A stretch of 64,000 nt of DNA, taken from assembly GCA_903813345.2 (NCBI GenBank), contig CAIIXF020000010.1:20349181-20413180 (forward strand). Reading direction: 5' to 3'. The position numbers and the translations under genes were made by a program. The notes under the pieces are model-generated. The model had not been told where the DNA came from and ran no database searches. It worked only from the letters and a program-made list of their open reading frames with translations. Numbering within the stretch: the stretch's first letter is position 1; each line of letters opens with the position of its first letter. The DNA comes from Owenia fusiformis. Taxonomy: Eukaryota > Annelida > Polychaeta > Sabellida > Oweniidae. Below are positions 1-64,000 of the stretch, piece by piece.

Positions 1-207
1 ATAATTCCATTTGGTGATCCTGATTTAAAAATGGGCAAGCGGAGTAAGATAACATGTGTGGTCCTTTACACTTTGTGCATTTCAGTGTATATGGGCACAA
101 TTGCAATGTCTATAATTGGAATGACAAATCCTGTAAAAATGGATGATAACGCAACCACTGGTAGCGAAGGAACCAAAGTATTGCTTAGGGTAAATGGATT
201 GACATGA
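1..207 (+). CDS. possible partial exon of an unrecognised membrane protein
   Basis: An open frame runs from the window edge through an ATG at 31 to a stop at 205-207. After the ATG it encodes a basic start (MGKRSK), one hydrophobic segment of about 20-25 residues and then a polar stretch with an N-glycosylation site (NAT). This could be an exon continuing from the left, or a first exon using a donor at about 177 or 190. I do not recognise the protein and chance is a real alternative, because the frame is short. Confidence 0.22.
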   Translation: MIPFGDPDLKMGKRSKITCVVLYTLCISVYMGTIAMSIIGMTNPVKMDDNATTGSEGTKVLLRVNGLT

Positions 208-2106
208 TTCAACAATAAACCAAATATAATGAAAACGAAAGTTTGTCAAATAGAGAAAACTTTTAAATAACACGTATTACAACCACTGTGAATCTGGATA
301 GACAAGATAGTATATAGTGTCTTATCACCCAGTAGATACTCGGATACTGTATTAAAAGAACTTTAATAGTGGAGTAAACTATTAACTACAATGTATATTG
401 TATTTGCATTTTCATCAATTATTTTGACAACCTGTGCAAAAAATAGAACACTGTATTTGGAGGAAAATAAATGTTTTTTCTGAGACCAATAAGGCATCAG
501 CCTATCAAAATAATAATTTTTAGGAGAGTATTCATCTCTGTACTAGCTATGTACATATATGTATGCTGTAGAAATCAGAACTTAGTACACGTGTATTTAG
601 AAATAATATCAATTAGTACCCCTACAATCTTATTCCAGAGGGGTGTCATGGCCACTTCATTGAGCTGTCATCTTTATCCACATGAAAACAAATTCCTCAA
701 AAAAATTTTCCCAACTATTAAATTCAAATACACCAACATTCACCTTGGACTTGGTTGCATACTTCCATTGAATAAACAAATGGGATGTTTTCGGATCAGT
801 AAAATACAAAAAAACAACTCAGATAAGCCTTTGTCTTTGGGGTAATTAGTTTGTTTTGCAGTTTGGGTCTTGTGCTCAGCGTGCCAACCTGACTTTGGGT
901 GGTCAATCATGTCGTGTAAGCTTACACGCGGCGGGATATTTTGAGAATCAGTTAATTGAGTATTGAGAATCTTATTCAGTTAATTTCAGACCTCTAATAA
1001 TAGGTTTGGTGCGTCGAAAAATTGAAATTCGGAAAAACATTGGTATTGGTTAATCGGCAAATTAACCACTCTGATTAATTACCACTTATACAGTGTTTTC
1101 TATGATTTGCTGTTCAATGTGGGTATTTGCTCATTCAGTTAGAAACATGTCTTAGTTTACTTAGCATTTAAAATGATTATCAAGAGACCTAGCTTTGCTC
1201 ATTTTCAAAGTGCATTGATGTGACATACTTAGACCTTTGTAAATAAGTTGCAGACATTGGTTAAGAAGTTTTTGACTGGATATCTAGATCTATAGATGGT
1301 TGCTCCTTTAATAACTCACTCCTTTACCCCATTCTACCATAATTCAAATCATCTTATCATTTACAGAATTTAACCTCAAATTTAATCATAATATCATTAA
1401 ATGAAAGAATACTAATATACTTTAACCCCCCTCCCAATATATTGTCGAATATATAAAACACAATTTTAGTCACTCTATGTAATATATGCATTGGCATTTT
1501 TGTTGTTTTTCCAATTAAAGCTTAAATAATGCAATTCAATTTACCAATTGATTTGACACCTTAAGTATTCAACATTAGGTGATCCTGATCACCTTTTTGT
1601 GTCTGGTGATGAATGTGTAAAAGGTTAATGTTTTATATACAATATAACAATTTGTAGAATCACCTCGTAATGCCACCCAGGGGACCCACAGAATACAAAT
1701 TTTGTAATTTGTTGTTATTTGTTGAAAAGCATCCCGGGGGTTCACTCTAAATAATTTGGGTAGGCATGTGCAGCAGGGGCAATTTTGGCTTAGGGCATAA
1801 ACCATGGAAGCTGGCCAATCTGAGAGGAAAAAAGCATGGAAAATTTGTCGAAGAGAGAGGCTTTTTTAAGTCAAAAATCAGTTTTTCTACAAATAATGGT
1901 AGTAAATCGGTAAAATCAGTTGACAAGGTCTGGAATATATCACCTAAAAAGTGGGTTTTATAGTTATACACCAATATTTCAGGAAATTCACTCCCTTTTA
2001 CAAGTACGAGAGGAAGTATACATGGAAACTTTCAATCTTCAGAGGAAATTGACATGGAAAAAATGCTCAAAAAGGGGGTCTTTGGCGCGGCACATGGCGA
2101 AAGCAT
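208..2106. other. AT-rich non-coding sequence, no gene seen
   Basis: No convincing coding exon. A plus-strand frame at 471-845 has no recognisable protein character and no supporting splice structure. The sequence is AT-rich and low in complexity near 1380-1520. If the DMXL gene continues beyond the left edge, this is part of one of its introns. Confidence 0.5.
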
Positions 2107-2990
2107 GTAACATGAAAAGCTCTATTGAAACATTAATAAATGATCCATTTGTCCTTGTCAGAGGCAATGTACTTATGATATGATGGTCAAAGGGTAGAGT
2201 TCCATGTAATATCATTCAGGAGATAATCACATGAAGAGCACTATTAAAACATTATTAATAAAATGATCCATTTGTCCTTGTCAGAGGCCAATATACTCAT
2301 GATATGATGGTCAAAGGGTAGAGTTCCATGTAATATCATTCAGGAGAAAATCACATGTAGAGCTCTATTGAAATATTATTGATAAATGAGATCTCTGTCC
2401 TTATCAGAGGCCAATGTACTCATGATATGATGGTCAAAGGGTAGAGTTCCATGTAATATCATTCAGCAGATAATCACATGAAGAGCTCTATTGAAATATT
2501 ATTAATAAAATGATCCATTTGTCCTTGTCAGAGGCCAATGTACTCATGATATGATGGTCAAAGGGTAAAGTTCAATGTAATATCATTCAGCAGATAATCA
2601 CATGAAGAGCTCTATTGAAATATTATTAATAAAATGATCCATTTGTCCTTGTCAGAGGGAAATGAACTCATGATATGATGGCCAAAGGGTAGAGTTCCAT
2701 GTAGTATCATTCAGCAGATAATCACATGAAGAGCTCCTTTGAAATATTATTCATAAAATGATCCATTTGTCCTTGTCAGAGGGAAATGTATTGATATGAT
2801 GGTCAAAGGGTAGAGTTCCATGTGATATCATTCAGGAGAAAATCACATGAAGAGCTCTATTGAAGTATTATTAATAAAATGATCCATTTGTCCTTGTTAG
2901 AGGGAAATGTATTGATATGATGGTCAAAGGGTAGAGTTCCATGTAATATCATTCAGGAGAAAATCACATGAAGAGCACTATTGAAAGTCT
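2107..2990 (+). repeat. minisatellite, about 115-125 bp unit, 7-8 copies
   Basis: About seven and a half head-to-tail copies. Landmarks in each unit are GAGCTCTATTGAAA, GATCCATTTGTCCTTGT, GATATGATGGTCAAAGGGT and TTCCATGTAATATCATTCAG. Copies differ by point changes and small indels; for example two units have lost several bases before TTGATATGATGG. No reading frame runs through it. Confidence 0.9.
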
Positions 2991-3080
2991 TACAAGAGGA
3001 ATCCTTGGAAAACACATTGAAAATTAACACAATAATATAGCTTATGGCACAACATTTATTGTTACTGTATTCTATATAAA

Positions 3081-3953
3081 CTAGACAACAGCAACGCCAA
3101 AGCGTAGCAAATCCCATCGAACAGCCATGGCTGGCATTTTAACTAAGTATACAGCAAAAGTGTCATTAGACAGTGTGCCATGCTTATAGTATTCACATAC
3201 CAAATATGAACAAAATCGCTTCACTACTTTTCGAGTCATAGTAAAATACGTTAAAATGGCGGCCATTTTTCAAAATCTTTTTCAAAATGGCCGCCTTCTA
3301 CCAAAAGTGTCATAGGACAGTGTGTCATGCTTATAGTATTCACATACCAAATATGAACAAAATCGCTCCACTACTTTTCGAGTTATAGTAAAATACGCTA
3401 AAACGGCGGCCATTTTTTAAAATGGCGGCCATTTTTCAAAATGGCCGCCTTCTACCAAAAGTGTCTTTAGACAGTGTGCAATGTTTATAGTATTCACCTA
3501 CCAAATATGAACAAAATCACTCCACTACTTTTCGAGTTACAGCAAAAATTGTAAAATAACGAGTAAAGGCCCCCATTTTTCAAGATGGCTGCCATGTGCT
3601 TCTTTAATATCTACATTTCTAGCTTTATTAATGCCCTATATAATTTTTTTACATCTAAAACATATTGCTATTACAGTTTTACATATTGCACCTAAATTAC
3701 TGTAAATTCGGCACTAAAATGGCTGCCATTTTGAAATGAGCGGCCATTTTGAAAATCGGCTTTCTAGCAGAACTTCTACCCTCATAGGGTATATGTGTAC
3801 AAAATATGAAGAAAATCGGGCCAACGGTATTTGAGTTATTGCCCGGACGTATGTACATACGTACGTACGGACGGACGGACGGACAGACAGACGGACGGAC
3901 GGACGGACAGAGGCGTTCCCTATATCCCTCCGAACTTCGTTCGATGGGATAAT
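3081..3953 (+). mobile_element. interspersed repeat with internal ATGGCGGCCATTTT units (copy 1)
   Basis: Left end: GCCAAAGCGTAGCAAATCCC followed by ATCGAACAGCCATGG. The middle holds tandem units containing ATGGCGGCCATTTTT, CTTCTACCAAAAGTGTC, CAAATATGAACAAAATCGC and ACTACTTTTCGAG. The right end has a (GGAC)n/(CAGA)n tract and then TATCCCTCCGAACTTCGTTC. The ends share the short inverted motif ATCCCATCGAAC. Two further copies lie at about 19850-20500 and 28686-29938. Frames inside it (for example minus strand 3714-3980) are translations of the simple repeats, not genes. Confidence 0.85.
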
Positions 3954-4437
3954 AACACCCGGGTGATTATGAAAATTCAAAATGCCTCCTTAATAGACAA
4001 TTCAAGCACCCATATATGAAAGAAGTCAAAAATATCGGGGAATTTCATTTGTAACAATTTTTCTTGCCAAATATTGCTTATTTACAACATCAGAATGAAA
4101 TAACAAAACACTTCTGAATATTTCCTTCATTCATTCAGGACTTGTTTGAGAAAATATTAGTTCATTAAGGTGGGGAAAGATACCAGATTATGGAACAATA
4201 TTTATCGAAAAAATGCATCGAGTTACAAAATCTTTCATTTCCATTTTAGTGTAAGTAATCTATTATCGCCCACTAGAATTCTTAAGAAATCTGATATTCT
4301 GATTTTTTTTGTTAAAACTTAGTTGTTCCTCATTATTCCTTAAACTTTGTGAAGTGGGGTGGGTGCTTATTAGGGGTTTGGCATTATATATGGCGATTAC
4401 GGTAAAACTAATTCTATTTCATGCATGGTGCCTGTAT
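3954..4437. other. non-coding sequence 3' of the GPCR gene
   Basis: No coding frame or repeat family recognised. It would contain the 3' UTR of the minus-strand GPCR, but I see no clear AATAAA signal close to the stop codon. Confidence 0.4.
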
Positions 4438-5418
4438 TTAAGTTGCTGATTTACACAACAGAATTCTCTTTAATTGCCTTCTAAATGTTTTCCCAAAGAT
4501 AAAATAAAATATAACATTGCAGGATGAATTACAAACCACTAAGAAGCTTGATACTCTAACTGTCCATTCATACATATGTATTATTTCCAAGGAATAAAAT
4601 GCTTCCTTTATGAGTAAACTAAGGGAAGACAACAGGAATACAGACACAATAGCTATCATTGTTAAAGTTTGTTTTCTGTCCTCGGCCGCAGCTTCACTCA
4701 ATTGACCAACATTCTGCCGTGATTGTCTGACCGACTGGACCAGTTTAAAGTTAAGTATTGAAACTGTTATCACTGGTCCAGCATATATCAAGATGATGTC
4801 TAAAATTCCATAGATCTGTAGTTGTTCTCGGTTGCAGCAAGTTAGAACCCTTGTAATGTCAAATATAATGGCTGAAATTGCCAAAAGTCCCACTGCTATT
4901 CTCATACGTTTGATGGTAGCAATAGTTGTAGCTTCAAGTGGTTTTGCAATGTGAATATATCGGTCAACTGTTACCAAGACAACGAACCATATTGACAGTG
5001 TCAATAATGTTTTTCTGATATCCAATCCCACTTTGAAGTCAATGGAATTCAAAGTGTTTGTGTAGTATTGGTTATTCACTGAAAATGCAGCTATACCCGC
5101 CAATATAGCAAATATTGCATCAAATGTCAAAAAGAGTAAGTCTGCGACAGCTAGTGCCTTTAGCAAATACACACGTGTGCTTTTTGTTGTGTCTTTTGAT
5201 AGAACAATCAGAGCTAAAATGTTTCCTATCAATCCAAATAAAACCACAACTATTTGTATTATATATACAACAAAGTTAAAGTACCAAATGCGTGTAGTGT
5301 CGTGAGTGTAGTCCCATGGGCAGAAGTCCCATGAACAGTTCACATGTACATTGTTCAGACTTGCATTGCTAATTCCTTGAAGACTTGCATTGGTCAGACT
5401 TGCATTACATTGATTCAT
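4438..5418 (-). CDS. class A (rhodopsin family) GPCR, FMRFamide-receptor-like, single exon
   Basis: 326 codons in one exon. The extracellular N-terminus carries repeated NAS and other N-glycosylation sites. TM1 has the GN pair (LIGNILALIVL), TM2 has LAVAD, and TM3 ends in VDRYIHI, a DRY box. The end of TM7 reads NSSCNVIFYFIFGKTFRRQL, followed by a short basic tail with a Cys. The NSS-x-N-x-I-x-Y and FGKxFR pattern is typical of invertebrate FMRFamide/myosuppressin-type peptide receptors, so a peptide ligand is inferred, not shown. Oddities: position 3.25, normally a disulfide Cys, appears to be Phe; TM7 has NVIFY instead of NPxxY; TM6 has no CWxP. It is on the same strand as DMXL and lies either in a further DMXL intron or just beyond the gene. 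An intronless, possibly retroposed, origin is plausible. Confidence 0.88.
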   Translation of the reverse strand: MNQCNASLTNASLQGISNASLNNVHVNCSWDFCPWDYTHDTTRIWYFNFVVYIIQIVVVLFGLIGNILALIVLSKDTTKSTRVYLLKALAVADLLFLTFDAIFAILAGIAAFSVNNQYYTNTLNSIDFKVGLDIRKTLLTLSIWFVVLVTVDRYIHIAKPLEATTIATIKRMRIAVGLLAISAIIFDITRVLTCCNREQLQIYGILDIILIYAGPVITVSILNFKLVQSVRQSRQNVGQLSEAAAEDRKQTLTMIAIVSVFLLSSLSLLIKEAFYSLEIIHMYEWTVRVSSFLVVCNSSCNVIFYFIFGKTFRRQLKRILLCKSAT

Positions 5419-5780
5419 ACTCCTATTTGATAATCATTATATTGTATTACTTGTCCAAGTCAACATTTCTGTTTTAACGTAAATGTTAGACTAATTTTAT
5501 TCAATAGGAATCCCAATTGTGAGTGTTCAAATTGATTGTTCATCGTTTGAGTATCACAGTAAAGTGATAATGATATTCAAGAATCATTTGCCTTTTATAC
5601 ACATAATTATCTCCAATCTAATTTACTAATTTTTTTGACATCTAAGTATTTGTTATTTTTGTAAACGAGAGTACCCTGGGTTATATTATTATGCTGAATA
5701 TATTTTCAACATGCATTACTTGTTACTGATGACAACCCTTAATAGAGAGGTAATAAAATAAAAACACAATCAACTTATTA

Positions 5781-6616
5781 CTGTAGAAGTGGAAACTTTA
5801 GCGAAACAAAACTTTAGCGAGATGGTCCCTAAAACTTTATTGCTGAATTAAACTTTCCCGGACCAGCAATCAAGAAAATGGAAAATTACTTGGGCGAGCT
5901 TATAAGCTTATTATTAGGTTATCATGAAGCATTTATTCACCAACACGACTGGTTGCATTTTTGTAAATTTGTAAACCCCGAGTTGTAAACATGTATATCA
6001 CAGTTATTAGCTCTATATGACCGTTATTAACCCTATAATTAAACTTGCCTTTCGAGGAATAGCGTGTCACCATCAAAGGTAAGTCGTTTATGTTTGTGTG
6101 TAATCCCCAATCAATGTGCTCAAACCGTCAGTAGGTGTTAATTCCCGACAAACAATCAAATAAGTATTAACAAACTCGGCTAATTCACTATCAAACTTTA
6201 TTCTATTTATTGTACTATTGTACTAGTATAGATCTATTCTTATAAAATAATCGTGTCATTCATGTTAGTGATAAGTTGTCACGTGACAGTAGATATCCAA
6301 TCAAATTACAGATTTTGTGATAAAAAAATCGAAAAATTATTTCTGTAATGTATTCATCATTTAGGGCAACAAAACATGATTGCAAAACAAAATAAGTATT
6401 AATTATGATTGTAAATCGATGAGGAAACACTGAGGTATGTATTATTTATGTATTCGAAACGAAATTCAGCATGTAGATGTCGATCTGTATTCTTCACGGT
6501 ATTATCGCCCACCGATATTTTTTTCATATTTTTCTACGAATTTTTATTTTGGCGTCTCTCCTTCAACGCTAAATTTTGCCAAAGTTTCCACGTCGTTAAA
6601 GTTTCCACTTCTACAG
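5781..6616. mobile_element. TIR element (MITE-like), about 836 bp, TA flanks
   Basis: The ends are CTGTAGAAGTGGAAACTTTA (5781) and TAAAGTTTCCACTTCTACAG (ending 6616), inverted repeats of about 23 bp, flanked by TTA on the left and TAA on the right. This is compatible with a TA target duplication. No transposase frame is visible, so it is probably non-autonomous. Confidence 0.75.
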
Positions 6617-6919
6617 TAATTGCATTTTAATTTTGAAGTTAATCAAAAAGAAAAATGTCCTGTGATTTAGGGTGCATTTTCGTATGCCAGCGCGAGCAAA
6701 CCACCTAAGCTGCACTTGATGGGCCTTGTCAGCAGGTATCACGAAAAAGAACAATAAGCTTGTACACAAAAATACAGTATAAAAATGAGATTGTCTAAAG
6801 TAACATTCATTTACATTCATTCTAATTCATTCAGCATTTTGATGTAATGGCATATAAAGAGGAAAATAAGTGATATAAAGTAACCACTTAAAATAACTGG
6901 TACATAATATGTAATTTAC

Positions 6920-7813
6920 CTTTTTCTGTGAGTCTTCAGTCTCAGGTTTGTCGTTCTCCTCAATAGGTTTATCATCCTCAACTTTATCATTATCATCAGA
7001 ATCATCATCACTCTCAGGAATACCGAAATCAGGCTCATCATCTTCAATCTTAAAACTTGGAGCACCCCAGTCAAATTCCTCTGCTTTTGTTTGTGTAGCT
7101 GGTGTTGACCAATCGAAGTCATTGGCACTTTCCAATGGTTTCTGGGTCGTGAAGTCACCTAGTGTACCTGTATCCAAGGCAGTGTCGGTGACAGATATAG
7201 ATGGAGCTTTGTGGATGTCTGAGTCAGTGCTGACATCCATGATTAGGGGCAACTTGGTTAGCACCTCTAGGGCAAGTGCTGGGCACCCTGCTCTAAAGTG
7301 CTTGTATGCTGTACTGAAGAACAATCGACGTTCAACTGGAGTGATTTTGTCTGTATAAGTCACATTTTGGGAGCCAGCTGACAGCTGAGCACCATGTGAA
7401 AAGCCAGAGAGAAGCACACTTTGCCCCTTGTCGGCAGCTGTGGAGGCTAACTGCTGGCGAATCAGTAATGGGTGAGTGCGGAGATAGTTATAAAAATTGA
7501 ACACTTGTGGTTTAGTGTCACCAGAGTCATAGCCAGGTTTTTTTCTAACAGGATGTGAGTGTCCTATTCCAGTGTCCATGAGTGTCTCCAAAGATGCGTT
7601 ATACTCCTTTAGGTTCCAGTTAGCCATGCTGCGTAGGAAGGGATCTGGATGTGCACGAGCTGATCTGTAGTTTTCTCCATTTGCATCATAACCTAAGATT
7701 TCTTCCTTAAAGAGTCGCTTTAAGTTGGCTGGCATGACATCATCTAGTTCACTTTCATAGAGACGCGCTATCACCATGGCGAGCTGAATGTCCTCCATCT
7801 TGTTTAAGCAAAC
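6920..7813 (-). CDS. DMXL: DMXL exon 27: VCLNKMEDIQ block and FDWG-rich acidic linker
   Basis: 298 codons beginning VCLNKMEDIQLAMVIARLYE, then HPDPFLRSMANWNLKEY, FYNYLRTHPLLIRQQL and RRLFFSTAYKHFRAGCPALA. After these conserved helical blocks comes a linker with repeated aromatic-acidic motifs (DFDWSTP, EFDWGAP, PDFGIPE) and a run of Asp/Glu/Ser. It ends in frame at a GTAAAT donor. The codons beyond the donor reach a stop, so the true protein must splice on. The next exon was not found. Confidence 0.95.
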
Positions 7814-10800
7814 CTGAAAGCATAAAGATATAAATTATTCAAATATCAATAGAGCTATGGCTGCAGTCACACTCAATATTTTAGAAGTTCCAGTATGCAT
7901 ACAAACTAACTGAATGCTACACGACTAATAAGATCATAAAAAGTTACTCCATTTTGAATCGTGTACTCATATTTGAACCTATAAGCAATACTATCAGCAT
8001 TGCTTCTTCTCTACAGAACGTATCTTACCTCAATAGCATCTCGCAGGGCGCCAGCCAACAGGAAGAAAGCTGCGGCATGTTGGAAACGTTGACGCCCAAG
8101 CAGAGCAAACGCATTCTTCAATGCAGCTCGTCGCCATCTATCTTCAGAGAAATTATTTTTGAAGAACATTGACATTTTTGTGTCTTGGACTGACCTGGAA
8201 TGAGAGCAAATTATTCATTTCTTAAAACTCATGAATGAATGAGAATTCACAAAGGGCAATACATGTATAATACAATGAAATCCATGTGATACCTAACTCA
8301 TGAATGAATGAGAATTCACAAAGGGCAATACATGTATAATACAATAAAATCCATGTAATACCTAACTCATGAATGAATGAGAATTAACAAAGGGAATACA
8401 TGTATAATACAATAAAATCCATGTGATACCTAACTCATGAATGAATGAGAATTCACAAAGGGCAATACATGTATAATACAATAAAATCCATGTGATACCT
8501 AACTCATGAATGAATGAGAATTAACAAAGGGAATACATGTATAATACAATAAAATCCATGTAATACCTAACTCATGAATGAATGAGAATTAACAAAGGGA
8601 ATACATGTATAATACAATAAAATCCATGTGATACCTGTAAACCAGAAATATGATTTAAAAATAACAACAAAAACAACATGCACATGTAAATTATATTACA
8701 GGTTTTTACTTAACATTTTAAAAGAAATATAACACATTCCACTTATAGATGTGGTAGCCCTTAGTATATATATAACACAATAACAAAGTACATGTATTAC
8801 CTAAAGAGGCCCCATAACAGCATCTTTTTCTTCATTGCTAAGTAGAATATGGCAGCATCTAAGGGGTCTTTGTTGACTGTGAAAGCTGCCTTGGCAACCT
8901 AGAAACAAAACATTACTCCATATTATTACATCAATTAACACACTGACAGTGCATACATGTAAATGTTAAAAAAACATTCCCCTTATAGGGAGAGTGACAT
9001 ATACTAATAACATACTATTAAAAGTTATAACAATGTATATTTAACATCCTGATAGGAGGGAGCTTTTCATTTATTTTTTCTGAGGTTCCTTTAGTTATAG
9101 GATGGAGGGGACATTAAACAAACAGTAATATTTCGCCCTCAGACCAATGAGATCATCAACCATTCATCAAAATACAATAACATGTACACATTACCTTTTC
9201 AAAGAGTCTGCGGAGAGTATTATCATTTCTCACCCACCAACCTACTCCGAACTGACTCAGTTCTTTCCATGTTGGTTCTCCCTTAGCAACACTAGGGATC
9301 ATTCCTAGCAACTCCTGAAAACAGAAAACAATAAATTGTAAGACTAGAAAGGGTAAAGGCATATTCACACATAGCTAGGCAAGGTGTGTCCAATTCCAGC
9401 CAATCCGAACAGAGTATTCACATAATGAACAGTGTGTGAAATATCAATAACACATGCAAGGTCACTAGTTAAACAGTTGTCATGGTGATGAATAGATTTT
9501 TCACATTGGATTTGATGACTTGCCAACTTGACCCTTGCAAAAAATTCAATGAAAATGTGTTCTTTTAGTGATTTCGTTCCTTTTAGATGATTTTGGAGAA
9601 AATATTTTGCAATGTGTGAAAAGAATTTAAGCCCAAGACTCAATGCATTGTAGCTGCTTTATTCCACTCAGGCGTTGTTTCCTAAACTTTGTAAATACCG
9701 CTGCGCGGTCATGCAAAGGTTTGGAAAGAACTCCTTCATGGTATGATTCAGTAAACAATGCACAGAGTCCAGGACTTAAATCATTTAACATATCAAGGTA
9801 CCATTGGATATCTAGGGAGCCATAAAATAGCTATTGAACCATGCATAATAGCTAGGGGACCATTATAGCTATTGAACCATAATAGCTAAGGAACCATAAT
9901 AGCTATTGGACTATAATTAGCTATAGAACCATAATAGCTAGAGGACCATAAGAAAGCTTTTGGACCATAAGGTAAAATCCTACAATTCCATGTTCAATTT
10001 CAACATTTATGTTTAAGTTTGTACAAAATATTTTACCTCTTCTGCCTCAGAGTGGAAAGCCCAGACAATTGTAGCAGAGCCGAGTCCCTCTTTTTGTAGA
10101 TTGGCCCTCTGTGCAAGAGGAAGAGACCTCAATAGATAGATATGAAGTTTCATAGAGAGAAGGAACCTCAGCCCACATTCATCAACAGATTCTACAAATA
10201 TAAATGTATAGTCTCCTAAATGTGAAGTTTCTTTAAAGAATTAATATACAAGTATAACATGGATATTCAACATATTGTACAGTGAAACCTCTAAAGTGGA
10301 ACACCTCTAGAAGTGGAACACTTTTCAGAGTCCAACTAACTTAATGTTAAATAAACCTATATGTATCATCTAAGTCGTCATCATCTTTGTTTATAAGGGG
10401 AACACCTTCCAAGTGGTACACATTCTAGAGGTTCCAAAGGTGTTCCATTTTTAAAACATGTTTTACTGTAAATGTTTTATGAATCATTTACTAAAATAAA
10501 CATAGTTTTATTTCAATGTTTATCATTTACATGTATGCAGTTAGGTACATATAATATAATTGTATGTAATATTAAACTCATCAAGTGTGAATGTTCAATA
10601 ATTGCAGCTAAATCAAATTAATATGAAGCAATGTAATAAAAATAAATAATACATCTAGCTTACAAATAAATGTTGATTTCATGATATTCACTTACAAGAT
10701 ATTAACATGCAAAATGTCATCATCTGCCATTTCTTAGAGATGCTAACCACTGACTGCCAAACACTGTCCACAAAAAGTTGGAGACTAAAACTGTCACCTG

Positions 10801-13800
10801 GGAACTGTCACCACTACTGGCGGTGACATATAAAGCCAAAAATAAATGTTTGTTGTGTACTTTACTAATGAAAATAACTCACCATTTTTTGTTCCTTCTC
10901 CTGTAGCTGATGAAGAATCATCACCAAAGTCAGTTTTACAGTTAGCCACCGTATCTGCCAGAGCCAGCAAGTACATCTGGTCTAAGTTGGTCAAGCCAGG
11001 CAGGTGTGTATGGGTCAGGTAATTTGTTAACAGACCAGCCTGGGATGTGCCAAAGTAGTTGGGATTTTGTGAGATTTTATTGGCTGATTGTGCACGCTCT
11101 CTTCTCACAGGGAGGTCACCAAATGTCACCTCATCGGTAAATGTATCATCTAAGTCGTCATCATCTTTGTCGACACTATCAAACAGGTCATCATATTGTT
11201 CATTTTTGTTATTATCTGTTGTGTCGTTGTACGCTTGTTGGGTGTCATTGTCAGATGCCAGGAGGGCATAAAGAGGTAAAGGAGGAATGGAGTTGATCTC
11301 TACATAATCAAGCTGTACCTCCCCAGTTATCGCTGCTGGGGAAAGTGCCTCCCCTGGGCTGGAACCAGCTGCAACCGAAAGAGCCCTCTGGCGACCAAAA
11401 CCTTTTGATTGAGGATCAGAGACATCAACGAGGGATTTCAAACCAGCATGTCCAGCGATGCATCGTACCAAATGGGCAAGTATGGCCTTAACTCGACGTA
11501 TTTTCCCAAAATTTAACAGCTCTAGTAGTTGCTTAGGATGGTACTGAGGAAGGACAGGATTTGCTAATCTAGCTGCTTCAAATAAACCACATTCCTGGAT
11601 TAGATTCAAACTTGTGCTGCTCTCACTCTTCGACAGCTTTCCTTGACTCAGTTCTGATCTCCTCTCAGTGGCATAGCTTGAAGAGGTAGAGAGGTTCACC
11701 TTCATACTGGTCATACTGGAGGAACCCTTAAAAGGGCTCCCAGGCATCCTTGTTACCATTAATAAATTAGCACTTGATGAGACTGAGACCAGGTTTTCCT
11801 CCTTTAGGGTCCTTGAGTCGTCAGTTCCATCTGTCTCATCTTCATAGCTGCTGGTCTCTAATGTCCCTTCAGGTGCTCTCCACTGGGAGTAAACATGCAT
11901 CTCGTTATCCATCCCCACCACTAAGATGCCATCACGCACCCACGAGATGTGCATAGGGAGGGGAGGGAGGGCATCAGCAGTGGCGAATTCAATACTACGA
12001 AGTTTCATCCAGCGAATTTCTTCAACGTAATCCAGCACCATGACAGACTTTGATTTCTGTAGCATCCCACGTCCTCTTGGTTTGTGCTCTTTTTTCTCAG
12101 GTTCTCGCTGGCTAACAGAGTTGGCTAATTCTCCAGAGACAGGGGCATATAGGAGCACCTATGAATCAAAAAAGTTGCAAAAGTAACTTACTCTGCACTT
12201 GTCAACCTGATACTCATCAACAAGGGATGACCAATAAATTATGGATCATTGATTACTTTACACAGATCCATTACTATATTCAGATAAAAGATGGCATTAT
12301 TAGTTTACAGAGAATTTGGAACTTTAGCATTAAAAAATATTATTGCTGTCATGGTATTCACCTTAGAAGCAAAATACAAAGACTCATGTTATTCATTAAC
12401 AAAATATATTCCAAGCAACCCTTTATTGATATTTAATACAAGAATAAATACCTTGAATCCCAGTCCTATTGTTAATATATGTGATCCATCCTCCGTTGAC
12501 ACCCAATCCAATTGAACCAAATGTTTCTGCTTCAAAAGTCCATAGATGTTCCCCTTTTCTATGATTGACCTCCTCACACTCTGGGCAGAGCTAAGACTGG
12601 GAATGGACATGGATTTAGGGATGGTGGCTCCCTCTGAATGGAGCCCAGGGGCAAGACCCGGCATGGAGATTTCCTCATGAGGGTCGGGAATAAGGGTATG
12701 CTTCAAGTCTATGGTGTCTTCAAGGGTCCATTCTGAGCCACCTGCAATCATAAAATTTCAGTTTAATCTTTATTTATTTTAATCCATTCATTATTATGAA
12801 TGCAAGTTATCTCAAAAATGTGGAGAGGATTGAAATTTGAAGTGTTCCACTTTCAGAGGTGCTCCACTTTCTAGTTTTATTGCATCATAACACACACAAT
12901 TCATATTGAAAATTGTTTCAATTTAGAGAATGTAAAAAGTGATAAGACATATCGGGACATATATTGAAATTAGAGTTATTCCTAAAAAAACCATCTTTAA
13001 AACCACCAACCTGTTGATTCACATTCATATATCGCAACTGACAGATTGACAAACTTGGTTTCAGGGTGCTCGACTTCTGTTTTTATACTGCCAAGTCTAT
13101 AGGCTACTGCCACCCGCCCACTATATGCACAACACACTGCTATGGGCTTCCCTAAAAGACAAGATGAGGAATATAACCAAACAAAATTAAACACATTTAC
13201 AGCAGCATTTGAACATTATAAATTAACAATTTCAATGGTAAGTTTAAAATAGACTGAACAAAATTAATCTAGTGAATAGTCTAATCTCCTTTAATAGCAC
13301 CCAGGATCAAGTATGCTTGTTTAGACACACCCTGCAGTTGACTCCAAGTAGATATAGCCTACTATATATAAAACATTCACCTCTGACGGGTATTGAACTA
13401 GATTCAGGTGAGTCTTTCACCATGTGCCACTCAACCCAATTATACACCTCTTCATCTACCACTTGGCCCTTACTAGCCTTGCAGCGCCAGAAACGAACTT
13501 TCGAATCACTGCATGCTGTCGATATAAGATAAGGTGCAAAGCATGCTGGGTAAATGGAGGAAGAACTTAGGTGGCCAGCTGCGACTGTTGCGTTGATGAC
13601 TTCAACTGAACCTGGTAAGTCTAGCATCTGAGTACACACCTAGGTGAAAGATAGTATTGAAAATTATTAAATGGATAACTAGCTGACATTTCTCAAAAAG
13701 ATGGCACAACAGGAAAATAAACATGCTTCATTTTATCATCATATTCCATGCATTTTATGACATTATAACTGACATTTCACAATTAATAATGAGGTGTGAC

Positions 13801-16800
13801 TAACTTCAATAAATATTTCACTGCAAATATCAATAAATACAATAATAAAAATCAATTTGTACTTTTGATTTTCTGTTTCTAGGAAATTGGAGGGCGTTCC
13901 AAATAAACATGATTAAGCATACTCGATACACGGCTTAAGTTGTTCCACTTGTTTTAATTGATATATAATTGGTTGGCATAAATGTTAATTCACTCATTTC
14001 ACTGAGTAAACAAACCAATTGCTAATAATATTCTCGAAGCATTGATATCACCAATAGTAGTCAGAGACAATATCGAAATATCGATTAAGGGGTTTTGTTT
14101 AATAAATACCTCATGAAAGACCAAACAATAAGTGTGGCTTATGGTGAAGAAACAAGCTCTTTTGATTATTTTGTGTGGATTTGTTTGACTGACAAACCAC
14201 ATTGTAAGAGAAAAGTGAGCATGTTAATCCAAAATGTATATAAAATCAGATATATATTTTCCTCTTTAAGGATGAGTATGTGAGGGAGCATTTCAAAAGA
14301 TCAATGTCGGAAAATCAATAGTATTTGAACAGTTATGGGAAGGGGGTCATTTCTTAAATACAGTTATGAGGGGGTCACAGGTAAACTATTCAAATACATT
14401 GAACTTTTGAGGCCCTTATAAATGTAAAGTTTACCTTTGTTGTTTTGATATTGAGTGAAGATGATGTCTGATGAGCCTCAAAGCTGTCATACTGTTTTTC
14501 CCCTTCGACCTGAACTTTGGGAGTATCTTGGGCACCTGAAAAATATAAAGATTTGTTTGCATTTAATAATTGATATACATAACCTTATATTAGTTGCATT
14601 TCAGAAACTATCCAAAAGATCAAAGATCTAGATTCTAATCCAACCCATTCTTGATCACTAGCTCATACATACACTGCCGTTTGACAATTTGGACAGTGAA
14701 AAAAAACAGACTAAACTAGAAGTCAAAAAGACCCAAGAGAAGAAAAGAAATTTGAATGGAGAAATAACTGACATAAGAATATTATATACACCTAATTAAA
14801 AAATTCATATACTAAATGATATACTAGACTACTTAGATTATTTGTGTGTTATAAACTGACGGAATTGTCAGTGAAACCAGTTAAACTGGATTCATCTGTT
14901 ACAATTGTCCAAAAAACAAATTTAACAGGAATCATCAGTAACAATATTCCTCACCATCTGCAATGTTATCAGATGCAATAATGATTCTCCACATATGCAC
15001 CAATGAGCCTCCATCTCCCGCTTTCTCCAGAACAAGCAGGTAGAAGTCCTCCTGGAAAGATGCCACATTGCGTAGATCTACTATGGCCTCCTTGCTACTG
15101 ATTCCATTATGGGAGGACCCTCCAGACACAAGCTGTTGTTGGAATACATGAAGGAGCTGTGTATGCTGCCAGTCCTGAAATGCATAATGGGAAAAACTCA
15201 CATGAATAATCTATCTCATCAATGAATTATTTTTGTTAAATTCCCTGAGGTTGACACCCAGCTACATGCACTCTGGAGAATTTTTTTGTTAAATGAATCT
15301 TTGTTAAATTCTCTGAGATGGACACTGTTCTACCAGTGAAATACTTTTCTACTATGTTTGAATGTAAGAATTAGACTGATCAAGATTCCAATATTGTTTC
15401 AAGCAGGATGAATAGATAAGAAAAGAACTGTTTCAGAGGCAATATTAAACTATTTTTAATATGGTTTTTAGAATTTCCTTCTAACATGCCTAACTATTGC
15501 ACAAGCATCACTGTACAGCCTACTGGCAGTATACACGGTGTTTATGCAATGGTTAGGCGTGCTAATGGTACATTTCTGTTCCTTCAGACATTATCAGCTT
15601 GGTTTTACAGTATCAGGTGTAAACATAATAGGGAAAAATTAAGGTAAGGGTAACAGGGCAATGAATATCTGTAATTAAATAATAAAGGTAGGTAAGGGAT
15701 TAGCTCAAGTTGTATTACTGTGTCTTTGGAAAATGGGCTTGCTGTAGTCTATTAGTAATCTAAATATCTAAGGTTAAATGCAAATACTAGTCATTTTTTA
15801 TTCATTCAAATGTAATTCAACATATTCCAAGATAATGATTTTAAATATCACTGTTTGCATCTTGCATTTTTATATTAAATCATGCACAAATAAACTATAT
15901 TTAATCTGTAGGTTTAGAGCTAGAAATATGTGATGGTTGTGATAATATAAAAGTACTTATTTGCTTAAATAATTCCTATAATTAAAGAAAGTATAGGAGG
16001 GGGAGGTCATCATTAGGGTTCAATGCAAAGCTGACTGTAATCACTAGGGCTGAAGCCATTCTCAAATGCCATAATTACTCAAATATGTTGAGAAAATTAA
16101 TAATCAAACATGTACATGTACACTTATGGCCACCTTTAATAAAAACATATAAATTAATACTGGTCATGTATATATTTTTACAATTTAAATGTCACATTAA
16201 ACCTCCATGTTAGTGAGAATTTCCTCTTTGTTTCATCTCTATTTATCACCAGGATGTTCTGTCGTGACTAAATATCATGAATATAAAAACACATTAACCA
16301 GTGTGTATGTCACTTTACCAAGAATGAAACAATAGAAAATACCACAACATTTTGTTTAGCCACTGACGTGAGATACAAAATCATGTTGATCTTTAATTAA
16401 ATGAAAATATCAAAATAACAGCATATTATTTTCACTCTTCATGAGCAAGTGTGCACACAATGAGACAATACATTATGAATAGATGCATGTATTTAGTAGG
16501 GGTGGGACGGATAACCGAAATACCGAAAAACCGCGGTTCATAGCCTTCGGATTGGTTTTCGGATCACGGCCCTACTTTCGGATCAGCTTTTCGGATCGTT
16601 TTCGGATTAATATTTCATTGGTCAAGTATCAATAAAACAGTTAAAAACACTGTTTTACAGCAACATTTTTGATATTCCTAGTCCCTGCCTTGTCTGTCTT
16701 GTCTGTTGCTAGCTCACTCGTTTACTAGATTCGTTTCGTATCCGCGTATTCGTATCCCTCGGTAATCAATCATGTGGTCCCTGGTACTATATTCTTTAGT

Positions 16801-19800
16801 CGTGTATTCTAAATAATATGTATTGTTCATGAAATACTATAACATAAAATTCCATCTATAAAATACAAATTTGCGCAAATCTTTGTATCAATTAAGCAGC
16901 TAATCATGTCAATCAATACAAATCCTTGAAATGAATGAACCGAACCGAAAAAAACCGAACCGACGGCTGATGATCCGAAAAACCGAACCGAACCGAACCG
17001 AAACGAACCGTCCCATCCCTAGTATTTAGAGGGACCAGGTCAATATTTCATTATGTCCCATAAATGAAATTTTATATCAAGTCCGATCTACTATGCCCGG
17101 GGATTATTAATGAACATTGATGGTGTTTTTTTTCAAATCAGAGGTAGTAAATTATTAGTAATGAATAATATAGTAGCCGGAACAGGACATTGGTCATCCA
17201 CCTCTGTTTACCTGACAACTTCTCAACTCTCAATAATATTTTAGGAAATTTTCACTGGAAAAACTTTAAAGCATTCATAACATCACACACTTTTTGTTTA
17301 ACATTTCATTTCTAAAAAAAGATGTAATTATAATGAAAATTGATGATTTGTTCTGTCCTGGCCACGATGTGTGCGATAATAAAATAGCATTTTATCCCAA
17401 AACATGAAGATTGATATATTGATTTAATCCCTTAATTTAATCAAATATGGGATTTAATTAAATATGGAATTAAAAACCCTCAAACCTATCCTGAATGAAA
17501 AGTGAACCACATCATCCCAATAATCATGACTGTAGTCACACCCTCATGATACCATTGTACAACCAGATCACAACCTCACATTGTCCTTTTTGACCATTAA
17601 ACCACATGAATTGAAAAATGTGTATAAAAGCCAAGAGTGTCCTATGGGACATCACTATTCACCAAAAGGGTCTCAAAAAGAGTGAGCTGAGCTGTTGAAC
17701 TGAGAGGGCCCGATATTTCATTACAAGATGAATCTCATGACAGTTGCCTTAGCCTTGATGTTGTCTGTTTTGACAGGTAAGCTTTTTAAGCTGCTTTTAA
17801 GAAAGTTTTAATGGTACACTTTTAAAAAAGGTCAGACAACAATCATATTAGGAATAACTCAAAATTATAGACCCATGCTCACAAATATGACTGCCTGAAA
17901 TCAGCCATGGTCGAATGCTAGTTGTTTTCTTGTATTCAATTTCGAAGTTGTATGTTTTCTAAAAAAGGTGGGGCTAAATCTGAATAATAATGTTTATATA
18001 TTCAGTCAATTAACTCTAGCATTTATGAATCTCAGATAAACATTAAATAAATAAACTGAATTTTACATTTGGTGACTATGGATATTTTAGGTACCCCCAT
18101 ACAAACAAGCAATACATAAGAAATAGGAATAGACTTTTTCATTTTGGAGATAGATAAAATATGATGACTTGATTAAATAAAGATAATATCTTAATGTTTC
18201 CAGTCAATGCTGCGAAATCCTGTGACGGTGATGGGGAGTGTAAGACTGGATTTTTCTGCAATCCTACAACTGACCTTTGTGAGAGACAATCTGAAGCAGG
18301 AGATCCATGCACATTCACCCGTCAATGCAAAGGATCATCTAATTGTGAAGAAGTTCCAGACAGCGACCCAATTGAGAAAGGTGAGAATACTCAAATCAGT
18401 CAATTCTTTCCTCATGTTATTCTTTCATAGTTATTAAGCAATAGGTCCTAATTAGTAATAATAAAAAATGGTCTGTTTTAATTTATTTGCTGTTATGATC
18501 GTAATAAACCATTACATATAATCTGGTAATTAATACATGCATGGTTCAAACACTTTCTTCCTTAAACAGTATGCACTGAGAGATGCCGAACAGATGTTGA
18601 CTGCGAGCAGTATGGTAATAAGCCCAAGGTAAAATACTGCACCACTGGTGGGCTGGGAACACTGGTAAAAGGATATTGTGAGCCAACAAAAGAAGAAGGA
18701 GAGGACTGCAACAGAAGCCCAGAATGTGAAGGCAAACTTTTTTGCAAACATGGCACGTGTGTAGGTAATAACACTCTCAAACATTTTACAGGAATCTCAG
18801 GATTTTTAAGCTTAGACTTAAATGTTGTCTTTTCTTAAAAAACAAGGCCTGGGAAAAGAAACATTATTTGTATCAAATAGTATAATCATTTACAAACTGG
18901 CTGTTAACATATGCATATAAATATTTAACCTGAATATACAGAGGCGGCAGAAGCTGTTACGTGTGAACTTGACTGCAATAGTCTAAGAAAGAACCCAAAC
19001 AACTTAAAACCAGGAGAGACAGTCAATGTCACTTACTCATGCACCTTTATTAGAACTGGAGAGTTTGGACCACTGCCAATCAAGGCAGAATTGCGGTGAG
19101 TTATAGTGATATAAGTGCATCCTGTATTAGTTGACCAAATCAGTAATATATAAGGCATAACCTCAAAAATCAAACTATTCAAACATATAAATATTCGATG
19201 TAGGATCATCAGCCAAATGAACCTTTTGGTTTCATCAAATAAATTGAATGCAATCAAATTACAGTCTGAATAAGAAAATCAAGCTTGGAAAAGCTCAAGG
19301 AGCATCACCAGTAACAATCAGTGGTTCAAAAGCAATGGTAGCCAGAAAAGGAGAATTCTCAGCAGAAGTTCAAGGAATGATGAAAGACTGTAAAAACCAC
19401 AGAAAACTTTGCCGTGCATCAAGACGCTGCATCCTTAAGGCTTAAACATATATTATTCAAATCATAAGACTTTTGACACCTTAACCTGAAGAACCTACAA
19501 CTCAACGTGCAAGAAAAACAAAAAAGTAGAACATATCATTTACTGTCCAAAATGTTTAATAAAAGTATTTTGTAAATATAGATCTATGATGACTTCAGTT
19601 ATTCTATTGAAATTTTATCAAAAGGTAAGATGTTTAGCATGTCTTATTTTTCTCACTGAGAATTGTTTGAGATATAGTGAGACTTTACAGACAAGATTTT
19701 AGGATGGAAAAATCCAAAATAGTAGTTTTTGCTAATTTCTTTTTACAAAATTATCGCATACAGCTACTGTTAACAGTAACATAGGCTTTTATAACACAGG

Positions 19801-22800
19801 ACATATGAAATTATTTTTAAAGCTACTAAATAGTTAAAGTATGAAAACTCAACTAGAAAACAACAATGCCAAAGCGTAGCAAATCCCATCAGCCATGGCT
19901 GGCACACAAAAAATGGCCACCATTTTCAAAATGGTTGCTCACTGTAGCCAAATTATCATCAGAAAGATATGATTCTAAGTAGGCACATATAAAATTTCAA
20001 CAAAATCGCACACACGTACATGTCAATAAAAGCCATTTTTCAAAATGGCCGCCTTCTACCAAAAGTGTCATAAGACAGTTTCCCATGCTTATAGTATTCA
20101 CATACCAAATATGAACAAAATGGCTCCACAACTTTTCGAGTTATAGTAAAAAATGTTAAAATGGTGGCCATTTTTCAAAATGACAGTTTTCTACAAAAAG
20201 TGTCATTTAAGTGTGCCATGCTTATTGTATTCATGTACTAAATATGAACAAAATCCTATTATATATAACCTTTTTTATATTTAAAACATATTGCTATTAA
20301 AGTTTTACATATTGTACCTTAATTACAGAAAAATCTGTACTAAAATGGCCACTATTTTTTAATGAGCCGCAATTTTGAAAATCAGCTTTCGAGCAGAACT
20401 CCCCATCGGGTATATGTGTACAAAATATGAATGAAATCAGGCCAGCTGTATTTGAGTTATTGCCTGGACAGACGGATGGACAGAGGGAGGCGTTCCCGCT
20501 GCATAAGTCATAAGAACTCATATTTATAACAAGTATTAAATGTCAAGTAATTCTTATCCGAATCATTCTATGTACATTTATTTTTGAATTTCAAAAAGAC
20601 ATATTACAATAGAAAAGCCAACAAAAGCAATTAACCTACCCAGCCTATTGCCAGGTATTGTCAGTCTATACCAAAAGTATACTAAAAGTATACCTTGTTG
20701 ATAGGTCTATACTGATACCAGACTGATACCATACCAATTAATAGGTATATATACTGAATATAGATCTGTAAATAGGTATGAAGATACTGAATATACTGAA
20801 AGTATACCTGTTTTACTTATGATTTTCAATAGTATACTGAAAGCATACCACACAAACTCTGATAAATACTGAATATACTGAAAGCATACCAGTTTTACTT
20901 ATGATTTTCAATAGTATACTGAAAGCATACCAAATAAACTCTGATAAATAATGATTAGACTGAACGTATACCAGTTCTACTTTATCATTTTATAATATAA
21001 ACGGCAAATGCAAAATTCATGATAAAACTATAAGTCAACAATCATTCATATGTAAGTTCTATTTTATGACCATTTGTTTCCACAACCTGTCCTATCAGAC
21101 TAGGTGGCAGGGGAGCATTCCTGCTCATAATTACATTGAATGTTTTATACATTGAAAACACAAAAAATGAGAGAAAGATATGAAAGATACAGTCATAGTA
21201 AAATTTAAAAAAGAAATACAGTTAAAATTTGAAAATTAAAACTTTGCATCAAAAATACATCATGAATAAAACTTGAATATAGTTAATATAAGAATATTAC
21301 TTTATTTGTGGTATGTCTTTTTGAAGTCTTCATAATCCTGCATCTAATTAATTAGATAATGTAATGCTAGAAATTAATAAGACTGCTATCCAAATTACAT
21401 GTACTAATTTTTCTCATCTGCAGAATGATTTAAAATTTAAGGATCTCATTGGTAGAGTTATATTCATCCATATCAGTCTACAGACTGACATGTTAAGACT
21501 GTCAGTATAGACTAAATGTTGACCTATAGGTATATACTGATACCATATTGAAAGTATATCTTTACATATATACTGAATGTATACCCGTTGGTATATACTG
21601 AAATTATACTGAAACCATACTGGTATGTATATACTGAAAGTATACTGAATGTATACCCATTGGTTTATACTGAAAGTATACTGAAACCATACTGGTAGGT
21701 CTAATTACCATAATTGAAACATACCTGTCAATGGAATCATAACATGGGACATATACTGAAAGTATACTGAAACTAGACTAAAAGTTGACCTGTCAGTATA
21801 GACTGAAAGTATACCTGTCAGTATATACTGACCATACCTGGCAATGGGCTGGGTACACTATGCCAAAAAGTAACATCCCAACAGGACTGTTTATAACACA
21901 GCAGATGTAAAACCACAACTGGTCAACAGGAAATAATTCCAAATGTGCCAACCAGATCAGACAAACAGAAACATCTAAAATGAAACCGCTTTCTCCCACC
22001 ATCATAAAATCATATTCAGTATCATTTTCAGCAATTTAAATTAAGCTTTTTAAAGGTATTTAAAATCACAAGCATGAACAAGAAATTAAATTGCTATTGT
22101 TAATGTCAGCGATAAAAAATTTGATGGTACAAAAATGGTGATACAACGATGATCATGACAATCAACTTCACGACTCTGGCATTAAGTTATATCTATATCA
22201 TTTGTGAAAAACATTGCAATCACAATAAACACAATCATGAACATCACTTTAGTAGTCAGATAGATATTCAACCACAAAATTGATTAATGTGCATGCATCA
22301 ATGACACCATCTCTTAATCAAACTCTCCGATTTCATTAATTAGTAATAATTAGAAGCTGTGACAATGAAGTTTAAGTTCGAAAGATAATTCAGATAAATA
22401 ATATTTCAAACAAATAAAGAGAAAACATCAATATGATATATGACTTATTAAAGCAGTTTATATTTTATATCACAACTACAAAGTGAGAAATATTTATGCA
22501 AGATCAAGAAAATGAAACACCTAAGAATACAACCAGTTATAAAGAAAAAAAAATCCCAAATATCCCAAACTATGATCTAATCCATGTTAAGAAACAATTT
22601 CTAATTACCCCCTCTCAAACAAACACATCATTTTGATAAAATTCATCTTGTGTGTGAGTTTTAAACAAAATCTAAGATATTTGTTTCTTTAGGAATAATT
22701 TCTAAATATTTTTCCTACTTCCTGTAATCTTACCAATACCCTTACTCATTAGATATAACAGTAAAGTGGGTGTAGCATCATAGTTGACATTATAGCTGCA

Positions 22801-25800
22801 TGAATAGTCAACACAACCACATCATGATTTTTTGTATACATAGAATAAATAAAAGGTCAGAATTGTAACAACTAAATGTAGAATTGTAATCTTGCCAATA
22901 CTGGGATATAATGAAGTTGAATAGAAAGTGGATTGTTTTGAATCTGCTATTGTTTGTAATAGCAAGAGCAGAAGCAGCAAAAGGTATGTAGCATTAGACA
23001 GATAATTCATTGTAATTAAATATACAAAAACATTAAAATCATGGACTGATTTCACAGAATGCAGGTCCACACTGCAGCAACAAAGGATGGGGTGCAATAA
23101 GGGGTCAAATAGCCCAATGGTCAGAATGAATGATTGTAGATGAAAAACACAGAATATATGCGAAATAGATATGTGGAATGTTGTGAATATACTGCCAAAA
23201 TTTCAAACAATAATATATTTATTACTTTGGTTAAAAATGAAAAACTTTTGCAAAAGTTTGCATGAAACTATTAACCAATATACGTACATCTTTCCATCAA
23301 ATATGAAAAAATGTATCTACTAGTATTCAAGGTATCGTTCGGACAGACAACCTGACTGATAAATGAGCAGACAGATAGAGGGCTCCACTATATCCCTACT
23401 GACCATTTTAAGCGACTGGTTTCATAATATATATTTACATACATAAAGGTACGATTGATATTACTGCTGATGATGAATACAACTTGTTTGTCAATGGTAA
23501 GAAAGTAGGTTCTGGTGATGCATGGAATCAGCCACAACACTACTCAATTGATAACCCAGAGAATGTCAAAGTGATTGCCGTAAAGGGTACGTATGATACC
23601 TACTCACACCAAACTAATTATAAGACCTTCTTGAAAATGTTGGAAGGGCTGACAATGTGTGTGAATAGATTCCTGACCATGTTTGTTTGTTTGTTTGTTT
23701 GTTTGCTTGTATTAATGTTTAACAGCTTATTGAGAGTAAGACAAAGTTTCACAATACAACCATAACAACCATAGTCAACAATTTTGGAAATATGCAAAAC
23801 ATCAATGTCTGCAATCCTATATTTAAAAAAATATATACATACAATCATTCAAGAAAAATAATGAAATGGTAAAACTGATTGAATATCATATCTGGACTGT
23901 ATGTACCAGTACATATCATATTTAATTATTCCTATACAGCATGGGACACTCTCTGCATAGTATCGGGACTCATTCTTTCATTCCGTTATGGCGATTTCAT
24001 TCTTAATACTAACAGTAGCTGGAAATGCGTCACTGGATATGTTGATCCATCATGGAATCAGCCTGGGTTCAATGACAGGTAATGTTATACAAATCTCACA
24101 ATTCACAATGTTTTCGTTATTATGCTTTTCTTGTGCTTATATGCAAACTGGCAGATAGATCTTTTAAATACATTGTACATAATATTTTGAAGATGAAGAA
24201 AATGGCAAAATAACATATGCGTTTCGCACATGATTGATATATTCAGTTTTATGGGGTTTTAAGTTGTACATCATCTATTTTCTTCACTTTTTGAAAATAT
24301 TTCAATAATTATAAAAACATATTGCTCAAATCAAAATCCAACCTTGCAGAGCTGATCGATGTCAAACATGACTTCAATAGACTAGATGGGAGTAGAACTA
24401 ATCTTATTTATGTCATTAAAAGTTCAGTCAAACTGATGCCATATTTGGAATCTACACATAAAATTACACCTAGAAATGTGGTTTTGAAAAGAGTTTAACA
24501 ACTTTGAAAATTTAGCCACCTGGTGGTGAAACTAAACTACCTACTCGCATTTGAGTATAAATTATAGTTTTAATTATTATTGGAAATGCAAAAACAAATA
24601 CTGAAAAGTCAATGCATATTTCAAGCATAAGAGTAAAAATTCACTGTGACTGGTTATTAAGCTAGCTGAAACAGTCATTAACGCTTCTGTAGAAACTGGC
24701 CCGCAGCAGTAGAATTTAGTACACACCGTGACAACTCCTATCATACTGTCAGAGTAGGGAGAAAAGATGGTAAACCTTGGTGGCCTACAATTGACAAGGC
24801 AGCAAGGGTGATTTGGACCAGAAATAATTGCAGAGACAGAACCATATACTGCAGATATAGTAAGTCAACAATATACAATTGTTGACTGATTTGGAGGTTG
24901 ACTGGGCAGATGTTAAACATTAATCGTGAACAAAGACTTAATTGTTGATTGAGAAATATCTAATGCCAAAGGGAAAAGACTAAAAACCTCAAAGAAACCA
25001 AGCAAGAAAGTAGTAAAACTTGAAACATCAAGATTAATGACTAGTTTTTTTCAGGAAAGCCCAGAAATGGATTTTTAAGTTCTTAAACAATTTCTACATC
25101 TAATCCTTCAGCATCTCAAGTGGTGATTAACTTGAAACTTCAAAATAAATGACTTATTATAGATGAAATTTCTTTCAGAAAAGCCCATAAAGGATTTTTA
25201 TAACAATGTTTTGGTTTTATAGTGTGAGGTTTTGAAAATCAAACTTGTCAACAAGTATCTGTAAGTGCATGTAAAATGTTAACAGCTTAATCAAAAGAGT
25301 AAGCTACATGTTATGTTACAGTACCATGGCATTTAGGCCTAAATGAGTATCAAACCTTTCAGATTCAATATAAGCATTTAAAAGCTCAAACTCTATCTCT
25401 TCATATTTTCTTTTAGCCTTGGAGGTCCCAAGTCAACCAAAAACCTGTAACTTCAAGAATAAATGCAAAGACAAATACTGGTGTAACAAAGGAACATGTA
25501 CTCCTATGGTTAATATTGGAGAAAAATGTAAAAAGAATGTTCAATGCATGGACAAGTCAAAATGCGTAGACAGTAAGAGTACTAATTACATTACATACAG
25601 GGTGGGCTAAAAAAACATTTTGATATTTTTTGACAATCCATGGATTTTGATAATTTCACAGGGCATACAGGGGTACACAAATTTATTTTTATAGTTGTTC
25701 ATGAAATTGTATTAATACATATTCAAGGAGCGTTCGATAAGAAATGTAAACCAACATTGGGGGTCTATTTGAAAAACTTCAGATTTCAGGATGCTTTTCA

Positions 25801-28800
25801 AAGCAACAATTTTAGACCGATATTGAGTAATGCCTCAAATCTAAATTACCAGATTGACATACTTCAGTCTGTCAGAGAAACATGTCAGATGTTCAGTATA
25901 TTCTGAAATAATTTCAAGACAAAAGCAGAAGTATCATAAGACAAATATAGTACCATGGGTACTGGGCTCACATGGAAATTAAGGTTTTAATATTTTGAGT
26001 ATCTAACAGTAAGAGCCAAGAATAATTTAAGTCTGCATAGAAATTTGGTTAATTTTGTACTTAAGTACTCAGGCATTGTTTCCTAGACTGCATTAAGACA
26101 GCATTCCTGCTAAAGTCATTCAAAGATCTGAAAACAACACCTTCGTGGAATGAATCAGCCAACAATACATCAAGTCCAGGGCTTAAATCTTTTAACCTTT
26201 CCAATCATAGTGAAGCATTAAAATCGTATCAAGGTATTAATATGACAAAATGCTACTTTCTGATAAAGTATAACAATTTACAGAGAAATGCCAAACAAGT
26301 AGGCCACCAAAGACCTGTACATTCAGTAATGAATGTAAGTACAGATACTGGTGTGACAATGGAATATGTGTTCCTATGGTTATTTTTGGAAAAAACTGTA
26401 CAAGGAATGATCAATGCTTAGGGCAGTCAAAGTGTGTAGATGGTAAGAGTAATATTATTACTCTGTAATCCCTTCATGACATTTTTATTATTTATGCAAA
26501 CAAATTTTTTCCAACCATATCTAAAAACTAACTTACACCAAAGCAATAACATTAAATGCCACAGCCTCGAAAATTATAACATTTTACTGAGAGATAATTG
26601 AATGTAGATGCCAAAAAAGGAGATATAAGAATATGCCAACGTATACAACTTTTTTCAAAACAATGAAGGGGAAATAAGGAATGACTGAATGGATGTAGTA
26701 CAAACAATTGTTATGTTCTTCTTAAACTCCCTAATACAAGAAAGAACAATAAAGGGAAAAGAAAGACATTTGACTTAATTCAAGGTCTTGATTGTAGGCA
26801 TTTGTGAGGAAACATGTAAGATTGATAATGAATGCTTACAATATGAGAATGGCAGAAAGAAGTACTGCACTACAGGAGGACTTGCTGCAATACTAAAAGG
26901 AAAGTGTGTTATGAAACATGAATTCGGGTACCGCTGTGGAAGAAGTCCAGAATGTCTTGGTAACATGATCTGCAAAAATGGGAAATGTAAAAGTAAATAT
27001 ATTTTATGTATATTTTACAAAAATGAACACATTTAATTGCAGAAAGTGAATCCTTTGCAGTGATCACCACAGGATTTTTTCTCAAGTGGGTGCAAAATTC
27101 TCATTTTCACAATTCAGAGCAAATTTGGTAAAATATGCTCATTTTTAATGATTTTTCTCATTTTCAAGTGGGTGCAAATGGATTTTCAGGTGGGTGCAAG
27201 CCTATTTTCAAAATCTCAGGTGGGTGCTGCGCCCACTTGCTATAATGCTGGAGAGATCTCTGCTTTGAATGGAGCAGTGCTCCCAGAGATCTCTCAAGTA
27301 AACTCCTTCTTTTATAAAACTACTATCTAAATAAGGAACTGAAATAATTGTAACATAGATGGTTCTTTCTTGATACAGTTCTCTTTATTACACATTTTCT
27401 AACAGAGGCTGAGGAAGTGGTCCAGTGCAGTCTGACTTGTGTTGGGCCAAACCCTAAGAAACCTGATGCTATCAGACCAGGATCAATTGTAAATGTTACC
27501 TACAATTGTATCTTCTTGCGAAAAGGAGAGTTTGGTCATATGGATGTTAGAGCTAAGATATGGTATGTTGACTAATCAGAATTTTCATGTAGAAACTTTA
27601 GAGAGTAATGAAAGTCACTACTGATAGAAATAATTATTCATAAATTATCCTATATTGTCACTAGAATTACACAAAAATTATTGTCATGCCTATCTACCTA
27701 AATAGGCATTTTGGAAACAAGTAATTAATTAATCATTACTTTATTGTAATAGAACACATTTTTATCTCAATGTTTGACAGGCTAAACAAACACAAATTGA
27801 TCGGCAGAGTGAATGGTACATCTCCCCAGATCTTCAGTGGTTCATACACAAAGGAAGCCGGAAAGGGGGAATTTGCTGTTGCACTAGAAGCAAGAATGAG
27901 CACTTGTGTGAACTTAAAGCCAACATGCGGGGCTAATAGACACTGCATCTTATTCGCAGGACAATAGAACAACAGTACACTTGCCTTCCAGACACATATT
28001 TTACATAGAAACAATACAATGGACATTTTAAAATTATCCTCAGCTGAATTTACCTCTTGTAAATTAAGTTTCTTTAATCGATTGTAGTAACTATGGATTC
28101 TAAGTAAAAGAACAAATTTTACAAAAGGTAAATTCACCTCTTGACTTTACTTTACGTACAAAAAAAATAAAGTTTTATGAAATTGAAAGAAACTGTTGTT
28201 TTATGATTACATGTGCGAATAGTGAAGAAGTCATATACCTAAATTCTGAGACGACCCAAAAGACAAGCTCAAAATACCATATTCCCATAGTCTTCTTTTT
28301 CAATTAAAACAGCACAAAACTGCATAAGTCATACAAACTCATATTTAAACCAAGTATCAAGTATTTTGGAATTTCATTAAAAGACATATTCCAATAGAAA
28401 AGCCAACAAAAGCAATGAACCTACACTATGCCAAAAAATAACATCCCAACAGGACTGTTTAATAAACAAAGCAGATGTAAAACCACAACTGATCAAAAGG
28501 AAATGAAGCCAAATGTGCCAACCAACGATCAGACAAACAGAGAAACATCTCAAATGAAACCACTTTTTCCAACCATCATAAAAGCATTCCAGTATAATCC
28601 ACCAGAATAACATCATTCTCAGTATCATTTTTAAAAATCTGTTTGGTAGTTTTCTTGTATTCAATTTTCAAGTTGTATGTTTTAAACCAGAACAACGGCA
28701 ACGCCAAAGCGTAGCGAATCCCATCGAACAGCCATGGATGGCATTTTTACAAACAAAGTATATAGCAAAAATGGCAGCCATTTTTCAAAATGGCCACCTT

Positions 28801-31800
28801 CTACCAAAAGTGTCATTAGACCATGTGCCATGCTTATAGTATTCATATACCAAATATGAACAAAATCGCTCCACTACTTTTCAAGTTATAGTAAAAAACG
28901 TTAAAATGGCGGCCATTTTTCAAAATGGCCACCTTCTACCAAAAGTGCCATAAGACAGTGTGCCGTGCTTATAGTATTTACATACCAAATATAAACAAAA
29001 TCCCTCTACTACTTTTCGAGTTATAGTAAAATACGTTAAAATGGCGGCCATTTTCAAAAATGACCGCCTTCTACCAAAAGTGTCATTAGACAGTATGCCA
29101 TGCTTACAGTATTCACATACCAAATATGAACAAAATCGCTCCACCACTTTTCGAGTTATAGTAAATTACGTTAAAATGGCGGCCATTTTGAAAAATGGCC
29201 ACCTTCTACCAAAAGTGTCATTAGACAGTGTGCCATGCTTATAGTATTCACATACCAAATATGAACAAAATCGCTTCACTACTTTTCGAGTAATAGTAAA
29301 ATACGTTAAAATGGCGGCCATTTTGAAAAATGGCCGCCTTCTACCAAAAGTGTCATAGGACAGAGTGCCATGCTTATTGTATTCACATACCAAATATGAA
29401 CTAAATCGCTCCACTACTTTTCGAGTTTTAGTAAAATACGTTAAAATGGTGGCTATTTTTCAAAATGGCGGCCATTTTCAAAATGGCCGCCTTCTACCAA
29501 AAGTGCCTTTAGACAGTGTGCAATGTTTAAAGTATTCACATACCAAATATGAACAAAATCGCTGCACTACTTTTCGAGTTACAGCAAAAATCGTAAAATA
29601 ACAAGTAAAGGCCGCCATTTTTCAAGATGGCTGCCATGTGCTTCTTTAATATCTACATTTCTAGCTTTATTAATGTCCTTTTTAATTTTTTTACATCTAA
29701 AACATATTGCTATTACACTTTTACATATTGCACCTAAATTACTGTAAATTCGGCACTAAAATGGCCGCCATTTTGAAATGAGCAGCCATTTTGAAAATTG
29801 GTTTTCAAGCAGAACTTCTACCCCAATAGGGTATATGCGTACAAAATATGAACAAAATCGGGCCAACGGTATTTGAGTTATTGCCCGGACGGACGGACGG
29901 AGGCGTTCCCTATATCCCTCCGAACTTCGTTCGATGGAAATAAATCAAACTGGATTTTACATTTGGTGACTATGGATATTTTGGGTACCCTCACACAAAC
30001 AAGCAATAAGTAAGAATTAGGAATCGACTTTTTCATTTTGGAGATAAAAGATGATGACTTGATTAAATAAAGGTAACATCTTAATGTTTCCTAGTCAATG
30101 CTGTGAAATCCTGTGACGATGATGGGGAGTGTAAGCCCGACAATCAGGTTTGTGGTTCGGGAGCACGGATCTCTATTTGCGAGTGGAGAAATATGTTCAG
30201 GAACGAGGAAATGGTGGTGCGCGACTAAAGATTTCATGTTTGTGATGTGAGAATTGTGGTTCAAGTGCAAGGAACATAGTTTGCGAGGTCAGAACTAATG
30301 TTCACATTGATGGAAGTCTAGGTGGTCTGTTAAGGGAAGGTAACTGATATTTTGGTTTAACAGATGATAAGATAACTGATATGGGACATAACGTGACGTT
30401 ACCATATCATACATTTCCAGTTATCTTCCCTTAAGCAGTGAGAGATATTGTTGAACTGTGGTGCCTGATTTGGTTCAAATATCAAAGCATTATGTCAACT
30501 ATAAAAAAGTTTTATTCTAAGAAAACTAAAAATACCAAAATCGACAATCATAATCGACCATCTTTGATGCACAGGTTACTGCCGTTATCTTCATTTGATA
30601 CTGACCAGTGATAAATAAGAAATAAGCAATGACTGAATGAATTTCGAATCAACAAATTGATGTGTAGTACTTCTTAAACCCCTTATATGAAGAGAGAACA
30701 ATAAAGGTCATAGAAAGATATTTTACTATTGTGCATACAGGCATATCTATGTTCTAGAATATCTGTTTTAATGTGTGATCATCACATAAAATGAAATGTA
30801 AGCAGGTTATTAAAAACATTTGCAATACTTTAAAATAAGTATCCGAGTAAAAAAAGTGTGGTTTGCAATGTGGGAACTCCCACGTTGAGAAATGTTCGGG
30901 AGAGGGGAAAAAGAGGTTCGTGATAAAGAATCAACATTTACGTTGTAAAAAACATGGTTCGGGTGGAAGGAACTTAGTTCGTAAGGTCGGAACTGATTAT
31001 CGCATTAGTGGAAGCCAAAGAGGCCTGGTATTGTTGTGACTGGAGATGGCAGAATGATAAAGAGTGGTAGGTCTTATGTCATAGAAAGTTCATAGAGGTT
31101 ATTCACTGAATGGACATGAAGTTGGGAATTATTTCTGGGACAATATGATAATAATATTACAGTAATAAAAGGACCAAACTTAAACCCTGTTAGCCAAAGT
31201 ATTTGTATATATGAGAGAAATTAACATCTAAAATGGAAAATTAAGAGAAGAAAAAGAACAATGCTAAAGTTTAACAAGTTGATAGACAATTTATACCATG
31301 ATATCCTTGACAATGTGAAATCATCCAACCACAAGCAATTATATGGATGTAATAAAAACATTATATTACGATACTAATAAATGATATGTCATCATAATTT
31401 TAAAATATCATGATTTCCTATTGGTCATAAACTTAGTAATCAAATCATATGTTCCATAATTCTTAACATTATAAAAGTATAAGGTTTTCTACCTAAAACA
31501 TCTGAGAAGAATTGAAATCAATATGAGTGCTTTCTTATTAGCAGTTGTCGTCATAGCAACAACAGGTAAGAGGAAATTACATTATTATCTTATACTTAAA
31601 TGGACTTTTTATTAAACATTGACTTACAAGAAATATTTACTCATAACAGAGATTTGCACTTTTTAATTTTGTTTTAGAGTAACTTCTGACCAAAAAAAAT
31701 CAGGAAAAGTTAGAAGTAACAGGTTGTTTATCTAGTTCTGATTCTTGCATTTTCTAAAACTTAAAGGGAACACATTTTTTCCTTTCATAACTTATTGGAC

Positions 31801-34800
31801 ACTACCTGTAAAATATAAGTTACCCCTAAAATATAACTTTGTAAAGATATTTAACTTGCACAATCCATTGAGGCTTTACTGTAATTTTCAAAGAGACTGA
31901 ATCGATTGACTTAATTAATTATAAGGTAAAGTATGTAAAATTCATTTTGAAACTGGCCATAGTGGAGTGTACAAAACCTATTATAAATGCAAATTAGAGA
32001 TCATTATGAAAAAACATTCTTGGGCTAAGTTAGCATCAGAATAATAATACAGCACTTTTAATATAAAAGAAACGATAAAACTTATTTTCTAAATAGGAGT
32101 GCTTGGAGTTCAAAGTGACTGTAACTTCAGCGAAGAATGCAAATATAGATATTGGTGTGACAAGAAGCTACATAAATGCCTGCCTATGGTAGGCATAGGG
32201 AAACCCTGCAGAAAAAATGATGAATGTATTCAGCTTTCTAAATGTGTGCCATTGGGAAATGGTAATATAAATTTTTTATTGTTCATTGACCTTTCCAAGT
32301 TTTGAGGTTATTTAAGTATTTAATATATGCATTTTGAAACACAGACAAAAATTATTTTTGCATTTGTGCAAATATTTTTTTTTAAAAAAGTATTTAATTT
32401 ATCAAATTACATATGTCTTTGTTTTCACTGAAGAAGAACTGTGATACAAGTCAGTGAAAGATAATACTTGTTGTATGTGTATACTACATCTTTAACAATT
32501 TAAAATAAAAACAAGACACTAAATGTAGAAATATATTCGATAAATGTTAACAGAATGGAGCACATTTGTAGGGACATGTGAGGAGACGTGCAGAGTTGAC
32601 AATGACTGCTTACAGCACAGGAATGGTAGAAACAAGTACTGTACTGCTGGAGGGTTGGGTGGAACACAGAAAGGCAGATGTGAGATGAAGCACGAGAGGG
32701 GATATCGATGTGGAAGAAGCGCTGAATGCCAAGGGAAAATGTTCTGCAGAAATGGACAATGCCTGGGTAAGTAAAAAGTTGAATGTGTACATTTATATCA
32801 AATAGAGCAAAATATTTGGAAACACTTAATGGTCAATAAGCAAAATAGCAACAACAAGAATGCATTGCAATGAAAACAAATATATAGCTTTAAATCTTAA
32901 GATATCTATAACCTGTCTATAGGTAATGACTGTCAATCTGACTAACAAATTTTCACATTTGTCATATTTCAATGCCCATAGTTCATTGCCATGTTATGGA
33001 CAATTTTGAACACTTAAAACATCTCTATAGGCATTCCTTTTATCAATTTCAAATCATTCTAATCAATTATATCAATAAATGAACCAGGAGAACAATGGAA
33101 TATTTTTTTCTAAATGTCATATTTTATTTGTGTTCATCTCATGACAGTGGCAGTGCAAATTGTTCAATGCCGTCTGAGCTGCTATGGACCAAACCTAGAA
33201 AGACCTGACCACCTTAGACCAGGACACATCGTTAATGTCACCTACCATTGTGATTTTGTACGCAGAGGCCAGTTTGGCCATCAGAATCTAACAGCTAGAA
33301 TCAGGTATGTTTATCTTACTTCTCCAGCAAATCAGTAACTTGAGTGTTAGAATGTAACAAAGCCATACTGTAGAATGATCTCAAAATGCATTTTAAACCT
33401 CCCTCCAATATATAGGCCCTTGGGATTTAAAAACTGTATGTTGAATACGCTGTTTCACACAAAAATAGCCATACTTTTAAAGTAGCTAGGCATTTTATTT
33501 CATTAGAAATGGCATTTTAATCATTCTAGAATACATTGGCGAAAAATTGGTCCACCTGAGTTAGTTACAACCTCATTCACTGAAAGAATCAGAGTTGTAA
33601 CAAAAGAGTTCTATAACACATCTGCTCCTAATTGTGTACAACAAAACATATTAATACTGTTTTTCCTACTTTAGATATGACAAAAAAGATTTACTTGGCA
33701 AAATCCAGGGTCTATCACCATTAAGCTTCACTGGGTTCCTTACCAAGGTTGCCAAGAAGGGAGAGTTCACTGCCAATATTGGAGCTGTAATGAAACCATG
33801 TGTGAACCTGAAGTCTTCCTGCCAGGCTAACAGACATTGTTACTTATATGCTGGACAAAAGTAGTAACATCAACTCAGAATATTCACTTGAAAGTATAAT
33901 TAACCATGACTTTCTCTTTGATTGTACTTTATGATATATCTGAATAAAATCACATTGCATTGAACATATTTACATGTATTCATGTTCTTCTTATCTTAAA
34001 TGAGAAACCACAAAGGGAAACATTTGCAATTAATATGATGTAATTTCTAAAAGCAAATCCAAACAAATCATATGAACTATATTAAACAAATGGGGAATAA
34101 GAAAGGACAGGAATTTTAAGTACCATAAAAAACTAGTATATAAGTTGATCAATGAATTCAGCTTAAACAGGAAAATGTCACTAATAGGGAGAGTGAGTAG
34201 TTTGTCCCTATTATATTTCAATTGCCCCTTAACAAAGGTGGTAAGAGGGTATTCTATGCAGGGCTGAATATAAATACGTATGTAGGTACAAGTGCCAAAA
34301 AAGGACCAAAAATTGTTACAAAATTTATCTAAGAGTAAACCAGCCAAATGGAAAACAAACCCCAAATATCCCAAACCAAAATCCACCACCATTCAAGTTC
34401 CATTATCAAAATTAAATCTTGTTGAAAAAAGATATTTTGACCAATTTACCTTGAGAAGGTAAGTGATGGTCAAGTATTAAATCTAAAAATCAGATTTGAA
34501 TTTCTGAGATCTTGTAGATGATTTTGAAAAAATTGGTCAATTTGATACCTTTTTGACCTTGAGAGGGTCATTGAAGGTCAAATCTCAAATCTAAAGTCAG
34601 ATTTGAACTTATGAATTTTTGATCATCCTCGTACGTAGTCATGTGAACCCTCTAAAAGGGGAGCATGAGAGCTCTGGGGCATCCTGTCCTATACAATATG
34701 CACCATTGCACCAATCATATCATGTGATCTTAGAGATCTAGGACATGTCCTCAAATATATGCAACCATCATGTTATCCTAACCCATAGAAAAAAAGCTTA

Positions 34801-37800
34801 TCTGAGAGACATTGTGTCCTTAAAAATATGCATGATGTACCAGTCATGTCAGCTGAACCCCTCAAAATATAGAGCATAGGATTCTAGAGTATCCTGGAAT
34901 TTACAATATGCACTTTTACATGTGATTCCTAACGAAAGAGCAGGTTCAAGGAGAGGCCTTGGACATCCTAGCCTATACAATTAACCATTAAGGAAATTAC
35001 AGTTGATTGTTATGAAAGTATCAACATTCCACATCTAATAATTAAATAAACAAACATAGACGATGATGATGTTCACAATTTTAATTAAAATTGAATCAAA
35101 CCAACCTGCCGTATCCTTGTAAATGTTAATTTGTTTATAATTACGTTCAACGCAACATTAAATATCGTAAATAGTGTTGATAAAACTGAAACATTATGAT
35201 CAATGAGATCAATCAACTTAGTAAACATGGGCATTGACTTTTAAGCAAGGCAACATGATGGGAAAGCATATACCTAGGGGTACAAAGTGATGGGTCATGA
35301 TGACTGTCATGGATGGGAAAACATTAATCCTCAATACAACCTAATAGATATAATTATATTGATAATTGGGCACACATGGACACTAAAAATACGTAAAAAT
35401 ATGAGAATTTTTACAATTTTGCCATTTTAGTTATTGGCATAGGATCTACTGACAGGCAGACAGAAAGTCATAATCTACATATAATGTCATTGATCAGTGC
35501 AGCAATATTAATAAATGAAATAAAAATGTTATGCACTTTTCAGGATTCATAACGTTAAAGGTCAAAAGGAAAATAATTTTTCAATGTTTAGATATCTGAG
35601 ACTACAATTATAAAGTACATGTACTGAATGGGATAATGAAGGGTATAATTATCATATGTTTCTTAACACTGGCTACATCATTAGGTAAGTGGTACTATAA
35701 TTAAGGAATAAAAGCCATGATTCTATGATCTATATAGTGCAATATATGTCTAGTGATTTTTTCTGATCATTTTCAGAAGACCAAAATCACAGAGCATTTG
35801 CCACATTTGGCAACTGTCAGAATAAAATCTGAGGTCAAATATTGTACCATAAATCATAGAATTGAGGTCTTTATGATTCTAATATGATGAACAAACCAGG
35901 AAAACAACGTTTCGGACTTATGAAATTTAGAAGTCATAAATAGAGAACATGCTATATAATTGGATAAATAGAGAGCATAAGTTTTTTGTACACCAGAATA
36001 ATATTAAATCATATATAAAGCTGAAAAATTCAATCTATTCCTTAATTTTGATTCCCATAGAAAGTATAAGATTTGTATCATGGCACCATATCTTACAAAG
36101 AAAGTAAATAAGAAAATGAAGAATACATTTATACATATTTACATGTATGAAGACCATGTCATATTAAAATGTAGAAAGGGTAAAACCTGTCACATCTGTC
36201 AGATCTTGTCACACCTTTTTGAAGCTAAAGCAAGAAAGTGTGACAATCATGGAGACTGCAGATCTGAGTGGTACTGTGAAGATGAAAAGAGTGGAAATGG
36301 AAGATGTGTAAAGACGATTAAACCACCAGGGGCTTGTAATAGAAGTGCACAATGTATTGGAGGATCCCAATGTGAAAATGGTGAGTCATATTAAAGGAAT
36401 TCTCGGTGCTAGAAATGGCAAAATATTGCTTCTGGGACGAGATCAAATGGCTCTGACTCTTCACCCAACCTATTTTGTAATTTAACAATCAAGACAATTA
36501 GCATATTTCAGAACATACCGAACCATATATATCCTATTGAAGCACATATAGGACAAAGTAACATATTTTTTGATCAATAATTTCAATTATTTCAAATTTT
36601 GCTTTGAAACTTTCGTACGATGCACTGACATAATAAATGATCAATAAATTCAATATATCTACATTTTATTATATATTACATTATATTTATGTCTAATTAC
36701 AAGGTACATGCAGTGAAAGATGCAGGGCTGATCCTGACTGTATAATATACAGAGAAGGCAGGCAGAAATACTGCACAACGGGGGGCCTGGTGGCTCTTGT
36801 GAAAGGTTACTGCATGCCAAAAAAGGAGAAAAGAGAATCATGTTCCCGTTCTCATGAATGTAGAAAGAATCTATTTTGCTCAAATTCTATCTGTAAAGGT
36901 AATGGTTTCAGTCAAAGAGCAACTTCATGTTTTAATATCTACAGTATCTTAGATTCAAACAAACACTCCATATATGACATCCTACTTTAAACAATTATAT
37001 ATGGTGCTTTCAGCGGCTGAAGAAGCTGTTGCATGCCGTATTGAGTGTGTAGGTCCTAAGCCAGGAGATCCTAGGATCAAGCCAGGGAATATGATCAATG
37101 TTACATACTCATGTACATTTGTTAGGAGAGGGGAGTTTGGACCTTTACCAATGAGAGCAGTATTAACGTAAGTTGTTAAAGGGTTTAAGACCCACACTTT
37201 TCACAAAAAGTCAATGTTTTCCCCATATTACAGTTTTACTTTTACTAATATTCATCTGTTGTAAAATATAGAATGGCTACGCAATGTTTTGATTGGCTAG
37301 AACATGATAAATAATATTAACTACAGACTACAGTATAATTGTGAATATCTATCAATGAACAGTTATATAATGTGTATTTGTATAATGAAATCAATATTTG
37401 AATGAAAAAAATTGTTTAATACAATGTGCTGTTATTAATGAAAAAATACTCAAATCATAATTTAGTGACACGGTTATCTTTCAGACTAAACAGGAAGTTA
37501 TTTGTCGGGTCTGTGAATGGCACTTCACCATTAACGTTCAACGGGAGTGTTTCACAGATAGCGCGAAAAGGAGAGTTCACAGCAGAAATAATTGGTCGAA
37601 TGAAACGCTGTAGGGGAGATAAAAATCATTGCCGATCAGCCAAAATGTGCATACATAACATAGGCCAATAGGTATTCACATATTATCTGAATAAGACAAT
37701 AGGAGCTGAAAATATTTAATCATTCTCTTAAAATATAGTTTGAGCACAGAACAATAATACTATAAGATATTGAATGACTTGAAGTGCAATACAGGATATA

Positions 37801-40800
37801 TTCTGCTTGAGAAATTCCGTATTGGAATGAGACGAAGTTGAGTGCCAATACTGACTATCGAGAGCAGAATATATCCTGTATTGTACTTCAAATCATTCTA
37901 TGACGTTTTTATCATGTGATTCTCTCTAATGCTACTGAGAATGTCCCTCCGTACCAATATTTTCTGTATTGCGATGGAGATGATTAATGGGGACAATCTC
38001 AATAGTGATACAGATTGGTACAGTATAAGAACTGACCAATCAGAAGGCTTCATTTTACAGATCATACGATAATATCTAGAACAATGTAATATAAAACATT
38101 ATAACACTATTCTAAGCAAAGATGCCATACACATTAAGGCACAAAATTATAGTACTTATACGACATTATACCCTATCATACTTATATTATAGAAAAGAAG
38201 AAAGAAGTAGCAGATAGTTATATACAATGTCTCACCAATAGATAGCACATCCCATAAATATCCAGATAAAAGAATCAGTGAAGATAGAACTACATATAAT
38301 GTTGAACAGCCTGTTTATTGTTTGTAGTATTTTGCTTTATGCAGAAGTTAATTTATGAAAATAAATATATGATTAATTTGAAGCACTATACAATGTATCT
38401 TGCTAAGTCTAAGTATGATTCTGGGGAATATACTTCTTGGAATAAGTTTCTTTTCATCATTATATAAATTAAATATACTATCTATCCATTTATTTTACCA
38501 AACCCAACACCCTGGCTTCAACAGTTATGATGAATTATTTTATATAGAGAGTTAAAATAAGTTTTATTCCAAGGAAATTTCAAAAATGAGGTAACACTTG
38601 GGTGTCACTTTCCTTCACTTCACTCTTATACTAAAATGTAATATCAAAATTTTCTTTACACAATGAATTAATTTTGATGGTGAACTGATAGCATCTGCTA
38701 GTCAAATGACCCTTGGTAGCTTACTGTTCAGTATAGTTATTTTAGAAGGAGGGTGCTTACATCTTAAATCCAACTAAATGTTTGATTGAACAATTCCGAC
38801 TTATTATGTGTAATCATTCTAATCTATGACCATTGTCTTATGCATGGAAATATGTCTAGTATAAGTGGCTCATAAGTTTCTAAAATGAGGAGAAAAAATT
38901 TTTGTAGAAGAGATTTAGGGTACTAGAATGTTGACAAAGTCACTACAGAGGGTAAAGTTTAGCAGGCGTGAGTCCTGACCGGATGTTTTGCAAAGCTCAT
39001 GATAGTTTCAGGAAGTGAAAAATATATTGACTATAAAACTAAATCATTTTAACATGGTAAACTATAAAATTCATGTCGTGGAACATTTTAAAAACCACAA
39101 GTAAGGTTTGATACGTGAGGAAATTTCATGACATGTTTATCGATGTTAACTAACATGAAATACTACAAATCATGCTTGACATTTTAAAAGTCGTGTTCAT
39201 GTTGTAAATTGTTCTAGTATTTTCTCATTTACAACGCCTACTTTGCTTTGAGTTTTCAAGATAGAAGGTAAACAGTTTAGGGGAATATTCCTTTACCAAA
39301 GTCAACATGTGTTATATCACGTTCATAAACTCCTAACTTGCAACTCACAACTAACATGCAACTCATAAATAAGATTTAGTAGTCATGCACCATACATTTT
39401 TATTAATAAATTTCACACCATAACGAACACTATAAACTCTCAGAGTTCAGGATCACAGACACAATTTGTTTCCCTGTTACTAAGGAGCTGGCAGAATTAT
39501 GCAGAGTCTTATAATATATCTCATAGTTGTGGTTGTGTTCACAGGTAGGCATTGTGAATTAAAAATATTATATACATATTATAAATTTAAAAACCAAATT
39601 CAAAATATAATGGCCGGAACATATAAGGTATGTACACTCAGGTAGAATATATAGTTATCACTATAGACTTGCTACAGTCACAATAAGGGTTGGTTTTGGT
39701 TTGAATGAGTATTTTGTCATATTTGTCTAATTTTTCATCAAAATTTGGAATCAGCTTTTCCCCTTGGCTAATGCAATTGCAGAATTCATTATTTTAACAT
39801 GCAGAAAATGGAAGGAGTGCAAAGAAAACATTATATTTTGATCATATAGGGTACTTTTAAAAAACTGAATCAAATTCATCTTAGAACATTTTGACTCCTG
39901 GTACTTGGGGGTGCAAATGGCTTACTGCATTGATCCTATATAATTCTATGAAATGACTTACTAAACATTTGCTATTGTTGTTTGAAGTTGAAGCGAAAGA
40001 CTGTGATGACCATGGCTATTGTCCCTCAAAATGGTACTGTAAAGATGGAAAATGTGCAAAGATGATTAAACCACCAGGGGCTTGTGATAGAAGCGTAGAA
40101 TGTATTGGAGGATCCCATTGTGAAAGTGGTGAGTAGTATAAACTGCATGAAATCAAGACCTTCTAGTAATTTCTTCAAATACCAAGCTGGTCTAGGGACT
40201 CCACGTTTTTAGGTGTTTAAACAGGCATTTGAAGAAGACTTGCTTGGAGCTTTTGTCAACAGAACATGAAAATAGTCTAGATATTTCTTTGGATGCAATT
40301 GCTAGACGTACCAAGAAAAACTTAGTTGTACTAAGACTGATGTGGCAATTATCAAAATTACTTCTGATTGCTCATAATGCAATAGATTAGTATATATTGT
40401 GGCCAATGCGTTGATCAAATTGGTTCCATTGTGGAAAAATATAATAATCTAATATATTGGATAGACCACAGATTTTAGTAAAAATAAAATAATTGAACTT
40501 ATTTAGTCATTTGGGATCTGCTAATGATGGGCAGAATTTGACTAGTCATACCACTGAACTAATACTAGATATCTGCCTTCCAGTTGGCTGGTCTGAATGG
40601 TTAAATCAAGATAAACCTAGTGGTAAGGGTGATTATGAATTAACAGAGGATTTTAGGGAAGAAGGCGTAAGCATATTATATGATTATAACAATCCTTTTA
40701 AGCTATTTTTGATTGACTCCATATGGTATCCAAATTCTATATTAAGTCGTCATTAATATTGTAAACATTCTACAAATAATATCTTTATTTGATATACATA

Positions 40801-43800
40801 TCTGATCCAACTGAATTTTATAACAGATATTCAATGCTTACATTTTGTCATATATGCTAGATGCTGACATGCGACAATCCAACAGCAATTGAATGCCGAA
40901 CAGTAGAAACCCATATTCCTGCTGCTGAAACAGGGCAAGTGTTTGATACATCAACCAACTGCACTGTAGAAGGGGGATTAGGATGCACCAATAACCAACA
41001 GGAGGCAGGTAGTAGATGCCAAAATTATGAAGTGAGATATTACTGTTCAGGTGAGTAAACTTGATTGTGAAACCACACAATATTACAAAAATATATCAAG
41101 CTCTAACACCCTATGTAAAGTCAGTGTCACTTTATGAATGAAGTGTAGGTGATTTTTGAAAAGCAATTAAGTTGAATTCAGTGAATTCAACTTAAATATT
41201 TTTTTAAATAACTAGAACAATTTTATAATGAATCTTTAAAGAAATTCATGTCATATTTTATAGACAAAAGATGTACTGAGAGATGCCGAGCTGATGCTGA
41301 CTGCTTGATGTACAAAGGGGGCAGGAAAAAATACTGCACCTCAGGAGGACTAGTGACCCTTGTGAAAGGCTACTGCGAACCACAGAAGGTTGATGGAGAA
41401 GCATGCTCTCGTCATCAAGAATGTCAAAAGAAAAGATTCTGCAAAAATGCAATATGTAAAGGTAAACATGATAATCAACAATTTTAATGCTTGAATGTGA
41501 TTATGTCGAAAATAAATTAAAAGGGTCAAGATTTAAAACAAACTGTGCATAAAACTGTATATAAAACAAAAACAATATCAAAATATATATGAATAAAATG
41601 GTGGTCACACAGACTGATAATAAGCTTCTAAGTAATTTTAAACGAAATACAGATCCTATTTTGGATGAATTTACAACTGTCTGTGTTCTAACTATTACAA
41701 ATATGTATGTTACTTTCAGAGGCAGAAGAAGCGGTTACATGTCATATTTCATGTGTAGGTCCTAATCCCAAAAACCCACAGAGGATCAAGGTTGGTGACA
41801 ACGTATATGTGACATACTCATGCATCTTTGTTAGACAAGGACCACAAGGACCAATGTACATTGAAGCAGAGCTTATGTGAGTACAAGAAACTTTGGTCAC
41901 TTTTTACTTTTTAATTTTTGAGAGATTAAGTCAGAATTAATGTTATATTGTCACCTGAAAGGTTACTCATCTCTCATCTCTCAATCTTATATACCACTTA
42001 CACTTGTGTCTCTCATAAACAAGCCATTATCAAACTGATCAAATGCATCTACAAGGTCTGCAAAGTTCAATTGACTCTAAATCTCATTTATTAGTACCTA
42101 ACCCTTTCTTTCACACAATATACTCTTTCATTGTAGCTTACATAGAAAATTCATAGTGGAATCAGGGAATGGCACCTCACCATTGACGCTCAGTGGCCAC
42201 CATACTGAACTTATAAAGCTTCCTGGAATATACACATATGAAATACGCGGCGTGATGAAAAACTGTATTAACCATAGGAAGTACTGCAGTTGGGGGAAAA
42301 GATGTGTTATTTATGTGTAATTCAACATTATGAAGTTTTATTTCAGATCAGTAAATTTACTTGTAAGTCAATATAAGACAATATTAGACCCCTGAAATAG
42401 AAAATATATTAATGAACTTTACATCATATTTATACTTGTTTTGTGAATATCATTTGAGGAAGGAGGACTTTAATTAATCATAAGGGATTATGAATTAAGA
42501 ATTGAGATTCTATGATAATGATTTAGGAAATAGCCATGCGAATATTGCTTATGGAAAATGGTGATAGGAAGTGGCAATAATTTTGTGTAAGCCTTGCATG
42601 ACCAAATATGGTCATTTTGACCAAATATTGGTTGTTGAAAGGATAAAACAACAATCTTGAATTGTTGTTGGGAAAAAGTAGAGGTGAAAAGCCTTTATTT
42701 TATTGGATGCGTATGTATGCTATATAAGAAGGCTGTTTGGAGACAGGGGTTGAATATAGATTTATTTATGTGCTTGAGGGGTGACTCGTAGATACACTGT
42801 ACCTGGGTAAATGGTGGCAGATCAGTGTCGCCCTCTTGTGGAGAGAGAGGAACTGATTGTTGACGATTAGTCAGTGGTAGTAACTGAGTAATTAGTGAAG
42901 AACTCTACAATATATGCATGCAATATGTGGTCATTTCCTTGTGATAAATTTTGCATGTTACAAGACTTATGTAGTGTTAACACTTCCATGTGTTATCACT
43001 GGGCATGTTACTTCAGACTTCCATGTGATATCATTTGCATGACATAAGGTACTGTATGTTGTTTTATCAATACCATGTGACATAAGTTACAGTGTCATTC
43101 ACTTTTTGCTTCTATGTAATATAACTTGCATGCTCCTAAACTTAAACTAATTGAATGAAAAGAACTGCAATTAAGTAAACATTTCAATTTTGTAAAAGTA
43201 GTCATATAAATATCAACAAAAAAATAAAATAAGAATCACAATAGGCAAAATTAAGAAACAAACTAAACACCAAACTTAGGGTAACAAAACATATGGTTTA
43301 AACACCACACTTAATATCTCAACTCCAAGTAGGGTATTGTACTAACCTGTTTTGCCTCAGCTATAGCTCCAAGCTCTAAGATACATCCAGGACGTGCTGT
43401 TGACTGCAGACTCACGATGTTAACCAGGTGGCTCTGTGCTTCAACTTCTTCTGGGGAGTTCATGACGTAACATGAGCTGTTACTGCTTGATTCACTCAAC
43501 ACCTATAAACAATATGAACATGTTGTTTGTTGTTTGTTGAATTTTGTATGAAATTGTAATTTTGAATTTTGGATTGCATTTAAACATTTGTGAACAAGTA
43601 AACAGCAACTCCCCGGAAAAGCTACCTACCAAACAAAACATATTTTATCAAATCACTTGTCATTTTGAACATTTCATGATAGAAATTTGCTCAGTGGGAT
43701 TATCATGTTTTGAAATTTGAATTAATTGCAATTGTTGTGTTGTGCTTTTATTCTTTGGCCAAAATCAACTTTTCTTCTTTCATATACCTGAACGGCTTAA

Positions 43801-46800
43801 TTATAGATTGCATGTTTCCCGGCATTACATAGAGGTTTTGATTAATTCATGGGAAACCCCATCTATACCTATCCATCCACTGCTTTTGATTGATGGGAGA
43901 TATTTCAGCAATAAAGTTTTTTTGAGATTTCCCACTTGCTCCACCAGTGAGTAAAGACCTTTCAACCCTAAAGATTTTTATTAAACCATCTACAAATATT
44001 GACTTAATTAAGAAATACAGACCTGAGATTTTCTAATTGCGCCACCAGTGAGTAAAGACCTTTTAACAGTAAAGTTTTCTATGAGACCATAAACGAAGAG
44101 GTACATACCTGAGATTTGCTACTTGTGCCACCAGTGAGTAAAGACCTTTCAACACTAAAGTTTTCTATGAGACCATAAACGAAGAGGTACATACCTGAGA
44201 TTTGCTACTTGTGCCACCAGTGAGTAAAGACCTTTCAACACTTAAGTTTTCTATGAGACCATAAACGAAGAGGTACATACCTGAGATTTGCCACTTGCAC
44301 CACCAGTGAGTAAAGACCTAGCATCTATTACAGCCTGGTATACTCTGAGGCATTGACCATCAGATGCTACAAACAATGCACTTGGGCTGTTACTTTTTGA
44401 TCCTAATGTGGAACTGAAATAAAAAATACAACCTCTATATGAAAACAACACAAAATAATAAAGATAATTTATAATACAGTAATTTACAAATCAAGTAGAA
44501 TTTCATATTTAGTATTATTTAGAAGTTTTGTAATCCTTTAAAAGATGGCACTTTTAACAAAACATAAACACATTTAACACAAAAGAACATAACATAAATA
44601 GACAGATATAGTCATCTTTAATTTCTTTATGGAAAGTACATGAATTCAACTTTGCTCAAAGAAATACCTTGGCAAGAGGGTAGGCAGCCATGCCACATTA
44701 GAGAATGCTGAAGTTTCTGGGGAGTTTATCCTAGCTAGTTCGGTAATACCACCAGATTTTGACAGTGGCCCTACAGGGTCAACCCTCCACAGGATTAGTT
44801 CGCTACAGAATCCAGGGTCAACGGGCTTGTTACTTAAGGTTCTTTTGATTGGATTTTCACTGATGTTAGAGGCAGTGGATTCTGGGATGTTATGGTGTGA
44901 TGTGGTTAGCAGAAGAGGGAGAACTGGATGACAGGCTGCAGTGTTGGTTCGGAATCTATGCCCACAGGCACGTGACGCATGAGCAACACTGAGGACAGTT
45001 GCAAACTTTGAATTCTCAGCGAAACTCAACTGCCATTGGTTTAATGTTCCATTAAGATGCTTCGACAGCATCAATACATTCGGCATGAGGGTGTTATCAT
45101 TCTGACCAGGGGATGATTTGCCCATTGCGTTTGCTGGCATTGCAGTGGGTGAAACATCTGGGTCAGATACCTCCTGGTAGTTCGAGTAGAGTAGAAGGTT
45201 ACTGGACATAGAGATTGCATCCCCAGCAGGAAAAGCATTCGGAATACGAGAAGAGAAGCTCAGCTGGGCCTGCCTGAACGCGCCTGGAGTGTACTCATCT
45301 AACCAGTCAATCAACCTGTAATTTGGAAATATACCATAATGCTATGAAATGTAAAAGATTTTGAAGATAAATAACAAAGAGGAGATCAGGGGAATAAGCA
45401 GAGGATGAGGTGTAATGGAAATTCTTACTGTATTCACGCCTTCTTTAAATGCTGAACAATACCCCTGGTAATACAAGTAATGTGTGACATCATAACGGCG
45501 GGCCATAGTAATGGCGGACCATAATGAATATTCAAAACATTTTGGTGAGTTTTCATGTTCGAATCGTAATATAGACCTCAGAGCAGGTGTAATATCATTG
45601 AATACACCCCTTAGAGCTAGGCACAAAAGCTTTTGAACAGAAAAACAGAAAACGTTTGTGCCTAGCCCTGCAGGGTGTATTAAACGATATTACCCCTATA
45701 CTATAATATATTTCTTTCTAAGATGGACGAGAATTTAATAAATTGATATAAATTGATAAATTGACCAACAATGCTATGGAATGTATAAAATGGAGAAGGA
45801 TGGAAGATATATGACAAAGAGCGGGGTTTCCTGGGGAATGAGCAGAAGGTCAATTTTATGATTACAATTTTTTTTTATTAATATACATGTACATGTATAA
45901 TCTGCTATTTAACTTGGAAATGGCAACTCTACGGAGTAGCAAATCCCAATGAACAAACTCATTAATCTGTATGTGTCACAATATAAAATTTACAATCTGA
46001 TCTACCCTTGATTTACAGATAATAAAATACAGACATTGGAGATATATCAGAATTTCCACCAATTTAAGCATGTGAATCACTGAATTAGTGTTATACTGCC
46101 TAAAGATTGGAAATCAATGATTTTACATACCAAACAAGAAAACTTCCATCTACTGGGTGTATTGAGAACATCATATCGACACTCTGATGCCAGTCGCGTA
46201 ATAATTCTTCTATTTTCCTGTCTAAGGGGTCCACACTGCTTCCTGCAACCATCTATAAAAAACCACATGCAATAAAATTGAGAACACCTTCAATATCAGA
46301 GAAAAACATGACTCACTTTTTTTATCAATTTAATTATATTGCAATTGTTAGGAAAACCATTGGTTCCACATACACAATTTTTCTCTACTCAACATTATTA
46401 CTACTATGGATGAAAGGTGAGTGGACAACTCATATGCTTAAATTTAAGTAAAGGTAGCTATAATGAAATATGTTTCGAGTTGTTTGAAATATCAAATATG
46501 TTTAAAATATAGACTAGAAAACTGCAACTCCTTGTCCGAAACTGGGCTTGTCCGAAAGCCGATGAAAATAACATGAGTAAGTCAAAATGGAAATTAAATA
46601 GTCAACTGAGAAGTCATGTCAATAATTACCTAAAAATCAATGTTATGTCAGTTTATTATCTCATTTTTGTCTTATTTTCATTTGTCACCATTTCAGTCAA
46701 AAGATGGGAGTATAGTATAGATAGGATAATCACCTTGCTCAGATCTGACATCTCTGTTGAGGTTGTCTGGGCAGAGACTTGGGATATTGAGCTCTCCTGA

Positions 46801-49800
46801 CTCTCAACACTCTGTTGCCTTGCCTTGCTGCGCCTCTTCTTGAACAAACCGCGCCTTTTCTTCTCACCTAGAAATTGTATGATTTTTGGGATATTTGCTT
46901 TTATTTCAAAATTATACTCAAAATGAGTATAATATATGGAGCATTCGACGTTTTAGAACTCAAATTGAAACTCGGAAGTACACTGTACACGTACATACAG
47001 AGTATAGAACAGAACGGTTAAGAGTGGAGAAGTAATACTGTTCAAAGGGCTTACATGTACAGTAGTCGTAGTGACAAAGAGATTTCTTCAACCGATATTA
47101 GTGAATTTAAATTTGAGTTGGCCTTGATTCCACAAAAGGACTTTCAAAAATTTATGGTTGTAATTAAGAATGTTAATTGAGCTTTATAGATAGATTCTCA
47201 GTTTTGACTTGTGAATAATTTACAAGGGTAACCGGACAACTCATCCCCTAGACAACTCATCCCTGGACAACTCATCCCCTAGACAACTCATCCCCTGGAC
47301 AACTCATCCCCTAGACAACTCATCCCCTAGACAACTCATCCCCTGGACAACTCATCCCCTAGACAACTCATCCCCTAGACAACTCATCCCCTGGACAACT
47401 CATCCCCTGGACGACTCATTCTTTGGCATGTTTGAGTATTCTAATGTAATATTATTAATTCATATATTATTCAAATGACTAACACAATTAAATCCCTATA
47501 CCGATTTAATACCTCACTTTTGTTACGTAAACAGAACTTCAAAATGGTTAAGATCTGCACTAACTCTTTCCATTTACATAACAATAGTAAGGTATTAAAG
47601 TGACGATTCTGTTGTCTTCTGACTGACAAGTGAACAAAGACTTTCTTGAGGGGAAATCTGGAAAATTGTTTAGAAAACTATGATATACCATGGTACTTCT
47701 ATGGTATTGTCAAGGAGATTATCAACCAATTAATCTGTAATTTGTTTTGTAAATATTTACCTTTAATTTTACTTTTAATATACAATTTCAATATTATGTT
47801 AACATTGATTGAAGAAGCTCCTTTGATGTCATAAGCTCCTTTGATCTCATTATATGTGTGTTGTTCATAGTTCAAATATTCTTTAATCCAAAGATAATTT
47901 TTTCACAGCAGTCACAGATAAAGTTACTGAAGTTCAATTTCAAAATTATGCAGAGAGGAAACTTTTTTTTTTCATGAAATATTATGTCATGTAATATAAG
48001 GACAAAATATGAAAGTTTTTAATGGCACCCTTTGACCATTTTATTTGTGTCAATAAAGTGAAAAATAATATTTAGAATGATTCAAGATGTATTTAATAAA
48101 TATTTATTTTCGAAAAAAAATTGGCTTCATGTGATAAAGGATGAGTTGTCTAGGAGATGAGTTGTCTTGGGGATGAGTTGTCCAGGGGATGAGTTGTCTA
48201 GGGGATGAGATGTCCAGGGGATGAGTTGTCCAGGGGATGAGATGTCCAGGGGATGAGTTGTCCAGGGATGAGTTGTCTAGGGGATGAGTTGTCCGTAAGC
48301 CTTTACAAGGACATCTTACTATGCCTAGGGGTCTGCTGTGGGGTTGAAGGAGCCTGTTGTGGGGTAGAGGGGGTTGATAGAGTCTCTAAATCTGGTGTAC
48401 CATGATCATCAGCGTCATCTCCACTGTCTACACACTCGTCTTCCTCTGTAAAGAAAGCATTATACAGTAAAACCTGTGTTTATTGAACAAACATTTAGTG
48501 TTGGTAGGTGTTCACTACAGAGAGGGTAATTTATTTATACAGAAGTCAGTAGAATGTGTGTGGAGGAAGGGCGTCTACTAGAGACTGGTGTTTATTAGAG
48601 AAAGGTGATCATTAAGAAAGGTTTTATTGTACTTGACTTAACACAGATTTATTCTATGATTGTCATTTTCAGCATTCTTTGACCCAAGTGACTTTTACGT
48701 ACATGCGTTCTAGTAGACAATCTATCACTTTTGAAAGATGCACTGGCCACAAAAGAATAGCAGGTGTACAATTTCAACATGAATGCTATAACATATTCGC
48801 ACCAAGGCACTTTCAAAACAATCCAATCCGACCAAAAGGGCAGTTAAGGTCTAAGGTTGTAGATGGTATTCGGATTAGATGCCTTAAGATTAAAAATTAG
48901 TTGTTTTTTTCTTGTACAAAACTAGGAATTGGGTGATATTTCAAGGATAGGATATTAACATACAAGCAGAAATCTTACCCGCTTGATTCTCCATTGCGGT
49001 GGCCTTTCTACTGAGTTGATCTATGATGGTTTCTGCTTGCTGGGTGAAGTGAAGTTCCTTATTGTCCAACCAGTGCACAACAAAGTTAGCCTGACGACCC
49101 TTACTCATACTGCTTATAGCAGGCAAAAGGGGGATATCTGGAAAAATGTACAGAAATAATTTGACACAACATGCAATTACATATTATGTACATATTCTGG
49201 ATGTAAATTAGTTAAATGTCTAATGACCAAATATCCTATTATCAAAAGAATAAATGAAAAACTCATTAAATACTTTTTTACCAATGAATGGATCACAGCT
49301 ACATGTACAAAATGGATTTGGTGATGAATTGATATTATATGGGAAAACTTGATCGTGAAAAAGAAGATATCAAATTTTTTATTCAACAGTTATTGTGATA
49401 TTCCTAGGAAAACCTGTTCAAATAAAATTGGTATTATGTATTACTACTTAGTGTAAACAGTGGAAATGCCAAACTTTTGGCTTCACTAAACCATTGGGTA
49501 TGGATTTGAAGCCATGAGATATTGCCCAAAGCAACAGTGGTAACCTTGACTCTGCCACGGAGTCATAACTAGTGGACTGATAGTCAATTTATTTCATTAT
49601 TACCAAAAACAACATTCTTTATGATTTACTCATGATATGATTTTTATCCATTCTCTTGCAACACTCACTTGTGCCAATATCATATCCATTCCTGGATAAA
49701 AATCATATCGCTCACAAATCATTGGATATCCTCTATATATTACCTGTATCTGGGTTAATACTGGTTGCTAGGTGAAAATGACAGGCAGGTTTCACTCCAT

Positions 49801-52800
49801 TCTGGAATATTCCATATTTATGAAAGTCATGTACACTTTGTTCACTGCATATTTGTGGTACTATGGTTGAGTTGATAGTGGGATTACTACCTCCACTCCT
49901 CTCTCGCTTACGTTTCTGCATAGCATGTCTGAAAGTACAATGGACAATTAATCAACCATTGTGGCTATTTAAGACCAAACGCAAAAGTTTAGCAGTTGTA
50001 ACTCTTCCTATCAGATCAGTCCATATCAAAAAATGTGTCTCATAATATCAGAGCAGCGATTAGTATCAGAATGTTATTTAAATGAAAAGTTTAACATTTA
50101 CTGTACCAAATCCTTTGTCACTATACTACCCTCTCCCCTGGCCTCTCTTCCCCCTCCTATAGCTCCCCATCCTCTAATTCCTTAAGTATCAGAATATCAA
50201 GACTACTACAGCAGCCTACCTGACATTCTGTAGCCTTTGAATGAATTTCTTCTTGTGTCTGTGTGTGTGGAATTTTGCATCAGTGTTGGCCTGGGGATCC
50301 CATTGTTGTATATCTACGAGGCCATCTTCTGGCAGCACGGTCTCACTCCAAATACGACATATGTTATCCTGGCATGATGTCACTAATAGGTTGCTAACAG
50401 ACCCCCTGAAATCAATAAATTATACTAGTTAAACAGGCTTAAGTTTTACAAATATACATTTCTGAAGCATTTGGGGATAACTTGCATTTACACCTTTCAA
50501 ATAAAAGGCACAAAAACTTAATTATATTAAATTTTACTATATATGGAGGCCTCTAAACAGACAGACGTTTTGTGCCTTCATATTCTACCAAAAAAGACCT
50601 TAAATAAAATCACAGATTGCTTCAGTTGACACTAAAAGACAATGGTCCAGAGTAAATGTAATACTAACCGTGGCATATATTTACTTGTCTTCCTCCAGGA
50701 AAATCCAGTGACAGCCCGGGGATGTGCTATGTATATGAAGGAGTAGTGCGTTTCTGTGGGTTTGGGGACAGTGTTCTCTCTGCTAGTGTTGGGTACAACT
50801 GGAGGTTTGTTTTCATACCAGATTTTCACGAGACGATCATTCTACAACATATGTCATAACAAAGTTCCAAATAGAAAAATTTTTCATATTTTCTTTTACA
50901 TATTTCATGTTTTAAAATGATAGGCATTAGTTTGCTTATGAACGGCAATAGAATTTCTTGCTCTAAATCATAGTCTGTTTACAAAGACTGTTGGATGATA
51001 TGAAATAAAGTTTGATTTCTGATTTTTAAGACTGATTCAAGAAAAACAAAATCTTGTTCTTCTAGTGGGTTATGAATATAACAATGGAAATGCCCCAAGT
51101 GGCTGATTTGAATTGGTGTCACTCAGTCATATATGTATCCTACATGATCATGAAATAACCTGCGTTGATTATTTTATTTGGCATGAAAATGATTGTGTAG
51201 ATGCTTGTCACTTACCTTCCCTAGCGTTGCAAAGAAGAGTCCATCACATGAGAACTTTAGCTGGTAAATAGAAGATGCTGGCCTGTAGAGAGAGAGAGAG
51301 AGAATAAATTAATTAAATTGCAGATTTTTATCTGTAACATAGGATTTATAAAATTTCAAATAATAGAGAATAAGAAAATTCTTAACCTAAAAAATAAGTG
51401 TATGTTAGAATAAAGGATACAAAACTTCTTGGTGAAAATATTGTATTTTTATTCAAAATAAAAATCTACCATTTCAACTCTCAAGACAAAATCAAAAGTG
51501 TCTTTTATGTTTTGAACCAAATATGTAAATTATGTATGCAATTAATACTGATTACTACTACTACATGACCATTTCAACTGGTGGCACATGTCGAATGTTT
51601 GACAAAAATACCACCCTGGTGAAAATCTGTTTGCACTTAGTCAAACTGATGGCATAGTATGACCAAAATAGGTAGAATTGGAATTTTGCACCCTGGGATG
51701 AATATACATTATAACTTACTTGCAATGCCATATAGTGTGCCAGTCGGGCACCTCTGGACTACCCACAGAGAAGGTGGTGCCCTCTTGTGAGTCAGGTGAG
51801 TGCCACATTTCAATACTCTCACCTCCTGTCACTAGGATCTTGCCTTTAACAGAAAGAACAAGTTTTAATCACTGTCCAGTAAAAACTGCCAGGTGGATTA
51901 ACTCGGAGTAGAACACTTTTTGCCAAAAGCATTCTTCTGACACAGGTTTTCCTGTTTATGCATACACAACATATAATTGTTATTAATAATTAATAAAACA
52001 CTAGACATCTATAATGGCCTTGATAAGGTCATCTTGCTATCAGTGATGGATTATACCAAATAACACATTCATCATGTAGAATAACCTCAACGATAATATT
52101 TCAAATTCAAAAGGACATCTTTTAAAATTATAATTCTGCAACATTTTTAATCTGAAGGATTTTGGTACATCTTCTATATTTTATACCATACAATAACCTA
52201 TTATATAGCTTTTTGTAAATTAATTCATATCAGGTTTGTAATAATTTGTTTATGTCAATGACTATCGTGGCAAATATATGATATATGGCTCGACCTTAGG
52301 AGGCCCATTGATCTCTTAGAACCGAGGGAATATGTGCTACGAGAGTGACGGTTTACACGTGCATAGTTGTCCCAGCGCCTTGACCAATAAGAAAGTTAAC
52401 AAGTGCAGGCTTTTCAAATCTTATATTAGCTGGCTGTCTTGTGAGCAATTTACATCATACATCATCATAGGAATGTTATAAAAAGCTTAAAGCTAATACC
52501 TTCTGGATGCCATGAGAGAGCAGATATAAATGACTGGGCAGTGAGAGTTCCAGTTTGCTCCCATTGGTAGTCAAGTTTCTGAAACATATCAGAAAATATA
52601 TAATACATGTACATCTTTTAGCTTTATAATCTATCTCACATGAAGAGTCTGTATAATATAAAAATTGTTAAATGTTGATTAATTAGCCAAATTACTTGAG
52701 TATATGCTGAAACAGTTTTAATATCCGCTTACTGTATTAATTCAGGCTGAAAGTCAGTTCATCCCAGTGGGGATCGAACCCACGGATGTAGCAAGATCAT

Positions 52801-55733
52801 ACTGTACTTACATGGGATGACTAGCTCGATCATATTGTACTTACATGGGATATAGCTAGATCATACTGTACTTACATGGGACGAAGCTTGATCATATTGT
52901 ACTTACATGGGATATAGCTAGATCATTCTGTACTTACATGGGATGTAGCTTGATCATACTGTGCTACAGGCTCAAATATATGTACCACTTCTCCATAGGA
53001 AGCTGCTATCTGGAAAGTCAGTAATAAATTGTGAGATTAATAAAAAATATCTTCAAATCACATTATCTGTAAGATAAAAAGATAAGTAGCCTTGCCCAAG
53101 TCGGTCTCTTTTACTTATCTTGATTTCTATTATGACCGCCTTGTACCAAAGAGAAAGCCACGTGCTTTACCGACAGTTTGTTGATGTCGGTAAAATTTGA
53201 CCAATCAACGACGGCCCTGTAGTGTTAGCTCATTATAATGCACGGTCAAAAACAAGTACACTTTTCACCGGGACTTTTCACGAACAAATCTTGCACGAAT
53301 CTGAGCACGAATTCATCATGAAAATACAAATATTTTATCAGATAAATATCAATGAGAGTTTAGTGGATGCCGGGGCATCGATCGGATAACCAAAGGTGAG
53401 AAGATTTCAACAATAAACGTTGAAACGATCGCTGAACATGTAGGCTGAGATTCAATCACCGATCGACGACAACATGACCCGCTACATTGGACTAGGTCTT
53501 TGTGCATTTTCATCGCGAAATCAGTTTTAAATCAACATTGAATCGCATGATTTAATTTTATATTAATGACTCTTACCTTCCAACATGTCCAATGTACATT
53601 TAATTACATATTATATTGTAACTCTAACGAAACACTCGATCAGATCATTTAGTGTAGATGGGAAGTTTGTTTTGTTTATGCAGCTCAACCTGATGATAAC
53701 GTTTTGATTGGTCATTCAGCCTGAAGTCACACGTTGTGTCCACGCGATATCTGTCAATCAATAAGGTTTCGCGATACCCCTGATAGCGTAGGTATTATGG
53801 AAATCTCGAAACCGTTGAATATTTCAGCATAATAACAGCGGAGATGTATTGGATTGTACAAGGCGGTAATAATTCAAGATCAGATAAGTTAAAAAAATAC
53901 CGACTTGGGCAAGGCTAAAAGATAAGGTCTTTGTTGGGATTTGATGGTGAGATACATCTCTCAACGGATGACTTAAATGTCCCAGGATATTGAACATATC
54001 AAAAATCTCCCATTACAATCAACCTCTAATTTCAAAAAAAGTGGATGGGGAGATGATAGATCAGTATATGGTACCTACCTTGCCTGTCTCTAGGGAGCAG
54101 TCAATACAACTGACTTGTATGTTGCCATGGGTTACTCCTGGAATCACTTGTACTCTCTGGAAGTCACTAGCTAAGATCACTATGTCACAACCAGCAGCAT
54201 AGACCTAGTACAAGTGCAAACATTTAAACAATTTTATTCACGGTTGATAAGTAATTTTCTCTACTTTCGATTTTTAACTTTCTTGTAGGCATCAGGCATG
54301 AAGCTACAAAGACATTAGTGTTTTACAGCTATTTGTTGATGAGTTTCAAAAGGGAGAAGTAAGATTGTTAAAAAAATAAAGGATGGTACCAGAATCAGAC
54401 CTATCTCGATAATATTTCAGGGCATCAAAATTAAAAGGAAAGATGGGTGTAAAAAACAGCATGTGAATATGGGAAAAGAAGGTGAAAATGAATGAAAATG
54501 AAATGTTCATACAAATTGTTCAGTAAAACTTAAAAAATACACTCTAAAGTAATTGGAGAACATGTTTGGAATATTAAGAGATCAGGCTTCCAAACAAATC
54601 CCAATATGAATGAGGTTGGATGCTGTATTAGTTTATTGCAGATACATAGGGATTAAAATCAAAACCAACATCTTTAAGAGTCCGTGAATTACTGCATTCA
54701 TGATCCAAGAATCAGATTTTGCATGTGTTCGATATGTTTTGCATACTAAAACTTCTGAAACTGAGTTATCTAAGTGGAGGAATGCATAATAAATACTTGG
54801 TGCCAAATTTATGTATTGACAAATTCTTTTTCTAGTTTTGATTTATGCACAGATGTGGCGTTCCACCAAATATCAGTTGTTACTTAATTATTTTCACATC
54901 AGACATGGTTGGATGACATGTCACCAAATTAAAATTCGAGGGTCAATACATTATTTCGTGATAGGGGCAAAGCCTTCCCAGAAGTCAACACAAGGAAAAA
55001 AGGAAAAGTCAAAAAAGCATTTACAGAAATTTCAATCAAGTAGAAGGGGTGTAATGTCAACACCATTTTGGGGTAACTTCGACACCTTGTTGTTTATTTG
55101 CTCTATTTTCCGATCTAGGGGGAAGCCATGTTTTTTTCCTTATGTCGACATTACCCCACCCATCGATGTTTCACCCCTTTGCCCTAGATCTACTGTGCTT
55201 ATGCTTCATCATAAACAAAAAAAGGTGATATGGTTTCATAGAAATGTGTGTTCTAGCCTCTAGAAGGTAGACAAGACTTCCAGTCTTTACATGTAGGTAA
55301 CTCTTATATTTCAGGTTCCACAGACGCAGTCAGGCCATGAAAAAAGCACAGGGGCTTGGCTGGAGTGCCGGGCAAGCCCTCCGATAAGTGTGTACTGGTC
55401 ACTACTTCGATCAGTACAAACACGTCGGAGGGCTTGCCCGACCCTCCAGACAACACAGTCAGAGAGAATGTTTCTGGCGAAATTCTGGGATTTCAAATAC
55501 TTGAAGGTATAGATATAGTTCCAGGGCAGTTCGAAGAACGTATTAGATGTCCGTGCCAGACAAGCCCCTGTGGAAAAAAGTAGGAGGGTTTTGATTGTCG
55601 AAACACAAACACTGGATTTTTGCCCCTCCTCCTCAAATTTACTTACCGTAAAATGGATTCCCTCCACATTTCCAATGGCAAAGCAATGGTCCCCTGCATT
55701 CACAGCTCCTGTGAGGACTTGGTGGCGATTCAT
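6920..55733 (-). CDS. DMXL: DmX-like protein (rabconnectin-3 alpha), N-terminal ~2100 codons, 27 exons
   Basis: WD40 scaffold related to vertebrate DMXL1/DMXL2 and yeast Rav1. In the family it works with rabconnectin-3 beta (WDR7) to promote V-ATPase assembly and acidification of vesicles and endosomes. I traced these exons by hand: 55647-55733, 54079-54204, 52938-53009, 52500-52578, 51720-51843, 51216-51282, 50669-50841, 50220-50405, 49744-49928, 48979-49137, 48320-48445, 46734-46867, 46131-46252, 44668-45315, 44281-44413, 43347-43502, 14955-15174, 14435-14535, 13381-13639, 13011-13151, 12452-12741, 10883-12158, 10037-10191, 9195-9314, 8801-8898, 8029-8194, 6920-7813. All introns are GT-AG, phases join without a break, and the total is 6297 nt (2099 codons). 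Exon 27 ends at a GTAAAT donor, so more exons must follow to the left. I found none before the window edge. The start MNRHQVLTGAVN matches the conserved family N-terminus. Confidence 0.96.
8029..10191 (-). CDS. DMXL: DMXL exons 23-26: end of the Rav1p_C region
   Basis: Exon 23 encodes CGLRFLLSMKLHIYLLRSLP and IVWAFHSEAEE. Exon 24 encodes ELLGMIPSVAKGEPTWKELS and FGVGWWVRNDNTLRRLFEK. Exon 25 encodes DPLDAAIFYLAMKKKMLLWG. Exon 26 encodes DRWRRAALKNAFALLGRQRF and AAAFFLLAGALRDAIE. The order and near-identity to vertebrate DMXL are clear. Intron 25 carries a six-copy 69-bp minisatellite, intron 23 (9315-10036) an interspersed repeat and a 17-bp minisatellite, and intron 22 a TIR element. Confidence 0.95.
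8226..8636 (-). repeat. minisatellite, 68-69 bp unit, 6 copies, in a DMXL intron
   Basis: Units start at 8226, 8295, 8364, 8432, 8501 and 8569 (AACTCATGAATGAATGAG, then ACATGTATAATACAATAAAA). Two subtypes alternate: ATTCACAAAGGGCAATAC and ATTAACAAAGGGAATAC, which suggests amplification of a dimer. The array lies between exons 25 and 26, close to the acceptor of exon 26. Confidence 0.92.
9360..9835. mobile_element. interspersed repeat copy (CTCAGGCGTTGTTTCCTAAA family)
   Basis: Contains CTCAGGCGTTGTTTCCTAAA with a nearby CATGCAAAGGTTTGGAAA, plus GCAAGGTGTGTCCAATTCCA. The same blocks, rearranged in orientation, occur at about 59520-59905, and a diverged shorter copy at about 26068-26215. It lies in the DMXL intron between exons 23 and 24. 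No coding capacity was seen. Confidence 0.7.
9812..9972. repeat. degenerate ~17-bp tandem repeat (GAACCATAATAGCTA)
   Basis: About nine imperfect copies of a unit resembling GAACCATAATAGCTAG, alternating with GGACCATAAT variants. Intronic. Confidence 0.75.
10275..10480. mobile_element. TIR element containing a 30-bp match to DMXL exon 22
   Basis: Left end ACAGTGAAACCTCTAAAGTG and GAACACC; right end GGTGTTCC and, after an AT-rich gap, TTTTACTGTA. This gives an imperfect inverted repeat typical of a MITE. A diverged half of the same family is at about 12840-12870. The stretch 10361-10390 inside it is identical to exon 22 coding sequence 11141-11170. Confidence 0.65.
10883..12158 (-). CDS. DMXL: DMXL exon 22: large Rav1p_C exon
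   Basis: 1276 nt and 425 codons, the largest exon seen. It encodes YVEEIRWMKLRSIEFATADA, LPMHISWVRDGILVVGMDNE with MHVYSQW, then CGLFEAARLANPVLPQYHP, LLELLNFGKIRRVKAILAHL and HTHLPGLTNLDQMYLLALAD. These are hallmark DMXL/Rav1 blocks. Between them is an acidic low-complexity tract (SVDKDDDDLDDTFTDE). The DNA encoding part of that tract, 11141-11170, is repeated exactly for 30 bp at 10361-10390 in the following intron. Confidence 0.96.
12452..15174 (-). CDS. DMXL: DMXL exons 17-21: start of the Rav1p_C region
   Basis: Exon 17 encodes HTQLLHVFQQQL and FQEDFYLLVLEK, ending in SLVHMWRIII. Exon 18 is a short polar exon. Exon 19 has PYLISTACSDSKVRFWRCK (a WD repeat) and YNWVEWHMV. Exon 20 has GKPIAVCCAYSGRVAVAYRL. 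Exon 21 ends QLDWVSTEDGSHILTIGLGF. All are typical of Rav1p_C (Rav1/DMXL C-terminal-type domain). The intron before exon 17 (15175-43346) is the largest in the window. A TIR repeat half with GTGTTCCACTTTCAGAGG lies at about 12840-12870 between exons 20 and 21. Confidence 0.94.
16497..17021. mobile_element. hAT-type MITE with 8-bp target duplication
   Basis: Left end TAGGGGTGGGACGG, right end CCGTCCCATCCCTA, an inverted repeat of about 14 bp with one mismatch. It is flanked on both sides by GTATTTAG (16489-16496 and 17022-17029), a perfect 8-bp target-site duplication as made by hAT transposases. The interior has repeated CCGAAC/TTCGGAT motifs towards both ends and no transposase frame. Confidence 0.9.
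17623..17630 (+). promoter_or_regulatory. TATA box of gene A
   Basis: TATAAAAG lies 98 bp before the ATG of gene A. This leaves room for a short 5' UTR of about 70 nt starting near 17655. Confidence 0.6.
17728..19445 (+). CDS. secreted cysteine-rich protein A (nested gene A)
   Basis: Five exons: 17728-17776, 18204-18380, 18570-18764, 18942-19095, 19265-19445 (756 nt, 251 aa). Exon 1 encodes a signal peptide (MNLMTVALALMLSVLTG; cleavage likely after VNA at the start of exon 2). Exon 2 has 7 Cys (C-x5-C-x5-C-x6-C spacing, then GDPC-x5-QC-x4-NC). Exon 3 has 9 Cys with the core YCTTGGLGTLVKGYC. Exons 4-5 form the shared C-terminal domain: VNVTYSCTFIRTGEFG with an NVT glycosylation site, then ARKGEFSAEV and three closing Cys. 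Introns 1-3 are phase 1 and intron 4 is phase 2. The total of 22 Cys suggests an extracellular disulfide-rich protein. The family is unknown to me; the 7-Cys part loosely resembles EB/Dickkopf-type modules. AATAAA follows at 19558. The gene lies antisense in a DMXL intron. Confidence 0.87.
19558..19563 (+). terminator. polyadenylation signal of gene A
   Basis: AATAAA, 113 bp after the gene A stop codon, in an AT-rich context. It is the first canonical signal downstream. Confidence 0.6.
19850..20500 (+). mobile_element. ATGGCGGCCATTTT-unit repeat (copy 2)
   Basis: Same ends as the copy at 3081-3953: GCCAAAGCGTAGCAAATCCC on the left, and TTGAGTTATTGCCTGGACAG with GGAGGCGTTCCC on the right. It is shorter, with about two internal units. 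It follows gene A directly, as copy 3 follows gene B. Confidence 0.85.
20639..21854. mobile_element. TIR element of 1216 bp with TA duplication, filled with TATACTGAAAGTATAC repeats
   Basis: Left end CCCAGCCTATTGCCAGGTAT, right end ATACCTGGCAATGGGCTGGG, inverted repeats of at least 20 bp with one mismatch, flanked by TA. The interior is a dense array of degenerate near-palindromes around TATACTGAAAGTATACC in several arrangements. The paralogous segment at about 28420-28430 reads AACCTACACTATGCC without the element, an exact empty site with one TA. Confidence 0.93.
22911..27967 (+). CDS. secreted multi-domain cysteine-rich protein B (nested gene B)
   Basis: Nine exons: 22911-22983, 23449-23586, 23940-24078, 24693-24859, 25417-25572, 26284-26442, 26798-26992, 27406-27562, 27781-27967 (1371 nt, 456 aa). 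Exon 1 encodes a signal peptide (LNLLLFVIARAEA). Exons 2-4 encode a galactose-binding-like beta-sandwich: TIDITADDEYNLFVNGKKVG, VKVIAVKG, then WNQPGFNDRNWPAAVEF. This pattern is common in extracellular carbohydrate-binding modules. Exons 5 and 6 are two diverged copies of the 7-Cys module (KYWCNKGTCTPMV and RYWCDNGICVPMV). Exon 7 is the 195-nt 9-Cys module (ETCKIDNEC, KYCTTGGL). Exons 8-9 are the shared C-terminal domain (VNVTYNCIFLRKGEFG; GTSPQIFSG). All joins keep frame. The galactose-binding part could instead belong to a separate gene, but no stop or polyA signal separates it. Sugar binding is inferred. Confidence 0.82.
28166..28171 (+). terminator. polyadenylation signal of gene B
   Basis: AATAAA about 200 bp after the gene B stop codon, preceded by an A-rich run. 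Confidence 0.5.
28320..28640 (+). repeat. segmental duplication of the region 3' of gene A
   Basis: Closely similar to 20500-20638 joined to 21855-22015. Shared landmarks are CTGCATAAGTCATA, AATAGAAAAGCCAACAAAAG, AACATCCCAACAGGACTGTT and CCAAATGTGCCAACCA. It shows that the spacer downstream of genes A and B derives from one duplicated unit. Confidence 0.85.
28686..29938 (+). mobile_element. ATGGCGGCCATTTT-unit repeat (copy 3), 135-bp internal units
   Basis: Longest copy of the family. Internal units begin with AAAATGGCGGCC at about 28902, 29037, 29172, 29307 and 29441, a spacing of 134-135 bp. Left end AACGCCAAAGCGTAGCGAAT; right end TATCCCTCCGAACTTCGTTC. Long frames on both strands here are repeat translations. 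Confidence 0.9.
29939..30143 (+). pseudogene. truncated copy of gene A intron 1 end and exon 2 start
   Basis: Aligns with 18049-18245 at high identity: ATTTTACATTTGGTGACTAT, GACTTTTTCATTTTGGAGAT, then a preserved acceptor (TTTCCTAG) and codons for VNAVKSCDDDGECK. Similarity stops abruptly after GGGAGTGTAAG, so only 14-15 codons of the 7-Cys exon remain. It abuts the right end of repeat copy 3. It is a broken paralogue, not a functional exon as far as can be seen. Confidence 0.85.
30144..31460. other. non-coding spacer between genes B and C with an internal duplication
   Basis: Apart from the remnant at 30600-30725, two diverged copies of a roughly 180-bp block lie at about 30150-30320 and 30850-31030 (landmarks GTTCGGG, GGAAC-x3-TAGTT, GGTCGGAACTGATT/GGTCAGAACTAATG, TGGAAG). 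No gene seen. Confidence 0.55.
30600..30725 (+). pseudogene. remnant of a gene B-like intron upstream of the 9-Cys exon
   Basis: Resembles 26660-26765, the intron just before gene B exon 7: AATGACTGAATG, CTTCTTAAAC, and GAACAATAAAGG followed by AAAGA. The expected 9-Cys exon does not follow. Together with 29939-30143 it points to a lost gene copy between B and C. Confidence 0.5.
31470..31477 (+). promoter_or_regulatory. TATA box of gene C
   Basis: TATAAAAG, 53 bp before the gene C ATG, the same octamer as in front of gene A. The implied 5' UTR would be short, about 20 nt. Confidence 0.5.
31523..33864 (+). CDS. secreted cysteine-rich protein C (nested gene C)
   Basis: Five exons: 31523-31565, 32097-32261, 32572-32766, 33148-33304, 33675-33864 (750 nt, 249 aa). 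Signal peptide MSAFLLAVVVIATTG. The 7-Cys module contains ECKYRYWCDKKLHKCLPMV, closest to the two gene B copies. The 9-Cys module has CEETCRVDNDC and GYRCGRSAEC, again B-like. The C-terminal domain has VNVTYHCDFVRRGQFG and KKGEFTANIGAVMKPC and ends NRHCYLYAGQK. Introns 1-3 are phase 1 and intron 4 phase 2, as in the other members. It has the basic architecture without added domains. Function unknown; an extracellular role is inferred from the signal peptide and 22 Cys. AATAAA follows at 33943. Confidence 0.88.
33943..33948 (+). terminator. polyadenylation signal of gene C
   Basis: AATAAA, 79 bp after the gene C stop codon. Confidence 0.65.
33965..35600. other. spacer between genes C and D with diverged tandem repeats
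   Basis: At 34440-34620 two units contain GGTCAAATCTCAAATCTAAA and CAGATTTGAA motifs; related inverted sequence occurs at 61560-61790. At about 34630-35000 four very diverged units of about 110-120 bp share CATGTGAACC/CAGCTGAACC, ATCCTG and ACAATATGCAC. No gene seen. Confidence 0.6.
35636..37671 (+). CDS. secreted cysteine-rich protein D (nested gene D)
   Basis: Five exons: 35636-35684, 36225-36380, 36704-36898, 37014-37167, 37485-37671 (741 nt, 246 aa). Signal peptide MKGIIIICFLTLATSLG. The 7-Cys module reads CDNHGDCRSEWYCED and ends KPPGACNRSAQCIGGSQC. The 9-Cys module has CSERCRADPDC, KYCTTGGLVALVKGYC and CSRSHECRKNLFC. The C-terminal domain has MINVTYSCTFVRRGEFGPLP, NGTSPLTFNGS and ARKGEFTAEI. 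It is closest to E in the 7-Cys module and to A in the C-terminal domain. The exon 2 acceptor (TTTTTGAAG) was chosen by alignment with gene E. An upstream ATG at 36080 opens a frame into exon 2 but has no signal peptide. No clear polyA signal was found close by. Confidence 0.86.
37672..39498. other. spacer between genes D and E with a strong hairpin
   Basis: At 37774-37905 a pair of inverted arms, CTTGAAGTGCAATACAGGAT continuing ATATTCTGCT and AGCAGAATATATCCTGTATT continuing GTACTTCAA, form a stem of about 30 bp with few mismatches. It is probably a MITE end pair or hairpin repeat. The rest is AT-rich, and no gene was seen. TATAAACT at 39431 is a weak TATA candidate for gene E. Confidence 0.6.
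39499..42320 (+). CDS. secreted cysteine-rich protein E with WxxW domain (nested gene E)
   Basis: Seven exons: 39499-39544, 39988-40128, 40584-40666, 40861-41050, 41264-41461, 41720-41876, 42137-42320 (999 nt, 332 aa). Signal peptide MQSLIIYLIVVVVFTG. The 7-Cys module contains SKWYCKDGKC and PPGACDRSVECIGGS. The third and fourth exons encode a WxxW domain (as in mucins and CILP): WSEWLNQDKPSGKGDYEL, then CDNPTAIECRTV, GLGCTNNQQ and CQNYEVRYYC. This pair enters at phase 1, is split at phase 0 and leaves at phase 1. Then come the 9-Cys module (198 nt, one codon longer) and the C-terminal domain. The latter is more diverged: NVYVTYSC has lost the NVT glycosylation site, and KGEF has become PGIY. 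The WxxW assignment is by motif; function is unknown. Confidence 0.85.
42321..43346. other. spacer between gene E and DMXL exon 16
   Basis: No gene or clear repeat. Near 42920-43120 there are several loose copies of a CATGTGATATCA / TTGCATG motif, not a clean tandem array. Confidence 0.45.
43347..45315 (-). CDS. DMXL: DMXL exons 14-16: central beta-propeller segment
   Basis: Exon 14 (648 nt) is the second largest and encodes LDEYTPGAFRQAQLSFSSRI, AFPAGDA, NQWQLSFAENSKFATVLSVA and ELILWRVDPVGPL, all DMXL family blocks. Exon 15 encodes SPSALFVASDGQCLRVYQAV followed by DARSLLTGG. Exon 16 encodes VNIVSLQSTARPGCILELGA. The last roughly 40 nt of exon 15 with its GTATGT donor are copied several times in the intron that follows (43919-44280). 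After exon 16 comes the 28-kb intron with nested plus-strand genes. Confidence 0.93.
43919..44280 (-). repeat. 86-bp tandem repeat of the DMXL exon 15 end and donor
   Basis: Units begin (plus strand) with ACCTGAGATT at 44021, 44107, 44193 and 44279, exactly 86 bp apart, and a worn unit starts near 43919. The unit at 44279 is the real exon 15 end. The copies at 44107 and 44193 keep the coding sense RSLLTGGTSSKSQ followed by GTATGTAC. The one at 44021 has GTCTGT in place of the donor, and the outermost has lost it. Confidence 0.92.
45336..45860. repeat. duplicated block and hairpin in a DMXL intron
   Basis: ATGCTATGAAATGTAAAA to AAGCAGAGGATGAGG (45342-45410) recurs diverged at 45770-45850. Between them, GTAATATCATTGAATACACC (from about 45590) and GGTGTATTAAACGATATTAC (about 45675-45694) form inverted arms around a TAGGCACAAA/TTTGTGCCTA inner stem. 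No exon inside. Confidence 0.65.
46131..48445 (-). CDS. DMXL: DMXL exons 11-13: acidic and basic linker, then LDRKIEELL block
   Basis: Exon 11 encodes an acidic stretch (EEDECVDSGDDADD) followed by Ser/Thr/Pro/Gln repeats (STPQQ-type). Exon 12 is strongly basic at its start (EKKRRGLFKKRRSKARQQ), a possible nuclear-localisation-like or membrane-surface segment, and then Ser/Gln-rich. Exon 13 returns to a conserved block (LDRKIEELLRDW, FSIHPVDGSFLVW). Exons 11 and 12 are joined through a split Ser codon. A foldback-like element ends about 10 bp from the exon 11 donor. The linkers look fast-evolving; splicing is inferred from GT-AG sites and frame. Confidence 0.88.
47219..48309. mobile_element. 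foldback-like element with mirrored 16-bp arrays
   Basis: The left end has TTTACAAGGGTAACCGGACA and then about 11 copies of a 16-bp unit (GACAACTCATCCCCTA/G). The right end has about 10 copies of the reverse complement and then GGACAACTCATCCCC inverted with CCGTAAGCCTTTACA. The central roughly 700 bp are AT-rich without a gene. The right terminus stops about 10 bp from the donor of DMXL exon 11. Confidence 0.85.
48979..55733 (-). CDS. DMXL: DMXL exons 1-10: N-terminal WD40 region (residues 1-419)
   Basis: The encoded segment opens with MNRHQVLTGAVNAGDHC and then shows WD-repeat signatures in order: CDIVILASDFQRVQVIPG (exon 2), IAASYGEVVHIFEP (3), ILVTGGESIEMW (5), DGLFFATLGK (6), RLVKIWYE and HPRAVTGFSWRKTSKYMPR (7), and LLVTSCQDNICRIWSETVLP (8). 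Exons 9-10 carry HFHLATSINPDTDIP and NFVVHWLDNKELHFT. These are near-identical to vertebrate DMXL blocks and give the family assignment beyond doubt. Donor of exon 1 is GTAAGT at 55646-55641. Intron 1 holds a large nested palindrome and intron 2 a TIR element. The exon 3 donor is repeated in tandem in intron 3. Confidence 0.96.
52767..52783 (-). repeat. tRNA T-arm/B-box-like fragment, possible SINE remnant
   Basis: On the minus strand GTGGG-TTCGATC-CCCAC forms a perfect 5-bp stem with a 7-nt T-loop, the signature of a tRNA T arm and pol III B box. No acceptor stem, anticodon arm or A box is present upstream; that side is occupied by the 31-bp array. Probably a fragment of a tRNA-derived SINE. 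Confidence 0.4.
52795..52945 (-). repeat. 31-bp tandem repeat of the DMXL exon 3 donor
   Basis: TACTTACATGGGA recurs at 52805, 52838, 52869, 52900 and 52931 (spacing 33, 31, 31, 31). On the minus strand each unit reads approximately CATCCCATGTAAGTAC, the end of exon 3 with its GTAAGT donor. The unit at 52931 is the functional junction; the other four lie downstream of it in the intron. Confidence 0.93.
53087..53917. mobile_element. TIR element, 831 bp, long inverted ends
   Basis: Left end TAGCCTTGCCCAAGTCGGT and right end ACCGACTTGGGCAAGGCTA. Similarity continues inward through ACTTATCT and ACCGCCTTGTAC for about 65 bp. It lies between DMXL exons 2 and 3. No transposase frame was seen; the interior is less AT-rich than its surroundings. 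Confidence 0.9.
55349..55575. repeat. nested palindrome in DMXL intron 1
   Basis: Outer arms CACAGGGGCTTG (about 55349) and CAAGCCCCTGTG (about 55562). Inner arms CGGGCAAGCCCTCCGA (about 55369) and TCGGAGGGCTTGCCCG (about 55426), with GTACTGGTCA/GATCAGTAC continuing the stem. It lies about 75 bp downstream of exon 1. Confidence 0.8.
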
Positions 55734-57160
55734 AATTGTATGAATACCTATTACATACTTAGATATCCATCAAAATATTAGCAAAATAATGAAATAAATT
55801 GTAACCGGAAGTTGAGTTATTGATCTCATCAGCGCCACCTCTTAAAGAGTTGCAAAACTAATTATACGAACGACTAAAAATTACTAAAGTTGTTTGCATT
55901 TTCTAACTCTAATATAGTAGAGATTACAGTTATTCGCCTATGTCTATGTGCCAATGTCAGAAGAAGAAAAAGAAGAAAATAGCTCTAAAATGCTTTTTAT
56001 TTCAAGCTTCTAGCTCAATTCAATTAAATTATTTATTTTATAATTCTTATTAGTCGGCTTAAAAGACCCTGTACTCCCCCCCCCCTTTATCCTTCTCTCT
56101 CTCTCTCTCTCTCTGTATATTGCCAGGTAAAGAGAGTGAGGGTGACGGGGGGAGGTGTGGATGAGTCTTAGCAAGACTAAATTCTTATGATAATATACAC
56201 TACAAAAACAAGCCGCTGGACACCCTAGTGGGTGTATGTTGCGGTTTAACAGAAAGGACCTTATACACCCTCCATTGGGATCTCCCCATGGGGAAAAAAT
56301 AAAACATCTGATTTTTCAAAATGAGTATTCTGCTTCAATTATTACATTTATATGCACACTGGTATCTTGTTGACCTATATTCAGCACTGTATTGATGTAT
56401 AGACCACTTATTAGAGTCATAATTCAATCATGAAGTGTAGAGGCATAGATTCCAAACCAGGAAGCACTTTTGTGTCTGTCAAAATCCATTTACATCCTAC
56501 GCATCCCTGCATCTTATCCAAATATGTTACTACATAATGAAATATAATAGTATAATCTTTGGTTTTACAAACTTGTATGATATTTGATAAGTGTAAAAGT
56601 TGTTTTTGGAGCATTTTTCTATAGCCATTTTGTAGGGAAAAAGATGATGAAAAAATGTACAATCTTTTAATTTTAAGCATGACCTGAATCGATTGCAAAC
56701 TTCATATTTGCACATTTGATGAGATAAACCATTTGTGTCGTATTGTGAAATTATTAAGTTTGCAATCGATTCAGGTCATAGTGTATTTTTGGTATTTCTG
56801 TGATAATCAATGGAAACCAATGGCCTCTATTGGGATCTGCTGATATCCTCATGTTAAGTCAATGGTGCACATCCCCATGTAAGTCAATACAACCTTACTG
56901 AACGAAATGATCCCTATCTCAGCTTATGTGTGTCCGAGCACTTTAATATTTTCCAAAGTATCATATGACATTTTATTCTTCATGTTACACCTACGAATGA
57001 TTCATTTTGACCATAGGGATATTTGCCAATAATTGCACCTTGTCCTTTTTAAAATAACATCTAGCTCTAGACTACATATAAAAGAAAGCACTTATATTAT
57101 GTTACATGTAGGTATATAAAATGTTATTATCAATTACTTTAAGGATGTACAATGTCAGAA
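55734..57160. other. DMXL upstream region: CT-rich tract and a hairpin, no gene seen
   Basis: Holds the presumed DMXL 5' UTR and promoter, but no TATA box or other clear element near 55734-55950. A (C)n-(CT)n tract lies at 56078-56116. At 56677-56779 the arms TGACCTGAATCGATTGCAAA and TTTGCAATCGATTCAGGTCA form a 23-bp perfect stem around an AT-rich loop. Confidence 0.55.
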
Positions 57161-57163
57161 ATG

Positions 57164-57560
57164 TTATAAAAAAATCGGGTACCAGTATAAAATCAACAAT
57201 ACAGTATAATATTGCGATACATTACGATAGATGAGTAGTTTTTTATATGAAGATTTGAAAATATTTAGAGTGGAGCATTTTTTAATATCATCTGGTAGAG
57301 TATTCCAAAGATTAGGACCTAGATAGCGAAGGTAAAATTTAGAGCATTTAGGGATATGAAAATAGTCATGCAACTGTCTTGTGATGTGAAATGATGATGG
57401 ACATTAATGTTGATATCAAACAAGTCTTGAAATCGAGATTTTTTGGAAGATTTTATACATGAACTGACCAGTACAATATCTGTTAACATCAAAAATATTT
57501 AATATTTTAAGATCTTTAAATAGGGGAGTGGAGTGAGAAAGTCTATCCTTATTTAAATAA
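57164..57560 (-). pseudogene. remnant of non-LTR retrotransposon reverse transcriptase, C-terminal end
   Basis: The minus strand encodes LRYLGPNLWNTLPDDIKKCS followed by TLNIFKSSYKKLL, the conserved ending of LINE-type ORF2 proteins (pattern RxxGPxxWNxLPxxI, then SLxxFKxxLK). Upstream, interrupted by stops or frameshifts, are DVNRYCTGQFMYKI and HDYFHIPKCSKF, which fit the preceding part. Only the 3' end of the element is present, as usual for 5'-truncated LINE insertions. Family (CR1, RTE or L2-like) not decided. Confidence 0.72.
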
Positions 57561-58416
57561 CCAATTAACCATTCATAAGGAATCGACTAAATAAAAACAA
57601 ATAACATACTAATAACCCAAATGGGTTGCTCATGAACACAAAATGCAAGGTATAGAGAGTGAACATAGATGTTTTCTCGTTTCTAGGCGTAGCTACGTCG
57701 ACGCAAAAGTACGCACGTGCGTTCTCCCAAATTTTCTAATTGAAAAAATAAGTTTCCCAGATTTCCGCTCTTCGACCCTTGCCTAGATAGTCACCGATGT
57801 TCTAAGGAAGAGAAGAACTAAAATAAGTCCAAAATCTTATTCCAGGTAATCTGCCGGAATCATTTAATTTCAACAGATGATAAACTTCTCAGTATTAGAA
57901 ATAACCTTCATATTGACAATATTAGAAGGCTGTGTTATGTGGCATCCCGTATTCCGCATTCTGTATTCTCGACGAAATGGTATATTTGCATACGAAAGTA
58001 ATGCATTGTATCAAAACATCCTTGATATACCGATATAGAAACAGGAATTTTTAGATATCAAAATAAAAATTTATGTAGAACTTTTCATTTTCACGTATAC
58101 CTGCACCGGAGTCTAACTACGTGCAACGTGCGTACACTGAAAATGGCCTGGCTATGCCTCTGGTTTTTCAGGATTTTCGTCAATTCTAATTAATAATGAA
58201 TATCATCTGAGACCATCGTGTTGGCCTCAGATATCATGTATCCAAATTTAAAAACTGTCTAACATTTTACTCCAAATAAACTTTGAATATGCATTGACGG
58301 ACCCCGATATACAGATCATAACAAATGATCAAAGATCTCAGTCTACTGTATCGGCAGACGATAAAATTATCAAAGTTCTTTTAATCATAATTAATTTGAG
58401 ACTTGTAATTGCTGTA

Positions 58417-59488
58417 TACCAGGTCGTTCAATAAGTTCACGGAAAAATGCTCTCATTTCAAAGATTTTTGATAATTTCTCATGAAATGTTCACACAATGA
58501 ATAAAAAATACTTTCTGATTGAATATTAAAATATCAGCATCTCTTATTTGATTGGTCAAAAATAATGGTTACTATGGTAACTTGACTTTTGGGTAGGCGG
58601 GGCACTTTTTACGTCACATTGATTATTTATTAGAAAAACAAAAGAATAGTAGGCAATTTGTGAGTATACATATCACATGAATTTCCTCTTCTACTTGTAC
58701 ATGATATAACTTAATGTAATAGTTACAACTATTGTCCCATAAGGTTTCAGAAATATTCTCCCGCCTCATGTTTAATGCACAGTCGCTTGCATTTAGCCTA
58801 TTGACGATACAGTGCTCTGAAGCCATCTGGAAAACTTGTTTAAAAGGCAATCTTGACTACAGTCGAAAGTTGTTTCATTGTTCCATAAAGTGCACTTCTT
58901 AGCTGATCCTTCATCCTCGTGAAAACAGCAAAATCAAGGATTATCTCATCTGGAGATTATGTAGCTTGGGGCAGCTTTGCCATCTATTTTGCCAATTAAT
59001 TGTGATGGTTTCCTGCACAATATTAGCAGTGTGATCGGCTGCATTATCCCGATGGAAAAAGTTAGAGTTTGGCTGGATGGTTAAGTTTTAATCAACTTTC
59101 CATAGCATTACTCTTTGTTGATTTTCTAGTCCACTGGTACAGCATTGACTAGCATGATTTCAGAAATGTTCGTGATAACAATGAACATTAATTTTCCCTC
59201 AGAACATTTGTAATATAAATAAGAACAAATAAAAAATAGGGATCCTTCATTTGCACATATTGATAGATATCTGTAATGGTAAATTGTGTGACGTAAAAAG
59301 TGCCCCGCCTACCCAAAAGTCAAATTACCATAGTAACCCTTATTTTTGACCAATCAAATATGAGATGCTGATATTTTAGGAATCGATGAGAAAGTATTTT
59401 TTGCACATTGTGTGAAAATTTTATGGGAAAATATCAAGAATCTTTGAAATGAGAGCATTTTTCCGTGAACTTATTGAACGACCTGGTA
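58417..59488 (-). mobile_element. degenerate mariner-type transposon with long inverted ends
   Basis: The ends are TACCAGGTCGTTCAATAAGT and ACTTATTGAACGACCTGGTA, flanked by TA. The inverted similarity continues for about 190 bp per side (GAGAGCATTTTTCCGTGAAC, TAGTAACC, GGTAGGCGGGGCACTTTTTA). On the minus strand between about 59120 and 58740 a broken transposase is visible: HRDNAADHTANIVQ, then FTRMKDQLRSALYG-like and AFKQVFQMASEHCI-like blocks, with several stops. This is the catalytic-Asp to C-terminal part of a mariner-like transposase. It is inactive. Confidence 0.85.
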
Positions 59489-59514
59489 TATACATATATG
59501 ACAAACTATTTTAA

Positions 59515-59905
59515 TATTGCATATACTCAGGCGTTGTTTCCTAAACTTTGCATTCATGCAAAGGTTTGGAAACATCACCTTTGCGTGTAAGAAGCCGCTA
59601 TTAATGCACTGAGTCTTGGGGTTAAAATTCTTTTCTCACATTGCAATATTTTCTAAAAAATCATCTTAAAGGAACGGATAATAAAGAACACATTTCCAAT
59701 GAAAATTTTTCCAAGGATCAAGTTTGCAAGTCATCTTATCCAATGTGAAAAGTTCTTTCATAACCATGACAGCTGTTTATTTAGTGACCTTGAGTGCGTT
59801 ATTGCTTATTTCATGCACTGCTATCATGTGAAATATTAGTACTGTGTTCGGATTGGCTGGAATCAGACACACCTTGCCGAGCTACAGTGTATGTGTGAAT
59901 ATGGT
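59515..59905. mobile_element. interspersed repeat copy (CTCAGGCGTTGTTTCCTAAA family)
   Basis: Shares CTCAGGCGTTGTTTCCTAAA, CATGCAAAGGTTTGGAAA, TTTCTCACATTGCAATATT-type and GGAATCAGACACACCTTGC blocks with 9360-9835, where the main body is in the opposite orientation relative to the end hairpin. No coding frame. Confidence 0.7.
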
Positions 59906-59968
59906 TTCAAACATAACTGTAACTGTAACATTTTACAGTATGATATTACAAAATCAATGTATTCAATC

Positions 59969-60430
59969 AGGCCTGTCAACTGTCCCGCAATTTGCGTATT
60001 TGTCACGCATTTGCTGAAGAATTTGAAGTCACGCCAGTTATTTTTGCGTGACAGAAAATGTCACGCAAATACGCATTTTACCTGGTAATTGTCAAGCAAA
60101 AATATTTCTGTAGAAAAATTTCTAAAAAAGTTCGTCTTCACAGCAAAAATACGAACGCCGAAAAAAACGTACGCATTTCGTTCGGACTTTTCACGCGAAT
60201 TACGTATATGTCACGCATTCCGTTCGAAATTTTTCGTACCTACCCCCCCCGCGCGAAAAAATTTGAGGTGTTCAAAATTTGGCACTTGAAGATGTAATAA
60301 AATTTAAACCAAGGTGTTCAAAATTTGGATCAGGGTGTTCAGATTTGGACCAAGGTGTTCACATTTTGAGGGGAGGTGTTCAACATTTCCAAGTCACTCA
60401 TGTTAGGTGTTCCCAAGTTGACAGGCCTGA
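59969..60430. mobile_element. TIR element, about 460 bp (CAGGCCTGTCAACT ends)
   Basis: Left end CAGGCCTGTCAACTGTCCCG, right end AGTTGACAGGCCTG. The interior has repeated TCACGCA/TGCGTGA motifs on the left and GGTGTTCA repeats on the right. Frames across it are low-complexity and not credible genes. Confidence 0.75.
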
Positions 60431-62328
60431 ATCATGCCATCATAACATAACATACATAGGACTATACATGTAGCAAGGCATAACTGTAGGAAAATGACTA
60501 ATGACTAATGAATATCATTAATATTTCCCTGACATATACTACTGTGTGATAACAGTACACTAACTTTTTACTACAGGGTGGGCCAAAAAACCACCCCTAG
60601 CCAATATTCCTGATAAATATCTATTTCTTAACAAACACACCAACAATGATATATCGTATTCCAAGATACACTCCACTTACCTTTTGGAACGACTTTAGAT
60701 TGTTTACTTTTATTACGTTTCATTTTCCAGAATACTTTACGAAAGAGATTTGACACGTTCGCTCCTCTAAAGTGTAGAACTTTGTAAATTATATAATTTG
60801 AATCTTTAATTCTTAAAGTCACAGCGGACAAAACATTTCAACATTTTTATAGAAAAAATTAAAAAATACCCAATACATCAAGATCTCATTAAAACCGTCG
60901 GAGTTATGCTGAAACATATTATGTAATTAATATCGTGTCACTATATTGTACCATTAAAAAGAAATAAATGAAATGGTACATTTTGGAGTATGATACTCAG
61001 GCCCCGTTTTCAATAGCTTTTACTCTTAGCGTTTTTGGACTTCAAGCAGAGATTAAAGTTACTCGCAAATGATATATCCATTGCATGGAGTAGGTAATTT
61101 TCTTTGATATAGCGAAACATATGAGTAAAAAAATAAATTGTGTGGATTTCCTAGTGTTTCTATCCAAAATAGCATGCTCCGTCACAGCGGACAAATTTTT
61201 CGATACCAGCCTGTGATCTAGAGGTATAACCAATCATGTGACATGGGGGTCAAAAAACACCTTCTCAATTTTCATCGATTTTGCGTACAATTCATTGTGT
61301 CACAGGGGTAAACATGTTCCATATTTTAATTCTTTAACTTATATTTTTTATTTTGTGACCATCATATTCAATATTTCTTTGCATCCCATCTTCAATTTTT
61401 TTCGTATTTTCCCATACTAGTATCTTTACTGGCAGAATCATAATTGGAAAATATTGGAAATCATTGTTCAGAACAATTTTATAATATAAAATAAACACTG
61501 ACATATAAATATGTCATCACCATAAGTACTACTGTATTTAAAGAACTGATTTTCAAAATCATCTACAGATTCTCGGAAGTTCAAAAACCGGCCGGACGTC
61601 AGATTTGAGATTTGACCTTCCCAATGTTCATAAAGGTCAAAGAGGTTTTTTTCAGACCATTTTTCAAAATTATCTACACGATTTTAGAAGCTCAAATCTG
61701 ACTTTAGATTTGAGGTTTGACCTTCAATGACCCTGTAAAGTAAAAAAGGTCAATGAGGTATTTTTCAAATTGACCATTTCTTACAAATGATTAGATTATA
61801 GGGTCAATCTATTATGAAGGAGACTATTTTCGAGCTTATACTGATGCACATTTTGGGTCAACTCCTGTAGTTGCCATCCGGACAAACGAGGCAGGAAACA
61901 AAAGTATAGCATAGTCAATATTGTTACACGAAAAGCTTCTCGAACAAATACAGGCATTTATAATTATATGCTCAGGTCAGAGTGATATATCTAGGCTTAT
62001 GCAAGAAGTATTAATATATCAAGCCCTGTCATATTATCAATTATTGTTGAACAAATGCAAATATTTAGACGGCCACAATAAAATGAATTTGATTTACATT
62101 GCAATTGATTCTCGTCTGTACGTCATGTTCACGGTAGGATATACGCCCCGCACTTTACTGAAGTACCACCTTGCTTATTTCCGATAGTATTGAATGTTGA
62201 CAATTGATAATTATTGACATGTTTGAAATAATTATAAAAAACACATTATGTAATGCATAAAAAGGTGTATAATTAAGGCTTTGAGAAATTTGAAGATCTA
62301 GTCTCTATTTGAAACTGAATTTCCACCT
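60431..62328. other. non-coding sequence, no gene seen
   Basis: Contains CAGGGTGGGCCAAAAAA at about 60577, also found as CAGGGTGGGCTAAAAAA at 25601, probably an end motif of another TIR family. GTCACAGCGGACAAA occurs twice (60824 and 61183). At 61560-61790 are tandem GGTCAAA/CAGATTTGAG blocks related to 34440-34620. A plus-strand frame at 61921-62187 (88 codons) is not recognised and has no support. Confidence 0.5.
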
Positions 62329-63103
62329 TCACGGCGCGGTATCCAAATTGCGTGCACACCATGCACGCAGTTTGAAACACTGCGCGCATATTTAAAAATG
62401 GCAGATGGGGAGGACACGATTCTCGTGTAAGGATGAAAAGTACTGGAAATACAAGGTTAGTTTTGTTTATCAGACAGTAAGGCTTATCATTATGCGGAGA
62501 CTAACTTACTTTACAAGCACACACTACCCAACCTCGATCGCACATGCTGGCTTTCAACCAGGTCGCTTTTGAGTATATCGACTGCTTAGTCAAAAGGTTA
62601 ATACGTTTGGTGCTCGGAGTGAGTCAATATTGTTATTCGGTGAACTGAGAATTATCGAACAAATCAGTGTGTAAAGTTAAATAAAATCCCTGGGTGACCT
62701 TACGATGCCACCGGGAGTCGTAAGATAATCGTGCGATGACCGTACGGGACACGGCCGGGTAGGTACCGATAAGTGTGTTGAGACACATCGGCAACTTTTA
62801 TCTCCGCGATAAAACTCTGCCGGCGCCCGGGCGATGTCTAAAAATCGGCCAATGGTGCTCGATCATCGCCCGGCGCCCGTACGATGCCCGGGCTCGCCGG
62901 CCGATTTTGAACAAAATACTCATCGACCGGGTGCCGTAGTGAAAATCGGAGCCTATGTCACCAAGGCATTAAAATGACGTTTGAAAACACAGACTCCAAT
63001 TTGTATGGTATGATCATATGATGTAATGTTTATGCGCGCAGTTTGTTAGTGTTTCAAACTGCGTGCATATAGTATTCACGCAGAGTGGATACCGCGCCGT
63101 GAA
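62329..63103. mobile_element. TIR element with perfect 18-bp ends and GC-rich core
   Basis: Left end TTCACGGCGCGGTATCCA and right end TGGATACCGCGCCGTGAA are perfect inverted repeats. Subterminal CACGCAGTTTGAAACACTG and TAGTGTTTCAAACTGCGTGC add a second inverted pair. The core at about 62690-62975 is itself a GC-rich element with CCGGCGCCCGGGCGAT and ATCATCGCCCGGCGCCCG, so one element is probably nested in another. Confidence 0.85.
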
Positions 63104-63164
63104 ATTAAAAGAAGAAATATTTATGTGTATGATTCTAAGAGTTCATTATGTTTTATTTAAAGCC

Positions 63165-63590
63165 GACTAATGCTCCGATCCATCGGCCGGCGCCCGGCCG
63201 ATTGAGTGTTTTGTTCAATATTGTATTCAATTTTGAACAAAATACTCAATCGGCCGGGCACCGTAATGGTAATCGGAGCAAATGTGACCAAGGCATTAGG
63301 AAGCAACACAATACATGTTTATAATTGTTTTTGAAGAATGGACACTTGGCAAGCTATCAAAAATTAAATCTGTGTGGCTCGTTTTTTGGTGTTGCTCACT
63401 GTTTAGTATAAAAGGCGCGATCCCGGAATAATACTCAAGGGTACACAGGTTTGATGTCACATTTGCTCCGATTTTTACCACGGCGCCCGGCTGATTGAGT
63501 ATTTTGTTCAAAATTGAATACATTATTGAACAAAACACTCAATCGGCCGGGCGCCGGCCAATGGATCGGGGCAAACGTGACCCAGGCATA
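63165..63590. mobile_element. inverted pair of GC-rich palindromic repeats
   Basis: Copy 1 (about 63170-63298): GCTCCGATCCATCGGCCGGC to CGGGCACCGTAATGG, with GATTGAGTGTTTTGTTCAA arms. Copy 2 (about 63450-63590) is nearly its reverse complement (TTTGCTCCGATTTTTACCAC to CGGCCAATGGATCGG). Each copy is a hairpin by itself. Related sequence forms the core at 62690-62975. Confidence 0.8.
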
Positions 63591-63607
63591 AAAACCTCTG
63601 CCTGTTT

Positions 63608-63728
63608 ATCACTGTTCCACAACAAGTTACTTTGACGGAACGTCAAAGTAACAAGATGGCTCAACTTCCGGTGTTCACGATTTTTGTTTTCTCGATTTAG
63701 CCAAAGTAACTTGTTATGGAACAGTGTT
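63608..63728. mobile_element. short MITE of about 120 bp
   Basis: Arms CACTGTTCCACAACAAGTTA followed by CTTTG, and CAAAG followed by TAACTTGTTATGGAACAGTG. Inverted repeats of about 25 bp with one mismatch around a short core. The core also contains a small palindrome (TTTGACGGAACGTCAAA). Confidence 0.85.
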
Positions 63729-64000
63729 TATATAGCAATAGCATAGTATAGCTCGTCACGCATTTATAAAAGGGAGATTTTCTTTTGACAAATCAATTTC
63801 ACATTTCATGGGTGAAGTTTCGGATCTTTTTGTGTATGATAGAAAAATTGACATCTTAATTTATCCATCACGTATTAGCACACAGCATGACTTATGAAAT
63901 GTCCTACAAATGAAGCAAAGCAGTTTAGATGAATGCAAAGATTTATATTGACTGGTGTACATGTATCCTTTGGATAATTCACTCTCCCGATGTTGACAGG

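Follow-up and report, generated by a model that had tools for sequence, protein, structure and literature searches.

Nested genes and the closest described systems

LRRTM genes are nested antisense in the introns of alpha-catenin genes (PMC3933685). There, genes with extracellular domains are reported to run opposite to the host within one of its large introns, nested and host genes have been duplicated as pairs, and a nested gene can be retained after loss of its host, as with lrrtm3/ctnna3 in the frog. In C. elegans, host transcription can change with opposite-strand nested genes, according to another study (PMC12274878).

The locus of Owenia fusiformis described here, analysed in a window of 64,000 nucleotides (the whole stretch of DNA studied), shares these features of the LRRTM system. 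It differs from that system (PMC3933685) in having five tandem paralogs in the DMXL intron instead of one gene per intron, and in showing decayed host exons together with an intact host in the same genome. Literature searches on clusters of nested genes, on WxxW and EB/Dickkopf modules, and on segmental duplication of nested genes left the DMXL cluster unreported among the matches listed; "DMXL" together with "nested gene" occurred in none of the matches listed.

The host intron and the nested genes

The first-pass annotation had proposed five multi-exon plus-strand genes (A–E), a tandem disulfide-rich family, inside one intron of DMXL and antisense to it. This arrangement was confirmed. All five genes run on the plus strand from ATG to stop without internal stops in the window, GT–AG borders were found in 26 of 26 introns, and the complete genes lie within a single intron of a minus-strand host, judged from Rav1p_C and the flanking exons. 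The numbers 16 and 17 given to these two exons are the first-pass annotation's own. The features of the window are as follows.

10794–12158, minus strand: open frame with a DMXL exon, part of the Rav1p_C domain (Rav1p_C E=1.4e-11)
14957–15174 (lower edge approximate), minus strand: DMXL exon 3' of the host intron
15175–43346, minus strand: DMXL host intron of 28,172 nt, in phase 0 at both borders, donor and acceptor read
43347–43502, minus strand: DMXL exon 5' of the host intron
17728–19445, plus strand: gene A, 5 exons, 251 aa; exons 17728–17776, 18204–18380 (EB), 18570–18764 (9-Cys), 18942–19095 and 19265–19445 (C-terminal domain)
22911–27967, plus strand: gene B, 9 exons, 456 aa; exons 22911–22983, then 23449–23586, 23940–24078 and 24693–24859 (lectin-like), 25417–25572 and 26284–26442 (two EB), 26798–26992 (9-Cys), 27406–27562, 27781–27967
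23449–24859, plus strand: N-terminal lectin-like domain of gene B in three exons, from a profile against PDB lectins
29943–30137, plus strand: located between B and C, an A-type gene fragment comprising intron 1 and exon 2
31523–33864, plus strand: gene C, 5 exons, 249 aa; exons 31523–31565, 32097–32261, 32572–32766, 33148–33304, 33675–33864
35636–37671, plus strand: gene D, 5 exons, 246 aa; exons 35636–35684, 36225–36380, 36704–36898, 37014–37167, 37485–37671
39499–42320, plus strand: gene E, 7 exons, 332 aa; exons 39499–39544, 39988–40128, 40584–40666 and 40861–41050 (WxxW), 41264–41461, 41720–41876, 42137–42320
40584–41050, plus strand: WxxW domain (PF13330) of gene E in two exons, E=4.7e-23, 82.1 bits (cut-off 22.4)

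The genome holds the large Rav1p_C exon at a single place. The two exons flanking the host intron, which are probably DMXL exons, gave no Pfam match, and searches of the PDB with the DMXL pieces gave no match.

The genes have five to nine exons each. The cysteine counts of the shared modules, proposed earlier as 7/9/3/3 throughout, hold for A, C, D and E; gene B departs in having its first module doubled (7 and 8 cysteines), followed by 9/3/3. The 9-Cys exon is, as first described, nearly constant in length (195, 195, 195, 195 and 198 nt in A–E). Cysteine totals outside the leader exon are even in all five proteins (22, 34, 22, 22 and 28, omitting one cysteine in the leader exon of D). Each protein also has a hydrophobic N-terminus, which agrees with the signal peptides proposed earlier and makes the proteins putatively secreted. 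The nine-cysteine pattern occurs at five places in the window, all within A–E, and at none in 20 Markov resamples; since it was devised after the genes had been seen, this is a weak test. Within the A-type fragment, positions 29947–30046 are 92% identical to 18053–18152 of the window, and the fragment is 86% identical to C10:5262413 over 195 nt.

Cysteine-rich core, C-terminal domain and added modules

In the protein plan, a hydrophobic leader would be followed by one or two 7-Cys modules of EB/Dickkopf_N-like type and then by a 9-Cys module from the same superfamily, and the C-terminal domain would carry six cysteines. The 7-Cys and 9-Cys unit, as aligned, has 16 invariant cysteines. EB, Dickkopf_N and DUF7107 were each matched at E<=1 by all 11 members scanned (of 24 genomic places of the 9-Cys exon), with best E values of 3.7e-11, 2.7e-11 and 4.2e-10, respectively. 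Gene A reached 24.9 bits against EB as a cut-out region and 20.2 as a whole protein (cut-off 24.3); against Dickkopf_N it reached 22.6 and 17.3 (cut-off 25). Judged from these profiles, the core belongs to the EB/Dickkopf_N superfamily (PF01683, PF04706, DUF7107), which likewise consists of small cysteine-rich modules. Unlike in that superfamily, the modules of A–E precede a six-Cys domain for which no credible match was found in Pfam (15 members) or in the PDB (best E=0.99). The 9-Cys exon alone gave E=7.1 at best in the PDB profile search, and its AlphaFold2 model from the five window rows had a mean pLDDT of 60.6 and a pTM of 0.39.

The family had been described as unrecognised. This still applies to the C-terminal domain; the EB/Dickkopf_N, lectin-like and WxxW modules can be named, and the last two (23449–24859 in B, 40584–41050 in E) had been missed. 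The lectin-like profile, built from B, its counterpart B' and two relatives on C11, aligned to two chain stretches of PDB 6t0q/6t1d/6kbj (E=1.1e-16). These entries, titled "Lectin", are presumably the jelly-roll lectin of Pleurotus ostreatus. The alignment covers profile positions 1–97 of 144, the first two thirds of the domain of B, and compares sequence homology alone; unlike 6t0q, B is an animal protein that contains the domain once and joins it to EB modules. Its relatives on C11 lie near open frames matching PAN_1 and C-type lectin.

Among A–E, the WxxW domain is found only in E, and it is present in the counterpart E' too. With E' set aside, its closest relatives form a cluster at C10:28.5 Mb. 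The two-exon insert scores as a mucin WxxW domain; unlike WxxW mucins, E has a single WxxW between its EB and 9-Cys modules and no mucin-like repeat region. The long Ser/Thr/Pro repeat region of gel-forming mucins was absent, by eye, from all five proteins. Phase-1 introns border both inserts, in agreement with exon shuffling. Genes B and E are chimeras, with a lectin-like domain probably acquired by B and a WxxW pair of mucin type by E.

As read from these modules only, the proteins might act outside the cell, in mucus, matrix or an innate-defence layer, a role that falls somewhat short of probable. Partner binding would fall to the core module, and the glycan or mucin target would depend on which module, lectin or WxxW, had been added. 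That the nested genes encode Dickkopf-like Wnt antagonists is improbable. Dickkopf_N was matched by all 11 members scanned, and the N-domain of DKK4 was matched weakly in a profile search (E=0.16), but the nearly equal matches of the same members to EB and DUF7107 point to a superfamily of small knots. Dickkopf proteins end in a second cysteine-rich domain, which is of colipase type; the C-terminal domain of A–E was not recognised as such in the Pfam and PDB searches given above, and lectin and WxxW additions would ill suit a Wnt antagonist.

The second locus and the history of the cluster

Of the 24 genomic places of the 9-Cys exon, five are in the window and 19 elsewhere, 12 of the 24 being on the window's own chromosome (C10) at a distance of about 15 Mb. 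The proposed expansion within the intron holds in that a tandem family is present there, but most of the exon's places are outside it. The array at C10:5.2 Mb includes the following features.

Window 12275–45825 against C10:5175218–5266828 and just beyond, inverted: segment common to both loci, in blastn pieces
C10:5260–5262 kb: A', counterpart of A
C10:5227–5231 kb: B', counterpart of B
C10:5194–5196 kb: C', counterpart of C
C10:5182–5186 kb: E', counterpart of E

Introns within the genes and the DNA between genes both take part in the inverted colinear match, which extends over most of the host intron at an identity of mostly 70–86%. Frames are near-full in A', B' and C', whose proteins are 77–95% like those of A, B and C, and broken in D' and E'. 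Aligned acceptors are AG in 25 of 25 cases and aligned donors GT in 23 of 24, with one GC; of the 26 introns, one acceptor and two donors could not be aligned. A relic of the DMXL exon 43347–43502, lacking 24 nt and interrupted by two in-frame stops, was found at C10:5176021–5176182, and a relic of the exon 14957–15174 at C10:5264855–5265108 with four frame-breaking indels; a relic of DMXL 14437–14537 shows no break. The DMXL frames 13307–13639 and 44251–44490, inside the shared segment, had no match at the second locus.

Broken DMXL exons at both ends of the copied block indicate that A–E were nested in DMXL before the segment was copied to C10:5.2 Mb. The cluster would already have been in place, antisense to DMXL within its intron, before a copy of the segment matching window positions 12.3–45.8 kb reached a C10 site some 15 Mb distant. 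At the new site the DMXL exons would have decayed, and D' and E' would have lost their frames, while A', B' and C' persisted and additional copies formed. On these alignments, the larger array descends from the intron cluster or is its sister. The second locus is not a clean copy, since the shared segment measures about 92 kb there, with extra genes, against 33.5 kb in the window, so that part of the history is missing.

The reverse order, with the array at C10:5.2 Mb as the older home and the intron cluster as a derived copy inserted in DMXL, appears quite unlikely. The array is the larger of the two (12 against five places with the 9-Cys exon) and includes a second, oppositely oriented block that yielded no DMXL remains; the tree is unrooted, and the family may itself have started outside DMXL. 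Each end of the colinear block, however, holds DMXL remains in host order and orientation, which are accounted for only if the copied piece came from DMXL; an earlier origin of the family elsewhere is compatible with this.

In the unrooted tree, E grouped with E' (100/98) and C with C' (100/100). A fell in a clade with A' and two others (98/97), A' not being its exclusive sister, and B with B' and its neighbour (89/93). The dN/dS values were 0.19 for A/A' (224 codons), 0.35 for B/B' (420 codons), 0.10 for C/C' (228 codons) and 0.41 for E/E' (305 codons), with bootstrap upper limits of 0.20–0.65; D/D' gave 0.66 over all pieces and 0.24 over one exon, which makes constraint on D itself tentative. 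The range of 0.10–0.41 in four of the five pairs shows that these proteins are under constraint. Values of dS differed among pairs (0.22–0.39), so gene conversion or more than one copying event is possible.

Nesting before copying remains the preferred order. It is considered very probable jointly with the anatomy, that is, that A–E are real, constrained genes for putatively secreted modular proteins; this confidence excludes their role. The interpretation of the first-pass annotation is partly supported. In a further alternative, the cluster would be a regulatory feature in which antisense transcription of A–E tunes DMXL and the proteins matter less. The C. elegans precedent (PMC12274878) favours it, but constraint lies on the proteins and copies persist without the DMXL host, which makes this very unlikely. 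Both loci lie on C10, a single large assembly unit, but it is scarcely credible that they represent haplotypes left uncollapsed or result from a join made in assembly, because their non-coding identity is mostly about 70–86%, their gene content differs, the large Rav1p_C exon is single in the genome, N is absent from the window and the second stretch, and the second locus repeats the gene order with DMXL remains at both ends, which speaks against the assembly error the annotation had allowed for.

Significance

It is tentatively suggested, as a doubtful joint reading, that the intron of the indispensable DMXL gene has sheltered a young secreted family and served as the base from which it spread, and that the six-Cys C-terminal domain represents a new extracellular family. 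If so, the five nested genes would stay whole, copies leaving with a piece of the host would decay or multiply, and the lectin-like and WxxW modules would already have been in the nested genes before the copy. The origin of nested genes is usually guessed by cross-species comparison; here a marked copy is kept in the same genome. The two loci may thereby offer a natural experiment on whether a secreted family evolves differently inside and outside the intron of a conserved host, and the C-terminal domain with the lectin-like and WxxW fusions makes this a family worth annotating.

The nested genes and their host intron

The host gene was named DMXL because three of its open frames match the Pfam domain Rav1p_C, one of them weakly (E=0.058), and the exons flanking the intron that carries genes A-E are taken by us to be DMXL exons. 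This intron measures 28,172 nt and is in phase 0 at both edges on the minus strand; the window is free of N.

Features of the nested cluster and its host intron
43347-43502, minus strand: DMXL exon flanking the intron
14957-15174, minus strand: DMXL exon flanking the intron on the other side
23449-24859, plus strand: lectin-like region of B, three extra exons behind the leader (profile against PDB)
36225, plus strand: start of the EB (7-Cys) exon of D, AG acceptor present, frame kept
39988, plus strand: start of the EB exon of E, AG acceptor present, frame kept

The first-pass annotation had placed five multi-exon plus-strand genes in a 28.2-kb DMXL intron, and this is borne out. A-E lie within 17728-42320, all inside the intron, each reading uninterrupted from its ATG to a stop; 26 of 26 introns are GT-AG, and all five nested copies are whole. 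Intron phases recur (leader 1, EB exon 1, 9-Cys exon 1, within the C-terminal domain 2). Without the leader exon, the Cys totals of A-E are even in all five (22, 34, 22, 22 and 28), that of B because its second EB exon has one extra Cys.

Other features were observed nearby. A single-exon rhodopsin-type GPCR (4438-5433, minus strand as DMXL; 7tm_1, E=2.5e-14; 130 matches in the genome search) may be nested within a further DMXL intron, because open frames past the window start (stretch L031), with no telling Pfam match, presumably represent DMXL C-terminal exons. An ~86-nt unit adjoins DMXL in three to four copies (43923-44319), each bearing LLTGGASGKSQ or a variant of it as an exon end, followed by a splice-donor-like stretch. 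Longer dispersed repeats containing a 135-nt tandem repeat (28633-29607 and 20023-20480) match 3157-3953 and C10:5239961.

Shared and added modules

The EB and 9-Cys region has 16 invariant Cys among the 11 members aligned, and each of these members matches EB, Dickkopf_N and DUF7107 at E<=1, the best values being 3.7e-11, 2.7e-11 and 4.2e-10. The excised region of A narrowly passes the EB cut-off (24.9 against 24.3 bits), the whole protein falls below it (20.2 bits), and neither passes that of Dickkopf_N. Among solved structures the DKK4 N-domain comes closest, with E=0.16, which is no proof. The C-terminal domain, with six invariant Cys across 15 members, found no credible match in Pfam and none in PDB (best E=0.99).

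The same order of modules had been reported for all five genes; this stands for the shared modules and had missed the lectin-like exons of B and the WxxW domain of E. All Pfam matches of the three extra exons of B are sub-threshold. A profile built from B, its second-array counterpart B' and two relatives on C11 hits PDB entries 6t0q, 6t1d and 6kbj, titled 'Lectin', at E=1.1e-16 over profile positions 1-97 of 144, and also a rhamnosidase (E=2.1e-4). The third extra exon occurs at seven places in the genome, five on C11; open frames close to the C11 places have PAN_1 and Lectin_C matches. At C11:20.43 and 20.93 Mb (L025, L026), extracellular-protein frames with PAN and C-type lectin matches lie near a lectin-like domain of the kind seen in B. 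The WxxW domain of E spans two exons (E=4.7e-23); the second is found at 43 places, with E' the closest relative and a cluster at C10:28.5 Mb the next. Phase-1 introns bound both additions, as would be expected for shuffled exons. Both predate the copying described below, since B' and E' carry them too.

The second locus and the order of events

Comparison of C10:5140001-5268000 with the window showed that 12275-45825 has an inverted, colinear counterpart running from C10:5266828 down to 5175218. The match is made up of pieces, mostly at 70-86% identity, that extend across introns and intergenic spaces too.

Counterparts on C10
A': 5260-5262 kb
B': 5227-5231 kb
C': 5194-5196 kb
D': 5188-5190 kb
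E': 5182-5186 kb

DMXL sequence is present at both ends of this block. The relic of the exon before the intron has two in-frame stops and lacks 24 nt, and in that of the exon after it four indels break the frame. Of the exon at ~44664-45299 the first 282 nt remain, with two deletions that disrupt the frame; the one at ~14437-14537 is identical at 87 of 99 positions, ungapped, and a piece of the frame 12389-12757 is also present. For two DMXL frames within the shared segment, 13307-13639 and 44251-44490, no counterpart was detected at this locus (E<=0.001). The large Rav1p_C exon (10794-12158) occurs once genome-wide, in the window. Because DMXL relics flank the block and this exon is single, the block, judged by sequence, is derived from DMXL, with all five genes intronic at that time. 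The dS among pairs (0.22-0.39) allows one copying event, without proving it. In a tree of 22 rows, limited to those having both the 9-Cys and the first C-terminal exon and leaving out D' and later-fetched members, support was 100/100 for C with C', 100/98 for E with E', 89/93 for B with B' and its neighbour, and 98/97 for A with A' and two others.

The copies had different fates. A' reaches a stop two codons short of the aligned end of A; B' is open until near its end, its last exon aligning over the full length with TAG; C' is complete, one of its donors being GC. Their length changes are all multiples of three (A' +9, +3, +9; B' +27, +6; C' none). The frame of D' is broken, as three exons changed by +7, +7 and +4 nt. 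The EB exon of E' carries an insert of ~1 kb (C10:5185577-5186601, L009) whose long ends are inverted and which TA borders on each side, resembling a mariner-type element; a similar end lies at window ~25600. At the second locus all 25 aligned acceptors are AG; of the 24 aligned donors, 23 are GT and one is GC (one acceptor and two donors had no alignment).

Over aligned codons, dN/dS is 0.19 for A, 0.35 for B and 0.10 for C (0 of 1000 bootstraps reaching 1 in each), and 0.41 for E (1 of 1000), a value covering time when E' may have been dead. For D it is 0.66 when every piece is counted, including some that are out of frame, and 0.24 for 51 codons from a single exon (12 of 1000).

The family across the genome

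In the genome (G000; 498 Mb, 525 contigs) the window occupies C10:20349181-20413180, and all place counts are minimum values. At E<=0.001, A's 9-Cys exon has at least 24 places, one partial; the first C-terminal exon of B has at least 29.

Places of the 9-Cys exon
Window: 5
C10:5.14-5.26 Mb: 12
C10:15.43 Mb: 1
C8: 3
C12: 2
C9: 1

A second block at C10:5143-5168 kb (L005-L007) holds five family genes on the opposite strand, three A-like, one C-like and one E-like without WxxW; DMXL remains were not found in it. Window 30611-30734 matches at 83% the stretch directly before the 9-Cys exon of C10a gene 5215 and may be what is left of another B-type gene that once lay in the DMXL intron.

Comparison with known systems and possible role

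Vertebrate alpha-catenin introns contain LRRTM genes on the antisense strand; these arose alongside their hosts by duplication, one frog LRRTM gene outliving the loss of its host (PMC3933685). Unlike that system, the present one is a five-gene tandem family with a fossil of its move inside one genome; literature searches gave no earlier report of the nested cluster among the matches listed. According to a C. elegans study, opposite-strand nesting can affect host transcription (PMC12274878); transcription of A-E might affect DMXL.

In the simplest reading, A-E would encode a secreted protein set sharing one knot and one C-terminal domain, to which two members would have added modules that elsewhere in the genome lie close to lectin-type domains or within WxxW arrays. 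The exon chains, the constraint on coding, the matches to domains and the sequence of events are demonstrated by the data; secretion, disulfide pairing and glycan or mucin binding are predicted properties of these proteins. A place in the broad class of mucus, tube, cuticle or innate defence, more probable than a Wnt-antagonist role, can be suggested tentatively.
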